A DNA stretch of 64,000 bases from Capsulimonas corticalis (GTDB lineage Bacteria; Armatimonadota; Armatimonadia; Armatimonadales; Capsulimonadaceae), in the NCBI RefSeq assembly GCF_003574315.2, contig NZ_AP025739.1, positions 1,240,001 through 1,304,000 of the forward strand, written 5' to 3'. Positions within the stretch are counted from its first letter, which is position 1. Each line of letters opens with the position of its first letter. The notes under the pieces are model-generated. The model was not told the DNA's origin. It saw only the letters and a list, made by a program, of their open reading frames with translations, and did not search any database. Position numbers and translations under genes: made by a program. Positions 1 through 64,000 of the stretch are shown piece after piece.

Positions 1-232
1 GAGTGCTCTGCCCATTGTATCCCGAAGGATACGTCTCGTCATTGTCCTGCACGTACTGCATCATCCCCAGGCTCAGCTGCTTGAGATTGGAAAGACACGC
101 AGTCTGGCGCGCCTTCTCGCGGGCCTTCGCGAACACCGGGAAGAGGATGGCGGCAAGAACAGCAATAATAGCAATAACTACCAGCAGCTCGATTAACGTA
201 AACCCTTGTACTTTGCGCTTGGTAACAAACAT
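1..232 (-). CDS. Prepilin-type N-terminal domain protein (DUF1559-like), 3' end outside window
   Basis: The gene reads leftwards off the window; 77 codons are visible and no stop is reached. After a short basic leader (MFVTKRKVQ) comes the type IV prepilin signature [21 protein letters not shown]. This is followed by [13 protein letters not shown], a conserved cysteine and QYVQDNDE, the typical start of DUF1559 proteins. In the family the glycine before FTLIE is the prepilin peptidase cleavage site and the hydrophobic helix anchors the protein in the inner membrane. The ATG at 230-232 is chosen because AAGGAG precedes it at a good distance. It is a paralogue of the genes at 49243 and 58279, but no copy of the palindromic operator found near those two is visible upstream here. 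The substrate-binding or assembly role of DUF1559 proteins is unknown. Confidence 0.9.
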
Positions 233-409
233 GATTCGCTCCTTCGTTGGTCGGGTCCCACATACGCAGGACAATAAAAGTCATCACTCATAGAGAGGTG
301 ACTGTTTATACCGCAACGCCATCGGATGAAGCACTATGACAAATACTGGAATTTCCGCGCACGGTGAATATAATCTTCGAGTGGGGAGAAGGAGATCCGT
401 CAAATGTGA

Positions 410-448
410 GACTCACGGCTCTGAACAGGGCGTTCAGAGCCGTGAGTC
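410..448 (-). terminator. Stem-loop after the beta-helix gene
   Basis: Perfect 17-bp inverted repeat (410-426 with 432-448) and a 5-base loop, starting 13 bases past the stop of the leftward gene at 462. On the minus strand it is followed by a short T-rich stretch. Probably an intrinsic terminator, also insulating the prepilin-like gene further left. Confidence 0.65.
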
Positions 449-461
449 TGATGCGTAGTGT

Positions 462-3400
462 TTACTTCAGGGTCCAGAGATGGTCCCCGGTGTAATTCTC
501 GGGTGTTTGGAAGATCTCAGCGCCATTGGCCGTGCTCATGCCGTTCACGCCCAGCACCAAGCCGCTGTTCCAGTTGAACAGGGAGAATGAAGAGCCGGCG
601 TCGAGCAGCTGCCAGAGATGATCCGTCGCCCCGTTCGCGCCCCAGATCACGGCGTCGGCCGTACCGAGCGAGCCGCCTGTGATCCCCAGCTCCCGTCCGC
701 TGTTGGTGTTGAGGAACTTGTAGAGGCCGCAGCCCTGATCCTGGAGCTGCCAGAGATGGTCGCCGGTCCCGTTGTCGTCCCACTGCGTCACCAGCGTTCC
801 ATCGGCGGTTCCCCCGCCTGACGGCGTCAGCACCTTGCCCGTGAAGCTATTGCTGATTCGGTATGTGGTTCCGGAGCGGACATCCTGGAGCTTCCAGTGC
901 TGGTTCGCGCCGCCGGTGTCTATGTTCTGATCGACCAGCGCGCCGTCGGACGTGCTGCTTCCCGTAACCTCAAGAAGTTTACCGCTGCTTTTGTTGATGA
1001 CTTTGTAGTAGCCGCCGCCGATGTCCACCAGCTTCCAAAGCTGGTTCGCGCCGCTGGCGTCGTCCCACTGATCGATCGGAGCGCCGTTCGCCGTGCTGCT
1101 GGCGTAGTCTTCCAGCAGCCTGCCGCTGTTTTGGTTGACGATCTTGAAGTAGCCGTACCCGGCGTAGACGAACTTCCAGTTATGGTCCGGCGTCCCGTTG
1201 TCCGTGTATTGCTGCGCGTTCGCGCCGTTGGCCGTCGACGCGTTCACCACGGCGAGCACCTTGCCGCTGTTCTGGTTGAACAGCTTGTAGTAATTGAGCG
1301 GGCTGGTTCCCTGCGGGATCACGACCTGAATATTGTCCAGCTCCGCGCGGTTGGAGCCGTGGTTGAACTGAAGCGTATTGGCGCCGGCGTTCAGAGTGAC
1401 ATAAACGCCCGTCACAAAGGTCGGGCTGAAGCTGCCCCATGCGCCGGTGTACGGATAATTGACCGTGATTGGAGACCCGGTGTTGCCGTTGACGACCAGG
1501 CTGTGGGTGGCCGTGGCCGCCGCCGCGCTCTGGTCCACGTTGCTGTTGTTGTCGTAGGCGACCAGCACGGCGTACTGCCCCGCGACGGGAACGTTCACCG
1601 TGAACTTGACGTAGCTGCTCGCGGCGTCGAGGCCGCCCACATACTGGCCGCCGGCCGATCCGCCGCCGCTTCGGACCTGCCCGCCGCTGACAACCGCGCT
1701 GGCGGCGTAGTAGATGTCGGTATTGCCGTAGGAGACGCCGCTGCTAACGCCCCGGACATTCGCGCAGTTCGGGCCAAGCTCGGCAAGGAGCGTTCCGTAG
1801 GGACCATCGTTGCTGACGGTATTGCCTGAGAGCGTCGCGAAGTTATCGTTCGACAGCCAGACGCTCGTGTTGGAATCCTGGCCGCCCACCATGCCCGCCG
1901 GCGCAGCGACCGTCCCCGGACCGGCCGGATGCGCGTTGACGAAGGCGTTGCGCGTGATCTGCGTTCCGGCGCCGTTCACTATCGCGATATTGATCGCGTC
2001 GTTGCCATAGAAGATGTTGTTTTGAATGAGCGTGTTCTGGAATGTCTGTCCCGTGGACCCAGGATAGTAATACTGGTTGTCCATTTGAATGGCGCCGGCG
2101 TTGCGGCCGCCGTCCTTGTTGCCATAGTTCCAGCGCAGGCAGTTGTTGCTGAAGACGTTGTTCTTGATCACCATGTTGTTCGCGTACGATTCCGTCACGA
2201 TCGCCGCCACGGTGCCGCCGTCGAAGATGCAGTTTTCGATATCGCTGTTGTCCGCCACGATAACGCCGACATCCCGGAAGTTCTGGATGATGTCGTTCTT
2301 CATTGTGAAGCCGTGCGATGTATGGTTGATATCGAAGATCCGGTACTTGTAGCCCAGACTGAACGGCTGGCTGAGCGTGACGTTGTACCAGGGCGCGCTG
2401 CCGTAGGTGTTGTCGGGCGGGCTGTAACTGACCTGCGTGGAGTTCGAGGTCGCCGTGTCCTGTCCCAGGAAGTTGCCGTTGGTGTCGTAGAAGTAGAGAA
2501 CGTCGCCGGACGCGACCCCGCCCCAGGTAAACGTAAGCGTATTTCCGCTGGTCGTCCCAACATTCTGTCCCGAGCCGGCGTCGGAATTGATCACGTCGTC
2601 GTTCGATCCCTGCCAGGTCGTGTTGGTCATGATCAAGCCGTCGTAGTTATTGCCGGAAAGGATCCCGTCCGGTCCGAGCAGGCCCAGATTGCCGCCGGCG
2701 GCGGGCGTCGGCTGATAGACGAAGTTGCAGCTGTCGATCACGATATGGCGGTTGTTGCTCGCCTGCCACATATTCGCATTGGCGGTGCTGACGGTGAGGC
2801 TGCTGAATGTCAGGTTCGTACATGTATCGACATTGAAGTAGCGGCCCGCGTAGCCGCGCACGGCCACGTAGTCGCCGTAAACGACGCGCCCGTTCGCCGG
2901 GACCATGTCCGTGTTCCCGCCGAGATAAAACCGATACTGGCGGTTCGCGGCGTTCAGCGTGGTGGGCGGCCAGGATTGAACTCCATAATCGCCCGTGCCA
3001 GGCTTCCAGCGGCGCGTCTTCTGATCGAAGACCTGGAACGCGTCCGCATAGGCCGACGCTCCCCAGTGGTTGGCGTTGCTCCAGTCCGTGGGGTAGCCGG
3101 CGTCCAGGGTGACGTCCATGTAGTTCCCCGTTCCGTCGCTGCCCGTGTTGTAGATCTTGCCTTGCGTGAAGTTCGGCGGGCCGGTCATCTGGAATCCCTG
3201 AAACGTGAGGTTCGTGTCGTGATTGAAGTTGATCAGCTGATACGCCGTGTCCGAAAAGTTCAGCTTCACGCCGGTCCCGGAGATCGAGAAGTTCGACATA
3301 TTCTGAAACACCCAGGCGTAGACATTTCCGCCCGAGGTGTTCACCGGGATATTGTACGTTCCCGCGTTGACCGTCACTCCCGTCGCCCCGGTGTTATAAG

Positions 3401-3536
3401 CGTTCATAATCGCGCCGTACAGCGCGCCGGGGTTGTTGGGATCGCCGACGGCGACGATGGCCGCCCTCGCTCCAGAGCTGCCCAGAGCGAGTCCCACGGT
3501 CAGCGCGAACGCCGACACTCTCACTGATAACTTCAT
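462..3536 (-). CDS. Secreted right-handed beta-helix enzyme (GH110-like) with C-terminal ricin-type repeats
   Basis: 1024 residues with a clear Sec signal peptide (cleavage after about residue 25, ALGSSGARA). Residues about 30-600 are Asn/Gly-rich parallel beta-helix rungs. They include NDDVINSDAG, then an inserted non-helix segment of about 60 residues, then ENCIFDGGTVAAIV. That order, a helix interrupted by a small barrel-like insert, resembles GH110 alpha-galactosidases; a pectate-lyase-like fold is the alternative. Residues about 605-755 form a carbohydrate-binding-module-like beta-sandwich (CBM35-like). Residues about 745-1024 hold six copies of a roughly 46-residue ricin-B/CBM13-type repeat ending in variants of DHLWQLxD, enough for two beta-trefoils. 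AGGAG precedes the ATG. It is transcribed divergently from the GntR regulator at 3956, its likely controller. Enzyme class is inference; secreted and carbohydrate-binding is well supported. Confidence 0.85.
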   Translation of the reverse strand: MKLSVRVSAFALTVGLALGSSGARAAIVAVGDPNNPGALYGAIMNAYNTGATGVTVNAGTYNIPVNTSGGNVYAWVFQNMSNFSISGTGVKLNFSDTAYQLINFNHDTNLTFQGFQMTGPPNFTQGKIYNTGSDGTGNYMDVTLDAGYPTDWSNANHWGASAYADAFQVFDQKTRRWKPGTGDYGVQSWPPTTLNAANRQYRFYLGGNTDMVPANGRVVYGDYVAVRGYAGRYFNVDTCTNLTFSSLTVSTANANMWQASNNRHIVIDSCNFVYQPTPAAGGNLGLLGPDGILSGNNYDGLIMTNTTWQGSNDDVINSDAGSGQNVGTTSGNTLTFTWGGVASGDVLYFYDTNGNFLGQDTATSNSTQVSYSPPDNTYGSAPWYNVTLSQPFSLGYKYRIFDINHTSHGFTMKNDIIQNFRDVGVIVADNSDIENCIFDGGTVAAIVTESYANNMVIKNNVFSNNCLRWNYGNKDGGRNAGAIQMDNQYYYPGSTGQTFQNTLIQNNIFYGNDAINIAIVNGAGTQITRNAFVNAHPAGPGTVAAPAGMVGGQDSNTSVWLSNDNFATLSGNTVSNDGPYGTLLAELGPNCANVRGVSSGVSYGNTDIYYAASAVVSGGQVRSGGGSAGGQYVGGLDAASSYVKFTVNVPVAGQYAVLVAYDNNSNVDQSAAAATATHSLVVNGNTGSPITVNYPYTGAWGSFSPTFVTGVYVTLNAGANTLQFNHGSNRAELDNIQVVIPQGTSPLNYYKLFNQNSGKVLAVVNASTANGANAQQYTDNGTPDHNWKFVYAGYGYFKIVNQNSGRLLEDYASSTANGAPIDQWDDASGANQLWKLVDIGGGYYKVINKSSGKLLEVTGSSTSDGALVDQNIDTGGANQHWKLQDVRSGTTYRISNSFTGKVLTPSGGGTADGTLVTQWDDNGTGDHLWQLQDQGCGLYKFLNTNSGRELGITGGSLGTADAVIWGANGATDHLWQLLDAGSSFSLFNWNSGLVLGVNGMSTANGAEIFQTPENYTGDHLWTLK

Positions 3537-3955
3537 CGTGATCTCCTGTTCTTACGATTGCATTAGTAGCAAAAACACAAATCGACCGTCATAAGAAACG
3601 CCGCACGACGTCGCGCGGCGTCTTTCCCATTGCTTGCTTCTTGTGATGATCGGCCCGGACGGATCAGTCGGCCCAGAGGTTCGGCATCTGCGGCAGCGAC
3701 GGCTATGGATCGCAATTATATCAAATATAACTATCGTATTGATCAACACAAACTGATCAGTGTACGTCGATTTGATTGGCATGACAATGGCATCCAGAAC
3801 TCTCCTCACTGCTGATCGCTCGTTAGTAAGAGTCAATTTATATCACAGCGCCGGACCAATGTCAATACATTTCCCGAAAATATTCTATTGTTCGTAAAAT
3901 AGGCGTATTTTTTCAATACAATTATGATACAATTGCTCTCAGTTCAGCCATCATC
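3537..3955. promoter_or_regulatory. Divergent AT-rich control region between beta-helix gene and GntR regulator
   Basis: 419 bases without a credible gene, clearly more AT-rich than its surroundings. Two palindromes, TTGATCAA (3739-3746) and CTGATCAG (3753-3760), have centres 14 bases apart. Near the regulator, ATACAATT occurs twice in direct orientation (3916-3923 and 3927-3934), 11 bases apart, about one helical turn, and overlaps a plausible -10 region. These are candidate operators for the adjacent regulator; binding is inferred. Confidence 0.5.
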
Positions 3956-5128
3956 ATGTCAGCAACGCTTATGAAAAATCGTATCGCATTGGAACGTATG
4001 GATTTGAAGCGCATTCCCGGGGCGCCGCTGCACGCGCAGATCAACCAGCAGATCGTGAGGATGATCGAGCAGCAGTTTCGCGACGGCGAGGCGTTCTATT
4101 CGGAGCAGGAGCTGACGCAGGCCTTTGGGGTGTCGCGCGTCACGATCCGGCGCGCGCTGCAAGACCTGGACCGGATGGGCTATCTCGTCCGCAAGGCGGG
4201 CTATGGCGCGACCGTGCGCAAATCCGGAGCTCATTTGACCCAGGAACAGGCGGACGCCGTTCCTCAGCGCGCCGCGCCGGACGCTGGAGGCCGGCGCCTG
4301 CGCAGCATCGGCCTGATCGGCTCCGGATGGCAATCCGAGTATATCGCGGCGATGGTCGATAAGCTGACCCGGGCGTGCCTGGAGCGCGGCGTCGAGCTCA
4401 AGCTGCGCCTGATGGATCGGGAGCGGCCGGAGGCGGTGCTGGACCAGATCACGGAAGGGCCGGAGGAAGAGGCGCTCCTGCTGTTCGTCGGCGACCGCCT
4501 CGCGGTCACCCTCCACCGGACGCTGCGCGAGCGAGGATATCGCACGATCTCGCTGGACACCGCCTCCGCGCACTATGAAGGCCGCGTCGTCGCCACCGAC
4601 TCCCGCGCGGCGGTCCGCCTGGGCCTGGAGCACCTGTTCGCGCTTGGGCACGAGCGGATCACGCTGATGGTCAATGAGTACTTTCGCGAGGAAGACGTCC
4701 AGCGCAAGATCGAGGAGTTTCTGGAGACGATGGACACCCACGGGCTCTCCGGGCGTATCGCCTGCTCCGTCCAGCGTGGATATGAGGGCGGCTACGCCAT
4801 GATGCCCGATATCTGGCGCGGCGCGGATGAGGAGCGCCCGACCGCCATCATGACCGTTTCCGACGCCGGGGCGTGGGCGGCGCTGCGCTGGCTCCGCGAG
4901 CACGGCGTCGCCGTTCCGGAACAAGTGTCCGTGGTAGGCTTTGAGGACGCCTCCTCCAGCCGGTACGTGACGCCGCCGCTCACCACCATCGCCCACCCTA
5001 TCGACGCGCTTACCGCCCGCGCGGTCGAAATGCTGCTGGCCCCGTCTTGGGCCGAAACCCACCCCGTCCACGAAATGATTCCGCCCGCCCTGGTCGTTCG
5101 CGAAAGCACGGGTCCCGCCAGGCAGTGA
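3956..5128 (+). CDS. GntR-family regulator with LacI-type sugar-binding domain
   Basis: 390 residues. Residues about 18-85 are a GntR winged helix-turn-helix (PLHAQINQQIVRMIEQQF ... SEQELTQAFGVSRVTIRRAL). Residues about 110-385 are a periplasmic-binding-protein-like effector domain of the LacI/AraR type (IGLIGSGWQSEYIAAMVDKL, then TAIMTVSDAGAWAALRWL, then VSVVGFEDASSSRYVTPPLT). This architecture, as in AraR, usually represses sugar-utilisation genes and releases DNA when a sugar binds. It is divergent from the secreted beta-helix enzyme, so local control of that gene and itself is likely. The first ATG is used; an in-frame ATG five codons later is also possible. The ligand cannot be read from sequence. 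Confidence 0.9.
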   Translation: MSATLMKNRIALERMDLKRIPGAPLHAQINQQIVRMIEQQFRDGEAFYSEQELTQAFGVSRVTIRRALQDLDRMGYLVRKAGYGATVRKSGAHLTQEQADAVPQRAAPDAGGRRLRSIGLIGSGWQSEYIAAMVDKLTRACLERGVELKLRLMDRERPEAVLDQITEGPEEEALLLFVGDRLAVTLHRTLRERGYRTISLDTASAHYEGRVVATDSRAAVRLGLEHLFALGHERITLMVNEYFREEDVQRKIEEFLETMDTHGLSGRIACSVQRGYEGGYAMMPDIWRGADEERPTAIMTVSDAGAWAALRWLREHGVAVPEQVSVVGFEDASSSRYVTPPLTTIAHPIDALTARAVEMLLAPSWAETHPVHEMIPPALVVRESTGPARQ

Positions 5129-5215
5129 CGCCGCCGTCCCGCGCCGCTGTCATTGGGCGCCGAATTTTGTGATTTCGCGGGAAATAAGTACGCTAAAATT
5201 CCATTCGTTCGCTTG

Positions 5216-5244
5216 TTGACTTGCAATATCAATCGTGATAGAAT
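5216..5244 (+). promoter_or_regulatory. Sigma70-type promoter of the secreted hypothetical gene
   Basis: TTGACT (5216-5221), 17-base spacer, TAGAAT (5239-5244). It leaves a 5' leader of about 140 bases before the ATG at 5394. I see no obvious riboswitch-like structure in that leader. Confidence 0.6.
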
Positions 5245-5393
5245 GCACTCGCGCCGCCGCAAGAGCAGTACGCAGCCGCGTTTCCCACAGCAAGTTCGTG
5301 GATATGGCGTTTCGCCGCAGGCACTACCCATCGTCTCCAAATTGCGGCGCAACAAGTCGAAGGAGACTCGCCACTCGTCGAAAGGGAAAAACC

Positions 5394-5987
5394 ATGCTCA
5401 AGCTTACGAAGACAACCACCGCGCTCGGCGTTTATGTGCTTTTTGCAACTATTGCGCCACAGTCAGCACATGCCGTTCAGGCGATCGCCATTGCCGGCGA
5501 CAACACCCCCAATCCTACGATCAACTATTCGGGAGGCGTCTCAGGCGTCTTCAATCTGAACGTCCCCAATGGCTTCCTGCGCAGTAAGATCTCTCCCATG
5601 TTCAATCCCAGCGTTAAAATCGTCTTTTCGCCGCTGACCGGAGCCGGGGCGGCCGGCTACAGCTTTTTCCCGGCGGCCCAAGCCTTCGATCAAGTGCTCA
5701 GCGGCGGGAAGTTCCAGGTCGTGGATATCCCCACCGGCGTGGTCCTGCTCAGCGGCAGCTTCTCGAACGCCATCCTGCACGGGACCAACGGCTCCTCGTC
5801 CCTGGCGCTTACGCTGATGAAGGACAGCGTGCTCTACAACACGCCCTCGCCCTACTTCCCGGTCGGCGCCAGCCCACAAGGAGGCTCGCTCTCACTGGAG
5901 TTCGTCTCCACCGCTCCAGTCGCCGCCGCCTCTACCGGCTTCGGCGGTTTTAAAGCGAACGACGGAATTACGTTCGCCATCCACTAG
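5394..5987 (+). CDS. Secreted hypothetical protein
   Basis: 197 residues. I chose the ATG at 5394 because it begins a good Sec signal peptide (MLKLTKTTTALGVYVLFATI, cleavage near AQSAHA); an upstream in-frame start would bury it. The mature part is rich in Gly, Ser, Pro and Val with alternating hydrophobics (VKIVFSPLTGAGAAGYSFF, LSGGKFQVVDIPTGVVLLSG), suggesting a small beta-sandwich surface or exported protein. I do not recognise a family. It has its own promoter and ends at a strong terminator convergent with smc. It could be a PEP-CTERM-like exported protein without the sorting tail, but no anchor is visible. Confidence 0.7.
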   Translation: MLKLTKTTTALGVYVLFATIAPQSAHAVQAIAIAGDNTPNPTINYSGGVSGVFNLNVPNGFLRSKISPMFNPSVKIVFSPLTGAGAAGYSFFPAAQAFDQVLSGGKFQVVDIPTGVVLLSGSFSNAILHGTNGSSSLALTLMKDSVLYNTPSPYFPVGASPQGGSLSLEFVSTAPVAAASTGFGGFKANDGITFAIH

Positions 5988-6003
5988 AAGCGTTCGTCCG
6001 TGC

Positions 6004-6045
6004 GCCGGCCGTGCATCCCTTCGTGGATGTGCGGCCGGCTTTGCT
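6004..6045 (+). terminator. Strong stem-loop terminator between convergent genes
   Basis: A stem of about 15 bp (6004-6018 with 6025-6039, including two G-U pairs) closes a small loop containing TTCG, followed by TTTGCTT. It lies between the secreted hypothetical gene and the end of smc and could serve both directions. Confidence 0.7.
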
Positions 6046-6060
6046 TATGGAGCGTAACGG

Positions 6061-9000
6061 TCAGCCGGCGGCTTCCGCCGCGACTTTGGGGCGGCGGCCG
6101 TTGCTGGTTTTGGGTTTGAGATTGGCGGGGGCGGCGGGACCGTCTTCGAGGCCGGGAGGGGCCTGCATGCTGAGGACTCGGGAGATGCCGGGTTCCTGCA
6201 TGGTGACGCCGTACCAGAGGGGAGCGGCTTCCATGGTGGTGGGGTTGTGGGTGATGATGATGAACTGGGAGCGGACGCCGAATTCGCGCAGCAGTTCGGA
6301 GAAGCGTTCGACGTTGGCGCCGTCGAGAGGCGCATCCACTTCGTCCATCACGACGAATGGGCTGGGCTTGACCTGAAGGAAGGCGAAGAGCAGCGCGGCG
6401 GCGGTGAGGGCGCGCTCGCCGCCGGAGAGCAGCGCGAGGTTTTGGCGCTTCTTGCCGGGCGGCTGCACCATGATGTCGATGCCCGTTTCGAGAATATCGG
6501 CGGGGTTGGTCAGGACGAGATCGGTCTTGCCGCCACGGAAAAGGCGGGTGAATAACTCGTCGAAGGCTTTGGCGACGGCGTGGAATGTCTCCAAGAAGAC
6601 GCCGCGCGTGGATTCGTCGATCTCGCGGATCGCTTCCAGGAGCTTTTCGCGGCCCTCGTCGAGGTCCGCGCGCTGCTCGGTCAGGAAGGCGTGACGCGTG
6701 GAGACTTCCTCGTACTCCTCAACGGCGGCCGTGTTGACCTCGCCCATCGCCTTGATCTCGCGGCGCAGGCGACCGACTTCCTGCGGGGAGCCGTCTGTGA
6801 CTTCGGGATCCTCCGGCATCGCCATCGCCTGTTCGGCGTCGATCTCATACTCTTCCAGCAGACGCCCGGCGTACTGGCCGCGCTGGACTTCCAGGCGCGC
6901 TTCCTTCAGCTCAGCCTTGTGCAGTATTTCGGCGGTCTCGGCGCGCGCGGCGTCCTGGGCGCGCATCTCCTGACCCAGCGCGCCCGCCTGACGTCGCAGC
7001 TCCTCGCGCACGACCTGCTGCTCTTCCAAACGGACTTTGGCGATGTCGCGCGCCTTCACCGCCTCGGCGCTCTCGGCGTCCCGGTCTCCGGTCTGGCCTT
7101 CCAGGGACGCATGCTCGGCGTGCGCCTCCCGGCTTTGATTGGTCTTGCGCTCGTGCTGGACGGAGATCTGGTCCAGCTCGGACTGCGCGGCGCGCAGGGA
7201 GCGTGAGAGGCTGGCGACGCGCTCGCTCTCAGTTGCGAGGTTGATCCGAACCGCCGTCAGATCCCCTTGCAAAGCGTCGCGCTCGGCGGTCAGGGCGCGG
7301 ATTTCTTCCGTCTCGGTCGCCATGGCGTCGTCGACGCCGGCGGTCTCGACGCCCGCGCTCGCGAGCGCCTCGGCGGCGGCGGCGGCCTGAGCGCGCGCCT
7401 GGGCGAGCGACGACTGGCTGGTTTCCATCCGGCGGGCGCTGGCGTCGCGCTGGTCCGCGCTGCGCTTGGCTTCGTTTCCGGCGAAGTCGACCCGGCGGCT
7501 CGCTTCGCTGGCGGCGAGCTGCGCGGCCTGCCGCGCGTTCTGCGCTTCGGAGAGGCCCCGGTCGGCGGCCTCGCGCGCCGCTTCGGCGGCCTTCACGTCA
7601 TCCCGCCGCGCCGACAGCTCTTTCTCACTCGCCGCCAAATCGGCCTTGAGGCCGGCGATCTCGGTCTTGCGGCCCAGGATCTGCCCCGCGCCGCGCCCGT
7701 TTTGACGCCCGCCGCTCATGGCGCCGTTCGGAGAGATTAGTTCGCCGGTGAGGGTGACAATTCGATTCCAGCCGCGCGCGACATGCGAGGCGGCGAGCGC
7801 GTGGTCCATCGTCTCGCAGATGAAGAAGCGTCCCATCAGGGTTTCCAGCGCGGCCCGGTAGCGCGGCTGAAATTCGACCAGCTCCAGCGCCGTCCCCAGC
7901 ACGCCGGGCATCGCGGCGGCGCGGCCCAGCTCCAGGCCGTCGCGGTGGGGTCGCATGCGATTCAATGGGAGGAAGGTGGCGCGGCCGGCGCGGTTCTGGT
8001 AGAGATAATCGATCGCGGCCTTGGCGTCCGCTTCGCTGTCGGTGATAATGTCCTGAAGGCTGCCGGCGAGGGCGGTTTCAAAGGCGACTTCGTAGCCCGG
8101 CGGCGCGACGAACGCGTCGGCGACGACGGTGAAGTTTCCCTGCAAATGTCCGCGCTTGCGGGCGTCGGCCACGGCGCGGACGCCCTGGTGGTATCCTTCC
8201 TGGGCGTTCTCCAGATCTTGGAGCGTGCGCAGGCGAGTGCTGACGCCCACGGATTTGGACTGCGCCCCATTCAGCGCGTTCTGCGCGGTATGGACGGCGA
8301 GCCGCGCGGCGTCGCGCGCGGCCTGCGCGTCAGCCACCGCTTTGTCCGCTTCGGCGAGCGCGGCGCGAGTCGTCGTGACGGCTTCCCGGGACGCCTCGAC
8401 TTCGGCGACGCGCAGGCGCGCGTTCTCCGCGTGCCGCTCCCACTCTTCTTTCAGAGTCGGCAGGCCCGATTCCAGCTCGGCGACGCGCGCCTCGGCGCGG
8501 GCGAGATCGGCCTGCCGCGCGGCCTGCTGCCGCGCCAGCGCCAGCGATTCCTGCCGCCGCCGCTCGCTTTGTTTGGTGAGCTGCTGGATGCGCTCGGTCA
8601 GGCCCTGCCCCGCGCCCTGCTGGGAGCCGACCTGCGCCCGCAGCGCCTTTTCCGTCTCCTGCGCCGCCTCCAGCTCCTTGCGGATCTCGTCCAGCTCGGT
8701 GGACAAACGCGTGCGGCGGGACAGCAGTCCCTCCAGCTCTTGAGCCAGGAGATGCAGCGAGGACTCGAGGCCCTTCGCCCGCTGTCCGGCGAGCGCGCGC
8801 TGGCTTTCCGCCCGTTCGGCCTGTGAGAGCGCGCGCTGGTGCTCGTCGCGCCGCGTCTCCAATTCCCGTTCGGCTTCCGCGAGCCGGGCGCCGATCACCT
8901 GTGAGCGCTCCTGCGCCTGGGTATTGCCCGCATCCTGCTCCGCGAGCTTCGCCTGCGCCGCCGCGCGCGCCTTGCGTGTGGCCGCCAGCTCGTTTTCTGC

Positions 9001-9708
9001 CCAGCGCAAGTCCACGATCAGCAGATTGGTCTCGATCGCCCGCAGCCGCGTCTTCAGCTTGATGTAGATCGCCGCCCGTTCGGCCTGCTCGCGCAGCGGC
9101 TCCAGGCGCCCGTCGATCTCGCCGATGATATCGCGCACGCGCTGCAAGTTCGTCTCGGTGGACTCCAGCTTGCGCATCGCCTCGCGCTTCTTCACGCGAT
9201 ACTTCTTGATGCCCGCCGCTTCTTCAAAGAGCCCGCGCCGGTCCTCGGGGTTGACCGACAGCACGGCGTCGATCTCGCTCTGGTTGACCAGCGAATACGC
9301 CTCGCGGCCGACGCCCGTGTCGAGAAACAGCTCGTAAATATCTTTGAGACGGCAGGGGACTTTGTTGAGGAAATACTCGCCGTCGCCCGTGCGATAGGCG
9401 CGCCGGGTGATGGTGACCTCATCGAACTTCACGGGGAGACCGCCGTCGGAGTTGTCGACGGTCAGCGACACCTCGGCCATTCCCATCGGGCGCCGCTTGT
9501 CGCTGCCCGAAAAGATCACATCCGTCGCGCGCGTTCCGCGCACGGCCGAGGCCTTCTGCTCGCCCAAAACCCACAGAATCGCGTCGGCGATATTGCTCTT
9601 GCCGGACCCATTGGGACCGACCACCGCCGTGACGCCTTCGGAGAACTCGATGAGGGTTTTGTCCGCGAACGTTTTGAAGCCCTGAAGTTGGAGGCGCTTG
9701 AGGTGCAT
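6061..9708 (-). CDS. smc: Chromosome segregation protein SMC
   Basis: 1215 residues from the ATG at 9706-9708, the usual SMC length; the family start motif (MHLKRLQLQGFKTFADKT) begins there, so 13 upstream codons are excluded. Walker A is GPNGSGKSN at residues 31-39. Long heptad coiled coils flank a central hinge of about 150 residues (from YHQGVRAVADARKRG to about LTGELISPNGAMSGGRQNG). The C-terminal head has the signature LSGGERALTAAALLFAFL and Walker B VVMDEVDAPLD. SMC is the ATPase of condensin, acting with ScpA/ScpB to organise and segregate the nucleoid. No scpA or scpB lies beside it. The tail after ISRVLSMQAP is a short Ala/Pro/Lys-rich extension. It is divergent from the small gene at 9883. 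Confidence 0.97.
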   Translation of the reverse strand: MHLKRLQLQGFKTFADKTLIEFSEGVTAVVGPNGSGKSNIADAILWVLGEQKASAVRGTRATDVIFSGSDKRRPMGMAEVSLTVDNSDGGLPVKFDEVTITRRAYRTGDGEYFLNKVPCRLKDIYELFLDTGVGREAYSLVNQSEIDAVLSVNPEDRRGLFEEAAGIKKYRVKKREAMRKLESTETNLQRVRDIIGEIDGRLEPLREQAERAAIYIKLKTRLRAIETNLLIVDLRWAENELAATRKARAAAQAKLAEQDAGNTQAQERSQVIGARLAEAERELETRRDEHQRALSQAERAESQRALAGQRAKGLESSLHLLAQELEGLLSRRTRLSTELDEIRKELEAAQETEKALRAQVGSQQGAGQGLTERIQQLTKQSERRRQESLALARQQAARQADLARAEARVAELESGLPTLKEEWERHAENARLRVAEVEASREAVTTTRAALAEADKAVADAQAARDAARLAVHTAQNALNGAQSKSVGVSTRLRTLQDLENAQEGYHQGVRAVADARKRGHLQGNFTVVADAFVAPPGYEVAFETALAGSLQDIITDSEADAKAAIDYLYQNRAGRATFLPLNRMRPHRDGLELGRAAAMPGVLGTALELVEFQPRYRAALETLMGRFFICETMDHALAASHVARGWNRIVTLTGELISPNGAMSGGRQNGRGAGQILGRKTEIAGLKADLAASEKELSARRDDVKAAEAAREAADRGLSEAQNARQAAQLAASEASRRVDFAGNEAKRSADQRDASARRMETSQSSLAQARAQAAAAAEALASAGVETAGVDDAMATETEEIRALTAERDALQGDLTAVRINLATESERVASLSRSLRAAQSELDQISVQHERKTNQSREAHAEHASLEGQTGDRDAESAEAVKARDIAKVRLEEQQVVREELRRQAGALGQEMRAQDAARAETAEILHKAELKEARLEVQRGQYAGRLLEEYEIDAEQAMAMPEDPEVTDGSPQEVGRLRREIKAMGEVNTAAVEEYEEVSTRHAFLTEQRADLDEGREKLLEAIREIDESTRGVFLETFHAVAKAFDELFTRLFRGGKTDLVLTNPADILETGIDIMVQPPGKKRQNLALLSGGERALTAAALLFAFLQVKPSPFVVMDEVDAPLDGANVERFSELLREFGVRSQFIIITHNPTTMEAAPLWYGVTMQEPGISRVLSMQAPPGLEDGPAAPANLKPKTSNGRRPKVAAEAAG

Positions 9709-9882
9709 TGCTCTGAGAATTATAGCAGAATCACAGAGAAGTGTCAAAGAGCAAGCAGGCGGGCGGCTTTATCAGGCGGAGCCGACGCGGCGATACGGAA
9801 AACATAGCGCATCGAACAAGCTCTCTCGGTCGCGACGCAATCCCGTTCATCCATAAGCGTGCGAAAGTCATGAGGTCCGACA

Positions 9883-10410
9883 ATGCGGTATCGAACACCG
9901 GAGCCGGGGCGGCTCCTCTCGTATTTGACACTGGCGGCGCTGCCGATACTGGCCCTGAGTCTGCTTTCATTCCATCGCCAGCTCCATTCCTCCACGCCGC
10001 TGCGCGGCGCAAACGCGCGATCGGGCCCGGCCAGCACGCTTGTGACCGGCGCATCCGTCGCGGCCCCGATTGTCGTCCTTGGGAATGGGCCGGGCGCATC
10101 CCACGTCCGCGCTCCCGGCGACGTCCAGATCGTGGACTCGCATGGCCGCGTCGTACTTTGCGCGAAGGAATCGAGACCCGGCCTCTTGTCAGCCGAGCGC
10201 GGGATATCGCTGATGAACACCGGGGCAGCCATTACGGTCGCCGGCCATTCGTTTCCGCTCCTCGTCGTGGGACTGTCGCGCGGCGCGGCGCTGTTCCCAG
10301 GCAAGGAGTATGCGCTGGAGCAGATGACCCGAAGCGCGCTTCAGCCGGGATACACGCTTCTCGAAATCGAAGCGCCCTCCGCGCCGCCCACCCCGCCGAA
10401 GCGCCGATAG
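9883..10410 (+). CDS. Hypothetical membrane-anchored protein
   Basis: 175 residues; GAGG lies 8 bases before the ATG. One hydrophobic segment (residues about 11-29, LLSYLTLAALPILALSLLSF) makes it a probable N-terminally anchored or secreted protein. The rest is a small beta-rich domain (DVQIVDSHGRVVLCA, ITVAGHSFPLLVVGL) ending in a Pro-rich tail. I do not recognise a family. The 174-base gap to smc carries divergent starts; the gene runs convergently into the AraC regulator with a 27-base gap. Base composition and the in-frame signal segment support it as a real gene, but the function is unknown. Confidence 0.55.
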   Translation: MRYRTPEPGRLLSYLTLAALPILALSLLSFHRQLHSSTPLRGANARSGPASTLVTGASVAAPIVVLGNGPGASHVRAPGDVQIVDSHGRVVLCAKESRPGLLSAERGISLMNTGAAITVAGHSFPLLVVGLSRGAALFPGKEYALEQMTRSALQPGYTLLEIEAPSAPPTPPKRR

Positions 10411-10437
10411 CGAGCGTCGATGCGGAAGATCGCGGCG

Positions 10438-11418
10438 TCAGACCTCGACTCTGTCGGCCGCCCGCAGGCGCTCGATATCGCGCATCGGCGGGTGGCCGAA
10501 GAAGCGTTTGTATTCGCGGCTGAAGTGCGACGTGTCTTCATAGCCCACGCGGAAGGCGGCGCTGGAAGCGTCCAGGTCCTCGCCGAGCAGCAGGCGGCGC
10601 GCCTCCTGAAGCCGCAGATTCTTCTGGAACTGCAAGGGGCTCATCGCGGTCACGGCCTTGAAATGCTCGTGGAAGCCAGAGGGGCTCATGCCGAGGTCGT
10701 GCGCCAGGCTCTCGATCCGGAGCGGCTTGTCGAAATCATGCCGCAAGCGCTCGATGGCGCGGGCGATGCGGTCGGTATGACCGCCCAGGACGGCGATATG
10801 CCGCAGCCGCGCGCCCTGATCGCCGGCGAGCAGGCGGAAGATGATCTCGCGGGTGATCAACGGCAGCAGAACCCGCGCCTCGGCCGGCGGGGCGTCCACG
10901 AGCCGCACGAGACGGACCGCGGCGTCCAGCAGGCCCGAGTCCAGCGGGCTCACGTTCATAGCGCGGACACGGTTGACATCTCTTCGAGGGGACGGGATCT
11001 CCGCTTCGAGCATGACGGACGCGACGGTCGCGGAATCGAGATTCAGACGCAGACTCAGGTACGGCCGCTCCGGCGACGCCTCCACAAGCTGGCTCACGGC
11101 GGGCAGCTCGACCGTCGCCAGAAAGTACTTGTAGGGATCGTATCGATAGCGTTCGTTCCCGAGAAGAATCTCCTTGGCGCCCTGCGCGATGACGCAGAAT
11201 GATGGCTGCGTCACGTTATGGTGCGGTCCCGCGATCGAAGACATCCGGTTCAGGCGCAGCCCCTTCACCGGCTCATCGGTTCCATCGATGGGAATGGCCC
11301 GCGCGATACGCTCCACCAGCTCCTCCCGATTGACCTTCTCCCTCAGCTCCGCATTGGGCTGCGTCCCATGGGACCGGTCCGTATCCTGATTGTTCCCCGC
11401 CTCGTTTATGAAATTCAT
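10438..11418 (-). CDS. AraC-family regulator (AraC_N type)
   Basis: 326 residues from the ATG at 11416-11418; a TTG 20 codons upstream would also stay open. Residues about 30-180 match the AraC_N effector domain (GPHHNVTQPSFCVIAQGAKEI). Residues about 215-315 hold the two helix-turn-helix motifs (IESLAHDLGMSPSGFHEHFK, then SAAFRVGYEDTSHFSREYKR). Regulators of this subgroup typically sit next to, and activate, aldo/keto reductase or short-chain dehydrogenase genes. Here the divergent neighbours are exactly an aldo/keto reductase, a cupin and an SDR, so control of that operon is the natural inference. The 205-base gap between them has a TTGACA at 11454-11459 but a weak -10. Confidence 0.9.
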   Translation of the reverse strand: MNFINEAGNNQDTDRSHGTQPNAELREKVNREELVERIARAIPIDGTDEPVKGLRLNRMSSIAGPHHNVTQPSFCVIAQGAKEILLGNERYRYDPYKYFLATVELPAVSQLVEASPERPYLSLRLNLDSATVASVMLEAEIPSPRRDVNRVRAMNVSPLDSGLLDAAVRLVRLVDAPPAEARVLLPLITREIIFRLLAGDQGARLRHIAVLGGHTDRIARAIERLRHDFDKPLRIESLAHDLGMSPSGFHEHFKAVTAMSPLQFQKNLRLQEARRLLLGEDLDASSAAFRVGYEDTSHFSREYKRFFGHPPMRDIERLRAADRVEV

Positions 11419-11524
11419 CGCCGCGCCTCGCTTTGCATTCGTCCAGCCACTTTTTGACAAATCTGGAGAATCGTTCAATCATTCCCGAGGAATGTTATAC
11501 CTCCGAGACCTCCCTATCGCGTAA

Positions 11525-12616
<1,092 letters not shown>

Positions 12617-12725
12617 GCGGCCGGGAGCGGATCGGCAACAGCCATATCGTTCGCGTTCGCACAGACAAAGCAATGGGCTAATCAAAGGCGACGGTCAACG
12701 ACACGATCGCACATAAGGAGAAAAG

Positions 12726-13136
12726 ATGGAGATCAAACGAAACGGATCCCGGCCTTCCGGCAAGGGGCCGGCGGATTATTTTACCGGGACAGTGCGGATC
12801 GATCCACTGTTCCAGGCCCCCCACCCGGCGCGCGCCGGCGGCGCGACCGTCACCTTTGAGCCGGGCGCGCGCACCGCGTGGCATACCCATCCGCTGGGCC
12901 AGACCCTGATTGTGACGGCCGGGCTTGGACGGGCGCAGCGTGAGGGCGGTCCGATCGAGGAGATCCGTCCGGGCGATGTCATCTGGTTCGCGCCGGGCGA
13001 GAAGCACTGGCACGGCGGATCGCCGACCACCGCCATGACGCACATCGCCATCGCCGAGCAGGTCAACGGCAGCCCCGTCGACTGGCTGGAGCATGTCACC
13101 GACGAACAGTACGACAATCAGGAACAGAAATCGTGA
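12726..13136 (+). CDS. Small cupin-domain protein
   Basis: 136 residues, a single cupin barrel. Cupin motif 1 is recognisable around residues 45-65 ([20 protein letters not shown], metal-binding His-x-His) and motif 2 around residues 82-98 ([18 protein letters not shown]). AAGGAG precedes the ATG. Such stand-alone cupins often accompany AKR and SDR genes in bacterial redox operons and may be dioxygenases, isomerases or carboxymuconolactone-type accessory enzymes. The reaction here is unknown. Its stop overlaps the GTG start of the SDR by four bases, indicating translational coupling. Confidence 0.88.
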
Positions 13137-13879
13137 CCAATAACATCGAAGGCAAGGTCGTTGTCATTACAGGCGCCAGCAGCGGACTGGGCGAGGCGGC
13201 CGCCCGTCTTCTTTCCGAGCAGGGCGCAACGGTTGTGCTGGGCGCGCGGCGCGCCGACCGTATTCAGGCGCTTGCGGAAGAGCTGAACGCCAAAGGCGGC
13301 AAGGCGCTCGCCCAGGCCACGGACGTTATCGATCGCGATCAGGTAAAGGCTCTGGTGGACTCCGCCGTGAGAACATACGGGCGTATCGACACGATCATCA
13401 ACAATGCCGGACTGATGCCGCAGTCGCTGCTGGAGGCGCTCAAGATCGACGAGTGGGACCGCATGATCGATGTGAACATCAAGGGCGTGCTCTACGGAAT
13501 CGCGGCGGCGCTGCCTTATATGAAAGAGCAAAAGTCCGGGCATATCATCAATGTCTCCTCGGTCGCCGGTCATAAAGTTCGCCCTGGAAGCTCGGTCTAT
13601 GCGGCGACCAAACACGCCGTACGCGCGCTTTCCGAAGGACTGCGCCAGGAAGTAAAGCCCTACAATATCCGAACGACGATCATCTCGCCCGGCGCGGTCG
13701 CCACAGAACTGCCCAGCACCATCACCGACACGGAAACCGCCGACAGAATCCAAAAGTTCTACAACGAGGTCGCGATTCCCGCCGACGCGTTCGCCCGAAC
13801 GGTTATCTTCGCCATGAGCCAGCCGGAAGATGTGGACATCAACGAAATCCTGTTCCGGCCCACTCGCCAGGAACTTTAA
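13133..13879 (+). CDS. Short-chain dehydrogenase/reductase (SDR)
   Basis: 248 residues with a GTG start inside a GTGA overlap with the cupin gene. Classical SDR features: Rossmann glycine motif TGASSGLG near the N terminus, the NNAG motif ([12 protein letters not shown]), the catalytic Ser in INVSSVAG, and Tyr-x3-Lys in VYAATKH. Length and motifs fit an NAD(P)-dependent cytoplasmic oxidoreductase. It is the last gene of the AKR-cupin-SDR operon under the divergent AraC-type regulator. Substrate unknown. Confidence 0.93.
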
Positions 13880-13932
13880 GCATCCCGATCCGACGATGCA
13901 AGCCGCTTCGTCTCATCTTCACGAACGAAAGA

Positions 13933-14790
13933 TCACGCATTCCGCCTCGGCGCTATCCGCCCCGCAACCTCGCGCAGGGTGGACGCCGCCGGCTCGGGAA
14001 TGCCCGTCGATGGATCCATCAGTACGGCGGAGGCGACTTCACGCCATCGGTCATGTCTTTGATCGAAATTGGTCAGTCCCAGAAGCCATTCCTCGGATTC
14101 CACTCGCCATATCTCAAGCCGCCCACGCGCTTCTTCCGCAATGACCCAATCCGCGAGCATCTGCAATTCCTTCGCATTGCTCCCCTTTTCGAATTGGGTC
14201 ACACGCAGCAGCAGAATCGCCATCGCAAAAAATGGATACTCATACTTGTCAGAGGACATACGCAAAGTCCGCCAATACAGTAAGCGCAGAGCATGATCCA
14301 CAGCATCTGCTCCCAACCGTAGAGCGCTGGCGATAAATTGGATCAGCGTATCATTCTCTTCCGTGATATAATCCTGACTTTCCACATCATCGGCCGCTCT
14401 TAACAGCACGGCGCAGGAGAAAAAACGTATCCAGTGGCCCCGCTCGCCGCGCGCTTGTGGTTTCCAGATAAGCCCGGCGCGGTTCATTTCATTGTTCGGC
14501 CCGAGGTTGTGCGGTTTCCACACAGGATCGTCAGGTTCAGACCATCGCCTCAGGTGTAGCGCCTCTCGGGGAAACCAAGGAAGTGGATCTGGAATCTTAT
14601 GTCCATCGCGGATTGGAACCAGTGCGGCAAAGTACTCCTCTTCGTTCAAGCCGTAATCGGCGTAGGCGATATCCCGAAGCATAGAGTCATCAATGATCGG
14701 CTTCAGCCATTCGAGCAGAGACGTACTGGATGGGGAAAGGCCTTGGAGCAGAGCTTCTATTGTGGGATCTATCATTATTCTCTCTTCCAT
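13933..14790 (-). CDS. Hypothetical protein
   Basis: 285 residues, acidic, with no signal peptide or membrane segment, so probably cytoplasmic. Mostly helical, with many Trp and Arg residues (WKPQARGERGHWIRFFSCAVLL, YWRTLRMSSDKYEYPFFAMA). I recognise no family. The overall look, a soluble alpha-helical protein with alternating Trp/Glu patches and no catalytic motif, resembles immunity-type or SMI1/KNR4-like orphan proteins, but nothing decisive is visible and no toxin gene lies next to it. An in-frame ATG five codons downstream is an alternative start. The 55-base gap to the gene at 14846, on the same strand, allows co-transcription. Confidence 0.7.
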   Translation of the reverse strand: MEERIMIDPTIEALLQGLSPSSTSLLEWLKPIIDDSMLRDIAYADYGLNEEEYFAALVPIRDGHKIPDPLPWFPREALHLRRWSEPDDPVWKPHNLGPNNEMNRAGLIWKPQARGERGHWIRFFSCAVLLRAADDVESQDYITEENDTLIQFIASALRLGADAVDHALRLLYWRTLRMSSDKYEYPFFAMAILLLRVTQFEKGSNAKELQMLADWVIAEEARGRLEIWRVESEEWLLGLTNFDQRHDRWREVASAVLMDPSTGIPEPAASTLREVAGRIAPRRNA

Positions 14791-14845
14791 GACATCGATA
14801 ACGGTGGGAATTTATGTTTCGAGTTGAGAAGATCTTCGTATATTC

Positions 14846-15400
14846 TCAGGAGAGAAGCGAGTGGAGATAAGCGGCCGATCCTATCAGCGTGCTGACTGTT
14901 ACCCAGACCCATCCGTTTGTCCGCGCCGACGACTTCTGGCTCATTACCAGGTAAAAGCTCAGGATGAAGGATAGCAATCCGCACAGAGTGGCTAAATCCG
15001 TCTGCCCCGTGCAGAAGAGAAGGACGCCCAAGCCTGTGGCGATCCACATCGCATAGGCAAAGGGCATGCCGGCTCTGCGCTGGGCTTCCTGATCCTGCAG
15101 GGGTTCTTCGCTTCGAGTCTCCGGAGCAATCAAAGGGTGAGGAATATCCCAGAGGGAGCCGCTCTGCGTACGGCGTAGCGCATTGCGCTGACATGCAATG
15201 CAGGCGGTTTCTCCCGCCCGCACCAGGGCTCCGCAACAGATGCAGGAGGGACGGATGACTGACAACACCTTTTTGATTCGCGGCTTTGCGGCCCGGTTCT
15301 TACCGCAGCACGGGCATTTCAAATCAGCCGGCTCCATGGGATTGCCGCATCCGGAGCAACGGATCAAACTTATTGCGGAATCGTTGGAACGGAACGTCAT
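14846..15400 (-). CDS. Zinc-ribbon membrane protein, hypothetical
   Basis: 184 residues from the ATG at 15398-15400, preceded by GAGGTGA. The N-terminal half has two treble-clef or zinc-ribbon pairs: CSGCGNPMEPADLKCPCCGK, then CICCGALVRAGETACIAC. These are followed by a low-complexity linker and a C-terminal membrane part with about three hydrophobic segments (MWIATGLGVLLFC, LATLCGLLSFILSFYLVM, VWVTVSTLIGSAAYL). This layout is common in bacterial zinc-ribbon membrane proteins of unknown role. It sits upstream of, and probably with, the hypothetical gene at 13933. Confidence 0.8.
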   Translation of the reverse strand: MTFRSNDSAISLIRCSGCGNPMEPADLKCPCCGKNRAAKPRIKKVLSVIRPSCICCGALVRAGETACIACQRNALRRTQSGSLWDIPHPLIAPETRSEEPLQDQEAQRRAGMPFAYAMWIATGLGVLLFCTGQTDLATLCGLLSFILSFYLVMSQKSSARTNGWVWVTVSTLIGSAAYLHSLLS

Positions 15401-15536
15401 TTCGCCAATCACCTCATGGGCATCCCCGCGCGGAAGCATATGGACAAGGCGGATTCTACCTCGAAACCGACGATTCCGTTTGTACGGACGCAGACACACT
15501 ACTCTCAGTCAACACACCAAAATAAAATGACAGATA

Positions 15537-15564
15537 TTGACTTTTGTCATCACGCGGGTATAAT
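15537..15564 (+). promoter_or_regulatory. Sigma70-type promoter of aldo/keto reductase 2
   Basis: TTGACT (15537-15542), 16-base spacer, TATAAT (15559-15564), then GGAGG and the ATG at 15595. A short untranslated leader is expected. Confidence 0.7.
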
Positions 15565-15594
15565 ATCCCTATTCTTGCCTTGGAGGATCACACA

Positions 15595-16584
15595 ATGCAA
15601 ACGCGACAGCTGGGAAAAAGCGGACTCGTCGTTTCGGCGGAGGGTCTGGGATGCATGGGCATGTCGGAGTTTTATGGGGCGACGGATGATGCGCAGTCCA
15701 CGGAGACTCTGCGCCGCGCTCTGGATCTGGGCGTGACGTTTTTTGATACGGCGGATATGTACGGCGTCGGGCGAAATGAAACGCTGGTGGGGAACGCGCT
15801 TCGGGCGAAGCGCGATCAGGTGGTGATCGCCACCAAGTTCGGCAACAAGCGTGCGCCGGACGGGTCGCGCCTGGGAATTGACGGCTCGCCGCAGTACGTG
15901 CGGGAGGCGTGCGACGCCAGCCTGAAGCGGCTCGGCGTCGATACGATCGATCTTTATTATCAGCACCGCGTGGACCCCAAGACGCCGATTGAGGACACCG
16001 TCGGCGCGATGGCCGAACTGGTGACGGCGGGCAAGGTCCGCTATCTGGGGCTTTCGGAGGCGAGCGCCGCGACAATCCGGCGCGCCCACGCCGTCCATCC
16101 GATCGCAGCTCTGCAAACCGAGTATTCGCTCTGGACCCGCGACGTCGAAGCCGACATTTTGCCGACCGTACGCGAGCTGGGAATCGGTTTCGTTCCCTAC
16201 AGTCCGCTCGGGCGCGGCTTCCTCACCGGCACGATCAAAGACACCAGCAGCTTCGGCGCCGACGACTTCCGCGCGACCCGCTCGCCGCGTTTCCAGGGCG
16301 AGAACTTCGACCGCAACCTGGGGATCGTCGAACAGATCGAAGCGCTCGCCAAAGAAAAGGGCGTTACGTCCGGACAGATCGCCCTTGCCTGGGTGCTGGC
16401 GCAGGGTTCGGACATCGTCCCGATCCCCGGCACGCGACGGATCCCCTATCTCGAAGAGAATCTCAAAGCGCTGGAGGTCACGCTGACTCCGGACGATCTG
16501 GCCCGCATCGACAAAATCGCGCCGCTGGGCGTGGCGGCGGGAACGCGCTACGAGGAATCGGGAATGACGGCGGTGAATATCTAA
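15595..16584 (+). CDS. Aldo/keto reductase
   Basis: 329 residues. The ATG at 15595 has GGAGG upstream and begins [23 protein letters not shown] catalytic residues: Asp and Tyr in FFDTADMYG, Lys in IATKFGNK, His in YQHRVDP; cofactor motif [16 protein letters not shown]. It is a clear paralogue of the reductase at 11624 but has its own near-consensus promoter and no adjacent AraC gene. It is followed after 25 bases by a secreted glycosidase-like gene on the same strand, so the two may be co-transcribed. Substrate unknown. Confidence 0.93.
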
Positions 16585-16609
16585 CGCAACACGTTTCGCG
16601 AGGTATTCC

Positions 16610-18451
16610 ATGACCCATCGCCGCCTTCGGCCGCCGCACTTCGCGGCGGCCACTTTCGCCGCTGCTCTGACGCTCTCTTTGGCGAGCGCCCAGGCGCAAA
16701 ATACGCCCATCCTGCCGCTCGCCACGGCGGACTGGACCGCGACCGACGCGCTTGGCCGCACCCTCCCCTCTTACGCGCAGACCGGCGGCCCGAAGGCGAA
16801 CCGATGGGTAGGAATCTTCTACTGGCAGTGGCATAGCGACGATCGCTATCTCCCGCAGTACGACATGACGGAGTTCCTGAAGTCGCACCCGCGCTTCATG
16901 GATTTTCAGGCGCATCCCGCCGGCGGCCCCGACTTCCCCACCTACTACTGGGGGCAGCCTCTCTTCGGCTACTATCGCTCCACCGATCCCTGGGTGATCC
17001 GCAAGCATCTCGTGATGCTTGCCGACGCCGGCGTGGACTTTCTCTTTCTCGACTACACCAACGGCAGCGTCTACGACAAAGAATTGCAGGCGTTTATGGG
17101 TGTGGCGCGCGATCTCAAATCGCGCGGCGTCGCCGTCCCCAAATTGGTCTTCTTCCTGAACTCCGAGCCCGAATGGAAGATCGAATCGCTCTACAATCAC
17201 TGGTACAAGCCCGGCAAGTACGACGATATGTGGTTCCGCTGGCGGGGCAAACCGCTGATGATGTCGCCGATGCCGACGGATGAAACGAAGTTCCGCGAGA
17301 AGTCGCCGCTGGCCGACATCCAAAATTACTTCACGTGGCGGCCGACGTGGGCGTTTCAGGACGCCGCCAAGGAGCCGACCAAGTGGCGTTTTCTGGAGGA
17401 GTTCCATAACGGAAAGGCGCAGCGCCCCGCGTTAGGCCCCGACGGTAAGATCGAGCAGATGGTGGTCAGCAAGTCGATGGGGGGGCCGCTGTGGGACAAC
17501 ATGAAAACCGGCGGCGTCAGCGCAAAGCCCGGCCATATTCCCTCCTACGACGATCAATGGACTTCCAAGGAAAACGCACGCGGGATCTTCTTTCAGGCGC
17601 AGTGGGATAACGCCCACAAGGTCAAAGCCCCGATCCTGCTCGTCACCGGCTGGAATGAGTGGACGGCCTCGGTGTGGGAGACTCCGGGCGTCGTGATGCT
17701 GGGGAGAAAAACGGCGGCGGGCCAGGGACATATCGTCGACGAGTTCAACAGGGACTTCAACCGCGACTTAGAACCGATGCGCGGCGGCTACGGCGACGAT
17801 TACTACTGGCAGCTCGTCGCCAACATGCGCCTCTACAAAGGGATGGAGCCGCCCCAGAAGCCCTCCGCCCCGCAAACGATCCGCCTCACCGGCCCGATCA
17901 CGCAGTGGAGCGCCGTGCGCCCGCTCTACAAGGATGCGCCCAACGACACCGCCACGCGCGATTTCGACGGCGCTCCCAAGAACACGCACTATACGGACAG
18001 CAGCGCCCGCAACGACATCGCCTTGGCGCAAGTCGCGCGCGACAGCAAGAACGTCTACTTCCACGTTCGCACGGCGAACACACTCAGCGCGCCCGCCGGC
18101 AAAAGCTGGATGATCCTGCTGATCGATTCCGACCACAACCCCAAAACCGGTTGGAACGGTTACGACTATCTCATCAACCGCAATCGAACCAATGGAGAAT
18201 GCACGATCGAACGCAATGTCGGCGGCGTCTGGAAATGGAGCGCCGTCGGCTCGGCTCCGATTCACTGGAGCGGCCGGGACCTCACCCTCGCCATCCCGCG
18301 CAAAGCTCTCGGCCTCGGCCCCCGTCAGCCTGTAAACCTCAACTTCAAATGGGCCGACAACATCCCCGAAACGCCCAATATCATGGACTTCTTCAGCAAA
18401 GGCGATGTCGCGCCCGACACTCGGTTCAGCTATCGGTACGCCGGCAACTAG
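16610..18451 (+). CDS. Secreted glycoside-hydrolase-like protein with C-terminal CBM9-like domain
   Basis: 613 residues with a Sec signal peptide (cleavage after about LASAQAQ, residue 30). Residues about 55-400 look like a TIM barrel of the GH99/GH71 kind: VGIFYWQWHSDD, then LADAGVDFLFLDYTNG, then a late WNEWTASVWETPG motif in the place where such enzymes bind at strand 8. Residues about 425-610 form a beta-sandwich resembling CBM9/DOMON domains (ARDSKNVYFHVRTANT, ILLIDSDHNPKTGWNGYDYL). It probably degrades an external polysaccharide; the exact family is inference. The last 26 bases overlap the convergent gene at 18426. Confidence 0.78.
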   Translation: MTHRRLRPPHFAAATFAAALTLSLASAQAQNTPILPLATADWTATDALGRTLPSYAQTGGPKANRWVGIFYWQWHSDDRYLPQYDMTEFLKSHPRFMDFQAHPAGGPDFPTYYWGQPLFGYYRSTDPWVIRKHLVMLADAGVDFLFLDYTNGSVYDKELQAFMGVARDLKSRGVAVPKLVFFLNSEPEWKIESLYNHWYKPGKYDDMWFRWRGKPLMMSPMPTDETKFREKSPLADIQNYFTWRPTWAFQDAAKEPTKWRFLEEFHNGKAQRPALGPDGKIEQMVVSKSMGGPLWDNMKTGGVSAKPGHIPSYDDQWTSKENARGIFFQAQWDNAHKVKAPILLVTGWNEWTASVWETPGVVMLGRKTAAGQGHIVDEFNRDFNRDLEPMRGGYGDDYYWQLVANMRLYKGMEPPQKPSAPQTIRLTGPITQWSAVRPLYKDAPNDTATRDFDGAPKNTHYTDSSARNDIALAQVARDSKNVYFHVRTANTLSAPAGKSWMILLIDSDHNPKTGWNGYDYLINRNRTNGECTIERNVGGVWKWSAVGSAPIHWSGRDLTLAIPRKALGLGPRQPVNLNFKWADNIPETPNIMDFFSKGDVAPDTRFSYRYAGN

Positions 18452-18971
18452 CATGCGGCTGCGGAACGTGCTGAATTTCCACACGGTCAGCGGCTACAGA
18501 AAACTCAGCATTCAGAAGCAGCGCTCGGTATTCGAACGCTGCTTCTGGATGCAAATCCATCTCTTCGTAAAGCCACCATTCATCCAGCATTGCGTCCAAT
18601 CCGACAACGCTTTGCACGCCATGGAACGTTAATGTCACATCGCCAATTGGCTCACAGACGCCGCCACGCGTATCCAGCAAGATCTGGAGCGTTTTCCCAT
18701 CGAAGTGGACATTCTTGACAATTCCGTCGTGAAATGTCGTTAGCGCCAAATTTAGAGCATCATCGCTCAAGCGTGGTTTGATTTCCTCGAAATGCGTCCG
18801 CAAGGCGATACTTGCAGCTTTCCAGGCTTCTACTGCTGCGGTTCGCCCACTCGCCACGCACGCTTCTTCCCATGCCGCCTCCGCATCTTCCGCTGTTAAG
18901 TTCTCACTCGGTTCAAATTCCGGCTGGCTATCCTGGAGCCACTGGTACAGATCGCGTGTAAAGAACTTCAA
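18426..18971 (-). CDS. DUF4085 family protein
   Basis: 181 residues, cytoplasmic, no signal peptide. The start MKFFTRDLYQWLQDSQPEFE and the later DALNLALTTFHDGIVKNVHF match what I remember of the DUF4085 family, whose function is unknown. The C-terminal part is a compact alpha/beta region (LEWWLYEEMDLH-like, then ALLLNAEFSVAADRVEIQHV). Its 3' end overlaps the convergent glycosidase-like gene by 26 bases. The family assignment comes from memory of the N-terminal motif. Confidence 0.75.
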   Translation of the reverse strand: MKFFTRDLYQWLQDSQPEFEPSENLTAEDAEAAWEEACVASGRTAAVEAWKAASIALRTHFEEIKPRLSDDALNLALTTFHDGIVKNVHFDGKTLQILLDTRGGVCEPIGDVTLTFHGVQSVVGLDAMLDEWWLYEEMDLHPEAAFEYRALLLNAEFSVAADRVEIQHVPQPHASCRRTDS

Positions 18972-19002
18972 TGGTTGCTTCTCCTAAAGAGCCTCGAAAG
19001 AA

Positions 19003-19446
19003 TTACCGGCGCTGGGTGAGAATCACGCCGACGAAGACGAGGATGACGCCGAGGAGGCGGGTGGCGGTCAGGGGGAATCGAGGGATGCCGAGGAGGCCGA
19101 AGTGGTCGAGGATCATGGCGCAGACGAGCTGGCCGAAAATGGAGATGACGACGACGCTGCCGGCGCCGATGCGCGGGAGGGCGATGACGGCGGCGCTCAC
19201 GATGAGCGCGCCGCAGAGGCCGCCGAGGTAGGCCCACCAGGGCGCCTCGGCGAGGCCCGCCAGACGCGGGCGACCGGTGACGCCGCAGAGGACGAGGATC
19301 AGCAGGGTCACGGCGCCGACGGCGAACGAGACCAGGGCGCTCATCAGCGGCGAGTCGACGGCGTTCTTGAGACGGCTATTAACAACCGATTGAAAGGGAA
19401 TGGCGGCCCCAGCAAGGGCGACAAGGGCGAAGATCCAGTTGCGCAT
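19003..19446 (-). CDS. DMT-type small membrane transporter, YdcZ/DUF606 family
   Basis: 147 residues with five hydrophobic segments and almost no soluble domain. The start MRNWIFALVALAGAAIPFQS, with VNSRLKNAVDSPLMSALVSF, and the final GVILVFVGVILTQRR are typical of the DUF606 (YdcZ) half-size members of the drug/metabolite transporter superfamily. These are thought to work as dimers of inverted halves. The usual fused or paired partner is absent next to it, so it may form homodimers. Substrate unknown. It shares strand with DUF4085 (31-base gap). Confidence 0.9.
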   Translation of the reverse strand: MRNWIFALVALAGAAIPFQSVVNSRLKNAVDSPLMSALVSFAVGAVTLLILVLCGVTGRPRLAGLAEAPWWAYLGGLCGALIVSAAVIALPRIGAGSVVVISIFGQLVCAMILDHFGLLGIPRFPLTATRLLGVILVFVGVILTQRR

Positions 19447-19477
19447 GGTGAGCTAGCGTTCCCCAATGGACGCCGCG

Positions 19478-19885
19478 TTAAACGCAAGGGTCAGGATAGC
19501 ATGCGCCGGCGTCGGATGATGCTGTATTCCGATGAGCGGGGGAAAACGGCGATCGGCCTTCCTGGATATTCGCAAGACGGGTGCGGATATTGCCGCTCAT
19601 CGCGATAGGAATACGCCGCCGGCGCAGCATTCCCTCATAGAGAATAACCGCATCCTGCGTGCGAAAGCCTTGCTCGTAAAGGTTCGCCAGCCGATACTGC
19701 GTTAACAACAAATAGGAGCTGCGGACCAAGTACAGGAAGTACTCCAGCCGTTCCAGGAGCGCGGTCGCCTTCAGAATATTTCCACGCGCGACGCAGTTGG
19801 CCGCCCGAGCGGAAAGCACATAGTAAAGAAACCGATCAATTCCGAGACATTTGAAGAGAATCGAGAGTGATATTAGTATTCTCAT
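19478..19885 (-). CDS. Shortened paralogue of the neighbouring TPR membrane protein
   Basis: 135 residues from the ATG at 19883-19885; an ATG 14 codons upstream is possible. The protein aligns without gaps to the first 120 residues or so of the gene at 19972: a hydrophobic N-terminal segment, then xATALLERLxxxxxxVRxxxxxLTQYRLANLYEQ against xIAILERLNK...LTRYRLAGLYAQ, then RTRLANIQEG against HLRLADCWEG. After that homology ends it runs into a short unrelated tail. It probably arose by tandem duplication followed by truncation, so it is either a decaying copy or a small membrane-anchored TPR protein. No function can be assigned. Confidence 0.65.
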   Translation of the reverse strand: MRILISLSILFKCLGIDRFLYYVLSARAANCVARGNILKATALLERLEYFLYLVRSSYLLLTQYRLANLYEQGFRTQDAVILYEGMLRRRRIPIAMSGNIRTRLANIQEGRSPFSPAHRNTASSDAGACYPDPCV

Positions 19886-19971
19886 GAGGAGCCCTTCGCT
19901 GATTGCGTGCATGAGGAATACCAACATTATACAATATGTTTACCAGGTTAATCAATTTCTCCGGGGAATCG

Positions 19972-21465
19972 TTATGAAAAGAGTTCGTCCAATTTGGCGT
20001 GCGCAAGGCGCGCGAAATGGGTGTCGATCTTCTGGTCGACCGCCTGGGTAAACGCCTCCCGCGCCGCCTGGGATTCGCCCAGGGCAAGCAGGGATTCGCC
20101 GAGGAAATAGTAGCCCTTCGGGAATTCGACGGGGTCGGGGATCATGGCGAGATACTGCCGCCAGAGGTCCCGGCTTTGTTCGTAGTCGCCGAGCAGATAG
20201 ACCGCGCGGGCGATCGATGCGGCGAGTGAGAGGGCCGTACCGCGATCGTGCGGGAATTTCGCGATATGGGATTCCAGAAAGGCGATCCCCTGCGCCGCCG
20301 CCGCACGCTTGCCCATCGATGCGTCGAGCCACGTGCGCAGGCTGTGACACCAGAGGCTCAGCTTCTCGTCGCACATAAACTCCCGCTCCGCCTTGCGCAG
20401 ATGCGGATCGGCCTCTTCCGGCCGGCCGGCGCCGAGCAGCGCGCGGGCGCGGCCGAGCGACACCACCGCCAGATTGCGCTGCTGGAGCGTTGGAACCCAG
20501 ATGCCGGGCGCATCCGCGCAGGCGTCGAACGCCTGAAGCGCGCCGTCGAAGTCCCCAATCGTCTCCAGACACTCGGCCTTGGACATATTCGCCGTGCGGC
20601 CCGCCTTGGCGCTCAGAGCGATGGCGCGGTCCACCGTTTCGATCGCCTCTACAAATCGCCCCTGGCGCTTATGGATGCTGGCGAGAAAGGCGAGCGCCTC
20701 AGCGGCGTCATCTTTGTTGTTCTTCGAAAGGGCGATCTCGTAACGCTGCTGCGAATGGTGCTCCGCCCGCGCGAAGTCGCCCATATTGCTGGTGGCGACC
20801 GCCGCCATGCCGTGGATGGAGGCCCCGACATCGCCCAGACATCGAGTCGTCGTCGCCTCGTCCGTCCACCGAATCACCTGGTCCATACGGCCCGCGTTGA
20901 ACGACGCCACGCAGAGATGCCCCAGGAAGATCGCGCGCGTGATCTTGTCGCTCAGGGGGGTCGCCGATAAACCCTGTTCGTACGCCACGCACGCCTCCGC
21001 GTACTTGTTCTCGCGCTCCAGCAGCATCCCCTCGGTCCGCCGGCTTGCAGGATCGGCCTCCGCCCGGTGCGCGCGGTCATGCGCCTCAAACCGCTCCGTG
21101 GCGGCGTCGGACGACAGTCCTAATCCCTCCCAGCAGTCGGCGAGGCGCAGATGGATATCGCCCTCCAGCGACGGCGTCAGCCGATGCTTGAGCAGCGATT
21201 GGTACAGGTCTACCGATTCGCGATACCGCTGCGCCTGCGCGTACAATCCCGCCAGCCGGTACCGAGTCAGAACCGACAAGCCCCCGCGCACCCAGAAGGT
21301 CAGCTTGTTGAGGCGCTCCAGAATCGCGATCCCCCGGTCAATCTCCCCTCGCGCCGCGAGGCGCTGGGCGTGGTGCGGTAAAAATGTAAAAACAAACCAC
21401 TCGCCGACCAGCAGCAAAGCCAGCAGCACCAGCGGCAGCGCCAGAGAGGACATCGACAGCTCCAT
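19972..21465 (-). CDS. Membrane-anchored tetratricopeptide-repeat protein
   Basis: 497 residues. One N-terminal hydrophobic segment (residues about 8-30, ALPLVLLALLLVGEWFVFTF) is followed by an all-helical body with about eight TPR-like repeats (for example RLAGLYAQAQRYRESVDLYQ, FLASIHKRQGRFVEAIETVD, YYFLGESLLALGESQAAREA). TPR arrays are protein-protein scaffolds; no partner can be read from context. The next gene downstream on the strand is its truncated paralogue. No clear ribosome-binding site precedes the ATG, and a second Met four codons in is an alternative start. Confidence 0.85.
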   Translation of the reverse strand: MELSMSSLALPLVLLALLLVGEWFVFTFLPHHAQRLAARGEIDRGIAILERLNKLTFWVRGGLSVLTRYRLAGLYAQAQRYRESVDLYQSLLKHRLTPSLEGDIHLRLADCWEGLGLSSDAATERFEAHDRAHRAEADPASRRTEGMLLERENKYAEACVAYEQGLSATPLSDKITRAIFLGHLCVASFNAGRMDQVIRWTDEATTTRCLGDVGASIHGMAAVATSNMGDFARAEHHSQQRYEIALSKNNKDDAAEALAFLASIHKRQGRFVEAIETVDRAIALSAKAGRTANMSKAECLETIGDFDGALQAFDACADAPGIWVPTLQQRNLAVVSLGRARALLGAGRPEEADPHLRKAEREFMCDEKLSLWCHSLRTWLDASMGKRAAAAQGIAFLESHIAKFPHDRGTALSLAASIARAVYLLGDYEQSRDLWRQYLAMIPDPVEFPKGYYFLGESLLALGESQAAREAFTQAVDQKIDTHFARLAHAKLDELFS

Positions 21466-21634
21466 CTGCGGAGAATAGGAAACAAATCAGTATACCACGG
21501 GTTTCCTCCTCGCTTCCGTTATGGGAATAACCGGAATTCCACGCAATAACAGCCCCAGCCGCACAACCACTGCGCGAAGCGCATGTCTACGTCAAAAAGG
21601 GCGAGATGATTGAGAGGATGGAGTAAGTCGCTTC

Positions 21635-22090
21635 TCACTTCCCATACCTCGAAATATGCTCCGCGCGCTGGCGCTGGTACTCTGGGTCGTCCCGCACGCC
21701 TTGCCAGATCTCGTAAAAGATTTGAGCGGATTGGGCTTTTTCGCTGGTCGCCCAGTCTTTCGCTTGCGGCGCTATTTCGCCCTGGACATATTTGCGGCCG
21801 CTGGGATGGTTGGCGTAGCGGCGGGCGCGCGTGTAGCCCATTTGGAGGAATTTCCGGGCCATATCCATGCCGACAAAATCGTTCGCGGCTTTGTATCGAA
21901 GGAAAAGAGCGTGAATCTCGGCGGAGGATTTTTGGGCGATCTCGGGGGTTTTGAAGCGCCAGTGCGGGAGGATTTCGGATTTGTAGGGCTCCACCATCAA
22001 AACGCCCTGTTCGCCGACGCCGACTCGGTACAGCTCGGGATGCTCGCGGAAGTCGATGGTTTTATAGTCCAGGGAATAGTCAAAGCTCAT
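21635..22090 (-). CDS. DUF4385 family protein
   Basis: 151 residues. The opening FDYSLDYKTIDFREHPELYR, then VGVGEQGVLMVEPYKSEILP and HWRFKTPEIA are the conserved core of DUF4385 as I know it. It is small, soluble and Arg/Tyr-rich, of unknown function. It overlaps the photolyase stop by four bases, so it is translationally coupled to it; a link to DNA repair or light response is suggested by context only. Confidence 0.85.
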   Translation of the reverse strand: MSFDYSLDYKTIDFREHPELYRVGVGEQGVLMVEPYKSEILPHWRFKTPEIAQKSSAEIHALFLRYKAANDFVGMDMARKFLQMGYTRARRYANHPSGRKYVQGEIAPQAKDWATSEKAQSAQIFYEIWQGVRDDPEYQRQRAEHISRYGK

Positions 22091-23439
22091 GGAAGATTGT
22101 CTACGTAGTCGATATAGGCCTGGACATCGAACTTGCGCTCGCAGCCTCTGCGGTTCATATAGCGGACTTTGCCGAAGATAGGCCGCTCCATCCAGGGACG
22201 GTCGTGCAGGCCGGCGATCGACCAGAGGAGATTGGCGTACCCGTTCGGGTCGCGTCCATCAAGAAAGTATTTGTCGTTGAGGAAGATCGCATGCGCCAGG
22301 GCCTCTTCGGGCGTCGCGGTCCATTCCAGGATCTTTTTGGACCAGTACATTCGCATATACCCATGCATCTTGCCCCGATACACCATCTCGCGCTGCGCGG
22401 CGTTCCAGAGATCGTCGTGCGTCCGCGCAGTTTCGAGTTGCTCCAAGGTGTAGAGAAACGGACGAGGATCGGCGCGGTGGTCGTCCAGAGTCTTGCGCGG
22501 CCAGTTAGTCGCTCCGTCCAGCGTGTCGTAGTGGTCGTTGTACAGGCAGTAGTTGTCCGTCAGCTCCCGGCGCACAAGCAGCTCGTCTAGAAAGGCGGCT
22601 TTGTCTTCATCCGCGGCGTTGCTTTTCGGGACCTCTAATGCAAGCCGCTGTGGCGCGATGTGCCCGAAGTGCAGGTAGGGGGAGAGATCGGATTGTCCCG
22701 GCTGGCCCGGGATATTTCGCTTCTCGGCATACCCTCGGAAGCGATGGGTGAGGAAGGATTCCAAAGCGGCGTGCGCCGCGATTTCACCGCCGACGATCCA
22801 TGAAACCTCAGGCACATCCTCGTTCACGCGCAGCGAGGCGCGCGCGGAGTCCCAATCGATGGGATCGCAGTCGTGCGGCCATGCGGCAGCCTGGCGCTCG
22901 ACGGACGGGAATTCTTCGAGATAAGCCGGCCACAGCTTGCGCAGCTTGTGACGGATCGTGTACGCCCCGGCCTCTTGTTTGGGCGACGCCTCCCAGGCGG
23001 GGACGACGTTGTGCGCATCGACTTCAAACATCGGAACGCTCACTTGCTCGGCGACGCGCGTCTTCCAATGGCGAGGCGTTTTGAGCGGAAGAAAATCGGC
23101 GAAGACCGCGCCAACATCCCATCGCTTCACGCACTCTAAAATCCGCGCTTCGGGATCGCCCATAAGCAAGTAAAAGGGAATGCCGAGCTCACGCAGCCCA
23201 CGCTCCACGTCTTGAAGGCCGCGCAGCATAAAGCCGTATTGACGGATCGTGGCGCCCAGGTACACAGGGACAAGCATAAAGACGACAACTAGCGGGACGC
23301 CATGCGCTTGCGCTGTCTCCTGCGCGGCGAGGAGGGTCCAGTTGTCCTGGACGCGGTGTTCGCGCCCCATCCAATAAAGAATGGAGCCGCCGCCGGCGTA
23401 CTCGTGTGAGTTGAAGCGCCGGATGCGCTTGGGGTTCAT
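22087..23439 (-). CDS. phr: Deoxyribodipyrimidine photolyase, class II
   Basis: 450 residues from the ATG at 23437-23439; a TTG 15 codons upstream is in frame but less likely. A flavin enzyme that splits UV-induced cyclobutane pyrimidine dimers using light. The N-terminal Rossmann-like antenna domain (ILYWMGREHRVQDNWTLLAA) and the C-terminal FAD-binding helical domain are both present. Class II hallmarks include LYNDHYDTLDGATNWPRKTL, MVYRGKMHGYMRMYWSKKIL and FLDGRDPNGYANLLWSIAGL. It is followed by, and coupled to, the DUF4385 gene. Fits an organism exposed to sunlight. Confidence 0.95.
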   Translation of the reverse strand: MNPKRIRRFNSHEYAGGGSILYWMGREHRVQDNWTLLAAQETAQAHGVPLVVVFMLVPVYLGATIRQYGFMLRGLQDVERGLRELGIPFYLLMGDPEARILECVKRWDVGAVFADFLPLKTPRHWKTRVAEQVSVPMFEVDAHNVVPAWEASPKQEAGAYTIRHKLRKLWPAYLEEFPSVERQAAAWPHDCDPIDWDSARASLRVNEDVPEVSWIVGGEIAAHAALESFLTHRFRGYAEKRNIPGQPGQSDLSPYLHFGHIAPQRLALEVPKSNAADEDKAAFLDELLVRRELTDNYCLYNDHYDTLDGATNWPRKTLDDHRADPRPFLYTLEQLETARTHDDLWNAAQREMVYRGKMHGYMRMYWSKKILEWTATPEEALAHAIFLNDKYFLDGRDPNGYANLLWSIAGLHDRPWMERPIFGKVRYMNRRGCERKFDVQAYIDYVDNLP

Positions 23440-23481
23440 ATAGGTTCGATTTCTAAGCCGGTCGGCTGGGGAGAAACGGCG

Positions 23482-23528
23482 CAAGCGCCGCCGCGTTATT
23501 CGTGAAGAATAACGCTGGACGGCGCTTG
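23482..23528 (-). terminator. Two-part stem-loop after the sugar ABC operon
   Basis: Nested inverted repeats, CAAGCGCCG (23482-23490) with CGGCGCTTG (23520-23528), and inside them GCGTTATTC (23493-23501) with GAATAACGC (23507-23515). It lies 28 bases beyond the stop of the binding-protein gene. The T-run is weak, so it may be a terminator or an mRNA-stabilising hairpin. Confidence 0.6.
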
Positions 23529-23556
23529 CTTGTTCCCAGCGAGACAGCGGCTGAAT

Positions 23557-24933
23557 TTACGACCAGTTCGGCGTGTATTTCTTGCCCGTAACCTGCTCGT
23601 ACTTCTTTTGCAGGTCGGGGCGGCGCTCAAGGTTCGTACGGATCTGCTGGTTGATCTGAGCCGTCAGGGCTTTCATGGCCTGGGCGGGAGTCATAAGCTG
23701 GTTCTCCACCTTGCCCATATAATCCCCATACCAACGGCTGCTGACCGACGCATCGATAAAAGGGCTGTACCGAAAGGGCTTGGCGCTGTTGATCGCCTCA
23801 ACAAACGCCTCGTGAAACGAGGGGTCGGGAACGACATCGGTGACCAGTGCTTTTCCGCTGGAAGCGAGCTTTGGGTTCGGGGGCAGCGAATCGCCGTCGT
23901 CCACAATGATCTTGCTGTACTGCGGGCTCGCGAGATACTGTAGGAACTTCAGCGCATCCCGCCAGTGCGGGCTTTTGGCGTTGACGCCCACCGCGCGCGC
24001 GCCGCAGGAAACGCCGCTGGGTCGATTGCCGACGCGCGGCATCGGCACGGCTCCGAGATGGCCCATCAGGTCCGGGTAATTGGGAAGGGAGCAGATGAAC
24101 CAGCGCCCCGTATCGATCATGGCCGCCTTGCCGCCCGAGAAGATCGTCATTCCGCCCGATCCCCAGCCGCCCTGGGCGGACATGTTCGACGCCTCCATCG
24201 GAGTTGGGATGACCTTGGACTTGTACATCATATCGTAATACTGCTGCACCGCCGCAACCACCTGCGGAGAATCGAACGCCGCGTGCAGGCCATCCGGCTC
24301 AAAATACTGGCCGCCATTCCCTACGATAAAGTCGTTGACGATTCCGGTTCCGCCGGTATTGGCGAACGGGATATCCGAATTGCCGCTTTTCGACGGATTC
24401 TTTTGCAGCTGCTGGCAGACACGCACAAAATCGTCCTGGGTCCAACCGGGCTTGGGATACGGCACGCCGTGATCGTCGAAGATCCGCTTGTTGTAGATAA
24501 TCGCATTCACGGAGACATTGGCCGGGAACGAATATTGCTTTCCGCCCACCATCAGCGCATCCTGAACAGCCGGGTAGGTGTGCGACGGATCGAAATCCAT
24601 CTGCTTGGCGTAGGGCGTAAGATCCAGCAGGATTCCCGATTCCACCATGGACTGGGTCGTGTCGGCGGTGATGTCGATGACGTCCGCGCCCGACCCCGTC
24701 GCGCACTGGACGATGACCTTGGTCGGATCGCCGCTGGCGTTGGGGTCGACCGCGACGGCGGTCGTGGGGAACATCGCCCCAAACGCGCCGACCTGCACGA
24801 CGCGCGCCGGGTTCGGGTCCGTCGCCCAGCGCAGATGCACTTTGCCGTCATCCTTCGGCCGCACCATCGTCGCCTCGGCCACCGCATACATCGCCGCGAA
24901 CAGCACGGCGCAGATGATAAAGATATTCTTCAT
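23557..24933 (-). CDS. Sugar ABC transporter, substrate-binding protein
   Basis: 458 residues with an N-terminal export segment (MKNIFIICAVLFAAMYAVAEA); no lipobox cysteine at a usual distance. Family 1 extracellular solute-binding fold: VHLRWATDPN, SGADVIDITADTTQSMVESG (recognition of the domain I edge), PANVSVNAIIYNKRIFDDHG, WGSGGMTIFSGGKAAMIDTG. The C terminus has TPAQAMKALTAQINQQI, typical of this family. It is the last gene of a three-gene importer operon and probably delivers an oligosaccharide to the permeases encoded upstream. The ligand is unknown. Confidence 0.92.
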   Translation of the reverse strand: MKNIFIICAVLFAAMYAVAEATMVRPKDDGKVHLRWATDPNPARVVQVGAFGAMFPTTAVAVDPNASGDPTKVIVQCATGSGADVIDITADTTQSMVESGILLDLTPYAKQMDFDPSHTYPAVQDALMVGGKQYSFPANVSVNAIIYNKRIFDDHGVPYPKPGWTQDDFVRVCQQLQKNPSKSGNSDIPFANTGGTGIVNDFIVGNGGQYFEPDGLHAAFDSPQVVAAVQQYYDMMYKSKVIPTPMEASNMSAQGGWGSGGMTIFSGGKAAMIDTGRWFICSLPNYPDLMGHLGAVPMPRVGNRPSGVSCGARAVGVNAKSPHWRDALKFLQYLASPQYSKIIVDDGDSLPPNPKLASSGKALVTDVVPDPSFHEAFVEAINSAKPFRYSPFIDASVSSRWYGDYMGKVENQLMTPAQAMKALTAQINQQIRTNLERRPDLQKKYEQVTGKKYTPNWS

Positions 24934-24948
24934 CGTTTTCTTTCCAAC

Positions 24949-25815
24949 CTAACCCTTCACGCCGCCGAGCTGCAAGCCGCTGACCAGATATTTCTGGAAG
25001 ATGGTGAAGACGATGATCAGGGGCGCGACATTCATCACGGTCGCCGCCATAATCAGCTCCGTCTGCTGCCCGTAACTGGTGTCCAGCGAAAGCATACCCA
25101 CCGACATCGGAAACATCTGCGCGTCGTTGAGCATGATCAGCGGCCAGAAGAACGACTGGTAGCTGCCCAGGAAAGTCATGACCGTCAGCGCGATCAGGCC
25201 CGGACGGGCGAGCGGCATCACGACATCCCAGAAGATCTGCCAGTGGTTGGCGCCGTCGATCGTCGCCGCCTCGTCCAGCGCCGGAGACACCGACATCATG
25301 AACTGGCGCAGCAGGAACGTTCCAAAGGCGCTGAACGCCGCCGGGATAATCAGGCCATGGTAAGTGTTAATAAAACTCAGCGAGACCATGGCCTGGAAAT
25401 TGGGAATCATCAGGACGACGCCGGGGATCATCATGGTCGCCAAATACAGCATGAAGACCTGATCCCTCCCCCTCCATTTGATCCGCGCGAAGGCGTACGC
25501 CGCCAGCGCGCTCGTCAGAACTTGCAGCAGCGTCGTGCCGAAAGCCATGAACACGGAGTTGAAGTACCAGCGTCCGAAGTGAAGGTCGAGCTTCTTCTTC
25601 TGGACCGGGTCCTCCTGCAAATTGAGCACGATCGGATAGTTATGCGATGTGGCGTGCAGCGGCACGATCTGCGGCTGCTCCACTTCGACGCGGGGCTTGA
25701 AGGAGGCGCTCACCATCCACACAAACGGCATCGAGATCATGAGGCCCAGCACCGAAAGCAGGGCGAGGCGCCACACCAGCGACGAGCGGCGGCGCGCCGC
25801 GAAGTCTTTGTTCAT
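24949..25815 (-). CDS. Sugar ABC transporter permease, MalG type
   Basis: 288 residues with six predicted membrane helices. The cytoplasmic EAA loop that docks the ATPase is EAATIDGANHWQIFWDVVMP. A periplasmic loop of about 60 residues follows helix 1, as in MalG-like proteins. The C terminus FQKYLVSGLQLGGVKG is the usual family ending. It sits 15 bases upstream of the binding-protein gene and 31 bases downstream of the other permease. No ATPase gene is in the operon, so a shared MsmX/UgpC-like ATPase elsewhere must energise it. Confidence 0.94.
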   Translation of the reverse strand: MNKDFAARRRSSLVWRLALLSVLGLMISMPFVWMVSASFKPRVEVEQPQIVPLHATSHNYPIVLNLQEDPVQKKKLDLHFGRWYFNSVFMAFGTTLLQVLTSALAAYAFARIKWRGRDQVFMLYLATMMIPGVVLMIPNFQAMVSLSFINTYHGLIIPAAFSAFGTFLLRQFMMSVSPALDEAATIDGANHWQIFWDVVMPLARPGLIALTVMTFLGSYQSFFWPLIMLNDAQMFPMSVGMLSLDTSYGQQTELIMAATVMNVAPLIIVFTIFQKYLVSGLQLGGVKG

Positions 25816-25846
25816 TAGTCTTAAAATCCTTGAGTTCCGGGACGCG

Positions 25847-27367
25847 TCAATCGACTTCGAGGCCCTTGCCGAACTTCCAGTTGAGCGCCGTGGCGGCGAA
25901 GACGATCGCGAAGAGGATCCAGGAAATCGCCGAGGCGTATCCCATGTCCAGGTCCTGGAACGCCTTGTTGTAAATGTAATAGCTCAGCGTCGTGGTCGAT
26001 CCGGCCGGGCCGCCGCTGGTCATAACGCGGGCCTGCTCGAAGCCGCCCTGCAAACCACCGATGATGCTGGTGATCGTGATGAAGAACGTCGTCGGCGCCA
26101 GCTGCGGCCACGTCACATGGCGGAACCGCGCCCACGGGCCGGCGCCGTCGATCTCGGCGGCCTCGGTCAGCTCCTTGGGAACGTTCGACAGGCCGGCGAG
26201 GTAGAGCAGCATGCTCGTGCCGCCGATGCCGGTCCAGACGCCCATGATCACCAGCGCGGGCTTGGCCCAGGTGACGTCGCCCAGCCATTGCGGCGCTTCC
26301 GCGTGGATACCCAGCACATGGAAGATCGCATTCAGGCCGATGTTGATCGGCCCGGTCTTGGGGTTGTAAAGGGCTTTCCAGAGGATCATCAAGGCGACGC
26401 CCGCCGTGAAGGTCGGCAGGTAGAACAGCGTCCGGAAGGCCACGACATTGAAGCCGATCCCGAGCGCCGCGACCAGCCAGAACAATCCGATCGCCAATCC
26501 GAGGTTGGGATTGCCCTGCGTCCAGATGACGCCCCCCATGATCAGTCCCAGAACGACCATGATCGTCGCGCCGATCAGCCGCTGTCCCTTTTCGCCGGTC
26601 GGCAAGTCTTCATGCAGCAGCAGGGCCAGCGCCAGCGATCCGGCGATGCCGAAGGGGATGCCGATCATCAGGAAGATGGTGTTGTAGAAGAACTGCCAGA
26701 AGTAAGGATCGCGCGGCTGGTAGGCGCTGGTCATGGAGCCGGACAGCTCCCAGAGACCGAAGGCGCCGGCCGCGAGCACCGCGCCCGGGATCGCGCCCCG
26801 CCCGAACTCCCAGGGAGCGTCCTTGGCGGCCATGCTCCAGCCGCAGATCAGCGCGGCGACGCCGCCCAGGATCACGCCCTGGCCGGAATCCGCGCCGTGC
26901 AGGGCCGCGACGGCGCCCAGTCCCGCAAACCCCACTCCCGCCGCCGCAAGCACGACGCCGCCGAGGCGAATGCCGCGCCACTGCGCCATGTTCGCCCAGA
27001 GCGCGCCCACAAGGGCGGCGATCACCGCAAAGGCGCACACGAAGAAACCGGCGAGCACCGCCGGAGCCCCCGCGCCGACAGAGTTGACGGCCAGGAGGTC
27101 GGTGAAATTGCGCAGGCCCACATACTCGAACTTGACGGCGGGCTTGAGCGACCAGTTGGTGAAGGACATCCAGAGCGAGAAAATCACCGGGAAGAAGGTG
27201 AACGCCAGGAAACCAATCAAGTTGGGCAGCAAAAATGCGAGCGCCGCCAGGATCGCGGACCGCTCGCGCCGGCCGGTCCCGCCGCCGCGCGTGGTCGTCT
27301 TTTCCTTGGCCTTAGCCCTGGGCGCCAGCGGCGCCGAGTGTTTGTGTTCGACTTGTTGAAAATTCAT
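25847..27367 (-). CDS. Sugar ABC transporter permease, MalF type, with extra membrane segments
   Basis: 506 residues from the ATG at 27365-27367; upstream codons look non-coding. Helix 1 (ILAALAFLLPNLIGFLAFTF) and the EAA loop (EAAEIDGAGPWARFRHVTWP) are classical. About 200 residues more than the roughly 300 usual for MalF-like permeases lie between helix 1 and the core. They include hydrophobic stretches such as VLAGFFVCAFAVIAALVGAL, GGVVLAAAGVGFAGLGAVAA and GATIMVVLGLIMGGVIW. This points to an added membrane bundle or duplicated helices rather than a soluble loop. First gene of the operon; a perfect 15-bp palindrome lies just upstream. Confidence 0.9.
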   Translation of the reverse strand: MNFQQVEHKHSAPLAPRAKAKEKTTTRGGGTGRRERSAILAALAFLLPNLIGFLAFTFFPVIFSLWMSFTNWSLKPAVKFEYVGLRNFTDLLAVNSVGAGAPAVLAGFFVCAFAVIAALVGALWANMAQWRGIRLGGVVLAAAGVGFAGLGAVAALHGADSGQGVILGGVAALICGWSMAAKDAPWEFGRGAIPGAVLAAGAFGLWELSGSMTSAYQPRDPYFWQFFYNTIFLMIGIPFGIAGSLALALLLHEDLPTGEKGQRLIGATIMVVLGLIMGGVIWTQGNPNLGLAIGLFWLVAALGIGFNVVAFRTLFYLPTFTAGVALMILWKALYNPKTGPINIGLNAIFHVLGIHAEAPQWLGDVTWAKPALVIMGVWTGIGGTSMLLYLAGLSNVPKELTEAAEIDGAGPWARFRHVTWPQLAPTTFFITITSIIGGLQGGFEQARVMTSGGPAGSTTTLSYYIYNKAFQDLDMGYASAISWILFAIVFAATALNWKFGKGLEVD

Positions 27368-27387
27368 ACTGTGTTTTCCAGTCGCAG

Positions 27388-27402
27388 TTCCAACCGTTGG
27401 AA
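27388..27402. promoter_or_regulatory. Perfect palindrome, candidate operator of the sugar ABC operon
   Basis: TTCCAACCGTTGGAA, a 15-bp palindrome with an odd centre, 20 bases upstream of the MalF-type start codon. The surrounding 298-base gap (27368-27664) is AT-rich and contains repeated AACCAAAA runs. No gene is seen in it. The palindrome differs from the CGTAAACGTTTACG family of the right-hand region, so a different regulator is expected. Confidence 0.5.
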
Positions 27403-27664
27403 TGCGTTTACTTGAACCGCCCCTTCGCGGCGCGGCAACCAAAATCGCGATGGTCTCATCAGCCAAACAAAACCAAAATAAACCAAAAACAGCAATAGTC
27501 GCAATAAGATTTTCGCAAATCCGAAATGATGGGTTTTGGCGTGCTTTGAGGATTTTTTTCGCGCGCTTTAACGCTCCACCTCAATAGTATTGCACAAGAA
27601 ACCACGATTTTCCTTGTATTTTTTATGGTTTCATTCGGTTTTGAATGGGCTTAGGTATGCGCGT

Positions 27665-28246
27665 TTATTCCGGGGATTGGGCGCTGTCTTCGCGGAGACG
27701 CACCACGCAGCGCTCCCCCGCCAGCCTTTCGGTATGGCTGTCCACGGCAAGCCGCGTCTTTTCATTGTTGAGCTGCTCCCGGTACTGCGCCTTGAGCTCC
27801 CGGCGCTTGATCGCTTCTAAGTAGCGGCGAATCTCCTCGCGGCTTTCCAGCACCAGCCCGGGCGCTTCGCGGAGCCTGCCTTCGGAGTCTTTCGCCACCA
27901 TGGTGAAGTAGGACGTATTGGTGTGCTTGCAGGCGCCCGTCACGACATTCTCGGCGATGACTTTGATTCCAACGACCATCGACGTCCGCCCAACATAGTT
28001 GACGGAGGCGTGCAGCGAGACCAGCTCGCCCACTTCGATCGGCTCCAGGAAATCGACCCCGTCCACCGAAACCGTGACACAGTACCCGCCGGCGTGCTTG
28101 GCGGCGCAGACGTAGGCGATCTTGTCCATGAGCGACAGTAAAATCCCGCCGTGGATCTTGCCGCCGAAGTTGGCGTAGCTGGGAATCATGAGCTCGGTCA
28201 GTGTGGACTGCGAGGCGCGGACGGTTTTATATTCGCTGGGGACCAT
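27665..28246 (-). CDS. Acyl-CoA thioesterase, hotdog fold
   Basis: 193 residues. Single hotdog domain of the YciA/BACH group in residues about 10-135: SQSTLTELMIPSYANFGGKI, HGGILLSLMDKIAYVCAAKH (the HGG-x3-D-like active-site region with GKIHGG and MDK), then VDGVDFLEPIEVGELVSLHA. Such enzymes hydrolyse acyl-CoA to free acid and CoA in the cytoplasm and act as hexamers. The C-terminal 50 residues are a charged helical extension (EEIRRYLEAIKRRELKAQYR). It stands upstream of the ABC operon on the same strand but separated by about 300 bases, so it is probably independent. Confidence 0.92.
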   Translation of the reverse strand: MVPSEYKTVRASQSTLTELMIPSYANFGGKIHGGILLSLMDKIAYVCAAKHAGGYCVTVSVDGVDFLEPIEVGELVSLHASVNYVGRTSMVVGIKVIAENVVTGACKHTNTSYFTMVAKDSEGRLREAPGLVLESREEIRRYLEAIKRRELKAQYREQLNNEKTRLAVDSHTERLAGERCVVRLREDSAQSPE

Positions 28247-28304
28247 AGGAGCCTATTATATCACGATTGAACTGACCGGACAATAGGATAATATGCGGCA
28301 ATAT

Positions 28305-29138
28305 TCAAAATGATCCTCCCAAACGCCGCCGATAAGCGCGCGGCCCCAGGCCCGTATGGCGTTTGAACCAGCGGGAAAAGTACAGCGGATCGAATCCGAT
28401 CTCCTCGGCGACCGCGCCGACGGACACGGAGGAGCGGTCCAGCAGGCGCTTGGCGCGGTCGAGACGGCGCAGGTCGAGAAACTCCAGCGGGGGCGCGCCC
28501 ATCTGTTCGCGGAAGAGATGCGCGAAGCGGGACGGCGACAGTCCGGCCACGCCGGCCAGGTCGCCCAGCGACAGTTTGTCGCTCAGACGGCTGAAGATGC
28601 AGTCTAAGGCCGCCTGGATGCGCGGGTCCAGCGCCGGCTGCTGGGTCAGCGGGTTCTGGGTGTCGCACAGCAGCAGCAGCATCTCCAGCGCCGTCATGGC
28701 GAACGCTTCGCGCCGCCGCAGGCGTCCCGACTCCAGCCGGTGCGCCTCCCAAAACTGCGCCGCGATCTTCTGGCGCATCACCGGCTCCGTCAGCGACAGA
28801 GACATCATCCCCGGCGCGAACTCCGGCCAGGAGAGCAGATCGTACCAGAAGGCGCGCGGCTGAAAGTGTGTCCAGAGGAACTCCCATCGGCCGGCGGCGA
28901 CACAGCTATAGTCGTGCGGCGCTCCGGGCTTCAGGAGGATCAGCTCCCCGGCCTGCGCGATCCGCTCGCCGCCGGCAAACCCAAACCGGCCCCGGCCGTC
29001 GATGGTCGCCACGAGCAGCCAGTCGCGCGCCCCGTGATCGCGGCGGGTCCCGTAGCCGCCCGACACATCGTAGTGTCCGGAGATCATGCCGACATATTCC
29101 GGAATCCCCAACTGAGCATGCGCAGTAAGATTTGACAT
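28305..29138 (-). CDS. AraC-family regulator
   Basis: 277 residues from the ATG at 29136-29138. The N-terminal sugar-sensing cupin domain is in residues about 10-150 (AGELILLKPGAPHDYSCVAA, WEFLWTHFQPRAFWYDLLSW). The C-terminal double helix-turn-helix is in residues about 180-275 (LSLGDLAGVAGLSPSRFAHL, then VGAVAEEIGFDPLYFSRWFK). It is transcribed divergently from the PhyH-GH35-GH2 operon with a gap of about 120 bases, so it most likely activates that operon in response to a sugar. No clear ribosome-binding site precedes the start. Confidence 0.9.
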   Translation of the reverse strand: MSNLTAHAQLGIPEYVGMISGHYDVSGGYGTRRDHGARDWLLVATIDGRGRFGFAGGERIAQAGELILLKPGAPHDYSCVAAGRWEFLWTHFQPRAFWYDLLSWPEFAPGMMSLSLTEPVMRQKIAAQFWEAHRLESGRLRRREAFAMTALEMLLLLCDTQNPLTQQPALDPRIQAALDCIFSRLSDKLSLGDLAGVAGLSPSRFAHLFREQMGAPPLEFLDLRRLDRAKRLLDRSSVSVGAVAEEIGFDPLYFSRWFKRHTGLGPRAYRRRLGGSF

Positions 29139-29255
29139 ATTATTAGCTGTCCGGTCTCTGTTGCGGTCGGCGCCCGCATGATACACTGTCTCCATCAGAT
29201 TATCGTGCGGATGACGGAGAATGTCAAGACGATGAAACCATCGGAGGACCGAACC

Positions 29256-30086
29256 ATGACAGCAATATCGGACATCACTTTGACGGACGAGCAGCGCGCG
29301 CAGTTCGAGCGCGACGGATATTTCGTGGCGCGCGGCCTGCTGGCTCCGCAAGAGGCGGCGAATATTCGCGCGACGTTTATGGCGCAGAACGCCGGCGGCC
29401 CCATCCCCGGCCTTTCGGAGATTCGCGGCGATTACAACCCCTCGGACCCGCTCTCGTTTTATCCGCGCATGATGCATCCGCACACTCACCCCGAGCTCGC
29501 CGTCGGCCCCTTATCGCTCCAGTATATGCTGGACGCGCGCTTCCATCCTATTTTGAATGCGCTGATGCGCGACGAGCCCGTGGCCGTGCAGAGCATGTTC
29601 TACTTCAAGCCCCCCGGCGCGCGCGGCCAGGAGCTGCACCAGGACAACTACTATCTGCGCGTCAGCCCCGGCGTCTGCATGGCCGCATGGATCGCCGTGG
29701 ACGATGTGGACGCCGAAAACGGCGGCATGAAGGTCGTGCCCGGCTCGCAGCGCGAAGAGATCGCCTGCCCCGAGAAGGCTGACCCCGCCACTTCCTTCAC
29801 CAGCGACTACGTTCCGGTCCCCGCCGGCATGCAGGCCGCGCACTGCGACATGAAAGCCGGCGATGTGCTCTTCTTCGACGGCCGCCTGATCCACGGCTCC
29901 ACGCCCAACACCAGCGCCGACCGCTTCCGCTGTTCTTTAATCTTCCACTATGTGCCGGAAAGCTCCCAAGAAATGTCCGAAGGCTACCACACCCGCCTCA
30001 CCTTCCACGGCCGCCAGGTCGACCACATCGCCCCAGCCGCCGGCGGCGGCCCCTGCGGCGTGCTCCAGCCGCTCCCCCTGCACTAG
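29256..30086 (+). CDS. Phytanoyl-CoA dioxygenase (PhyH) family protein
   Basis: 276 residues; GGAGG lies about 8 bases before the ATG at 29256, which is preferred over upstream in-frame codons. Fe(II)/2-oxoglutarate oxygenase: the iron ligands are probably His and Asp in ELHQDNYYLRV and the distal His in DGRLIHGSTPN, with the 2-oxoglutarate-binding Arg in DRFRCSLIFHY. Proteins of this family next to glycosidases are common in Armatimonadota- and Planctomycetes-like genomes, but their substrate is unknown. First gene of a likely operon with GH35 and GH2. Confidence 0.9.
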   Translation: MTAISDITLTDEQRAQFERDGYFVARGLLAPQEAANIRATFMAQNAGGPIPGLSEIRGDYNPSDPLSFYPRMMHPHTHPELAVGPLSLQYMLDARFHPILNALMRDEPVAVQSMFYFKPPGARGQELHQDNYYLRVSPGVCMAAWIAVDDVDAENGGMKVVPGSQREEIACPEKADPATSFTSDYVPVPAGMQAAHCDMKAGDVLFFDGRLIHGSTPNTSADRFRCSLIFHYVPESSQEMSEGYHTRLTFHGRQVDHIAPAAGGGPCGVLQPLPLH

Positions 30087-30132
30087 CCGTCGCCATACGA
30101 CCGGTATTTCAAGATCAATCCTCATCAAATTC

Positions 30133-32964
30133 ATGAAAAAATCAATGCTCGCGATCGCGATCTTAATGTTTCCGCCAGCGCTGGCGACCGCCGCGCCGGG
30201 ATGGACGGTGGGTTTGCAGGAACTGGACTTGGGGCGGATGAGCCAGGGCTGGGGTTCGCCGCAGGTGGACAAGTCGGTTGGCGGCGGCCCGCTCTCGATT
30301 GGCGGTCGAAAGTTTGCGAACGGAGTGGGCGCGCACGCGGCGGGAGAATTCGCCATCGATCTCCACGGCGCGGCGCGGCGTTTCAGCGCGTGGGTGGGCG
30401 TGGATGATGACGCCCAGCCGCCCGGCTCGGTGACGTTCCAATTGCTGGGCGACGGCAAGACGCTTTGGGAATCCGGCGTGATGCGCGCCGGCGCGCCGGC
30501 CAAGGAGGCGGACGTGGATCTCCGGGGCGTCCAGCGCCTGACGCTGCGGGTCGGGGACGCCGGCGATGGCGACGGCATGGATCACGCCGATTGGGCCGAG
30601 GCCAGAATTGAAGGAACGGGGCTCCGGCCCAAACCATCGCCATATGCGCTCGACCTCAGCAAGCTGCGCGCATTGAATCTGGCGCCCAAAACCAGTTGGA
30701 GCGCCAGTAATCCGGCGGGCGATCATCTGGCCGCCAACGCGGAATATCTCGTGCGCAATGGGAAACCGTGGATCATGGTTTCGGGTGAGATGCATCCGGC
30801 GCGATATCCGAGCGGGCAATGGGAAGAGCAAATATTGAAAATGAAAGCCGGTGGCTTAAACACCATCTCCGCCTACATTTTCCCAAGCATGCACGAGGAG
30901 GACGAAGGCGTTTTCACCTGGACCGGCCAGCGAGACATCCGCCGCTTCGTCAAGCTTTGCGCGAAGCACGGGATGTTTGTTTTTCTCCGGGTCGGCCCGT
31001 TCTGCAACGGCGAATGCATCAACGGCGGCCTGCCGCAGTATCTGCATGACCAGGGTGTGAAGGTGCGCACGAACGATCCGCGTTATTTTGATTATGTGCG
31101 CAAGTGGTATCAGCAGGTGGGGCGCCAGATGACCGGGCTGATGTTCAAGGATGGCGGTCCGATCGTGGCGCTCCAGGTGGAAAATGAGTTTGAACTCGCG
31201 CCGTTTGCCTGGGGTTTTGCGGGCGCCGGCGGGGAAGGACATATGCGCGTCCTCAAGCGCCTGGCCATCGAAGCCGGTCTGATCACGCCAATCTATGTCT
31301 GCACGGCGTGGGGGGGAGCGCCGGTTCCATCGGGGGAATTTCTGCCGGGCCAGGGCGGATATGCCTGGATCGCTCCCGGTGAGCCGAGTCCCAATTACCT
31401 GTTCACCGACATGCACAACGCCAAGCAGGCCAAATACGACGCCACGCAGTACCCGGTGGCGAATATCGAGACCGGGCCGGGATTCTTTTGCTACGGTCAA
31501 TACCGCCCCGCCATTCCGCCGGAAAGCTCGGAAGCGATCGCCATGATGATGACGGCCCGCGGCGGCAATCTTCTCGGATATTACATGTATCAGGGCGGAA
31601 CGCACTTCGTCGGCAAACACGGCTCCACGGGAACGTTTCCTTCCCTGAGTTACGATTTCCAAGGCCCCCTGCGCGAGTTTGGTCAGGCAAACGCCATCTA
31701 TGATTATCTCAAGCCGGTGAATTATTTCCTGAGTGATTTTGGAGACTTATTGGCGCCGATGGTGGTGGCGCTTCCGGAGGATCCGGTCGCCGATAGCAGA
31801 AATGTGACCGGCCTGCGTTACGGAGCGAGGGCGCATGGCGACAGCGGATTTCTATTTCTGAACAACTACCAGGACCGGGTACAACTGCCGGATCGCCACA
31901 ATCTGCAGTTTGAACTCAAATTCGCCCATAACAGCCTGCGCATTCCAGACAAAGGCGGCTTCGACTTGAAACAGGGTGAGAGCGCCATCCTGCCGTTCAA
32001 CTTGGATTTGGACGGCGCGCATTTGGATTATGCGCTCGCCCAGCTTTTCACGCGCACCCAAACGGATGATGGCCGCGCCGTGTATGTCTTCTTCACGCCC
32101 GAAGGAATGAACGGCCAGTATGTTTTCGACACGAAAACACTCGCCGGCGTGAAGGCAAAGTCCGCCACCGTGTCGAAGGCGGGCAGCCGCACCACCGTTT
32201 CGGTTCAGCCTGGAACGGATTGCCTTATGCAGGTGAAATCCAAATCGGGACGGGAGTTTGAGATTCTCACCCTGACCCGCCGCCAGGCGCTGCGCCTGAC
32301 CCGGCAGGACATCTTTGGCCGGCGGCGACTCGTGCTTTCGGACAACGATGTGGTTGCCTCGGGAGGCAAATTGCGCGTTTCACAAATCGGCGGGGCGAAG
32401 CTGGGTTTTGCGGTATTCCCGGCGCCAAAAGCAACGCTGGTCGCCGAAACGGGCCACCTCGCCCATCCGGGCGGCGAAAGTGAGGGTGTGTTCCGATATT
32501 ACACGATCCAGGTTTCCAAGGTGAAGCCGGACATCCAGATCGAAGGGATCGGCGGCGCCGAGGTGAAAATCACGTCGTCTCCCTCGGCCCTGGCGGGAGT
32601 CAACGATGTGTTCCTGCGTGTGAGCTATCTGGGCAATGAGGCCACGCTCAAGCGGGACGGAGCGCTGCTGTGCGACAATCTGTTCAACCACGCGCCCTGG
32701 GAAATCGGCCTGAAGCGCTTTCGCGAAAAACTGACCGGCGCGCCGCTGGTCCTGGGTGTTACTCCGCCCGCGCCGATTGTGGAAATTGTGAACAACCAGC
32801 AGGTAAATTCCGGCGCGCCCAATCTGGCGGCCCCAAAGGGAGAGCTGCTGGTGGGCAGCTATGAAGTGACCTCCGCCCCGCCGGCCGGCATAGCGAACAA
32901 GGGATATATCGCCTCCGTGACGGTTCTCCCGGAATACGCGGTCTGGGTTGATGCTGGCCAATGA
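30133..32964 (+). CDS. Secreted GH35 beta-galactosidase with N-terminal NPCBM domain
   Basis: 943 residues from the ATG at 30133, which starts a signal peptide (MKKSMLAIAILMFPPALATA). Residues about 25-165 are an NPCBM-type sugar-binding module (FANGVGAHAAGEFAIDLHGA, FSAWVGVDDDAQ). Residues about 205-560 are the GH35 TIM barrel (GKPWIMVSGEMHPARYPSGQ, NTISAYIFPSMHEEDEGVFT). The likely acid/base Glu is E352 in VALQVENEFE; a second Glu lies in NIETGPGFF. Beta-sandwich domains fill the C-terminal third. It overlaps the next gene by four bases (ATGA), so it is translationally coupled to the GH2 enzyme. Confidence 0.92.
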   Translation: MKKSMLAIAILMFPPALATAAPGWTVGLQELDLGRMSQGWGSPQVDKSVGGGPLSIGGRKFANGVGAHAAGEFAIDLHGAARRFSAWVGVDDDAQPPGSVTFQLLGDGKTLWESGVMRAGAPAKEADVDLRGVQRLTLRVGDAGDGDGMDHADWAEARIEGTGLRPKPSPYALDLSKLRALNLAPKTSWSASNPAGDHLAANAEYLVRNGKPWIMVSGEMHPARYPSGQWEEQILKMKAGGLNTISAYIFPSMHEEDEGVFTWTGQRDIRRFVKLCAKHGMFVFLRVGPFCNGECINGGLPQYLHDQGVKVRTNDPRYFDYVRKWYQQVGRQMTGLMFKDGGPIVALQVENEFELAPFAWGFAGAGGEGHMRVLKRLAIEAGLITPIYVCTAWGGAPVPSGEFLPGQGGYAWIAPGEPSPNYLFTDMHNAKQAKYDATQYPVANIETGPGFFCYGQYRPAIPPESSEAIAMMMTARGGNLLGYYMYQGGTHFVGKHGSTGTFPSLSYDFQGPLREFGQANAIYDYLKPVNYFLSDFGDLLAPMVVALPEDPVADSRNVTGLRYGARAHGDSGFLFLNNYQDRVQLPDRHNLQFELKFAHNSLRIPDKGGFDLKQGESAILPFNLDLDGAHLDYALAQLFTRTQTDDGRAVYVFFTPEGMNGQYVFDTKTLAGVKAKSATVSKAGSRTTVSVQPGTDCLMQVKSKSGREFEILTLTRRQALRLTRQDIFGRRRLVLSDNDVVASGGKLRVSQIGGAKLGFAVFPAPKATLVAETGHLAHPGGESEGVFRYYTIQVSKVKPDIQIEGIGGAEVKITSSPSALAGVNDVFLRVSYLGNEATLKRDGALLCDNLFNHAPWEIGLKRFREKLTGAPLVLGVTPPAPIVEIVNNQQVNSGAPNLAAPKGELLVGSYEVTSAPPAGIANKGYIASVTVLPEYAVWVDAGQ

Positions 32965-35900
32965 AAATGAATAAAACCAATATCTTCGCAAGAAGTCTGT
33001 ATGTATTGACATTGGTTTGTCTGGCGACTTTGCTTCAGACGCCGGCAACGTTGGCGCAGGATAATGCAGATCGCGCAAAAGCCCGTTCGCCGATCTCAAT
33101 TTCGCTGGCGGGGACCTGGGCCTTTCGCTTGGATCCAAACCACGTCGGCGAGACGGATCGGTGGTATTCCGGCTCTCTGCCCGGCCACATTATTTTGCCG
33201 GGATCGACCGATACGGCGGGCTATGGCGCGCCCGCGCCATCCGCGGGATTGATCGGTCTGACCCGCCGTCACGCCTACATCGGCCCGGCCTGGTATCAGA
33301 AAACCATCAACGTTCCAAACTCCTGGTCAGGCAAGGATATTCGCTTATTCTTAGAGCGTGCGCACTGGAAAACGACCCTATGGATCGATGGTCAAAAGAT
33401 CGGGAGCCAGGATAGCCTCTCGGCGCCGCACTCCTATGATTTGGGAATGCAAGTTACACCGGGAATCCACCTGTTGACGATTTGCGTCGACAATACTCTC
33501 GAATATGACTTGGGCGGTTTTGCTTCTTCTGTTTACGAATATACACAGACAAACTGGAATGGCCTGTTAGGAAAGCTGTTTCTGGAGGCGCGCGATCCTC
33601 TGCAAATCCAGAGCGTACAGGCATATCCGAATATGCAGGATAAGCAGGTCGCCGTCAAAGTGGATGTGAATAACGCCACAGGCCATCCCGTCAAGGCGGT
33701 CCTTTCGATCTCGATCCCGAAAAATGCGACCGAAAAAGTGTCGGAGAATGTCGACGCAACCCTCATGCCGGGCGCGTCCGTGCTGTCCCTTGCGCTGCCG
33801 ATGGGCGATCATTTCAAGCCGTGGGATGAGTTCTCGCCAGCGCTTTATACGCTTCGAGCGACACTAAAATCGACTGATACGATCGACCGAAAAGATGTCG
33901 CGTTCGGCATGAGAGCGCTGGGCGCGCGCGGCGCGCAATTCCTCTGGAACGGCCGCCCTATCTTTCTTCGCGGAACCCTGGAATGTGCGATCTTCCCAAA
34001 GACCGGGTATCCGCCCACGGATATCGCAGCCTGGACCCGAATCTGTCGAATTCTCAAATCTTACGGATTGAACTGTCTGCGCTTTCATTCCTGGTGCCCG
34101 CCCGACGCCGCATTTACCGCCGCCGATCGGGAAGGCGTGTATTTACAGGTGGAGGCGCCTCAGGCGAATGTGGATGTGGGCGCCGATCTCAAGCGAGGCC
34201 AGTTTATTCAGCAGGAGACTCTGCGAATTCTGTCCACCTATGGCAACCATCCCTCCTTCGCCTTTTTCACGATGGGCAATGAGCTTGTGGGAAACAACGC
34301 AATCTTTGCCGACTGGGTCGAACTGTGCAGAACGACGGATACCAGACATCTCTACTGCTCGTCCACAAATGGAGTCGAGACGGATAACCGTGATTTCACC
34401 GTCGACATGCGAGCGCGCGGAATATCCGGCGAGGGAACGACGAACGATTTTCGCGACGCCGTGCAGGGCCTGTCAACGCCGCTGGTGACGCATGAGATGG
34501 GACAATGGGCTGTCTATCCCAACCTAGCCGAGGCGCGCAAGTATGACGGTGTGCTGGCGCCGATGAACTTCGATCAGATTCGCGCGGATTTGAAGGCGAA
34601 GCATCTCCTAGACCAAGCGCCGAAATTCTTTGCAGCCACCGGCCGCCAAGCTGTTGATTTGTATAAGGAAGAGATTGAGCAAATTTTACGCACACCCAAG
34701 GCCGGCGGCTTCCATCTGCTTGACTTGCATGACTATCCGGGCCAGGGAACGGCCACCGTGGGTATTCTCGATCCGTTTTGGGATAGCAAAGGGCTGATCA
34801 GCGCTGCTGACTTCGCTGGCTTTGCCGGCCCCGCGGTTCCTCTTTTACGCATCCCAAAGCGGACGTACACTGCGAATGAAACATTGGCGGGAACGGTCGA
34901 GGTCGCCAACTATGGCCCGGCCGACTTGGACCGAGCGGAAGTGAAATGGAGCGTCCGCACAAAAAATGGCGCGGCGATCGCATCGGGATCTTTCCCAAAA
35001 TCAACGCTGCCGACCGGCGCTTTGACTGTGGTTGGCTCGCTCCATCTGCCGCTTGTCAGCATTTCCGCGCCATCGGAGCTGATGATTACCGCCACGGTGA
35101 ATGGCGATAAAATTCACAACTCTTGGCGCGTCTGGGTGTATCCGAACCAAAGCTTTTATCGGACGCCTTCTGATATTGTGATCACATCCGACTGGTCCGT
35201 CGCGGCGGCGACGCTCAATGCGGGCGGTAAAGTGCTTTTCAGAACCGCCGGCGTCCATATTCCCAGCAGCGTCCCAAGCAATTATACGCCCGTGTTCTGG
35301 AGCCCGGTATGGTTTCCTAACGGCCCGACGACCATGAGTATTTTATGCGATCCCCATCATCCCGCATTCGATCAATTTCCAACGGAATACTACAGCAACT
35401 GGCAATGGCGCGACTTAATGCAGGGCAGTCGGGCAATTGTCATGGACGATCTACCGGAAACACTGCATCCGATTGTTCAGGTCGTCGACAATTTTGATCG
35501 CAATCATCATCTTGGAGCATTATTTGAGGCGCGGGTCGGTCAGGGCAGGATCGTCGTTTCCAGTCTCAATCTCTGGGATGAGGGGGCGAAACGATCTGCT
35601 CCCGCGCAGCTCTTACACAGCATTTACGCTTATATGGATTCGCCGCGATTCCATCCTCAGAACGATCTATCCTTCGAGGCAATCGGGAAACTCTTGACGA
35701 TACGGCCCTCACAAATGGAAATTTTAAAAGCGAAAATTGACAGGGCAGACAGCGAAGCGGCCGGATATTCCGCGGTGAATCTCCTCGATGGAGATCCCGA
35801 CACGTTCTGGCACTCAGAATGGCAAAATGGCGTTCCGGCGTTCCCGCATGAGTTTGTCGTGAAATTCCCATCGGCAGTGGAAATGGCGGGCTTCAAAGTT

Positions 35901-36137
35901 CAGCAGCGCCAAGACCAAGCGAATGGCTACATCAAATCTTACGCGGTCTTTGTCAGTGAAGATGGCGGGCAATGGGGGGATGCGGTGGCGCAGGGAGATC
36001 TGGAACAGTCTCTCAATGTTCAGCAGATCAATTTTACGAAGCCTGTTTCCGGGAAATTTGTCCGATTCGTTGCTCTCTCCAGCGGCGCGGGCGCAGATTT
36101 CTGTTCCCTTGCGGAGTTTGAAGTTATCCCTCGGTAA
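32961..36137 (+). CDS. Secreted GH2 glycosidase with C-terminal F5/8 type C (discoidin) domain
   Basis: 1058 residues with a signal peptide (cleavage near TPATLAQ). The GH2 order is visible: N-terminal jelly roll (residues about 45-215, WYQKTINVPNSWSGKDIRLF), immunoglobulin-like linker (about 215-310), then TIM barrel (about 320-620). The acid/base Glu is E441 in TMGNEL and the probable nucleophile is E512 in THEMGQW. C-terminal sandwich domains follow; residues about 920-1056 are a discoidin-type carbohydrate-binding domain (SAVNLLDGDPDTFWHSEWQN, ending FCSLAEFEVIPR). Substrate could be a beta-galactoside, glucuronide or mannoside. To the eye this gene is less GC-rich than its surroundings. 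It ends the PhyH-GH35-GH2 operon at a strong terminator. Confidence 0.9.
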   Translation: MKMNKTNIFARSLYVLTLVCLATLLQTPATLAQDNADRAKARSPISISLAGTWAFRLDPNHVGETDRWYSGSLPGHIILPGSTDTAGYGAPAPSAGLIGLTRRHAYIGPAWYQKTINVPNSWSGKDIRLFLERAHWKTTLWIDGQKIGSQDSLSAPHSYDLGMQVTPGIHLLTICVDNTLEYDLGGFASSVYEYTQTNWNGLLGKLFLEARDPLQIQSVQAYPNMQDKQVAVKVDVNNATGHPVKAVLSISIPKNATEKVSENVDATLMPGASVLSLALPMGDHFKPWDEFSPALYTLRATLKSTDTIDRKDVAFGMRALGARGAQFLWNGRPIFLRGTLECAIFPKTGYPPTDIAAWTRICRILKSYGLNCLRFHSWCPPDAAFTAADREGVYLQVEAPQANVDVGADLKRGQFIQQETLRILSTYGNHPSFAFFTMGNELVGNNAIFADWVELCRTTDTRHLYCSSTNGVETDNRDFTVDMRARGISGEGTTNDFRDAVQGLSTPLVTHEMGQWAVYPNLAEARKYDGVLAPMNFDQIRADLKAKHLLDQAPKFFAATGRQAVDLYKEEIEQILRTPKAGGFHLLDLHDYPGQGTATVGILDPFWDSKGLISAADFAGFAGPAVPLLRIPKRTYTANETLAGTVEVANYGPADLDRAEVKWSVRTKNGAAIASGSFPKSTLPTGALTVVGSLHLPLVSISAPSELMITATVNGDKIHNSWRVWVYPNQSFYRTPSDIVITSDWSVAAATLNAGGKVLFRTAGVHIPSSVPSNYTPVFWSPVWFPNGPTTMSILCDPHHPAFDQFPTEYYSNWQWRDLMQGSRAIVMDDLPETLHPIVQVVDNFDRNHHLGALFEARVGQGRIVVSSLNLWDEGAKRSAPAQLLHSIYAYMDSPRFHPQNDLSFEAIGKLLTIRPSQMEILKAKIDRADSEAAGYSAVNLLDGDPDTFWHSEWQNGVPAFPHEFVVKFPSAVEMAGFKVQQRQDQANGYIKSYAVFVSEDGGQWGDAVAQGDLEQSLNVQQINFTKPVSGKFVRFVALSSGAGADFCSLAEFEVIPR

Positions 36138-36174
36138 TACGTTCTCAGCTCGTACTGATTGAGGTTAAGGTCAG

Positions 36175-36204
36175 AAGCTCGTCTTCCAAAGACGAGCTTT
36201 TTTT
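36175..36204 (+). terminator. Rho-independent terminator of the PhyH-GH35-GH2 operon
   Basis: Perfect 11-bp stem (36175-36185 with 36189-36199), 3-base loop and a run of seven T. It lies about 40 bases after the GH2 stop. The rest of the gap up to 36389 shows no gene. Confidence 0.92.
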
Positions 36205-36389
36205 CGTTTTTCCTCACCCTTTCTCACATAATCAGCAGTCATCCAATCATTAATGTGTCATATTCTTAAGAATGAAGACGTTGTATCTGGCGCCAGAGTA
36301 TCCCGCGGTTTGCGCAGCAGCCGTTTGTGGAAACAAATCAAGAATGCAGCTCGTAGAAATTAGGAAAGGGATGGGGAGGAGGCGCAGCC

Positions 36390-36911
36390 TTGCCGGGAGT
36401 TTATAAGCTGATCTTCACGCCGGGCGGATACTATCGTGTCCAGCGCGGCACGCGCGGCAACGATTATCTGCTGGACGACGGCCGCCGGCTCGAAGTGTGG
36501 CGGCATCCTGTCTTCTGCTTTTCGTGCCGAGCCTATACCGAGGGGGAAGTGGTGACGCCCGTGAGCGAGGTCGACGCGCTTCTGGACTCGTGCCGCCGGG
36601 AGAAACACCGAATCACGCAGGGACGCGCGGATCGCCCCCGAGCGCGGGAGCGACTCAAGGAGCTGAACGAGCGAATCGAGCGGCTGGAGCTGCGGCGATC
36701 GTGGAGTCGCAAGCGCAACTCGCCGCCGCGCTGTCTGGAGTGCGGATGCACGGAGCTGGTGTTCCTGAAGCGAGGGGAAGAGATCGCCAACCCGTCGGGG
36801 GCGGGGACGGTGCGGCTGGAGTGGCTGGGGATGTGCTCCCTGCGCCCGCGCGATTTTACCTACAGCCCGGAAGGCGACCGCCTGCCGGGATTTTCGCTGC
36901 CGCAATGGTAG
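36390..36911 (+). CDS. Small cysteine-pair (zinc-ribbon-like) protein, hypothetical
   Basis: 173 residues. It appears to start with TTG at 36390, because GGGGAGGAGG lies 5-15 bases upstream and no ATG is in frame there. Two distant Cys pairs, FCFSC (about residue 43) and CLECGC (about residue 114), suggest a zinc site, separated by a charged helix (RARERLKELNERIERLELRR) that may form a coiled coil. Family not recognised. It is bounded on both sides by terminators and followed by a transposase remnant, so it may be a mobile or recently acquired gene. Confidence 0.6.
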   Translation: MPGVYKLIFTPGGYYRVQRGTRGNDYLLDDGRRLEVWRHPVFCFSCRAYTEGEVVTPVSEVDALLDSCRREKHRITQGRADRPRARERLKELNERIERLELRRSWSRKRNSPPRCLECGCTELVFLKRGEEIANPSGAGTVRLEWLGMCSLRPRDFTYSPEGDRLPGFSLPQW

Positions 36912-36946
36912 CGCGCGGCCATAAATAGGAAATCGCGCCCTGGCTT

Positions 36947-36982
36947 CCGGCGATCTTTTCGCAAGATCGCCGGTAATTTTTT
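36947..36982 (+). terminator. Rho-independent terminator
   Basis: Perfect 11-bp stem (36947-36957 with 36963-36973) followed by TAATTTTTT. It ends the cysteine-pair gene and faces the convergent transposase remnant. Confidence 0.88.
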
Positions 36983-36996
36983 GGGCGGCGATTCGA

Positions 36997-37452
36997 TCAA
37001 TGCGTGGTGAGATGGAGACTCTGAGACGAATGGGCGCGACGGCGGCCGAGAACGCGCTTGGCGGCGCGCACTTCTTTCGTGATCACCCGGTACTTCGCCA
37101 GCCAGCGCCAGTCAATGCCCTGGAGCGCGTCGCAGTCGGAGACGCCGTGCAGCCACAGCAGCTCGAAGACGCCGGCTTCGGACCACTCGTGGAAGCGACG
37201 ATGCGCGGACGACGCGGAGCAGATATCCGTCGCGTTCAGCGCGTTCCATTGACAGCCCGTGCGCAGGACATAGAAGATCGCGTCCATCGCGGCCCGGTTG
37301 GGGACGCGCGGACGGTGGCAGCCCAGCGGATGGGGCTTGCGCAGCGATTGCGGCGATGGCAGCATCAGATCGATGCGGGCCCATAGCTCATCGGGGATAC
37401 GCCAATCCGGGCGTATCTGTTCATATCGGTCTCTCATGCCTGTGTTCTCCAT
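36997..37452 (-). pseudogene. IS5-family transposase, N-terminal part only
   Basis: 151 residues. The N-terminal half is the DUF4096 region of IS5-type transposases (ELWARIDLMLPSPQSLRKPH, RAAMDAIFYVLRTGCQWNAL, RRFHEWSEAGVFELLW). After GIDWRWLA the sequence no longer follows the usual continuation, and no DDE catalytic half (orfB) exists downstream, where a terminator and another gene lie instead. No terminal inverted repeats or target duplication were found. It is either a degenerate insertion sequence or a domesticated fragment. It could still be translated, but transposition in cis is not possible. Confidence 0.8.
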
Positions 37453-37515
37453 TTTCAGAATGGATCGGCGCTGATCCTCGAACGGCGGCTCTCATCGCCC
37501 CGGTCGCTTGCAACA

Positions 37516-38274
37516 CTACGGCGCGGAAAGTAACCGCGCGGCGTCCGTGTCAAAATAAAAACGAGCGTTGGCGTGGCGGCGGATGAGCGTGGCGGGCACC
37601 TGCTCGGTCTCTTCGCCCTCCAGCGCCCGGCGGACGATCTCGGCCTTGCCGGCACCGCTCGCCATCATGACGATCTCGCGCGCATCCATAATCGTCGCGA
37701 TTCCCATGCTGACCGCCTGATGCGGAACCTGATCCAGCCCCCCAAAGCCCGGCGCGGCGTCCACGCGAGTCACCTCATGCAGCGTCACCAGGCGCGTGCG
37801 GGAGTCGCGCGGGCTGCCCGGCTCGTTGAACCCTACATGGCCGGTCCGGCCGATGCCGAGGAGCTGCAAGTCCAGCCCGCCGGTGTCCGCAATCCGCTCT
37901 TCGTAACGTCGGCAGTCCAACAAAATCTCCTGCATGCCCCGAGAACGGCCATCCGGGACGTACCAGCGGCCGATATTGATCTGGCTGAAGAGATTAGCCT
38001 CCATAAACGCATGGTAGGAATGCTCGGACGACGCCGACATCGGATAGTACTCATCCAGGTTGAAGCTGGTGACGCGCGAGAAGTCCAGCCCCTCCTCGCG
38101 ATGCATCCGAATCAACTCCGCGTAGACTCCCAGCGGGCTGGACCCCGTCGCGAGGCCCAGCACCGCGCCGGGCTTCGCGCGGACCAGATCCGCAATGCGC
38201 GACGCCACCGCGCGGCAAACGTGCGCGTAGTCCGAAGAGATGGAGATATTCTTGGGTTTCAACTCTGACAGCAT
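37516..38274 (-). CDS. nagB: Glucosamine-6-phosphate deaminase
   Basis: 252 residues from the ATG at 38272-38274; another ATG ten codons upstream (38304) is equally possible. Converts glucosamine-6-phosphate to fructose-6-phosphate and ammonia, the step by which GlcNAc enters glycolysis; cytoplasmic. Motifs: GLATGSSPLGVYAEL (phosphate loop), SFNLDEYYPMSAS (catalytic Asp region), GIGRTGHVGFNEPGS. It has a perfect promoter and palindromic operator upstream, shared with the glycosidase genes. No nagA is adjacent; the deacetylase must be elsewhere. Confidence 0.95.
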   Translation of the reverse strand: MLSELKPKNISISSDYAHVCRAVASRIADLVRAKPGAVLGLATGSSPLGVYAELIRMHREEGLDFSRVTSFNLDEYYPMSASSEHSYHAFMEANLFSQINIGRWYVPDGRSRGMQEILLDCRRYEERIADTGGLDLQLLGIGRTGHVGFNEPGSPRDSRTRLVTLHEVTRVDAAPGFGGLDQVPHQAVSMGIATIMDAREIVMMASGAGKAEIVRRALEGEETEQVPATLIRRHANARFYFDTDAARLLSAP

Positions 38275-38357
38275 AGTTGTAATTATCACACTCTCTGATA
38301 GCATAGTTTTCGGTATTGTACTCGCCCTGATGAGTTTTCCGTGAGTTTTCCAAAAAA

Positions 38358-38412
38358 CGTAAACGTTTACGGTAATTGCAATAATTATACAGGAAAGCCG
38401 CTGTCCTGTCAA
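38358..38412 (-). promoter_or_regulatory. nagB promoter with LacI-type operator
   Basis: Reading on the minus strand: TTGACA (38407-38412), 17-base spacer, TATAAT (38384-38389), and 12 bases downstream the perfect palindrome CGTAAACGTTTACG (38358-38371). The operator would overlap the transcription start region, as expected for repression. Confidence 0.85.
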
Positions 38413-38453
38413 TGCCCTTCGAATCCGCCGCCGAGTGCGTCTGGGAGGAGACC

Positions 38454-40451
38454 TCAGCGCGCCCCCGCCGTCAGCCCCGGCCAGTCGTCCGTGCGGAACG
38501 GCAGGGCGGGCAGTCCCGCGCCGTTGACGAGGCTGCACACCGGATTATCCGCCCAGGCGTAGCGCACGGCGGCCGGATGAGAAATCTCCGGCGACGAAAC
38601 GATCACGCTCGTTCCCTCGATCCGCGCCGACGCGCGCACGAACTTGCGGTCAGCGCCGGCGATGGTGAACCCGGTCAGCGGTCCGTTATCCTTCGCGGCC
38701 AGCCCTGCGCTGTGCGTGAACGTCAGCCGCGCCGCGCCATTCACGACGTTCATCGCGCGAAACTGCGGGCCGGACGCTTCGATTGTCTCGCCGTAGACCT
38801 GAGACCGCGCGAGCAGCGCCAGGCGCCGGCCGACCTCCTGCTTGTTCTTCGGATGCAGGTCGCCGCCGATATCGGCGGCGGTCATCAGGCCGATGTTCTT
38901 CCCATGCGTCGCCGTCATCGCCTGCGCCTCGCGCAGCTCGGCCCATTTGGAGTCGGCGGGACCATCCAGCGGCGCTCCATATCCCGCAAGCTGCACGATC
39001 AGGAACGGAAAGTCTCCTTCCCCCCAGCGCCTGCGCCAGTCGCGGATCATGGCGGGCAGCAGCGCCCGGTACTGATAAGCCTGATCGACATTCGACTCGC
39101 CCTGATACCAGAGGACGCCCTTGATCGGCAGCGGCAGCATCGGGTGAACGATCCCGTTGAACAGCACCGAGGGGTAATTCGCGTTGCTTTCGATGTCCTG
39201 CGGAAGCGGCGGCGTCCCCGCCAGCGGCGCGCCGATCCGGTAGCGCCAGGGGCCGGCGAGCGAGATCTCCCGTCCATCCCCGACCGTCACGCCAAAGCCC
39301 TGAGTCGACGCCGTCAATCCGCCGGGGCCGGCGGTGTCGAGCACGCGCACCGTGACGACATTACGCCCCTCGCGCAGCGCGGAGGCGGGAACCGTGTACG
39401 CGCGGTCCGGCGCAAATCCGAATGTGGAGCCGACAGGCGCGCCGTTCACCCAGGCGGTGTCGTCGTCATCCGCCTTAAACCGCAGCACCGCGTCTTTCTT
39501 CTCGGCGCCGGCGGGCAGATCGAACTCGCGACGCAGCCAGAGCACGCCGTCAAACGCGCTCAGCTCCGCAACGCCCGAACCTTCCCACACTCCCGGTTCG
39601 GCGATGGCTCCCCAGGCCGAAGCGTCCGTCGCCTCGGCTTCCCAGTGGCCGGCCGTACCGGGATCGTTCTTTGCGCACCATTCCTCGAAGCGCTGGTGAA
39701 TATCTCGTGACAGGCCGCGCCGCTGATCGTCCCGCGCGGCGTCCAGCTCATCCAGCGCCGGACGGTAATCGGGAACGTCGCGCCGCAGGGCCGCTTCACT
39801 GGTCCAGGCCTGCGCGGGCGTGCCGCTCCAGGCCGCGTCGATCAGGCCGATGGGCACATGGACATCCCGCCGCAAATCGCGCGCGAAGAAGTACCCGGCC
39901 GCCGAGAAACCATTCCAGTAGCCGCCGCTTTGGATCGCCTCCGGCGTGCAGACCGCCCATTGCCCGGCCATGGCGTCGCGCGGGGCGAGCGACAGCTTCC
40001 GATCCACCGTGCAAAGACGGATCTGCGGGTCATTCGCGGCGGCAATCTCCGCCTCGGCGTTGTCGACATTGCCGACGCCCATCTCCATATTGGACTGTCC
40101 CGAGCAGATCCAGACATCGCCCACCAGCACATCCTGAAGAATCTGCGTCTGAGGTCCCGAGACGATCACCGTATACGGTCCGCCCGCCGGCAGCGCCTCG
40201 AAACTCGCCCGCCACGCGCCCTTCGCGTCCGCCGTCGCCTCGGCCACATGCGCGCCCAGACGCAGCGTGACCTTGCGGCCGGGATCGGTCCAGCCCCAGA
40301 ACGGCGCAGGAACGCCGCGCTGGATCACCATATGATCGCGCAGCAGCGGCGCCAGAAACGGATGCTCCCCCGGATCGGACGCCGCCGATCCACGGGCGCC
40401 CAGCAACAGCGCGGCAAAGAAAACAGCCGCCGAGAATGGAATCTTATTCAC
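38454..40451 (-). CDS. Sialate O-acetylesterase-like SGNH protein with inserted beta-sandwich
   Basis: 665 residues with a GTG start and signal peptide (IPFSAAVFFAALLLGARGSA). The SGNH esterase is split: the first block (VWICSGQSNMEMGVGNVDNA, catalytic Ser in GQSNM) is near residue 118, and the second block (GVLWYQGESN, then DLHPKNKQEVGRRLALLA with the Asp-x2-His pair) is near residues 440-530. Between them lies a jelly-roll insert (GVLWLRREFDLPAGAEKKDA). Such proteins remove O-acetyl groups from sialic acids or other sugars. The start overlaps the end of the GH151-like gene by eight bases, so the two are coupled and belong to one operon. Confidence 0.9.
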   Translation of the reverse strand: MNKIPFSAAVFFAALLLGARGSAASDPGEHPFLAPLLRDHMVIQRGVPAPFWGWTDPGRKVTLRLGAHVAEATADAKGAWRASFEALPAGGPYTVIVSGPQTQILQDVLVGDVWICSGQSNMEMGVGNVDNAEAEIAAANDPQIRLCTVDRKLSLAPRDAMAGQWAVCTPEAIQSGGYWNGFSAAGYFFARDLRRDVHVPIGLIDAAWSGTPAQAWTSEAALRRDVPDYRPALDELDAARDDQRRGLSRDIHQRFEEWCAKNDPGTAGHWEAEATDASAWGAIAEPGVWEGSGVAELSAFDGVLWLRREFDLPAGAEKKDAVLRFKADDDDTAWVNGAPVGSTFGFAPDRAYTVPASALREGRNVVTVRVLDTAGPGGLTASTQGFGVTVGDGREISLAGPWRYRIGAPLAGTPPLPQDIESNANYPSVLFNGIVHPMLPLPIKGVLWYQGESNVDQAYQYRALLPAMIRDWRRRWGEGDFPFLIVQLAGYGAPLDGPADSKWAELREAQAMTATHGKNIGLMTAADIGGDLHPKNKQEVGRRLALLARSQVYGETIEASGPQFRAMNVVNGAARLTFTHSAGLAAKDNGPLTGFTIAGADRKFVRASARIEGTSVIVSSPEISHPAAVRYAWADNPVCSLVNGAGLPALPFRTDDWPGLTAGAR

Positions 40452-42483
40452 TCAGCTCCACCATTTGATGACATAGCACTTTGGGCACGGTGAACGTCAC
40501 ACCGCCGCCCGCCGTCTCTTCGATTTCCAGCGTCTCACCAGTGGGGGCGAGGCGCGCGGACCGGATCTTGACGCGCGGAATATTCACGCGGCAGCGCACA
40601 TCGTAAAGCGGCGTCAGGTCTTCAATGACCTCGACGGGCTTGGCGTCCTCGCCTTCGGCGGCGCCGCGCAGAACCGGCGTCGCGAAGAGCAGATGCAGCA
40701 CATAGCGCTCTTCCTCGGGCTGAACCATCAGGGACAGCCTTGCCGTCGACGGCAGGATCGCTTCAGCGATGGGATCGGAAATGAGCGTCCGGATGGCGTC
40801 CACGACGAAGTCGCGGTAGACCGGCTGGCCGTAGCGGCGATACCGCGTGAAGATATCGTGCGCGAAGTAGACCGCCTCGCCGTCGCCGACAGCGCCGGGA
40901 TACGGCCCGACGCCGTTGTCCGGCGTATGGAAATGGCTGCAAAAGTGATCGAAGGCGCGGTTGAAGTACGGCTCCGCGCGCAGCGCTAAGACTTGCAGTC
41001 CGGAATCCAGCTCCGGAACGACATCCCACGCGCCGCCGTGGATCACCAGCGGGCCACGCGCCGGCGATGTCGGGAGGGCGGCGGTCGGAATCAGATAATC
41101 GGGGTTCCAGGGGCTGCGGCCGGCCACCGTCAGGCGGTCCGCAAGCCCCGTCCATACAGCAAAACCCGTCTGGTCCGGCGTCAGACCGCTGCGTCCGCTG
41201 AGCAGCAGCTTGCCGCCGGCGCCGACAAACGCCTCCAGCCGGCGCGCGAACGCCTGGTGCGCAGCGTTTTCACCGGAAAGCACGATCTCGTCGGGCAGAA
41301 TGACCAGTTTGTACGGCGCCAGGTCCCGGTCCAGATCGATGACATCGAACAGCAGATGCGCCTCCAGCAGCATCCGCGCGGCGCCCTCCTCAGCGTGCGC
41401 GTGATCCCAGGCGCCGCGCGCCTGGTCCGTGCGCAGCGCTTCCGGCGAGACGAGCGCGATTTCGGAGACGGCGCGCGCGCCGCTCACCCACGGTTCTTTG
41501 GTTTCCACCTCGGTGTAGGCGGCACCGACAAGGCGATAGGTGTCCGGATTCATCTCCCCACTGGGATGCAGCTGATCGCCGATGCTGCACTTGGCGCCGA
41601 ACGCGAGCATCGCGGCGCATTCATAGCGGAGGGCGTCGGCGCGCTTGAAGCCGCCAAACTCGCCCCAGGTGGTGTGGAACTTGCCCGTCATCCCCAGAAA
41701 ATCATAGCCCGTAGTCGCGGCGTACTTCGCCGAAATGGGGAAGTGATCGTACCCCCACCCGCCCGTCGGCAGCGATTCCAGCTCCAGGTGCGAATTCCAC
41801 TGGATCGCCGCCTTGCCGCCTTTGGGGATATGGCCGCTGTTGTGAAAGACGCGATGGTTGGGATCCTTGCTGCGGGCGGCCGCCGTCGTGCGCGCATAGT
41901 AGTTCTGAAGCACGCGCGCCGCATATTCCTCCGCTTGCGCATCGTCCAGCGGGTTGACGCCCTCGGCGAGCATTCCCTTCATGCACCACGAGCAGTAACA
42001 TCGGCGCGCGCCGATGATGTCCAGAAAGATCCCGTCGCCATCGAACTTCTCCACCACTTCTTCGATCTGCGCGCACAGATAATCCAGATACGGCGTGTTG
42101 AAGCAGAGCATTTTGAAGCCCGGCGAGAGAGGCTCAAAAACCCGGCCGTCGCGGTCCTTGTAACCCCAGTCGGGATGCGCGAAGATCGACGCTTCGTCGA
42201 GACCGGCGGAGATGTAGATCGGCGTGCGAACATCGATCTCGCGGCAGGCGTCGAGTTGCGCGGGCAGCAGGTCCTCGGCCATGCCGGGATGGCGCACGCC
42301 GACATTCGTCTCGTGATAGCTCATCCCATGATGGCACTTGGCGAAGAGCGTGACGGAATCGACATGCCCCTCCCGCAGCATTTCCTGAAACCGCGCCCGC
42401 TCAAAGCGCGCGCCGACGCCGGCGATCTTTTCGCTCGTATGAAAGTCCAGATGGATCTGCCGAAACCGCAGTTCTTCCGTCAT
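40444..42483 (-). CDS. GH151-like / GH42-related protein, candidate alpha-L-fucosidase
   Basis: 679 residues, no signal peptide, so cytoplasmic. The start (RFRQIHLDFHTSEKIAGVGA) and layout fit the GH151 alpha-L-fucosidase type as I recall it: TIM barrel (about 1-370), a beta-galactosidase-trimerisation/class-I-amidotransferase-like domain (about 375-570, LVILPDEIVLSGENAAHQAF, GGKLLLSGRSG), and a small C-terminal beta domain. DGIFLDIIGARRCYCSWCM contains a Cys-rich loop. The family could instead be an uncharacterised GH42-like clade. It lies beside three GH29 fucosidases. An operator lies 44 bases upstream. Confidence 0.75.
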   Translation of the reverse strand: MTEELRFRQIHLDFHTSEKIAGVGARFERARFQEMLREGHVDSVTLFAKCHHGMSYHETNVGVRHPGMAEDLLPAQLDACREIDVRTPIYISAGLDEASIFAHPDWGYKDRDGRVFEPLSPGFKMLCFNTPYLDYLCAQIEEVVEKFDGDGIFLDIIGARRCYCSWCMKGMLAEGVNPLDDAQAEEYAARVLQNYYARTTAAARSKDPNHRVFHNSGHIPKGGKAAIQWNSHLELESLPTGGWGYDHFPISAKYAATTGYDFLGMTGKFHTTWGEFGGFKRADALRYECAAMLAFGAKCSIGDQLHPSGEMNPDTYRLVGAAYTEVETKEPWVSGARAVSEIALVSPEALRTDQARGAWDHAHAEEGAARMLLEAHLLFDVIDLDRDLAPYKLVILPDEIVLSGENAAHQAFARRLEAFVGAGGKLLLSGRSGLTPDQTGFAVWTGLADRLTVAGRSPWNPDYLIPTAALPTSPARGPLVIHGGAWDVVPELDSGLQVLALRAEPYFNRAFDHFCSHFHTPDNGVGPYPGAVGDGEAVYFAHDIFTRYRRYGQPVYRDFVVDAIRTLISDPIAEAILPSTARLSLMVQPEEERYVLHLLFATPVLRGAAEGEDAKPVEVIEDLTPLYDVRCRVNIPRVKIRSARLAPTGETLEIEETAGGGVTFTVPKVLCHQMVELSE

Positions 42484-42526
42484 ATCGCTCTCCCGTGAGG
42501 TCTCAGTTCGATCGCGCAGCTATTTC

Positions 42527-42540
42527 CGTAAACGTTTACG
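42527..42540. promoter_or_regulatory. LacI-type operator upstream of the GH151-like gene
   Basis: Perfect 14-bp palindrome CGTAAACGTTTACG, ending 43 bases before the GH151-like start codon. I see no convincing -35/-10 pair close by on the minus strand, so it may act as a roadblock to read-through or with a weak promoter. Confidence 0.8.
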
Positions 42541-42617
42541 TATTAAAATAAGTCGCTGCGCGCGAAATTCCTTCTTTACGCCTGGTTTCCAGACAATTCT
42601 CTTGGATGGCTTCCGTT

Positions 42618-43907
42618 TCACGCCGTCTTCTCCGCTTTGGGCGTCGACGAATTCTTCCGGATCTCCGCGAACAACCGCTTGAATGTGTCCACGGTGTTTT
42701 TCGTGTTGTCCGTGGGCTGAAATCCCGGCTTGGCGTAGTAGGTGTCGATAAAGTCCTGCGCGTTCATCCAGGTCGTGGCGAAGACTCCGGGCATGCGCGA
42801 GGAGATCGTCGGCGAGAAGAACGCGCGCGACGCGTTCTTGCGCACCAGATAAACTTGCTCCAGTTGGCCCAGCGCGGCGCCGGCGTTATAGCAGGAGCTT
42901 GGGAGCACATCGAACCCCTTCACGGCGAAGTAGGAAGGCGTCGGCGGCGCGTCCTCATACTTCCAGTCGCAGATCATGATATCCTTCGGAATTTGATCGA
43001 TGGCCCGGTGCGTGTTGTTGCGGCTCGCCTGCCAGGCGAACAGTCCGGTCTTATTGGCGTCGATCAGACGGTCGCTCCACATCCACATCCGGCATTTTTT
43101 GGACGCCAGGCGCGTGTGCAGACGCGTGACGTACTCCGCGAAGACTTCGGCGGGGTCGCTTCCGCCACAGCGCGGGCACTGTGGATGCGCCACGATCCAG
43201 GCTTCGTCCAGCCCCACATGGAAGGCGCTGGCCCCGCAGGCGTCGATCAGCTCATCCATCATCGGGCCGATGATCGGGAAGAGGTCCGGATGGCGCGGGC
43301 ACAGACATTTGGAGTAAAAATCGAACTCGCCGCCGCTACGCCAGGGATTGGGCGGATTGAGATCGGGCGACTCATCGAGCTGCGGATACTTCGCCAGCAG
43401 CGGACCGATTTCGATCTGCTCCGATTGGTGCGCGAGCAGGTTCATCTCCGGAATCAGCGTCACCCCGGCCTCCCGGCACGCCGCCGCGATCGTTCGGACA
43501 TCGGCCAGGGAAAGCAGCTTCTTCCCCGGCAGATCCGGCTGGCTTACGAACCGGCACCGGTAGTCGAACATCACGACCAGCGTGTTGACGCCCTCTTTCG
43601 GCAGCGCGTCGCGCACAAAGGCGCAAAACGCGGCCACATCCTGCGGAAACGGCGAATAAAGCGAAAGCGCCCGGATCGGCAATTCATTCCACGGCTCCGC
43701 CGGCGGCGACTTGGCCGCCTCTTCTTTTTTCGCCATCAGCGCCGCCGCACGGGGGCGGATCGGCAGCCGCGCGGGCTCCGCACCCGGCGCCGCTTCGGCC
43801 CGCGCCTCCAGCGGCAAAGCGCCGTCCCCGCCGGCGCGCCCGATTCCCGCGGCGACCAGGAGACCGGCGGCGCGCTGGAGGAAGCCGCGACGATTGACTG
43901 AAAACAT
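42618..43907 (-). CDS. GH20-like (beta-N-acetylhexosaminidase-type) protein with Tat signal
   Basis: 429 residues. The N terminus has a twin-arginine signal (NRRGFLQRAAGLLVAAGIGR), implying export after folding. The TIM barrel core (LPIRALSLYSPFPQDVAAFC, GVTLIPEMNLLAHQSEQ) and the Asp-Glu pair in FHVGLDEAW match the GH20 active site (usual HxGxDE). A Cys pair, CPRCGG, just after it may bind metal. Probably cleaves terminal GlcNAc or GalNAc residues; the family is inferred from the motif. It is highly similar to the gene at 62823, which lacks the signal. It shares an operon with the GH29 gene 10 bases upstream. Confidence 0.8.
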   Translation of the reverse strand: MFSVNRRGFLQRAAGLLVAAGIGRAGGDGALPLEARAEAAPGAEPARLPIRPRAAALMAKKEEAAKSPPAEPWNELPIRALSLYSPFPQDVAAFCAFVRDALPKEGVNTLVVMFDYRCRFVSQPDLPGKKLLSLADVRTIAAACREAGVTLIPEMNLLAHQSEQIEIGPLLAKYPQLDESPDLNPPNPWRSGGEFDFYSKCLCPRHPDLFPIIGPMMDELIDACGASAFHVGLDEAWIVAHPQCPRCGGSDPAEVFAEYVTRLHTRLASKKCRMWMWSDRLIDANKTGLFAWQASRNNTHRAIDQIPKDIMICDWKYEDAPPTPSYFAVKGFDVLPSSCYNAGAALGQLEQVYLVRKNASRAFFSPTISSRMPGVFATTWMNAQDFIDTYYAKPGFQPTDNTKNTVDTFKRLFAEIRKNSSTPKAEKTA

Positions 43908-43917
43908 GGACGAACTC

Positions 43918-45186
43918 CTACTTCAAGAACAATTCGATGACCGGAACGGTGACGTTTGGTTTTTTGACCGGCAGGCGCAGGCTGATCTCATTGGATTTGA
44001 GATCATAGTGCGGCTCCCATTCGTTGCGGCCGTTCATCGTGACCTCTGAGCCGTCGTGGAGGAGCTGGGCGTAGGCGATCTTGCCGGCGATTCCGTCCAG
44101 GTGCAGCTCTTTGAAAGGCCATGCGTAAAGATGCACATACAGCCGATGGGTCTTTGGGTTGTACGTCAGGCGGCAGTCCTGCGGCGTGTCAAAACCTTCC
44201 GGCGCCTGCGTACAGCCGTAGATCGCGCGGGAATGCAGGCGCATCCAGGCGCCGATTCCCTTCAGCCGCTCCAACACGCGGGCGTCGAACTCGCCGCGCC
44301 CGGTGGGGCCGACATTGAGCAGCAAGTTTCCGCCCTTGCTGACGGCGTCGATGAGCATCTGGACGAGCATCTCGACGCTCTTCCAGTTTTCTTCGTCGCG
44401 ATGATACCCCCAGGAGCCGCTAAACGTCTGGCAGACCTCCCACACGACCGGGCGGCCGTTGTCCGTCACCCACTCGCGCGGCTGAAACTGCTCGGGGGTT
44501 TTGATATCCCAGCCGTGATCCAGATCGAGCCGGTTATTCAAAATGATCTGCGGCTGCAAGCGCCGGATCAGCCGCAGCAGATCCTCGCTGCGCCACTGCT
44601 CGGCGCTCATATTCTCGTAGCAGAAATCGTACCAGAGGATATCGATCTTGCCAAATTGGGTCAGCAGCTCACGCGTCTGCCCATGGAGATATTCGACATA
44701 ACGCGTCAGATCCCGATTCGACGTATCGATCTCACTCAGACGCTCGCGCATCGGATGGTAGGCGTCAACGGGGTAATCGGGATGACGCCAGTCCAGCAGC
44801 GAGTGGTAAAGACCGGCGCGCATCTCCTTCGCCCGAAACGCCTCCACCATCGGCCGCAGCAGGTCCTTGCCATAAGGCGTCCGCGTCGATTTGTAATCCG
44901 TAAGCGCCGAATCCCAGAGGCAAAAACCGTCATGATGCTTGGTGGTCACGACAAAGTACTTCATCCCCGCATTCGCGGCGGCCTCCGCCCAGCGGTTCGG
45001 ATCGTAGAGGTCCGGATCGAAGCGATCGAAATAGCGATCGTACTCGGCGTCGGACATCTTCTCATAGCTCTTCACCCACTCATGACGCGCGGGCATGGCG
45101 TAGAGGCCCCAGTGGATGAACATGCCGAAACGATCCTGGACGAACCACTCGGTGTCGCCTTCGGTTTTGAGAGGGTGTTGTGTCAT
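43918..45186 (-). CDS. Alpha-L-fucosidase, GH29, cytoplasmic
   Basis: 422 residues without signal peptide. GH29 hallmarks: RFGMFIHWGLYAMPARHEWV, YFVVTTKHHDGFCLWDS, KIDILWYDFCYEN with probable nucleophile D187, and LIDAVSKGGNLLLNVGPTGRG. It ends soon after the barrel with one small beta domain. It removes alpha-linked L-fucose from short oligosaccharides inside the cell. First gene of an operon with the GH20-like gene. No strong promoter was found upstream; a 51-bp inverted repeat with a degenerate operator-like half site lies there. Confidence 0.93.
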   Translation of the reverse strand: MTQHPLKTEGDTEWFVQDRFGMFIHWGLYAMPARHEWVKSYEKMSDAEYDRYFDRFDPDLYDPNRWAEAAANAGMKYFVVTTKHHDGFCLWDSALTDYKSTRTPYGKDLLRPMVEAFRAKEMRAGLYHSLLDWRHPDYPVDAYHPMRERLSEIDTSNRDLTRYVEYLHGQTRELLTQFGKIDILWYDFCYENMSAEQWRSEDLLRLIRRLQPQIILNNRLDLDHGWDIKTPEQFQPREWVTDNGRPVVWEVCQTFSGSWGYHRDEENWKSVEMLVQMLIDAVSKGGNLLLNVGPTGRGEFDARVLERLKGIGAWMRLHSRAIYGCTQAPEGFDTPQDCRLTYNPKTHRLYVHLYAWPFKELHLDGIAGKIAYAQLLHDGSEVTMNGRNEWEPHYDLKSNEISLRLPVKKPNVTVPVIELFLK

Positions 45187-45241
45187 GATTTTTTAAGAAA
45201 AGATACAGTGAACTCGCGGCTGACCTTCGGGCCCATTCCGG

Positions 45242-45392
45242 GCAAACCCACCCCGGCGCTTCGCGCCACCCCTCCCGCCGACGGGAAGGGTTGGTAGGAT
45301 TGCCTCTTATGGAAGCCGTTTACGATAACACACTCTGAAATAACCCTTCCCGTCGGCGGGAGGGGTGGCGCGAAGCGCCGGGGTGGGTTTGC
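45242..45392. repeat. 51-bp perfect inverted repeat with 49-base spacer
   Basis: Arms 45242-45292 and 45342-45392 are exact reverse complements and very GC-rich. The inner 17 bases (CGCCGGGGTGGGTTTGC) occur a third time at 45409-45425. The spacer contains TTTACG, half of the operator seen elsewhere. It fills the gap between two GH29 genes and would fold into a long hairpin in RNA. Probably a REP/MITE-like palindromic element doubling as terminator for the gene at 45440. Confidence 0.85.
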
Positions 45393-45439
45393 ATGGGAGC
45401 ACGAGAAACGCCGGGGTGGGTTTGCCACGGAGGGTTAGG

Positions 45440-47251
45440 TCACTCCTCTACCCGCGTCAGCGTCAGGCGACGCAAGTTCAGTATTCCGAGCGCGGGCATC
45501 GTCTTTGGGCTCATGCGGAGGGTGGCGTGGTCGCCGCTGAGCGTCAAGGTCCCCTCCAGGTTCACGGTCGCAAAGGTGTCCCAGTTCGCGGTTACGCCGG
45601 CGGCGCCGGTGATTTTGTTGTCGGGCTGGCCGTCGATGGCGATCTCGTACTGACCGCCGGTCGTGTTGGCGGGGCAGGCGAACTCCAGGGTGACTTTGTA
45701 CTTGCCGGCCTGGGCGCGGGGGACGGCGAGGGTCCAGCTTACGTTGTCGGTCAGATTGGTCCAGTAGCCGACGTCGTCGATATTGTCCGCGCTTTCGAGA
45801 CGGGCGGTGGTTCCGTGGATCTCGGCGTCGGTGGCCGTCAGGGTGTAGGCTCCATCCTTTTGGGGCTGGATCATCCGCGAGAAGGGATCGATGACGGGCT
45901 TACCCTTCAAATGCAGAGCGATGACCGTGGAGCTGGGATCGAGCCTGGACGGTTTGGCAATGTGGAGCACGCCATCGGCGTCTTTGGACACGGCGAGGCG
46001 CTCGCGGCCGTTCAGGGCGACGGCTTCGCGCACCGGGGTCAATAAGTGCGGCAGGGTCAATCCCGCATCCGGCCACTGATAGACCTGGAGATATAGCGTA
46101 TCGCCCTTTTGGGTGCAGCGGCCTTCATAGGGGAGCGAGGCGAAGGGGTTCTTCGTCGTTCCATAGATACTGTCGCCGTTCACATCCATCCAGGCGCCGA
46201 TCTCCTGAAGCCGGCTGACTTCCTCTGCGGGAATCGTACCGCTGGAGTCGGGGCCGACATTGAGCAGCAGGTTGCCGCCCTTGCCGACCACATCGCACAG
46301 GGTGCGGATCAGGGTCTGCGAGGATTTGAAGTGAGGATCGTTCCAGGTGTAGCCCCAGTGGCCGTTGATCGTCAGACAGGTCTCCCAGAGACGGCCGCCC
46401 GGCAGGCCCTTGTCCGGAATGACGTTCTCGGGCGTGTCGTAGTCTTCCGGAAGATTGATCCGGTCGTTGACCATCGCGTTGGGCTGGATCGACCGGATCA
46501 TCTTCACGACTTCGAGGGCGTGCTCTTCCTCGGCGCTGTGGTCGAGATGACCGTCGAACCAGATCCCGCCGATCGGGCCGTAGTTGGTCAGCAGCTCGCG
46601 GACCTGGCCCTTGAGATATTCGATATAGCGGTCGAGATCGGCGCCGTCGGTCGGTCGCTTGTCCCAGGCGGCGCGCGGCAGATAGTCGTACCGATCCCAA
46701 TCCTTCACCGAATAGTAAAAGCAGAGCCGAATTCCCTGCTTTTTGCATTCGGCGGCCAGATCCTTCATCGGGTCGTGATGGTAAGGCGTCGCCTGGACGA
46801 TATTATAGTTCGAGAGCTTGCTGTCGAACATGTCGAAGCCATCGTGATGCTTCGCGGTGATGGTGATGTACTTCATCCCCGCCGCCTTGGCGATCGACAC
46901 CCACTCACGGGCGCTGAACTTTGTCGGGTTGAACTTGGCGGCGAACTTCTCGTACTCCGCCGGCTGCATGCCCATGTTCGCCAGATACCACTCGCCGGAC
47001 GCGTCGGCGTTACTCAGATCGCTGTTGGGAACCGAGTAGACGCCCCAGTGAACGAACATACCGAACTTACCGTCGCGCCACCACCGGGTGCGCTTCGCGA
47101 ACTGCGCCTGAGTCTCGCCCGTCTCGGTGTTGACGCGAAGCTGCGGAGCCGAGGACGCGGAAGAATTCTGAGCCGGCTCCGCATGAGCGGCGCCGGACAG
47201 CAGGACACAAGACAGCGACATCAGCCGCGAGATTCGAGAATTGCGCTTCAT
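45440..47251 (-). CDS. Secreted alpha-L-fucosidase, GH29, with C-terminal beta-sandwich
   Basis: 603 residues with a Sec signal peptide (cleavage after about GAAHA). GH29 barrel: KFGMFVHWGVYSVPNSDLSN, YITITAKHHDGFDMFDS, IGGIWFDGHLDH with nucleophile D233, VGKGGNLLLNVGPDSSG. Residues about 464-603 are a beta-sandwich (DVGYWTNLTDNVSWTLAVPR, ending LGILNLRRLTLTRVEE) that recurs in the GH29 at 47300 and the GH18 at 56299. A -10 TATAAT and a near-perfect operator lie just upstream. Acts outside the cytoplasm on fucosylated glycans. Confidence 0.94.
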   Translation of the reverse strand: MKRNSRISRLMSLSCVLLSGAAHAEPAQNSSASSAPQLRVNTETGETQAQFAKRTRWWRDGKFGMFVHWGVYSVPNSDLSNADASGEWYLANMGMQPAEYEKFAAKFNPTKFSAREWVSIAKAAGMKYITITAKHHDGFDMFDSKLSNYNIVQATPYHHDPMKDLAAECKKQGIRLCFYYSVKDWDRYDYLPRAAWDKRPTDGADLDRYIEYLKGQVRELLTNYGPIGGIWFDGHLDHSAEEEHALEVVKMIRSIQPNAMVNDRINLPEDYDTPENVIPDKGLPGGRLWETCLTINGHWGYTWNDPHFKSSQTLIRTLCDVVGKGGNLLLNVGPDSSGTIPAEEVSRLQEIGAWMDVNGDSIYGTTKNPFASLPYEGRCTQKGDTLYLQVYQWPDAGLTLPHLLTPVREAVALNGRERLAVSKDADGVLHIAKPSRLDPSSTVIALHLKGKPVIDPFSRMIQPQKDGAYTLTATDAEIHGTTARLESADNIDDVGYWTNLTDNVSWTLAVPRAQAGKYKVTLEFACPANTTGGQYEIAIDGQPDNKITGAAGVTANWDTFATVNLEGTLTLSGDHATLRMSPKTMPALGILNLRRLTLTRVEE

Positions 47252-47263
47252 GAGAGCTCTTTC

Positions 47264-47299
47264 CGTAAACGTTTCCGAAATTCGATATTTCCTATTATA
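47264..47299 (-). promoter_or_regulatory. -10 element and LacI-type operator of GH29 gene at 45440
   Basis: Minus-strand TATAAT (47294-47299), overlapping the end of the upstream GH29 region, and 16 bases further CGTAAACGTTTCCG (47264-47277), one base off the palindrome. The -35 region is poor. The operator ends 12 bases before the start codon. Confidence 0.65.
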
Positions 47300-49102
47300 T
47301 CAGGGATTTGCCGGAGTCAGCACAACCTTGCGCAAATTTATAAATGCATAGTGCGGCATCGTCTTCGGCTGGATCCTCAGGATCTTCGTCCCCGGCGTCA
47401 ATGTGATCGGATTGTCCAGGGTCATCGTGTGGTAGGTGTACCAGTCTCCCGTGCCTTCCTTCGTGACACTCTGAACGGTTTCTCCCGGCCCCTCGCCAGC
47501 AGAGACTTCGAAATCCGTTCCAACGCAATCGGGCGGGCAGGAGTACTCCATCGAGATGTGATATTTGCCCGTCTTTGCCTCCGGCACAGCGATGGTCCAG
47601 CAGACTTTGTCGGTTGTGTGGATCCACTCACCGACATTCGGTTCGCCTCCGACCTTTTCGACATCCATGAGATCGCCGTACAAGTCGGCGTCCAGCACGG
47701 AGAGTTTGTATCCATCGGCTTCGGGAGACAGCGGCGCCTTGGTCACATCGACGTCGGGCAGACCGGCGCACTTCAGGACGATCACGGTCGAGCTCGGATC
47801 GATCTTGTCCGGCTTTTGAATGGCGAGCGTCCCGTCCGGCAGCACCGCCGTCGCAAGGGCCTGCCTGGTCGCCAGCGCGTACGCCTTCTTTATGGGCGTC
47901 TTCAGCCCCAGCACTGTCAGGCCAGACGCCGGCCATTCGGAGACGTGCAGATAAAGCGTGTCGCCCTTTTGGGTGCACGAGCCGGCGAATGGGAGCCGGC
48001 GGAAGGGGCTCTTGGTCACGCCGTAAATGCTCTCGCCATTGACCTTCATCCAGGCCCCCACTTCGCGCAGATGCGTGATATCCTCAGGGCGGATGACGCC
48101 ATGGGAATCCGGTCCGATGTCCAGCAGGAAGTTGCCGCCCTTGCCGGCAATGTCGGCGACCTTGCGCACCAGATCCGAGGTCGGCTTGAAATCGTGATCC
48201 GTCCAGGCGTAGGACCAGTGCAGGTTGTGCGCGGTGACAGTCGTCATGCACGCTTCCCAAAGGCGGCCGTTCGGCATGGCGTTCGCGGGAATCGACTGCT
48301 CGGGCGTCGCGTAGTCGCCCGCCGGATACATCCGATCGTCGATCAAGATCCCCGGCTGAAGCTTGCGGACCAGCTTCATAATCTCCAGCGCGCGCTCGTC
48401 GGCCGGCGGATGCTCCCAGCCGCCGTCGAACCAGAGAATGCTGACCTTGCCGTAGTTTGTCAGCAATTCGCGCAGCTGTCCTTCGGCGTAATCTGTGTAC
48501 TTGTCCAGGCTCGCGCCGTCGGTCGGGCGCTTGTCCCAGGGGCGGCGCGGCAGGTAATCAGGGTGACGCCAGTCCATGTACGAGTAATAAATGCAAAGCT
48601 TCATGCCCTGCTTTTTGCACTCCTCGGCCAGCTCTTTGAGAGGGTCGCGATGGAACGGCGTCGCTTTGACGATCGTATAATCCGTCAATTTGCTGTCGAA
48701 GAGGCAGAATCCATCGTGGTGCTTGGCCGTGAAGACGACATACTTCATGCCGGCGGCCTTGGCGAGTCCCACCCACTCCTTGGCGCTGAACTGCGTGGGA
48801 TTGAACTGCGGCGCATACTTCTCATACTCCGCCACCGGCGTCTGGTTGTAAACCAGCGACCACTCGCCCAGCTTGTCCGGATCGGCGTTGCGATGGTCTT
48901 CATTGGCGATATCGTAGATGCCCCAGTGAATAAACAGGCCGAACTTATCCTGACGCCACCACTCGGTGCGCTTCGCGAACTGGGCCTGGGTTTCGCCCGT
49001 ATCCGAGCTGATCTTAAACTGCGGCGTCTGCGCGGGAGCGGACGCCAGAGAGCACGCGAGAAGGGCGGCGGTGAGAAGAGAAGAAGCGATGCGTCGTTTC
49101 AT
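47300..49102 (-). CDS. Secreted alpha-L-fucosidase, GH29, with C-terminal beta-sandwich
   Basis: 600 residues from the ATG at 49100-49102, which opens a good signal peptide (MKRRIASSLLTAALLACSLA); upstream in-frame codons are excluded. GH29 motifs: KFGLFIHWGIYDIANEDHRN, YVVFTAKHHDGFCLFDS, VSILWFDGGWEH with nucleophile D226, IAGKGGNFLLDIGPDSHG. Residues about 462-600 hold the shared beta-sandwich (GKYHISMEYSCPPDCVGTDF, FINLRKVVLTPANP). It is a tandem paralogue of the gene at 45440. A degenerate operator-like sequence (49122-49135, right half TTTACG) lies upstream, but it may also be read through from the prepilin-like gene. Confidence 0.94.
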   Translation of the reverse strand: MKRRIASSLLTAALLACSLASAPAQTPQFKISSDTGETQAQFAKRTEWWRQDKFGLFIHWGIYDIANEDHRNADPDKLGEWSLVYNQTPVAEYEKYAPQFNPTQFSAKEWVGLAKAAGMKYVVFTAKHHDGFCLFDSKLTDYTIVKATPFHRDPLKELAEECKKQGMKLCIYYSYMDWRHPDYLPRRPWDKRPTDGASLDKYTDYAEGQLRELLTNYGKVSILWFDGGWEHPPADERALEIMKLVRKLQPGILIDDRMYPAGDYATPEQSIPANAMPNGRLWEACMTTVTAHNLHWSYAWTDHDFKPTSDLVRKVADIAGKGGNFLLDIGPDSHGVIRPEDITHLREVGAWMKVNGESIYGVTKSPFRRLPFAGSCTQKGDTLYLHVSEWPASGLTVLGLKTPIKKAYALATRQALATAVLPDGTLAIQKPDKIDPSSTVIVLKCAGLPDVDVTKAPLSPEADGYKLSVLDADLYGDLMDVEKVGGEPNVGEWIHTTDKVCWTIAVPEAKTGKYHISMEYSCPPDCVGTDFEVSAGEGPGETVQSVTKEGTGDWYTYHTMTLDNPITLTPGTKILRIQPKTMPHYAFINLRKVVLTPANP

Positions 49103-49242
49103 GGAGTGCTGATTACTTTCCCGAAGAGATTTACGATTGGCTTGATGGACGATGCGCGGGCAAACCATTCAAAGAGCCGGCGAAGAATAATCGCCAGGCC
49201 CTCTGAAATCATTCGCCGGTCGTTTTACGGCGTACGTGAGAC

Positions 49243-49986
49243 TTAGCCGCCCTTGCTCGGGACCAGCCACGGCGTGTTGCCGTAATACCATTGCGCGGGA
49301 TGCGCCGATTTGACATGGCCGTCGGCGAACGCCGTGTTGACGAATCCGGTGTGGCGCGGCAGCGGCCCCGCCCAGTCGACGTTGTTGGGGTCGTGGGCGC
49401 AGGACGCGCAGCCTTCGTTATCGGCGACCGGATCTTGCAGGAACCATCCTTGCGGCTTGACCTTCGAGTTCTCCGAGACGGTGTTGTCCGCCGCGACGGT
49501 CGCGCCGCCGTCGCAGAAGTAAACCGTGCTCGCCGGGCTATTGAACTGCGCCAGCGTCGCCGGATGGTACGACGCCCAGTAAGGCGGCGAGATAAGCGAG
49601 TTGATCAAGTAGCTGACGTGGAACGGATCCACAAATCCAGCGGTGGGCCAGGCGCCAAACGAAGGCGGCTTCGTCCCACTGTCGTCGGGACAAGCGAACA
49701 CTTGCTGACTCTTCACGTAGGGATAGAAGACCTGCTCGTATTGCAGGTAATTTCCACTCGGCAGATAGTTGACGCAGTACGGGTAACTCTCGTCATTGTC
49801 CTGAACGTACTGAAGAATCGCCAGATTGATCTGCTTAAGGTTGGAGACGCAACTGATCTGACGGGCCTTTTCACGGGCTTTCGCAAAGACCGGGAAGAGT
49901 ATCGCGGCAAGAATCGCAATGATAGCGATAACAACGAGAAGCTCAATTAAGGTAAAGCCTTGATGAGAACGTTCGATGCGGTTCAT
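49243..49986 (-). CDS. Prepilin-type N-terminal domain protein (DUF1559)
   Basis: 247 residues. Leader MNRIERSHQ, then [33 protein letters not shown] and [13 protein letters not shown]. The C-terminal part carries the DUF1559 ending with [19 protein letters not shown] (the H-x-DGH region). Exported and processed by prepilin peptidase, then probably anchored or assembled in the envelope. The gap to the fucosidase at 49102 has only an 8-bp stem (49177-49184 with 49212-49219), a weak terminator. A variant palindromic operator lies at 50067-50082. Confidence 0.9.
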
Positions 49987-50066
49987 GGGTGACTCCTTCT
50001 ATTGACCATCACGCCAGGGCGTGACGCCGACGACTGCAAGATGAGGAAGGCAACGCCGCCAATTTT

Positions 50067-50140
50067 CCGCAAGCGCTTGCGGAGGTTCGCTCATGAGCTT
50101 CCCGTCCCATGGAAGAATGGGTGCGGGATGATTTATTATA
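50067..50140 (-). promoter_or_regulatory. Variant LacI-type operator and -10 element upstream of prepilin-like gene
   Basis: CCGCAAGCGCTTGCGG (50067-50082) is a perfect 16-bp palindrome with the same skeleton as CGTAAACGTTTACG, altered by symmetric transitions. A minus-strand TATAAT occurs at 50135-50140, 52 bases upstream of it, with a poor -35. The whole gap (49987-50263) has no other gene. Confidence 0.55.
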
Positions 50141-50263
50141 GTGGAAGAGAGGGCTTCCCGCTATATGCGAATCCATCGCAAATGTGTCCGATATCGGCGC
50201 CCGCGCCGAAATTGAGAAGGAAACACGACGCCTACCAGGTAAATAAACCGGGTGAGGACACCC

Positions 50264-51085
50264 ATGAACATTGTCACGCCCCTCAACAGCATACAGATCC
50301 AGCTGATCCACGCCAATTGCCTTTTGATCACGCCGGATTGGTGGATCATGCGGGATATTCAGGGTCCGTTCTGGCGCTTTTACATGCAGTGGGAAGCGGG
50401 GGTGACGGTGTCCATCGATGGGCGCGCGACGGCGCTTGAGGCGGAGCGCTTCTATATCATCCCCGGGGGCGCGAGGTTCAGCGCGCGGACGGACTGGCCC
50501 ATGCAGCAGCTATTTATCCACTTCGATGTCATTGGATTGTATGGCCTGAAGATGCGCGAGCTCTTCGCGGATCTGATCTGTCTGCCGGCAGCGTTCCCGC
50601 TCAAAGAAATCGCCCGGGAGATCTCGCGGCGGCTTCAAGCGGGAGATCCTATCGATGCGCTGATGCAGACGCAGATCCATGCGATGCTTTACACGGGTCT
50701 AGCCCAGTACCTCGCCTCCCTGCCGCAGGACCGGCGCGACGAATTGGGCCGGCATACGCTGGCGCTGGCGCCGCTGACGCCGGCGCTCAATTATATCGAC
50801 GCCCATTTGACGGAGCCGCTGTCGAACTCCGCTCTCGCCGAGCTGTGCTTCATGAGCGAGGGGCATTTTATTCGGCGATTCCGCGCGGGCGTCGGCCAAA
50901 CGCCGGTCCAATATATTCTGGACCGGCGCGCCCAGCAGGCGGCGCGACTCCTGCGCATGACGGATTGGAGCATCGAGCGCATCGCCGAAGAAACCGGCTT
51001 CGGAAGCCGTTACTACTTCCACCGCGTCTTCTCCCGCCTGATCGGGGTGGCCCCTTCGGCCTACCGGCGCTCTTCGGAACGGTGA
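50264..51085 (+). CDS. AraC-family regulator
   Basis: 273 residues from the ATG at 50264, preceded by GTGAGGA; a GTG four codons upstream is also in frame. N-terminal cupin-like sensor (residues about 15-110, ERFYIIPGGARFSARTDWPM) and C-terminal helix-turn-helix pair (about 175-270, LSNSALAELCFMSEGHFIRR; IERIAEETGFGSRYYFHRVF). It lies immediately upstream of, and on the same strand as, the GH2 gene (41-base gap) and divergent from the prepilin-like gene. It may regulate either, in addition to the operator-based control. Confidence 0.9.
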   Translation: MNIVTPLNSIQIQLIHANCLLITPDWWIMRDIQGPFWRFYMQWEAGVTVSIDGRATALEAERFYIIPGGARFSARTDWPMQQLFIHFDVIGLYGLKMRELFADLICLPAAFPLKEIAREISRRLQAGDPIDALMQTQIHAMLYTGLAQYLASLPQDRRDELGRHTLALAPLTPALNYIDAHLTEPLSNSALAELCFMSEGHFIRRFRAGVGQTPVQYILDRRAQQAARLLRMTDWSIERIAEETGFGSRYYFHRVFSRLIGVAPSAYRRSSER

Positions 51086-51091
51086 ATTTTC

Positions 51092-51147
51092 TTGACATCC
51101 ATCCCCGGTGAGGTTATAATGGCCGCATGAACCGTAAACGATTACGG
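51092..51147 (+). promoter_or_regulatory. GH2 promoter with operator inside the coding start
   Basis: TTGACA (51092-51097), 17-base spacer, TATAAT (51115-51120). The expected start of transcription coincides with the ATG at 51127. The palindrome CCGTAAACGATTACGG (51132-51147) begins 11 bases after the -10 and encodes codons 2-7. Confidence 0.85.
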
Positions 51148-54099
51148 GAACGGAATGCGTTCTCACTTTGCGTCTTTCTCGTCCCGCTTTGCGCCGCCGC
51201 AAGCCCCGCGCGCGCCAATGAGCTCTGGCCGCGCCCCACGATCGCGCCGATCCCCATTTCGGAGCCTGGCGTGCGTGCGCCGAAGGTCCTGCTGAATGGC
51301 GATTGGAAGTTCTCGGCGGCGCCGCCGAGCGACTTCTGGAACGCCGACGCTTCCGGCTGGGCGAACGCCGACGCTTCCGGCTGGGCGAACGCCGCCGTGC
51401 CGGGCGATCTCTCGGTGCAGGGGCTCATTGATGACCGGGCGACGAACGGCAAGGAGCTGGCGTATCGCAAAGTCGTGACGGTTCCGGCGGATTTCGCGGG
51501 CAGGAAGATCCTGCTGCGCATCGAAGGCGGATACGATTACGCGCGCATTTGGGTCAACGGCCGCTTCGTGCGCGACCACTATGGCGCGTTCACGACCTGG
51601 GATTCGGACATCACGCCCTATGTGACGCCGGGGCAGCCCGCGCGGATCACGGTCGGGCTGACGGCCGGCCCCGAGGAGACGCTGGGGATCGAGTACCGGC
51701 ACACGCGCGGCCTGGTGCGCGACGTCAGCCTGCTCGCCGCTCCCAAAGACCATCTGACGCGGCTTCAGTGCGACACGGATTTCGACGACGCCTATCAAAA
51801 CGCGACGCTGAAGGTCGATGCGGGGATGGAGTTCGGCGCGGCGCCGGGCGCGACCGTACGCCTCTCCCTCACCGATCCACGCGGCCGCAAGGTCACGATC
51901 GGACCGTCGAAGATCGTGCTGTCGCCCCGCGCGCCCGAACAATCGATCCGTATTCCCACCACGTCGCCCCAAAAGTGGGACTCGGAGCATCCCAATCTGT
52001 ATCGCCTGACGGCGCAGGTCAAGATCGATGGGCGCGTTGTGGAGACGATCACAAAATCCATCGGCTTCCGCAAGATCGCCTGGCGCGGAAACCAGATGTT
52101 CGTGAACGGACAGCCGGTCAAGCTGCATGGAGTCAACTGGCATCAGGACCTGGCGAACGCCGGCGAGATCGCGAACGCGGCGAACGACAAGGCGTCGCTG
52201 GACATGATCAAGAGCGCCAATGTCAACTTCATCCGGACATCGCACTACCCGCAAACCGAGTTCGTGCTCGATTACTGCGACAAGATCGGCCTGTATGTCG
52301 AGGAGGAGACCTCAATCTTCTTCATCACCGAACAGGGCGTGGCGATGAACTCGGAGAGCAACCCGGACTTCCAGCCCAAGTATATGAACCAGTTCGCGGA
52401 GATGATCGAGCGCGACCGCAGTCATCCGAGCATCGTGATGTGGTCCCTGGGCAACGAAAGCCGCTGGGGCTCGAATATGCAGCATCAGTTCGACTATGTG
52501 AAGCTCGAAGATCCCACACGTCCGACGATCTGGAGCTACCCGGACGATCACGACGCCGGGACGACCCCGCGCTTCGATATCCGCAGCATCCACTACCCCG
52601 GCCAGGGCTGGGCGTTCGGGCAGGCCGCGCAGCCCGAGTTGTGCGATGAGTACTCCCACATCCTCGTCACTTCCAGCGCCGCCGAGCTGCGCCGCGACGC
52701 CGGCGCGCGCGATTTCTACGGCGAAGAGTTAAAGTTCTGGTGGGAGAAGATGTACGCCGCCCCCGGCAACCTCGGCGGCGCTATCTGGTACGCGCAGGAT
52801 ACGACGTTCGCGCGCGCCGATGGGACCTTCAACCCCTCGCTCACCGCCGAATGGGGCGTCATCGATGTCTGGAACCGGCCCAAGCCCGAATACTGGAACG
52901 TCAAAAAAGAATATTCGCCCGTCGTGATCGACGGCAACGCCAAGTCCGTGGCGAACCCCGGCGCCGGAAAGCCGCTCGCGCTCCCCGTCCAGAACCGATA
53001 TAACCATTCGAACTTGAACGAAGTCACGTTCGCATGGAAAGCCGGCGACGGATCGGGCAAAATGCGCGGCCCGAATGTCGCCCCCGGCGGCCAGATCGGC
53101 GTGATTGAGATCCCGGCGCGGGACTGGAAGAACGGCGATATCGTCAATATCAAGGTCTTTCGGGACAAAGAATATGTTGATGAATACAACTTCACCCTCG
53201 GCATCCCCCACCCGATCTTCCCGGCGGCTCAGGGCCCCGCGCCTACGGTGACGACGGATGCGAAGACGATCCAAATCACCGGCCGCGACTTCTCACTGAG
53301 CTTCGACCAATCGACCGGATCGCTCACCCACGGCAAGTTTCGCGGCGCCGAGATCATTACCGGCGGTCCCTATCTAAACCTCGGCCTTCCGGAGCTGAAG
53401 CCGTGGACGCTGACCTCTCTGGACTCGCGGGTTTCGGGAGACCTGACCCACATCGATATCTCCGGAAAGTACGGCGACCTGCCGGTGCGCTTCGATGTTG
53501 CGGTGGACGCCGCCGGTCTCATCGCCACAACCTACACGATCGATGGAGCGCCGCCGGCCGAGGCGACGGAAGTCGGCGTCGCCTACACGGTCTCGCGCAA
53601 CGCCGACCGGCTGACCTATCGCCGCAGCGGAACGTGGTCGGCGTACCCCGCAGACTACATCGCCGGCAGCGAAGGCGTCTCCCTCAAGACAAAACCTCAC
53701 GGGGTCGATACCTGGCGGGTGAAACCATCGTGGCCGTGGGCGCTGGACGAAAAAGACTTCATCAACGACGGCGCCGCCAAAGCCTCCGCCGGCCGTGGAA
53801 CCAACGCCTTCCGAAGCTCCAAGACCAACGTCTACCACGCCTCCCTCGTCCTCGCCGGCTCAAACCTGCGATTACGGATGGAGGGCGACGGAACCGGCTC
53901 CGCGCACCCACTGATCGAACCCAACGGCGACATCCGGTTCAACATGAACAACCAGTGGTCGTTCAAGCTCTCCGGAGGCTCAATGGCGACGCAGATCCGG
54001 CGGGACGTGACGGCGGGAGCGGGATACACGAACACGGTGCGGATGCGGCTGACGGATGGGGATGATTATGGGATGGGGTATGAGGCGATTGTAAAGTAA
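51127..54099 (+). CDS. Secreted GH2 glycosidase
   Basis: 990 residues. Signal peptide: basic MNRKRLRER, hydrophobic SLCVFLVPLCAAA, cleavage near ASPARA. GH2 domains: jelly roll (residues about 50-200), immunoglobulin-like (about 215-325), TIM barrel (about 325-620). The acid/base is E444 in SLGNES and the nucleophile E508 in CDEYSH; NFIRTSHYPQ is the usual barrel motif. The C-terminal region resembles the large beta-galactosidase domains. Residues 72-87 contain an exact tandem duplication of eight codons. No better in-frame start exists downstream, supporting a leaderless mRNA. Likely removes beta-galactose, glucuronate or related sugars. Confidence 0.92.
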   Translation: MNRKRLRERNAFSLCVFLVPLCAAASPARANELWPRPTIAPIPISEPGVRAPKVLLNGDWKFSAAPPSDFWNADASGWANADASGWANAAVPGDLSVQGLIDDRATNGKELAYRKVVTVPADFAGRKILLRIEGGYDYARIWVNGRFVRDHYGAFTTWDSDITPYVTPGQPARITVGLTAGPEETLGIEYRHTRGLVRDVSLLAAPKDHLTRLQCDTDFDDAYQNATLKVDAGMEFGAAPGATVRLSLTDPRGRKVTIGPSKIVLSPRAPEQSIRIPTTSPQKWDSEHPNLYRLTAQVKIDGRVVETITKSIGFRKIAWRGNQMFVNGQPVKLHGVNWHQDLANAGEIANAANDKASLDMIKSANVNFIRTSHYPQTEFVLDYCDKIGLYVEEETSIFFITEQGVAMNSESNPDFQPKYMNQFAEMIERDRSHPSIVMWSLGNESRWGSNMQHQFDYVKLEDPTRPTIWSYPDDHDAGTTPRFDIRSIHYPGQGWAFGQAAQPELCDEYSHILVTSSAAELRRDAGARDFYGEELKFWWEKMYAAPGNLGGAIWYAQDTTFARADGTFNPSLTAEWGVIDVWNRPKPEYWNVKKEYSPVVIDGNAKSVANPGAGKPLALPVQNRYNHSNLNEVTFAWKAGDGSGKMRGPNVAPGGQIGVIEIPARDWKNGDIVNIKVFRDKEYVDEYNFTLGIPHPIFPAAQGPAPTVTTDAKTIQITGRDFSLSFDQSTGSLTHGKFRGAEIITGGPYLNLGLPELKPWTLTSLDSRVSGDLTHIDISGKYGDLPVRFDVAVDAAGLIATTYTIDGAPPAEATEVGVAYTVSRNADRLTYRRSGTWSAYPADYIAGSEGVSLKTKPHGVDTWRVKPSWPWALDEKDFINDGAAKASAGRGTNAFRSSKTNVYHASLVLAGSNLRLRMEGDGTGSAHPLIEPNGDIRFNMNNQWSFKLSGGSMATQIRRDVTAGAGYTNTVRMRLTDGDDYGMGYEAIVK
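51340..51387 (+). repeat. 24-bp exact tandem duplication in the GH2 gene
   Basis: Two back-to-back identical 24-bp units (51340-51363 and 51364-51387), adding the eight residues NADASGWA in frame, plus the first six bases of a third. Probably recent replication slippage. Confidence 0.9.
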
Positions 54100-54124
54100 T
54101 CCCCCAGCGATCGACCAGCCAGAT

Positions 54125-54160
54125 TAGGATTGCCGGCGGTTAAAACCGCCGGCAATCCTA
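54125..54160. terminator. Stem-loop after GH2 gene
   Basis: Perfect 17-bp stem (54125-54141 with 54144-54160) around a tight turn of AA plus flanking bases, GC-rich centre. It starts 26 bases after the GH2 stop; T-run absent (TTTCG follows), so termination efficiency is uncertain. Confidence 0.6.
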
Positions 54161-54206
54161 TTTCGAATACGGAATGGCTCTTCACTGTTTTCTATGCAAA
54201 AGCACA

Positions 54207-54247
54207 AAACGCCCCCTCTCCCAAGATCAGGAGAAGGGGCGTTTCTC
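54207..54247. terminator. Bidirectional terminator between convergent operons
   Basis: AAACGCCCC (54207-54215) pairs with GGGGCGTTT (54236-54244), extended by CTCTCC/GGAGA pairs. T-rich sequence follows on both strands. Serves the GH2 gene and the oxidoreductase operon ending at 54257. Confidence 0.75.
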
Positions 54248-54256
54248 GTTGGCGAA

Positions 54257-55264
54257 TTACACCGCCGCCGGCTGTTTCGCCTCGGCGGACTTGTAGGCGG
54301 CGAGGGCGATTTCTAAGGCGCGCAGGCCGTCTTCGCCGGTCGCGGTGTCGGGCGCCTCTTCGCCGGCGCTGAGCTTGAGGAAGCCGTCGACGAGCTCGCC
54401 GTCGAGGCTGCTGCCCCAGTTCGGCCAGAGAACGCGGCCGGCGGCGTCATCGTACTGCTCCAGTTGCTGGCCGAAGAGGTCCAGCTCGAACACGCCGCCA
54501 GTGCCGACGACTTGCAGCGTGACGTCGCCCCAGGTCGGGAAGGTTTTGGGGCGGGACCAGCTGGTGTCCAGGGTGGCGAAGACGCCGCCGTCATAGCTGA
54601 TCGTCAGGAAGCCGGTGTCATCGTATTCTTGGTGGTAGAAGCCATTGCCGATCTCGGCGTAGACTTCGGTCGCGTTCTTGCCCAGCAGCAGCCAGATCAG
54701 GTCGGCGACATGGACCGTGTGGTCGATCACCGCGCCGCCGCCGGAGAGGGGCAGGTCGATGAACCAGCCGCCGGGCATCGTGCCGCGGTTCGTGCCGCGA
54801 ATGGCGAGGATTTCGCCGACGGCGCCGGACTGGATCTGTTCGCGCAGGCGCTTGAAGGCGGGCGAGTGGCGGCAGGGAAACGCGGTCGCGAGCTTGACGT
54901 TGCGCGCGGCGCAGTAGTCGATCATGGCGCGGGCGTCTTCCACGGTCGTGGCGAGCGGCTTTTCGCTGACAACGGCCTTGACGCCGGAATCGGCGGCCAG
55001 CTCCACAAGGCGTCGATGGTGCGTGTTTTCACTCGCGACCACCACGCCGTCCAGCCCCAGCGCCAGCAGTTCGGCCTCGGAGGCGTAGAACGTGGTTCCA
55101 AACTGCTTGGCGCAGGCCTGGCCGCGTTCGGCGTCGGCGTCCCAGACGCCGGCCAGGGTGACGCCGGGGCGCTGCACGATCTCGCTGGCGTAGGAGCCGG
55201 CGTGTCCGTGGGCGAAGGAGAGAATACCGATCTTCAAATTCGTTTCGTTGCTCTGGGTCGTCAT
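54257..55264 (-). CDS. Gfo/Idh/MocA-family oxidoreductase
   Basis: 335 residues, cytoplasmic. N-terminal Rossmann fold (IGILSFAHGHAGSYASEIVQ) with DGVVVASENTHHRRLVELAA. The family signature Glu-Lys-Pro is in VVSEKPLATTVEDARAMIDY, the His-containing sheet domain follows (AVIDHTVHVADLIWLLLGKN). Such enzymes oxidise or reduce sugars and derivatives with NAD(P). The ATG overlaps the stop of the upstream paralogue (ATGATGA), so both are coupled and follow the GH18 gene. Sugar substrate unknown; processing of a released monosaccharide is likely from context. Confidence 0.93.
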   Translation of the reverse strand: MTTQSNETNLKIGILSFAHGHAGSYASEIVQRPGVTLAGVWDADAERGQACAKQFGTTFYASEAELLALGLDGVVVASENTHHRRLVELAADSGVKAVVSEKPLATTVEDARAMIDYCAARNVKLATAFPCRHSPAFKRLREQIQSGAVGEILAIRGTNRGTMPGGWFIDLPLSGGGAVIDHTVHVADLIWLLLGKNATEVYAEIGNGFYHQEYDDTGFLTISYDGGVFATLDTSWSRPKTFPTWGDVTLQVVGTGGVFELDLFGQQLEQYDDAAGRVLWPNWGSSLDGELVDGFLKLSAGEEAPDTATGEDGLRALEIALAAYKSAEAKQPAAV

Positions 55265-56256
55265 CAGAGGGTCACAGCCTTTCCAGTTTCAATCGACTCC
55301 AGCGCGGCCAGGGCGATGCGGGCCGCCTCCAGAGCGTCGTATACGGTCACCGGCGGCGTCACGCCGGCGCGAAGCGCCTGGACGAAGGCGTTCAGCTCCT
55401 TGTAATAAGGATCGTCGGTCACGAACATCGGGCTTTCCGGAACGGTCACTCCCGCGCCGGCGCCGTCCTTGCTGCGCAGGTTCGAGGAGAGCGAGACGCT
55501 CTTATTGGAATCGTGGGAGATCAGGCCCTTGTCGCCCGCCACTTCGTAAGTCGTCTGGAAGCCGCTCGGGTGCGCCCAGGATCCCGTCACATGACCGACC
55601 ACCCCGGATTCGAAGCGCAGGGTGACCAGGGCGTAGTCCAGACGCTCGTCGAAGCGGCCGGTTCCGAAGAGGCCCTTCGCCATGACGCGCGTCACGGGGC
55701 CGAAGGTCCAGCGCAGCCAGTCGAAGTCGTGCAGGATCATATCCAGGACGACGCCGCCGCTCTTTTCGGCGTTGGCGTACCAGTTCTCGCGGCCGGTGAT
55801 CGTCGGGAAGCCCGACATACGCGCCGTGCGCACGGTCGCCGGCTTGCCGACGCCGCCCTCATCCACGATTCGCTTGGCGGCGGCGTACTCGGGGAAGTAT
55901 CGCACCACGTGTCCGGCCATCGCCGGGACGCCCGCCTTTTCGACGGCCTTGATAATGGCTTCGCAGTCTTCAATACTGCGCGAAAGCGGCTTCTCCACGA
56001 AGATCGCCTTGCCCGCCGCCGCCGCCAGCTCCACATATTCGCGGTGGACGGGCGTCGGGGTGCAGATGTCGATGATGTCCGGTTTCGCCTTGGAGAGCAG
56101 CGTGTCCCAGTCGCTGAAGACGGGGCCATGCGCATGCGCCGCTTCCTGGCGCGGATCCAGAACGCCGACCAGTTCGGCGCCCTCGACATGCTTCCACTGG
56201 TTGGCGTGCCAGCCGCCCATATTGCCGGCGCCGATGAGCGCCACACGATAAGTCAT
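55264..56256 (-). CDS. Gfo/Idh/MocA-family oxidoreductase
   Basis: 330 residues. Rossmann start MTYRVALIGAGNMGGWHANQ; DIIDICTPTPVHREYVELAA; EKPLSRSIEDCEAIIKAVEK with the conserved Lys; AGHVVRYFPEYAAAKRIVDE; and LDMILHDFDWLRWTFGPVTR carrying the catalytic Asp/His pair. Inositol-dehydrogenase-like length and layout. It lies 42 bases downstream of GH18 and overlaps its paralogue, so the three genes form one operon under the GH18 promoter and its operators. Confidence 0.94.
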   Translation of the reverse strand: MTYRVALIGAGNMGGWHANQWKHVEGAELVGVLDPRQEAAHAHGPVFSDWDTLLSKAKPDIIDICTPTPVHREYVELAAAAGKAIFVEKPLSRSIEDCEAIIKAVEKAGVPAMAGHVVRYFPEYAAAKRIVDEGGVGKPATVRTARMSGFPTITGRENWYANAEKSGGVVLDMILHDFDWLRWTFGPVTRVMAKGLFGTGRFDERLDYALVTLRFESGVVGHVTGSWAHPSGFQTTYEVAGDKGLISHDSNKSVSLSSNLRSKDGAGAGVTVPESPMFVTDDPYYKELNAFVQALRAGVTPPVTVYDALEAARIALAALESIETGKAVTL

Positions 56257-56298
56257 ATTATTCGTCCTCTAGTTGATCTCGCGGATTGAATTCGAAAT

Positions 56299-57747
56299 TT
56301 AACGCACGGCCGTATCGCTGGCCGCCGGAAGCCCGCGAACGGCCCCGGCGATGGATCTGACCAGCGCCCCATCCCGGGTGTCCTGTCCCAGCTCCCAGAT
56401 CATGACGCCGCCCAGTCCCTGACCAAGCGCGAACAGCGCCTTTTGACGCACGGTCTCGGGACCGTTGAAGTGAAAGATGTCGGCGTCATCCACATTCGCC
56501 GCCAATGGCGTTTGTTTGTCGAGTTCACCATACGTCGGCGCTTCCCGATGATCCTGCATGGCGACTGCGGTTTCCGTGTAAAAAGGGATTCCCATGCAGA
56601 CTTTCCCAATGGGCGCGCCCTTGGAAACCAGCCCCAGCGCATCCGCCTGCGCGCCGGCCACCGGCGCGTGATGCGTATTGTCAAAGTACGTCATCAGGTT
56701 CAGCAGATCACAGGCGGCCAGCGCCTTCGGATCGATGGTGTCCCAGGTCGCCAGCGCCATGCTCAGGCGCAGTCCATGCGGCGCAAAAGCCTCTTTCGTT
56801 TCCAGAATCAGCGACTTCAGGCCCGCTTTTTCCTCGGGAGTATTCGGAAACTCCCAGTCATAATCAATCCCGTCAAATCCGTGCTTTTGGCAGAACAGAA
56901 CCAGATTCTGCGTGAACCGCTTCCGTTTTGCCGGATCGGTCGCCATCGCTGAGAACATGCCGGACCGGTCGCCGCCGCCAAACGCCGCTTCCAAGCGCGG
57001 ATGGTAACGCTGCTTGATCTCCTGAAGCTTCGCTTCCATCTCCGGAGTGAGACGCGAATCGTCGATACCGCCTTCGGGCGTCGGCGACAGGGAAAAGAAA
57101 ATGAGATCCGTGACGTACCGCGCCAGCTCGGGGTTGAGCGCCATGACCCGATATTCCGGCAGATACGCGACGATGTGAAAGTCCTTGCGCTTCCCCGGAG
57201 CCGCCCGCTTCACGGGATCGAGCAAAATGCGGCGCAGGTTCATGACAGCGCCGCCCGGCGCCGCCAGCGGCGTCACGCGCAGGGTCGTTTGCCCCGGAGT
57301 CAGCGTCACCGTCCCGTCCAGCGTCTGCGCCCGGAAATCCGTCCACGTCGGCCCCGTCTCCGCCACGACGCCCGAGACGCTCTGCCCCGGCTTCGGTCCC
57401 GCCGAAACGACGAACGGAGCCCCCGTACTGCCCGCGATACACGCGTACTCCATCACGATCCGATATTGTCCGGCGCTCGCCTTCGGAACACGGATGTCCC
57501 AGCGGACCGTGTCCTTGGGATCGGTCCACCACCCCACGTGCGGCTGGCCGTCTCCCATCTCCAAATGCGCCGTCTTGCCATCGATCGCCGCGGCGTCGGC
57601 CGTCAGATTGTAAATCCCCGCCACCGGAGAAATACGGCGCGTGACGGCGGTCGAATCCGCAAACGCTTCCGCCGCGACGCAAAGCGCGACGCCCAACGCA
57701 ATCAGCGCGAGAGCGCAAGAGAAATGGCGGCGTTTCATGAATATCAT
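56299..57747 (-). CDS. Secreted GH18 enzyme (chitinase or endo-beta-N-acetylglucosaminidase) with N-terminal beta-sandwich
   Basis: 482 residues; GAGG precedes the ATG at 57745-57747, with another ATG three codons on. Signal peptide to about residue 31. Residues about 42-180 are the beta-sandwich also found at the C termini of the two secreted GH29 enzymes (VGWWTDPKDTVRWDIRVPKA, GGAVMNLRRILLDP). Residues about 192-470 are the GH18 barrel: FDGIDYDWEFP gives the DxxDxDxE motif with catalytic E299. GGVMIWELGQDTRDG is the usual last strand. It cleaves beta-1,4 links next to GlcNAc, in chitin or in N-glycan cores. First gene of an operon with two oxidoreductases. Confidence 0.93.
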   Translation of the reverse strand: MIFMKRRHFSCALALIALGVALCVAAEAFADSTAVTRRISPVAGIYNLTADAAAIDGKTAHLEMGDGQPHVGWWTDPKDTVRWDIRVPKASAGQYRIVMEYACIAGSTGAPFVVSAGPKPGQSVSGVVAETGPTWTDFRAQTLDGTVTLTPGQTTLRVTPLAAPGGAVMNLRRILLDPVKRAAPGKRKDFHIVAYLPEYRVMALNPELARYVTDLIFFSLSPTPEGGIDDSRLTPEMEAKLQEIKQRYHPRLEAAFGGGDRSGMFSAMATDPAKRKRFTQNLVLFCQKHGFDGIDYDWEFPNTPEEKAGLKSLILETKEAFAPHGLRLSMALATWDTIDPKALAACDLLNLMTYFDNTHHAPVAGAQADALGLVSKGAPIGKVCMGIPFYTETAVAMQDHREAPTYGELDKQTPLAANVDDADIFHFNGPETVRQKALFALGQGLGGVMIWELGQDTRDGALVRSIAGAVRGLPAASDTAVR

Positions 57748-57840
57748 CGGAACCTCGTGTCTCGTCTGTCACTTCGGCTGAGAGATACAGGAAACGTCAC
57801 CGGAAACAAAATACGTAAACGTTTACGATTTCTGTTTTCG

Positions 57841-57869
57841 ATTATATTACGATCCTGTTTCTTTGTCAA
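57841..57869 (-). promoter_or_regulatory. Promoter of the GH18 operon
   Basis: Minus-strand TTGACA (57864-57869), 17-base spacer, TATAAT (57841-57846). An operator (57814-57827) begins 13 bases downstream of the -10. Confidence 0.88.
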
Positions 57870-58147
57870 GAGGATTGGCGTAAAATCCTTCGCGAAAGTC
57901 CCGCGATGATTGCGGCCGAAAAGCAAGCGGCCGTCGTCTCGTCTTGAAACTCGCTTTCCGTAAACGATTACGGAGTCAAAATTAACGCTATTATACGACG
58001 AGAACGTATCCCTGTCAATGCGCAATTTGGCGGCGGGCGGCGCGGGTCTGAATTGGCGGGAAGAGATTCTTTTTGCTTGACACGCCATCCAGATCGTGAT
58101 ATCATCCCAGCATACCGTAATCGTTTACGAAAAGTTGCGATTGCCTA

Positions 58148-58176
58148 TTGACAGACCAAAATTCCTGGGCTATACT
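58148..58176 (+). promoter_or_regulatory. Promoter of the prepilin-like gene at 58279
   Basis: TTGACA (58148-58153), 17-base spacer, TATACT (58171-58176). Operators lie on both sides, with centres 77 bases apart. Confidence 0.88.
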
Positions 58177-58278
58177 CATTTCCGAAGCTAACCGTAAACG
58201 ATTACGGAACCCTCCGGCGATGAAGCCCTTCCTTGAGTTACGCTCCGCACTCCCTGCGTCTTTATGAAGGAGAACACA

Positions 58279-59097
58279 ATGAACCATCGCCTCCGCCGAA
58301 CTTCTGCGTTCACTTTGATCGAATTGCTCGTTGTGATCGCCATCATTGCGATTCTCGCCGCGATTCTCTTCCCCGTCTTCGCCCAGGCCCGTGAAAAAGC
58401 GCGCCAGACGGCGTGCCTTTCCAATATGCGCCAGGTAGGATTAGGCGTGACACAGTACGTGCAGGACAATGACGAAGCCTACCCTCTGGTGACTTACTCC
58501 AACGACTCCCAAACACGGTTGATGAACGGAGTCGATCCTTATATCAAAAGCCAGGATGTTTGGTACTGTCCGAATTACTTCGGCGTGGGGGCGACCAAGG
58601 ATCCGAACGGTCATCCGGTTTATGAGAATTATGCAGGGACATGGTACGCCAACGCCGGAGATGCGTATCAGGGCAAGCCGCTCGCCGATGTCTGGGGTGG
58701 AAGCGGCAGCTGGTATACCGGGCATCGCCAGCCGGGCTACATGATCTTCATGGCGAAAGCGCCGTTTGGCGCCAATGGTTACATCAGCGATCCTTCGGCG
58801 CCTGCGCCGCTTGAGGGCTATTACTTAAGCCCACTTCATGCTTCCGATGAAGCGACCGATTACGGCAAAGGGCCGAATGGAGGAGGAGGCTACTGGTGGT
58901 CAACTGCCCCGTCAGAGCAGAATATTATCATGACGGACTGGTTTGGAACGTCGTGGCCCTATAGTTGGCTGATCCAGATGCACAACACCGGCGGCAAGAC
59001 GCCCGGCTACGGTACGCCGATCAAAGGCACGAATGCTTTGTTCATGGACGGTCACGTGAAGCTGACTCATCCATTCAACACATCCACCACCAACTGA
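58279..59097 (+). CDS. Prepilin-type N-terminal domain protein (DUF1559)
   Basis: 272 residues. The ATG at 58279 is chosen because AAGGAG lies six bases before it; an ATG at 58264 is in frame. Short basic leader [10 protein letters not shown], then [45 protein letters not shown]. The C-terminal part contains [17 protein letters not shown], the family's DGH motif. Many aromatic and Gly residues in the body ([14 protein letters not shown]) suit a surface-exposed binding or scaffold protein. Predicted processing by prepilin peptidase. Controlled by two operators of the glycosidase regulon, so its product is probably made with the glycan-degrading enzymes. Confidence 0.92.
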
Positions 59098-59109
59098 GAT
59101 GCGAGAACC

Positions 59110-59141
59110 GCCGGGGCGACACGCCAGTCGCCCCGGCTTTC
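59110..59141 (+). terminator. Stem-loop between prepilin-like gene and small membrane protein
   Basis: 11-bp stem (59110-59120 with 59127-59137) followed by TTTCT. May terminate most transcripts and so lower expression of the small gene that follows. Confidence 0.6.
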
Positions 59142-59160
59142 TGGAAATCACGAGAGCCCT

Positions 59161-59379
59161 ATGAATACCGTCAAAGAAAAAAAAGCGCTGTCTCCGGTCG
59201 TCATCATCAGCTCGCTCGTCGCCGCAATCGCTGTCCTGGGCCTGATTGTTTTCAAGTTCACTCAGACCCCCTCAGGAACTCCCCAGCAGATTACCGTCCC
59301 CGAGGAACTCAAGTTCCAGCGCGGCCAGCAGGCGCCGACAAGCGCGTCTCCGCGCCCGGCCCCCGCAGGCGTCAAATAA
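59161..59379 (+). CDS. Small single-pass membrane protein, hypothetical
   Basis: 72 residues: basic N terminus (MNTVKEKKALS), one membrane helix (VVIISSLVAAIAVLGLIVF), then a Pro/Gln-rich hydrophilic tail (PQQITVPEELKFQRGQQAPT). Orientation by the positive-inside rule puts the tail outside. It lies 63 bases after the prepilin-like gene and may be its partner, for instance in anchoring or assembly; this is context only. No family recognised. Confidence 0.65.
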   Translation: MNTVKEKKALSPVVIISSLVAAIAVLGLIVFKFTQTPSGTPQQITVPEELKFQRGQQAPTSASPRPAPAGVK

Positions 59380-59404
59380 ATTTTGGCGAAATGCTTCCCA
59401 GGAT

Positions 59405-59450
59405 TTGACAGACGGAATAAAAGACGTTATAATTCCGTAAACGCTTACGG
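59405..59450 (+). promoter_or_regulatory. Promoter and operator of the isomerase-dehydrogenase operon
   Basis: TTGACA (59405-59410), 17-base spacer, TATAAT (59428-59433), and the palindrome CCGTAAACGCTTACGG (59435-59450) starting one base after the -10. The start codon follows at 59463, leaving only a short leader. Confidence 0.88.
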
Positions 59451-59462
59451 AGAACTTATTCC

Positions 59463-60323
59463 ATGATTCTCAAATCACTGAATTACTGGTCCATGCCCGG
59501 CGGTCTTGAAGGGACGCTTCCCGTCGAGACGTTTTTGACCAAGGCCAAGCACTATCGCTATGACGCCGTCGAGCTGTGCATCGCGAACGACGGAGCGCTC
59601 GGACTGGATACCGACGAAGCGCGATGCCGTGAAATCTTATCCGCGGCTCAGGCGGCGGGCGTGCAGGTCGCCAGCGTCGCGTCGGGCATCTACTGGGAGT
59701 ACGCCCTCGCCAGCGACACCGAGACCGACCGGGCGCGCGCCGTGGAGGCGCTGCGCAAGATGATCCAGATCACAAGCTGGCTCGGATGCAAAACGCTGCT
59801 GACGATCCCCGGCGCGGTCGATGTCTTCTTCCTCCCCGATCAGCCCTCCCGTTCCTATAATGTCGTTTGGGACCGCTCGGTGGCGGGCCTCAAGCAAGTG
59901 CTCCCGCTGGCCGAGGAGCTGGGCGTCCGCCTGGGCATCGAGAACGTCTGGAACAAGTTCCTGACCAGCCCTCTGGAGATGGCCCGCTTCATCGACCAGT
60001 TCGAGAGCCCGGCGATCGGCGCGTATGTCGATGTCGCCAACATTCTTCCGTACGGTTACCCGGAGCAGTGGCTTCGGATCCTGGGCAAGCGGGTAGCCGG
60101 GGTGCACTTTAAAGATTTCCGGCGGGCCGTGGGCAACGGCGACGGCTTTGTCGACCTTCTGGAAGGGGATGTGAACTGGCCGGAAGTGATGTCGGCGATT
60201 GCCGAGATCGGCTACGACGGCCCGGTGGCGGCGGAGATGATCCCGCAGTACCGTTTCTATCCCGAAGTGCGCATCGCCAACACCTCCAACGCCATGGACG
60301 CGATCCTGGGACGGACGGCTTAA
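59463..60323 (+). CDS. Sugar phosphate isomerase/epimerase (xylose-isomerase-like TIM barrel)
   Basis: 286 residues, cytoplasmic. AP endonuclease 2/xylose-isomerase-like fold: FLTKAKHYRYDAVELCIAND, GIENVWNKFLTSPLEMARFI with metal-ligand Glu, IGAYVDVANILPYGYPEQWL with Asp, VAGVHFKDFRR with His-x-Lys-Asp, and a final Glu in GPVAAEMIPQYRF. Close in type to hexulose-6-phosphate isomerase or tagatose/inosose epimerases. It shares an operon with the dehydrogenase 21 bases downstream, a pairing typical of catabolic routes in which an oxidised sugar is epimerised. Confidence 0.92.
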   Translation: MILKSLNYWSMPGGLEGTLPVETFLTKAKHYRYDAVELCIANDGALGLDTDEARCREILSAAQAAGVQVASVASGIYWEYALASDTETDRARAVEALRKMIQITSWLGCKTLLTIPGAVDVFFLPDQPSRSYNVVWDRSVAGLKQVLPLAEELGVRLGIENVWNKFLTSPLEMARFIDQFESPAIGAYVDVANILPYGYPEQWLRILGKRVAGVHFKDFRRAVGNGDGFVDLLEGDVNWPEVMSAIAEIGYDGPVAAEMIPQYRFYPEVRIANTSNAMDAILGRTA

Positions 60324-60344
60324 GAATAAAGACAGGAAACAACG

Positions 60345-61556
60345 ATGTCCGGTATCAGATTAGGCGCGATTGGATATGGTGAGCGCGCTCGGTGGATGTC
60401 GCAGCTGATGCAGCAGCAGGATCCCGAGGCGAAATTGGTCGCGATCGCCGACCCGCAGGGGGAAGCGATCCAAGCGAAGATGGCGGAGGACGGCGTCTCC
60501 GCCGAAGGAATAACATTTTACGACACGGCGGACGCGATGCTGGACCGGGAGCCGCTGGACGGCGTGATCGTCGGCACCCGATGCAGCCTGCACGCCGCGA
60601 TGGGCCTGAAGGTCTTAAACCATGGCCTGGCGCTTTTCCTGGAGAAGCCCATCGCGACCACGATGGAGGACCTGGCGGCTCTGCGCGCGGCGCCGAACGC
60701 GCACAAAGTCGTCGTTTCCTTCCCGCTGCGCATGTCGCATATGGTGAAGCTGGCGCGCGAGATTATCGATTCCGGACAGATCGGGAAGATCGAGCATGTG
60801 GAAGCCTGGAACAACGTGCCGTACGGCTCAACCTACTTCCAGAGCTGGTACCGGGATGAAAAAGAAACCGGCGGCCTATTTTTGCAAAAGGCGACGCACG
60901 ACTTCGACTATATCAACTATTTGCTGGAGAACAATCGGCCCGTCAGCGTCTGCGCGATGACCACCAAGAGCGTTTTCAAAGGAAACCACGCCGCCGGATT
61001 GCGCTGCATGGACTGCGCCGAGCGGACCACGTGTTTTGAAAGCCCCTACCATCCCTCGCGCCCGCTGCCGCTGGCGCTGGATAAGCCGGCGAAGGAGATG
61101 TGCGCCTTCGCCGTCGACACCGGGAATGAAGATTCGGGAAGCGCGCTGATCGAATACGAGTCGGGGATACACGCCTCTTACACGCAGAACTTCGTGGTGC
61201 GCAACAAGGCCGGCCGGCGCGGGGCGATCCTCATCGGCTACCATGGGACGATCGAATTCGATTGGTACACGAACTCGCTCAAAGTCTACATGCACCACGA
61301 ACCGCGCGTCGTCACGCACCAGTTCGACGAGGACGGCGGCCATGGCGGCGGCGACGGCGTGCTGGCGTCGAACTTCCTGAAAGTCATTCGCGGGGAGGAA
61401 GCGCCGGTCTCATCCCTGGAAGACGGGATGCTCAGCGCGCTGCTGTGCCTGAAGGCGCGGGAATCGGCCCTCACGCGCCAATTCCAGGCGGTCGCGTTTC
61501 CGGAAGCTCCCACGGAGGATCCGGTCGGCAATCGGGATCTGGCGGCGGCGCTCTAG
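60345..61556 (+). CDS. Gfo/Idh/MocA-family oxidoreductase with cysteine cluster
   Basis: 403 residues. Rossmann start (IRLGAIGYGERARWMSQLMQ), EKPIATTMEDLAALRAAPNA with the signature Lys, and LFLQKATHDFDYINYLLENN with the catalytic Asp/His positions. Longer than its two paralogues at 54257 and 55264 because of a middle insert containing GLRCMDCAERTTCFESPYHP, three closely spaced Cys that could bind zinc or iron. It is co-operonic with the isomerase. It ends seven bases before the convergent LacI gene, so transcripts may collide there. Substrate unknown. Confidence 0.92.
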   Translation: MSGIRLGAIGYGERARWMSQLMQQQDPEAKLVAIADPQGEAIQAKMAEDGVSAEGITFYDTADAMLDREPLDGVIVGTRCSLHAAMGLKVLNHGLALFLEKPIATTMEDLAALRAAPNAHKVVVSFPLRMSHMVKLAREIIDSGQIGKIEHVEAWNNVPYGSTYFQSWYRDEKETGGLFLQKATHDFDYINYLLENNRPVSVCAMTTKSVFKGNHAAGLRCMDCAERTTCFESPYHPSRPLPLALDKPAKEMCAFAVDTGNEDSGSALIEYESGIHASYTQNFVVRNKAGRRGAILIGYHGTIEFDWYTNSLKVYMHHEPRVVTHQFDEDGGHGGGDGVLASNFLKVIRGEEAPVSSLEDGMLSALLCLKARESALTRQFQAVAFPEAPTEDPVGNRDLAAAL

Positions 61557-61563
61557 GCGCGGA

Positions 61564-62577
61564 TCAGCGAACCGCGAGCGCTGCGGCCGTCGGCGGGCCG
61601 CAGGATTTGCGGATCACCAGATGAGCGCCGCAGGACTCGATGCTTGGGGCCGCTTTCTGCTCGATCATCTCCAGCAGGGCGCGGATCGCCGCCTTGGCGA
61701 CTTGCGGGATATCGATCGCGACGGTTGTCAGCGGCGGATTGACCAGGGTGGCGATCTCGACGTTATCGTGGCCGATCACCGAGACGTCGCCGGGGATGGA
61801 AAGACCGAGCTGCTGCGCGGCCTCGATCGCGCCGAACGCCAGAACGTCGGTGCGGGCGAAGATCGCCGTGGGCGGGTTAGCCATCTGTAGGAGCCGGGTA
61901 GCCGCTTCGGATCCCTCCTGACGCGTGACGCCCGCTTCCACGGCCAGGGCCGGATCCCAGATCAGCCCCGCCTCCGCCATGAGCTCCGGCAGCCTGACGC
62001 GGACATGCTGGCCGGGAAAGCCGGAGCCGATATAGCCGACGCGGCGATGGCCGAGGTCGGCGAGGTACTGCAGGGCTTCGCGGACGCCTGGCTGAGTATC
62101 GACACAGACATGGGACGCATTCGGAAAGTCCGATGGCTCGGGGCCGTCGATCAGCACGGCGGGCGTGCGGCCGCGCCGGGTCAGCGCATTGAAATCGTCG
62201 GGAGAGACTTCGGGCGCGCCGATCACGACAAGGCCGTCGACCGAGTACATCTCGGTCTCCATGCCTTCGCGGCGGCGGCCAAGGCGAAGCAGCAAGTTAT
62301 AGTTGTGGGCGTGCGTTTCTTCTTCCAGAGCGCGCGCCATCTCGATCAGATAGCGGTCCGAGAGCACATCGGCGTTATAGGGGCACTCCAGGCGGATCAA
62401 GAAAGTCCGCCCCGTCACCAGATGCCGCGCATTGGCGTTGCGCGCAAATCCGAGTTCCTGCGCTTTTTCCAGGACCATCTGGCGCGTTTTCGGACTGACA
62501 TCCGGCCGATCGTTGAGCGCACGGGACACCGTCCCGATGCTAAGATTGAGGCACTTTGCGAACTCGACAATGTTCAT
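61564..62577 (-). CDS. LacI-family transcriptional regulator, candidate regulon repressor
   Basis: 337 residues from the ATG at 62575-62577; a GTG 13 codons upstream is in frame. The helix-turn-helix with hinge is at residues about 1-55 (VEFAKCLNLSIGTVSRALND, RPDVSPKTRQMVLEKAQELG). A periplasmic-binding-protein-like sugar domain follows (GRTPAVLIDGPEPSDFPNAS, VGYIGSGFPGQHVRVRLPEL, IFARTDVLAFGAIEAAQQLG). It sits next to the operator-controlled isomerase operon and is the only LacI protein in the window. The SIGTVSRALN helix is of the class that reads GTAAACGTTTAC-like palindromes. No operator is seen at its own promoter, so it may not autoregulate. Confidence 0.93.
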   Translation of the reverse strand: MNIVEFAKCLNLSIGTVSRALNDRPDVSPKTRQMVLEKAQELGFARNANARHLVTGRTFLIRLECPYNADVLSDRYLIEMARALEEETHAHNYNLLLRLGRRREGMETEMYSVDGLVVIGAPEVSPDDFNALTRRGRTPAVLIDGPEPSDFPNASHVCVDTQPGVREALQYLADLGHRRVGYIGSGFPGQHVRVRLPELMAEAGLIWDPALAVEAGVTRQEGSEAATRLLQMANPPTAIFARTDVLAFGAIEAAQQLGLSIPGDVSVIGHDNVEIATLVNPPLTTVAIDIPQVAKAAIRALLEMIEQKAAPSIESCGAHLVIRKSCGPPTAAALAVR

Positions 62578-62723
62578 AATGACGCTTTTACCGAATATCT
62601 CGGCGCGCTCCCACACCTGTGAAAGTCCATTTCAAGGACGGGGATGTCAGGAAAACGTGGTTCCAAGCAGACGAGCGCGTCGCGAAGAGAAACAATTCCG
62701 GCTAGTCCGCCGGCGCAGCTTTA

Positions 62724-62738
62724 GTACATCAATTGTAC
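62724..62738. promoter_or_regulatory. Imperfect palindrome upstream of the second GH20-like gene
   Basis: GTACA-TCAAT-TGTAC: matching 5-base arms around a 5-base centre, in the 245-base divergent gap between LacI and the GH20-like gene. It is unlike the main operator family. Significance uncertain. Confidence 0.3.
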
Positions 62739-62822
62739 CAGAACATCGCGGGTTATAAAACACGCGCGACTCTGCGTATTCTCAGAATAATATCACATAT
62801 CGCCTTGAGGAGAAAGATCGCC

Positions 62823-63992
62823 ATGGAAGCGCTGGAGAATGAGGCAACCGCCGCACAGACGAATACGCCCGAGGAAGTCCTGGATGAGCGCACTCCGGAG
62901 CAATCGTACGAGCCGACGGAAACAGTCGCGTCCGAGCCATGGAACGATCTTCCCATCCGGGCGCTCCTGCTGACCGCTCCGCCTCCGGAAGACCTGGACC
63001 TGTTCTGCGGCTTCATCCGCGACGCCCTGCCCAAGGAAGGCGTCAACACCCTCGTCGTCCGGTTCCGCTATCAGTACCAGTTCCAAAGCCATCCGGAGCT
63101 TGCCGACATCGGCGCATTGTCTCGGGATCAGGTCCGGCGGATGCTCCAGGCGTGCCGCGACGCGGGCGTCCAACTCATCCCCAAAATGAACCTGCTCGCG
63201 CACCAGTCCGACGAAGGCTATATCATGCCGCTGCTGGCGAAGTACCCGCAGCTGGACGAAGCGCCGCATCTCAACCCGCCCGTCCCGTGGAAATACGGCG
63301 GACTGCACGACTTTTACACCAAAAGCCTCTGTCCGCAGCATCCCGATCTGCTTCCTATCGTCTTCCCGCTGATGGATGAGTTGATCGAGGCCTGCGAGGC
63401 CGACGCCTTCCATATCGGCCTGGACGAAGTGTGGATCCTCGGCGACGATAAGTGCCCGCGCTGCGGCGGCCGCGACAAGGCCGAGCTGTTCGCGGAGTAC
63501 ACGACGATTCTGCGCAACCACCTCGCCGAAAAGGGCTGCCGCACCTGGATCTGGAGCGACCGGCTAATCGACGGCAAGACGACCCACCTTCTCGGCTGGC
63601 AGGCGAGCATGAACAACACGCACCGCGCGATTGATATGATCCCCAAGGACATCGTCATCTGCGACTGGAAGTACGAGGACGCTCCCCCCACCCCGGCGTA
63701 CTTCGCTCTGAAAGGCTTCGACGTCGTCCCCAGCTCCTGCTACAACGCCGAAGCGGCGATCGCGCAGCTGGAGCAGGTGTACTTCGCGCGCAAAAACGGC
63801 GCCCGCGCCTTCTTCTCCGCCCCCCTCGCCAACCACCAGCGCGGCGTCTTCTCGACAAGCTGGATGAGCGCGCGCGAGTTTATCGAAGCGTACTACGGAG
63901 ACCCCACGCCGGGCGCCGCGCCGTCACTGGCGGAGAACACGGCGAATACGTTCAAGGCGCTGTTCGCGGAAGTCCGCCGGAACATGCCGTAG
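62823..63992 (+). CDS. GH20-like (beta-N-acetylhexosaminidase-type) protein, cytoplasmic paralogue
   Basis: 389 residues from the ATG at 62823, preceded by GAGGAG. An acidic, Thr-rich leader (about 38 residues, EALENEATAAQTNTPEEVLD) replaces the Tat signal of the paralogue at 42618. From there the two align along their whole length: LPIRALLLTAPPPEDLDLFC, LIPKMNLLAHQSDEGYIMPL, the Asp-Glu active-site pair in FHIGLDEVW, CPRCGG, CDWKYEDAPPTPAYFALKGF. Probably processes short GlcNAc-containing sugars inside the cell. Divergent from the LacI gene; no main-type operator seen in front of it. Confidence 0.8.
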   Translation: MEALENEATAAQTNTPEEVLDERTPEQSYEPTETVASEPWNDLPIRALLLTAPPPEDLDLFCGFIRDALPKEGVNTLVVRFRYQYQFQSHPELADIGALSRDQVRRMLQACRDAGVQLIPKMNLLAHQSDEGYIMPLLAKYPQLDEAPHLNPPVPWKYGGLHDFYTKSLCPQHPDLLPIVFPLMDELIEACEADAFHIGLDEVWILGDDKCPRCGGRDKAELFAEYTTILRNHLAEKGCRTWIWSDRLIDGKTTHLLGWQASMNNTHRAIDMIPKDIVICDWKYEDAPPTPAYFALKGFDVVPSSCYNAEAAIAQLEQVYFARKNGARAFFSAPLANHQRGVFSTSWMSAREFIEAYYGDPTPGAAPSLAENTANTFKALFAEVRRNMP

Positions 63993-64000
63993 AGAGTTCT

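Follow-up and report, generated by a model that had tools for sequence, protein, structure and literature searches.

A CG-centred palindrome as candidate operator of a probable LacI-controlled glycan regulon that includes DUF1559 pseudopilins in Capsulimonas corticalis

The window, a 64-kb stretch of the Capsulimonas corticalis genome, carries a recurring palindrome in front of glycan-degrading genes, which raises the question of whether these copies are the operators of one regulon and which protein reads them. All ten sites described in an earlier note were found at their positions (Table 1). Nine of them differ by at most one change from CGTAAACGTTTACG; the tenth, CGCAAGCGCTTGCG at 50068, is perfectly palindromic and stands four transitions away from the consensus. 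Promoter scoring recognised no promoter at the usual distance from this site, which is the weakest member of the set. At up to three mismatches, 12 matches were observed in the window against 1.30 expected, the largest number in 100 shuffles being 4. The further three-mismatch matches (3317, 51528, and 57658) each lie inside a long ORF, and the first of them is the only exception to the claim that no sites occur left of 38 kb. No match with up to two mismatches was found in the flanks (10 kb before and 20 kb after the window). The downstream genes were the same as read earlier, namely Glucosamine_iso/nagB, GHL6 (GH151-like), GH29, DUF1559 prepilin, GH2, GH18, a second DUF1559 prepilin, and a TIM-barrel isomerase; a LacI-type operator motif upstream of glycan genes is supported.

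Genes were called with a simple codon-usage heuristic; some starts may be misplaced, and a few ORFs came out too short. The true start of the GH2 gene is probably downstream of the operator at 51133. The nagB-like gene scored 222.5 bits with NCBIfam TIGR00502, slightly below the cut-off of 236.9. The best solved relatives of the GH2 enzyme are beta-galactosidases, and those of the TIM-barrel isomerase include ulaE and D-tagatose 3-epimerase; the isomerase and the oxidoreductases matched broad families only.

Table 1. Palindrome sites and genes of the locus (window coordinates).
Feature	Coordinates	Strand	Remarks
Operator, exact	38358..38371		Minus-strand promoter TTGACA-17-TATAAT, gap to site 12 bp
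Operator, exact	42527..42540		Upstream search: no good promoter found
Operator, 1 mismatch	47264..47277		TATAAT 16 bp upstream, weak -35
Variant palindrome CGCAAGCGCTTGCG	50068..50081		No recognisable promoter
Operator, 1 mismatch	51133..51146		TTGACA-17-TATAAT, gap 12 bp
Operator, exact	57814..57827		GH18 promoter on minus strand, gap 13 bp
Operator, 1 mismatch	57959..57972		Second promoter on minus strand, gap 17 bp
Operator, 1 mismatch	58116..58129		Prepilin 2 promoter 1, plus strand, gap 10 bp
Operator, 1 mismatch	58193..58206		Prepilin 2 promoter 2, plus strand, gap 16 bp
Operator, 1 mismatch	59436..59449		TTGACA-17-TATAAT, gap 2 bp
nagB-like glucosamine-6-phosphate deaminase (target)	37516..38274	-	PF01182 83.3 bits on ORF 37516-38538
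SASA-type carbohydrate esterase, downstream of GHL6 gene	38454..40451	-	PF03629
GHL6 (GH151-like) glycosidase (target)	40444..42483	-	PF14871 96.9 bits
GH20-like enzyme	42618..43907	-	PF00728
GH29 alpha-L-fucosidase	43918..45186	-	PF01120
GH29 alpha-L-fucosidase (target)	45440..47221	-	PF01120 on ORF 45440-47251; start by gene caller
GH29 alpha-L-fucosidase	47300..49102	-	PF01120 on ORF 47300-49168
DUF1559 prepilin 1 (possible target)	49243..49986	-	PF07596, PF07963
GH2 enzyme (target)	51127..54099	+	PF02836
Gfo/Idh/MocA oxidoreductase	54257..55264	-	PF01408 and related
Gfo/Idh/MocA oxidoreductase	55264..56256	-	PF01408 and related
GH18 enzyme (target)	56299..57738	-	PF00704 121.8 bits on ORF 56299-57747
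DUF1559 prepilin 2 (target)	58279..59097	+	PF07596, PF07963 on ORF 58264-59097; TIGR02532
TIM-barrel sugar isomerase/epimerase (target)	59463..60323	+	PF01261; paralog in second cluster
Gfo/Idh/MocA oxidoreductase	60345..61556	+	Paralog in second cluster
LacI-family regulator, candidate reader	61564..62577	-	PF00356, PF13377 on ORF 61564-62616; one of three close paralogs

The whole genome was scanned by mismatch-limited pattern searches with the reversed pattern as a control. At up to one mismatch, 23 sites were detected (3 for the control): nine lay in the window, five formed a second cluster (4.87-4.89 Mb), and nine were elsewhere. An even scatter with no tie to sugar genes, which would have spoken against the proposed regulon, was not seen. 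The regulon is not local as had been proposed, 14 of the 23 sites being outside the window. The outer CG pairs are invariant in all 23. Of these sites, 22 are intergenic or coincide with the start of a gene, and one (4882823) is inside a Spherulin4 gene. Sixteen of the 23 operators follow a near-consensus TTGACA-17-TATAAT promoter (both hexamers at least 5/6, spacer 17) at a distance of 2-17 bp, and this placement just behind the promoter is the geometry of a repressor. Promoter scoring did not detect the standard geometry at 42527, 2592436, and 4884620.

At up to two mismatches, 41 sites were counted against 22 for the control. Since 18 two-mismatch sites compare with 19 in the control, they were treated as background as a class. 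Eight of the 18 are inside genes and three precede prepilins (1106413, 1645934, and 4890285); four were scored for promoters, which were present at 4890285 and absent at 1106413, 1645934, and 4780009. This background level, and the lack of an excess at up to one mismatch in 22 pooled relatives (15 sites, control 20), would suit a repeat that arose by chance or for structural reasons and plays no part in regulation. Such a repeat is extremely improbable, however, given the count of 23 versus 3, the promoter geometry, the clustering, and the sites before distant lacI homologs described below.

The ORF of the LacI-family protein encoded at 61564-62577 was confirmed, counted from ATG (MNIVEFAK...). 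It carries the N-terminal LacI HTH (PF00356, 30.7 bits, cut-off 27) and the sugar-binding core domain (PF13377, 118.4 bits, cut-off 26.5). Among the 56 LacI genes of the genome, only two are its close paralogs (73% and 62%); the remaining ones share about 31% identity or lower (30.9% for the LacI at 293287). The two close paralogs are located at 4.8856-4.8877 Mb, inside the second operator cluster, so that all three members of the trio sit in the only two operator clusters of the genome. Because the one other cluster is home to its only close paralogs, and because the genes of distant homologs are themselves preceded by a similar motif, the encoded LacI is a likely reader of the palindrome, as had been suggested, but it is one of three candidate regulators. 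CG-centred palindromic operators stand in promoter regions near its gene; within 300 bp before its DNA-binding domain no site with up to three mismatches was found, so that autoregulation is not indicated for this gene.

In genomes with a 52-64% ortholog, several of which are incomplete, zero to three sites were present (G020 0, G016 1, G017 1, G023 1, and G021 3), and none of the five orthologs had a similar site before its own gene. Among more distant homologs (35-40% identity), 21 loci were fetched and the DNA-binding domain was resolved in 17; in 14 of these 17, a site with up to two mismatches lies 17-46 bp before this domain (families f8, f16, and f19), nine of the 14 coming from one genus. 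Two loci whose regulators have the helix SVSTVSYA (L285 and L287) carry TCGAAACGTTTCGA in place of the usual site. Autoregulation, common in the family (72% of LacI-family regulators according to PMC4052901), seems likely in these distant homologs. The counterpart operons of Capsulimonas sp. (L289) and an Armatimonadota MAG (L291) each have a one-mismatch operator ahead of the prepilin, which in Capsulimonas sp. is the first gene, in synteny with 58279..59097.

The motif is not exclusive to the clade of the LacI trio, since in G025, a genome without a close ortholog (5 sites, control 4), two sites precede LacI genes of other subfamilies: CGTAAACGTTTACG and CGCAAACGTTTACG lie directly upstream of LacI genes with the helices SVATASRALS and SAATVSRVLN, and a prepilin is next. 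The palindrome may accordingly be a generic operator of several of the 56 LacI paralogs, in which case the 23 sites would belong to regulons that overlap or to a global network of the catabolite type. All three lacI genes are distant from nine of the 23 sites, relatives with close orthologs have few sites, and CG-centred palindromes are typical of LacI-family regulators (1173 of 1303 in PMC4052901). This explanation is rather unlikely, as the two site clusters coincide with three members of one LacI clade, the targets share a coherent theme (glycosidases, isomerases, and prepilins), and the outer CG pairs do not vary.

The solved relatives of the window LacI include CcpA and PurR. CcpA cre sites are palindromes of the same general type as CGTAAACGTTTACG. 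CcpA is the closest solved relative by sequence (1rzr), whereas the targets seen here are specific glycan units. A CcpA-type global regulator is not supported, as the TIGR01481 equivalog score of 108.7 bits is far under the cut-off of 442.35.

We therefore favour, with a probability of about 0.75, a sugar-switched regulon of about 20 units in which CGTAAACGTTTACG would be the operator of a small LacI clade, the 61564-62577 protein with its two paralogs, and pseudopilins would be a core target. The glycosidases among the target units are GH2, GH18 (twice), GH20, GH29, GHL6, GHL15, and Spherulin4; to these come six DUF1559 pseudopilin genes, nagB, two genes for isomerases, one symporter-like and one beta-helix gene, and a further Spherulin4-containing unit. 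Central metabolism is not evident in any of the 20 first genes. We infer that a repressor dimer would cover the start region of the near-consensus sigma70 promoters and block them as long as no sugar inducer is present. A glycan breakdown product would act as the inducer and release the repressor, and the approximately 20 units spread around the genome would be switched on. The inducer would most likely be an oligosaccharide containing amino sugars or fucose, or an intermediate of the isomerase and dehydrogenase steps. The presence of nagB, GH20, GH18, and Spherulin4 suggests amino sugars as the substrate, and that of GH29 suggests fucose. Galactosaminogalactan is a substrate of Spherulin-4/GH135 enzymes.

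The prepilin-like genes are not incidental: they lead six of the 20 target units, and their adjacency to LacI genes recurs in the relatives tested. The two window prepilins (49243-49986 and 58279-59097) scored 41.6 and 32.4 bits with PF07596 (cut-off 23.3), and both bear the type IV prepilin cleavage/methylation signal (PF07963; TIGR02532 above its cut-off). The C-terminal H-X9-DG domain (TIGR04294, cut-off 19) is above the cut-off in the L289 and L291 prepilins and reaches 17.1 bits in 49243-49986; for 58279-59097, it is not among the matches listed, with DGH kept near the end. About 150 or more prepilin genes are present in the genome, at no fewer than 183 merged places; the prepilin counts for this genome and for the relatives are lower bounds, and very small shifts were among the rotations used with the prepilin places (maximum 22). 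The genome regions retrieved numbered 100 of the 101 planned.

The order LacI-then-prepilin was observed for 13 of 56 LacI genes in the genome itself and for 48 of 104 and 5 of 10 in two relatives, with 0.46, 0.87, and 0.05 expected by chance, respectively. The LacI was resolved in 24 of 30 adjacency loci from G025 and G008, picked by Pfam score, and in 37 of 53 from the genome itself. Among 24 selected homologs, 18 are directly followed by a prepilin, five unresolved LacI ORFs being scored as misses; the corresponding number for TetR genes is 0 of 32. Across the Armatimonadota loci examined, a LacI gene and a DUF1559 pseudopilin gene recur as a pair, often operon-like in order and with a palindrome in front. 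The prepilin nearest to the window LacI is 4.3 kb away, and no prepilin occurs in the fetched flanks (up to 1.5 kb) of this gene and its five 52-64% orthologs.

The link could reflect shared sugar-use islands only, the pseudopilin being a general subunit of the cell surface or of transport whose role is not tied to particular sugars. Prepilin genes are indeed very abundant, GntR-like regulators, as judged by eye, also adjoin them (L047 and L056), and their N-termini are nearly uniform, with 89% mean identity over the first 40 residues, a region favoured by the search pattern itself. The odds lean against a general subunit: the LacI-then-prepilin order is far above chance, operators precede prepilins beyond both clusters (2408845, 2530057, and 6059572), and the C-terminal parts are strongly divergent (28% mean identity versus 21% shuffled). 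When 50 prepilins (window 58309-59094 and 49 of the 60 listed among 94 candidates) were combined into a profile, its matches among solved structures were confined to N-terminal pilin helices. An AlphaFold prepilin model from three sequences was unusable (mean pLDDT 35.3).

Upstream of 178 prepilin starts, 35 CG-centred 16-mers with at least 7 of 8 pairs were found in 30 regions, compared with 9-19 sites in five shuffles and 10 in coding sequence. This excess fits several operator types, e.g., AACCGGTT, and is too weak for pairing each LacI with a site; several looser patterns gave no enrichment. Our best guess is that the pseudopilin would be a substrate-matched subunit of a surface or periplasmic filament for glycan capture or enzyme export. 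A phylum-wide LacI-DUF1559 cassette, in which every sugar-sensing LacI would switch a pseudopilin of its own and the variable C-terminus of this pseudopilin would recognise the glycan that matches at the cell surface, is put forward tentatively, as a conjecture more doubtful than the regulon itself.

LacI-family sugar regulons, as described in PMC4052901, share with this system the HTH combined with a periplasmic-binding-protein-like domain and a CG-centred palindrome of even length ahead of carbohydrate genes. Unlike those described there, three close paralogs at two loci share one operator here, and many targets are DUF1559 pseudopilins; the available text has no word beginning with "pilin" or "armatimonad". 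In accounts of Planctomycetes (PMC10632474, PMC2754498, PMC4807772), 68 and 74 DUF1559/PF07596 paralogs are reported for two planctomycetes, their function is given as unknown or solute-binding, and DUF1559 is said to occur only in Planctomycetes or the PVC group. The DUF1559 body and the very many paralogs are common to both, whereas here the family is abundant in Armatimonadota, has a prepilin N-terminus, and is paired with LacI. The literature search for DUF1559 together with LacI found no paper.

The analysis defines a concrete candidate regulon of three paralogous repressors, one operator, and about 20 units that is amenable to gel shifts. The tie to LacI gives DUF1559 a testable role, that of glycan-inducible pseudopilins. 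If the phylum-wide cassette is true, these bacteria would make capture or secretion filaments on demand, dozens of them and each specific for a glycan, and a paralog family that ranks among the largest unexplained ones in environmental bacteria would have a function.

The ten palindromes listed in the earlier note were all found in the window sequence. The candidate operator, a 14-bp palindrome with the consensus CGTAAACGTTTACG, matched 12 times in the window (genome positions 1240001-1304000) at up to three mismatches, against 1.30 expected. In the 7.645-Mb genome of C. corticalis, it occurs exactly at 4 sites and with one mismatch at 19; these 23 sites compare with 3 for the reversed control pattern. 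Since 18 sites versus 19 for the control were obtained at exactly two mismatches, the real set essentially equals the sites with up to one mismatch. Nine of these lie in the window, five in a second cluster at 4.874-4.890 Mb, and nine are single; the outer CG pairs are invariant in all 23. The site at 50068 fits the looser pattern CGYAARCGYTTRCG, which has 12 matches in the genome against 1 in the control, two of the 12 (1290068 and 4889059, one per cluster) having the CGCAA...TTGCG form.

At 16 of the 23 sites, a promoter (both hexamers matched at five or more of six positions, spacer 17) lies upstream on the target's strand and ends 2-17 bp before the operator, with a score not equalled by any of 200 shuffled versions of that sequence. 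The sites 47264, 2530057, and 6637562 lack a good -35, although their TATAAT is perfect, and the geometry was not found upstream on the target's strand at 42527, 2592436, 4884620, and the intragenic 4882823. Placing the operator right after a near-consensus promoter is the arrangement a repressor requires. The region 57738-58279 contains four operators, each at a promoter of this kind; two of these promoters face GH18 and the other two prepilin 2. The match at 4882823 lies within a coding sequence for Spherulin4, with ABC-transporter genes downstream, and is either a chance occurrence or an intragenic operator.

Excluding the intragenic site, the set defines 20 target units. The window targets are nagB, GHL6, GH29, GH2, GH18, prepilin, and isomerase genes. 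In the second cluster, the targets are two prepilins, a second isomerase, and a unit that opens with a gene lacking any Pfam match, followed by a Spherulin4 gene; the single-site targets are a beta-helix protein, three prepilins, a symporter-like protein (weak sodium/solute symporter match, 30.7 bits versus a cut-off of 184), Spherulin4, GHL15, GH20, and GH18. A DUF1559 prepilin is the first gene in 6 of the 20 units (binomial p about 1e-5 to 2e-4, taking 183-300 prepilins among an assumed 6600 genes), and the window's second one, prepilin 1, lies downstream of the weak site 50068. Inside the regulon cluster, prepilin 1 and the GH2 gene are separated by a gene for an AraC-type regulator. Upstream of the ORF adjoining the window's LacI gene, no CGTAAACGTTTACG site was found at up to three mismatches.

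Location of the features discussed (window positions unless a locus or genome position is indicated)
Feature	Location	Strand	Remark
Prepilin 1	49243-49986	-	DUF1559 (PF07596) pseudopilin
AraC-type regulator	50264-51085	+	PF00165, PF12833
Prepilin 2	58279-59097	+	DUF1559 (PF07596) pseudopilin
LacI, candidate repressor	61564-62577	-	
ORF adjoining LacI	62823-63992	+	about 390 aa; GH20-like by eye
LacI paralogs	4886407, 4886699 (genome)		
Spherulin4 gene with intragenic match	L055:16594-17331		
GntR-like regulators (by eye) and prepilins	L056:8670-12035 (about 4.8927-4.8960 Mb)		two near-copies
GntR-like regulator (by eye) and prepilin	L047, around 4556-5126		

LacI repertoires are very large, with 56 DNA-binding domains of this type in C. 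corticalis and 104 in G025, a 5.8-Mb relative from the same family. The window's LacI shares 73% and 62% identity with its two close paralogs (76% and 62% in an alternative comparison), both located in the second operator cluster, and about 31% at most with the other LacI proteins of the genome. The trio has a common short N-terminus, MNI[VI]EFAK...GTVSRALNDR. Orthologs at 52-64% identity occur in five relatives, and MAG contigs supplied four loci with such orthologs (L288-L291). The arrangement in L289 (Capsulimonas sp., JAOQAA010000460.1) is close to that of the window: prepilin, isomerase, and Gfo/Idh genes are opposed to lacI. The prepilin is preceded there by a promoter and a one-mismatch operator, and a two-mismatch site lies farther upstream. 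L291 (JACMMA010000612.1) has this arrangement plus one additional gene, and one operator. Neither a prepilin motif nor a site with up to one mismatch was found in the fetched contigs L288 and L290.

Among 22 pooled relatives, 15 CGTAAACGTTTACG sites with up to one mismatch were found versus 20 for the control; given no enrichment outside C. corticalis, the regulon of 20 units appears to have expanded in this genome. Thirteen of the 15 sites were fetched, with a prepilin nearby at five (L293, L298, L299, L303, and L304), L293 and L303 apparently being the L291 and L289 operons again. Two G025 sites stand before LacI genes with other helices, and the operator is not unique to the trio's clade. 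Of 21 fetched loci of 35-40% homologs, the DNA-binding domain was resolved in 17, and 14 of these (nine from genus g92 of family f19, one from f8, and four from f16) carry a site with up to two mismatches 17-46 bp before it; L278, L284, and L281 do not (L281 has a three-mismatch site at 151 bp). In L285 and L287, whose helix is SVSTVSYA, TCGAAACGTTTCGA takes the place of a CGTAAACGTTTACG-like site, and the L286 site is GAGAAACGTTTCGC. Judging from these loci, the LacI helix and its operator appear to change jointly. No CGTAAACGTTTACG site precedes the genes of the window's LacI and its five closest orthologs.

Merging the PF07596 and PF07963 lists gave at least 183 prepilin places in C. corticalis. 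At least 25 of the 56 LacI genes have a prepilin within 1.5 kb (3.6 by rotation), at least 13 are directly followed by a same-strand prepilin (0.46 by rotation), and at least 8 are divergent to one. By comparison, 1 of 32 TetR genes lies within 1.5 kb of a listed prepilin (2.2 expected), and no listed prepilin comes directly after any of them. A prepilin directly follows at least 48 of 104 LacI genes in G025 (0.87 expected) and 5 of 10 in G008 of the same order (0.05 expected), the gap from LacI stop to pilin motif being 14-165 bp in these two genomes and 50-278 bp in C. corticalis. Besides these three genomes of one order, covered genome-wide, 24 selected loci of the next-best homologs (L264-L287; families f2, f7, f8, f15, f16, f19, and f32, nine from one genus) carry a prepilin motif no more than about 1.5 kb away in 23 cases and directly downstream in 18; it was found in none of 23 control 4-kb stretches of C. 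corticalis. The fetched flanks of the five closest orthologs (L259-L263) contained no prepilin; where seen at closest-ortholog loci, it heads the neighbouring operon.

A CG-centred palindrome stands before LacI at 10 of 24 resolved G025 and G008 loci (0.81 by shuffling) and at 10 of 37 C. corticalis loci (1.51 by shuffling), with one in the coding controls of each set. This excess makes autoregulation of LacI-prepilin operons likely. GntR-like regulators also adjoin DUF1559 prepilins at two loci, and the pairing may extend to further sugar-regulator families. A second palindrome type, centred on AACCGGTT, is repeatedly found before prepilins (L021, L126, L168, L191, and L222) and may serve as operator for other LacI paralogs.

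In the available portions of published work, DUF1559 appears as 68 paralogs of 'unknown function' (PMC10632474), as 74 genes classed among the solute-binding proteins (PMC2754498), as a domain exclusive to the PVC superphylum (PMC4807772), and as one plasmid gene pair (PMC5352709). In mostly non-subscription literature, no publication was found linking DUF1559 with LacI, or prepilins with LacI in Armatimonadetes or Planctomycetes. Titles and abstracts matching prepilin cleavage or pseudopilins with LacI or polysaccharide utilization concerned other subjects, and the accessible parts of the Armatimonadota prepilin literature contained nothing on LacI.

In 300 random pairs from 101 full-length C. 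corticalis prepilins, the first 40 residues showed 89% mean identity, the search pattern itself favouring similar N-termini, and the C-terminal parts 28% versus 21% when shuffled. A profile of 50 prepilins matched only pilin helices among solved structures, and the AlphaFold model gave no usable fold. We infer LacI binding, its inducer, and the pseudopilin function; our best guess is that the prepilin is a putative glycan-matched surface or pseudopilus subunit.

Follow-up and report, generated by a model that had tools for sequence, protein, structure and literature searches.

The window analysed here is a stretch of 64,000 nucleotides from the Capsulimonas corticalis genome, and all coordinates refer to it. 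Its forward strand carries a gene for a GH2 glycosidase, preceded by a gene for an AraC-family regulator on the same strand. The AraC gene ends at 51085, which leaves 41 nt before the GH2 start codon. The features surrounding this start are as follows:

50252..51085, + strand: AraC-family regulator gene, co-directional with GH2, ending 6 nt 5' of the -35 hexamer (domain search)
51092..51097, + strand: perfect -35 hexamer, TTGACA (sequence and promoter scan)
51109..51111, + strand: in-frame TGA, which bars an earlier start codon (sequence)
51110..51113, + strand: GAGG within the promoter spacer, a possible weak Shine-Dalgarno sequence for a read-through transcript only (sequence)
51115..51120, + strand: perfect -10 hexamer, TATAAT, after a 17-nt spacer (sequence and promoter scan)
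51126..51128, + strand: predicted transcription start, at or adjoining the A of ATG 51127 (placed from the 6-nt spacing between -10 and start codon and from the genome-wide 5-7 nt peak described below)
51127..51216, + strand: predicted signal peptide MNRKRLRERNAFSLCVFLVPLCAAASPARA (translation; extent and cleavage judged by eye)
51127..54099, + strand: GH2 glycosidase, beta-galactosidase-like, 990 amino acids (Pfam PF02836, PF00703 and PF02837)
51132..51147, no strand assigned: LacI-type operator CCGTAAACGATTACGG, a predicted repressor site centred near +13 (sequence, genome copies and promoter offsets)

The first GH2 domain of the protein starts at residue 56, and its NCBIfam matches fall below the cut-offs. 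By eye, the N-terminus divides into a basic n-region (MNRKRLRERN), a hydrophobic core (AFSLCVFLVPLCAAA) and a run of small residues before the cleavage site (SPARA). Further into the coding sequence, at 51339-51394, lies a perfect 24-bp tandem repeat of 2.3 copies that encodes NADASGWANADASGWAN; the residues it adds are absent from homologues.

The promoter reads as the earlier note had claimed, with TTGACA-N17-TATAAT ending six bases (GGCCGC) before the ATG at 51127-51129. It scored 12/12 in the promoter scan and is the single promoter-like site between 50000 and 51300. The palindrome CCGTAAACGATTACGG follows 11 nt past the -10 hexamer, so that it spans roughly +6 to +21, just past the predicted transcription start.

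The palindrome is not a chance occurrence. Six exact copies are present in the 7.65 Mb genome, and its core, with at most one mismatch, occurs nine times in the window, where shuffled sequences led to an expectation of 0.12. It recurs at several promoters and is even, with a central CG, a form of palindrome characteristic of LacI-family sites (PMC4052901). We defined close copies as those with at most two mismatches to the symmetric consensus (n = 15) and strong promoters as those with at most three mismatches of 12. Twelve of the 15 close copies, GH2 included, sit 1-16 nt past the -10 of a strong promoter. The other three (L010, 42526 and 47263) have no promoter at this threshold: copy 47263 follows a TATAAT with a poor -35, while L010 and 42526 lack a clear promoter. 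This placement supports the proposal that the palindrome acts as an operator for a predicted repressor. The remaining copies described in the window, none assigned to a strand, and the candidate owner are as follows:

38357..38372: regulon operator, 11 nt past the -10 of a minus-strand promoter
42526..42541: regulon operator, upstream of a minus-strand gene whose start is at 42483 and whose leader contains GGGAG
47263..47278: weaker operator copy, 15 nt past TATAAT, upstream of a leadered minus-strand gene starting at 47251
57813..57828: regulon operator, 12 nt past a -10 on the minus strand
57958..57973: regulon operator, 16 nt past a -10 on the minus strand
58115..58130: regulon operator, 9 nt past a -10 on the plus strand
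58192..58207: regulon operator, 15 nt past a -10 on the plus strand
59435..59450: regulon operator, 1 nt past a -10 on the plus strand, with the gene start 29 nt past that -10
61564..62616, - strand: LacI-family regulator gene, candidate owner of the operator (domain search and genome LacI HTH matches)

The distance from this regulator gene to the closest operator is about 2.1 kb, and the densest operator cluster is nearby; the genome holds 56 LacI HTH matches in all. Regulon operators also occur upstream of pilin-like genes (58264-59097, and L009, L016 and L017 near position 10000), and the regulon seems to pair pilin-like proteins with glycosidases. A second family of palindromes, CCTAACCGGTTAGG-like, was observed on the minus strand (L020), 9-14 nt past perfect promoters, and probably represents another LacI-type regulon. 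In genome G001 of the same family, CCGTAACCGGTTACGG stands directly past -10-like boxes at two loci (L126 and L128), a variation on the promoter-operator arrangement described here.

The GH2 gene is distinguished by the position of its start codon. Where other regulon members have a strong promoter, their called starts lie at least 28 nt past the -10. The -10 box of GH2 lies 6 nt from its ATG, within the 5-8 nt range used here for leaderless genes; a -10 motif right before the start codon, together with the lack of a Shine-Dalgarno sequence, is the standard signature of such genes (PMC3160421). For the predicted transcript, no usable Shine-Dalgarno sequence was found at 51121-51126, a result that depends on the predicted start.

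For comparison, a simple ad hoc caller based on codon usage was applied to a 1.66 Mb part of the genome, where it identified 1117 genes. Hexamers resembling a -10 box peak 5, 6 and 7 nt before gene starts (11, 18 and 9 genes, against 3, 6 and 5 in a scrambled control), become fewer beyond this peak, and rise again near 30 nt and farther. When a strong promoter lies 4-8 nt from the start, 21 of 22 genes have no Shine-Dalgarno sequence, compared with 33 of 81 when it lies at least 25 nt away, where the other 48 have one (Fisher p ~2e-6). The single Shine-Dalgarno-bearing gene among the 22 is GH2 itself, through the GAGG upstream of its predicted +1. Across the whole genome, 14 perfect promoters are followed by an ATG 3-9 nt downstream, and eight of these promoters open frames of more than 120 codons; at spacings of 5-7 nt the proportion is seven of eight. 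These statistics indicate that leaderless transcription is an ordinary gene class in Capsulimonas corticalis, and the suggestion that the GH2 mRNA is leaderless fits both the position of its -10 box and the genome-wide pattern of Shine-Dalgarno usage. Of the 134 strong promoters no more than 60 nt from a start, 22 (16%) belong to leaderless-type genes, so finding one among about a dozen regulon members is unsurprising. Elsewhere in the genome, at L141 (4332613 onward), a LacI-family regulator gene that starts 5 nt past a perfect promoter looks leaderless too.

An alternative is that GH2 is expressed mainly by co-transcription with the AraC gene, with the GAGG as a distant ribosome-binding site and the operator as an internal roadblock or a minor element. 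The co-directional AraC gene and the short intergenic gap are compatible with this arrangement, and the GAGG is indeed present about 13 bases before the ATG, as the earlier note had pointed out. Read-through transcripts from the AraC gene could make use of it, which counts against the leaderless reading. However, because it lies inside the spacer between -35 and -10, the GAGG is upstream of the predicted +1, and a 13-nt spacing is long for a Shine-Dalgarno sequence. A perfect promoter, with no other promoter-like site nearby, separates the two genes, and the GH2 operator holds the same position as the initiation-blocking operators of the regulon. We therefore regard predominant co-transcription as unlikely.

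Under the leaderless reading, the location of the operator within the coding sequence follows from promoter geometry. Since regulon operators mostly sit 1-16 nt past the -10, any leaderless member is forced to carry its operator on its first codons; with transcription starting 5-7 nt past the -10 and no leader, the GH2 operator therefore occupies codons 2-7. As had been proposed, it covers Asn-Arg-Lys-Arg-Leu-Arg (N-R-K-R-L-R), beginning at the final base of codon 2 and extending through codon 7, and in frame it reads AA[C CGT AAA CGA TTA CGG]. CG-centred palindromes were searched for in the first codons of the other leaderless-type genes of the 1.66 Mb sample, and none was found besides that of GH2.

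The same stretch of DNA would then serve as repressor site and as part of the export signal, and this overlap could be regarded as a dual-use device under selection, with DNA binding and the export signal either coupled in function or shaped by co-evolution. Of the five basic residues in the n-region, four are encoded by operator codons, and the rare codons TTA (2% of Leu codons genome-wide) and CGA (9% of Arg codons) suggest that the sequence is held by something other than codon preference. Both codons are, however, commoner at gene starts anyway, where they reach 6.9% and 17.5%, respectively. The reading frames over the operator are also informative: that of GH2 gives R-K-R-L-R, the second meets a stop and the third gives V-N-D-Y. 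One of the two open frames is thus basic, so that, given an open frame, a basic peptide is a one-in-two outcome.

Comparison with related sequences likewise argues against a selected device. The closest homologues, at 38-44% identity, have basic N-termini, no palindrome and mostly leaders resembling those with a Shine-Dalgarno sequence. Acidobacterial homologues begin MMDRRRFVK, MNRRKFVG and MNRRTFVR, and a clostridial one begins MVRKL. Within the family, the best matches are only about 33% identical, so a close-range comparison of the start is not possible there. The expectation that relatives would keep both the palindrome and the basic residues is thus borne out for the residues alone, and the overlap of operator and n-region appears local to this gene rather than a conserved device. 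A search of 201 genomes of the phylum for a -10 box, ATG and palindrome in this arrangement found no other case at a gene start. The sole further match, in G135, was rejected, since its ATG is followed directly by TAA and is no gene start. Of the earlier proposal, the overlap itself stands, while the idea of a designed or conserved device is not supported; co-selection of the two functions seems very unlikely. Most simply, the overlap with the signal peptide is a tolerated coincidence, a consequence of promoter geometry. A literature search with partial coverage returned nothing relevant on operators that form the n-region of a signal peptide in a leaderless gene.

The palindrome would also fold in the mRNA, into a hairpin of 6 bp that lies 5 nt into the message (-6.4 kcal/mol). 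Among the 22 leaderless-type starts, that of GH2 is the most structured, although 16% of all called genes show equal or stronger folding over their first 30 nt. The hairpin is not ideal for leaderless initiation and counts against our preferred explanation. It could instead be imagined that the 16 bp act three times, as a repressor site in DNA, an export signal in protein and an mRNA hairpin that tunes initiation or 5' stability, in which case repression, translation and secretion could not evolve independently; we consider this a long shot.

Finally, translation most likely begins at ATG 51127. With the in-frame TGA at 51109, the next in-frame ATG, GTG or TTG only at GTG 51271, in agreement with the earlier statement that no alternative start codon follows shortly downstream, and a conserved WPRP motif before that GTG, this start appears secure. 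The notion that GTG 51271 is the true start, which would make 51127-51270 an untranslated leader and the enzyme cytoplasmic, draws on a GGAG well placed 6 nt upstream (51261-51264) and on a first GH2 domain that begins after this codon, but it is scarcely credible and was rejected, as WPRPxIxPxP (residues 34-42) precedes the GTG and is kept in three acidobacterial and one clostridial homologues, and 51127-51270 maintains an open frame with typical signal-peptide composition.

Taken together, the evidence favors lac-O1-like repression of a leaderless gene for a secreted GH2 glycosidase, to which we assign a probability of roughly three in four on the basis of sequence. In this model, a sigma-70-type promoter would place the transcription start on the A of ATG 51127 or next to it, yielding a leaderless mRNA that encodes the putatively secreted enzyme. 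A LacI-family repressor, possibly the product of 61564..62616, would bind the palindrome and, in the manner of the lac repressor at lac O1, stop promoter opening or escape; an inducer, probably a sugar, would then release it. The frame in which the operator falls, R-K-R-L-R, is compatible with the n-region of a signal peptide.

Several elements of this layout have counterparts in other bacteria. In Corynebacterium glutamicum, operators of DtxR overlap the start codons of cg0160, cg2311 and cg3404 (PMC1382209, Table 1), and RACE identified leaderless transcripts for other genes of the DtxR regulon, such as cg0527 (PMC1382209). The likeness to GH2 is that repressor sites overlap a start codon of translation and that the genome produces leaderless transcripts. 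DtxR, however, is an iron regulator, whereas the GH2 site is LacI-type, and the passages on these sites make no claim that they encode the n-region of a signal peptide (PMC1382209). GH2 shares with previously described leaderless genes (PMC3160421), including those of Deinococcus-Thermus (PMC12340547), a -10 motif that adjoins the start codon and the lack of a Shine-Dalgarno sequence, but differs from them in its perfect TTGACA -35 and in the LacI-type operator in its first codons. DdrO sites, for their part, may overlap or adjoin the -10 motif (PMC12340547). LacI-family sites inside reading frames are also known, as in lacZ and purB, and account for less than 1% of predicted sites (PMC4052901); unlike the GH2 site, these do not fall on the opening codons of a leaderless gene, and that of lacZ is deep within the gene (PMC4052901).

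These findings make GH2 a clear illustration of regulatory DNA being forced into coding sequence when a gene is leaderless: if a repressor acts just past the -10 and the mRNA lacks a leader, the opening codons have to double as operator. They also offer sequence-based evidence that an armatimonad has a class of leaderless genes; no study of such genes in Armatimonadota came up in our literature search. A further parallel is offered by lac O1 of Escherichia coli, where a LacI-family palindrome follows closely on the transcription start, with its centre near +11. The GH2 palindrome is likewise located just past +1, centred near +13. The two differ in what the operator overlies: lacZ has a leader with a Shine-Dalgarno sequence, so that O1 falls mainly within its 5' untranslated region, whereas the GH2 operator lies in the first codons of the gene.
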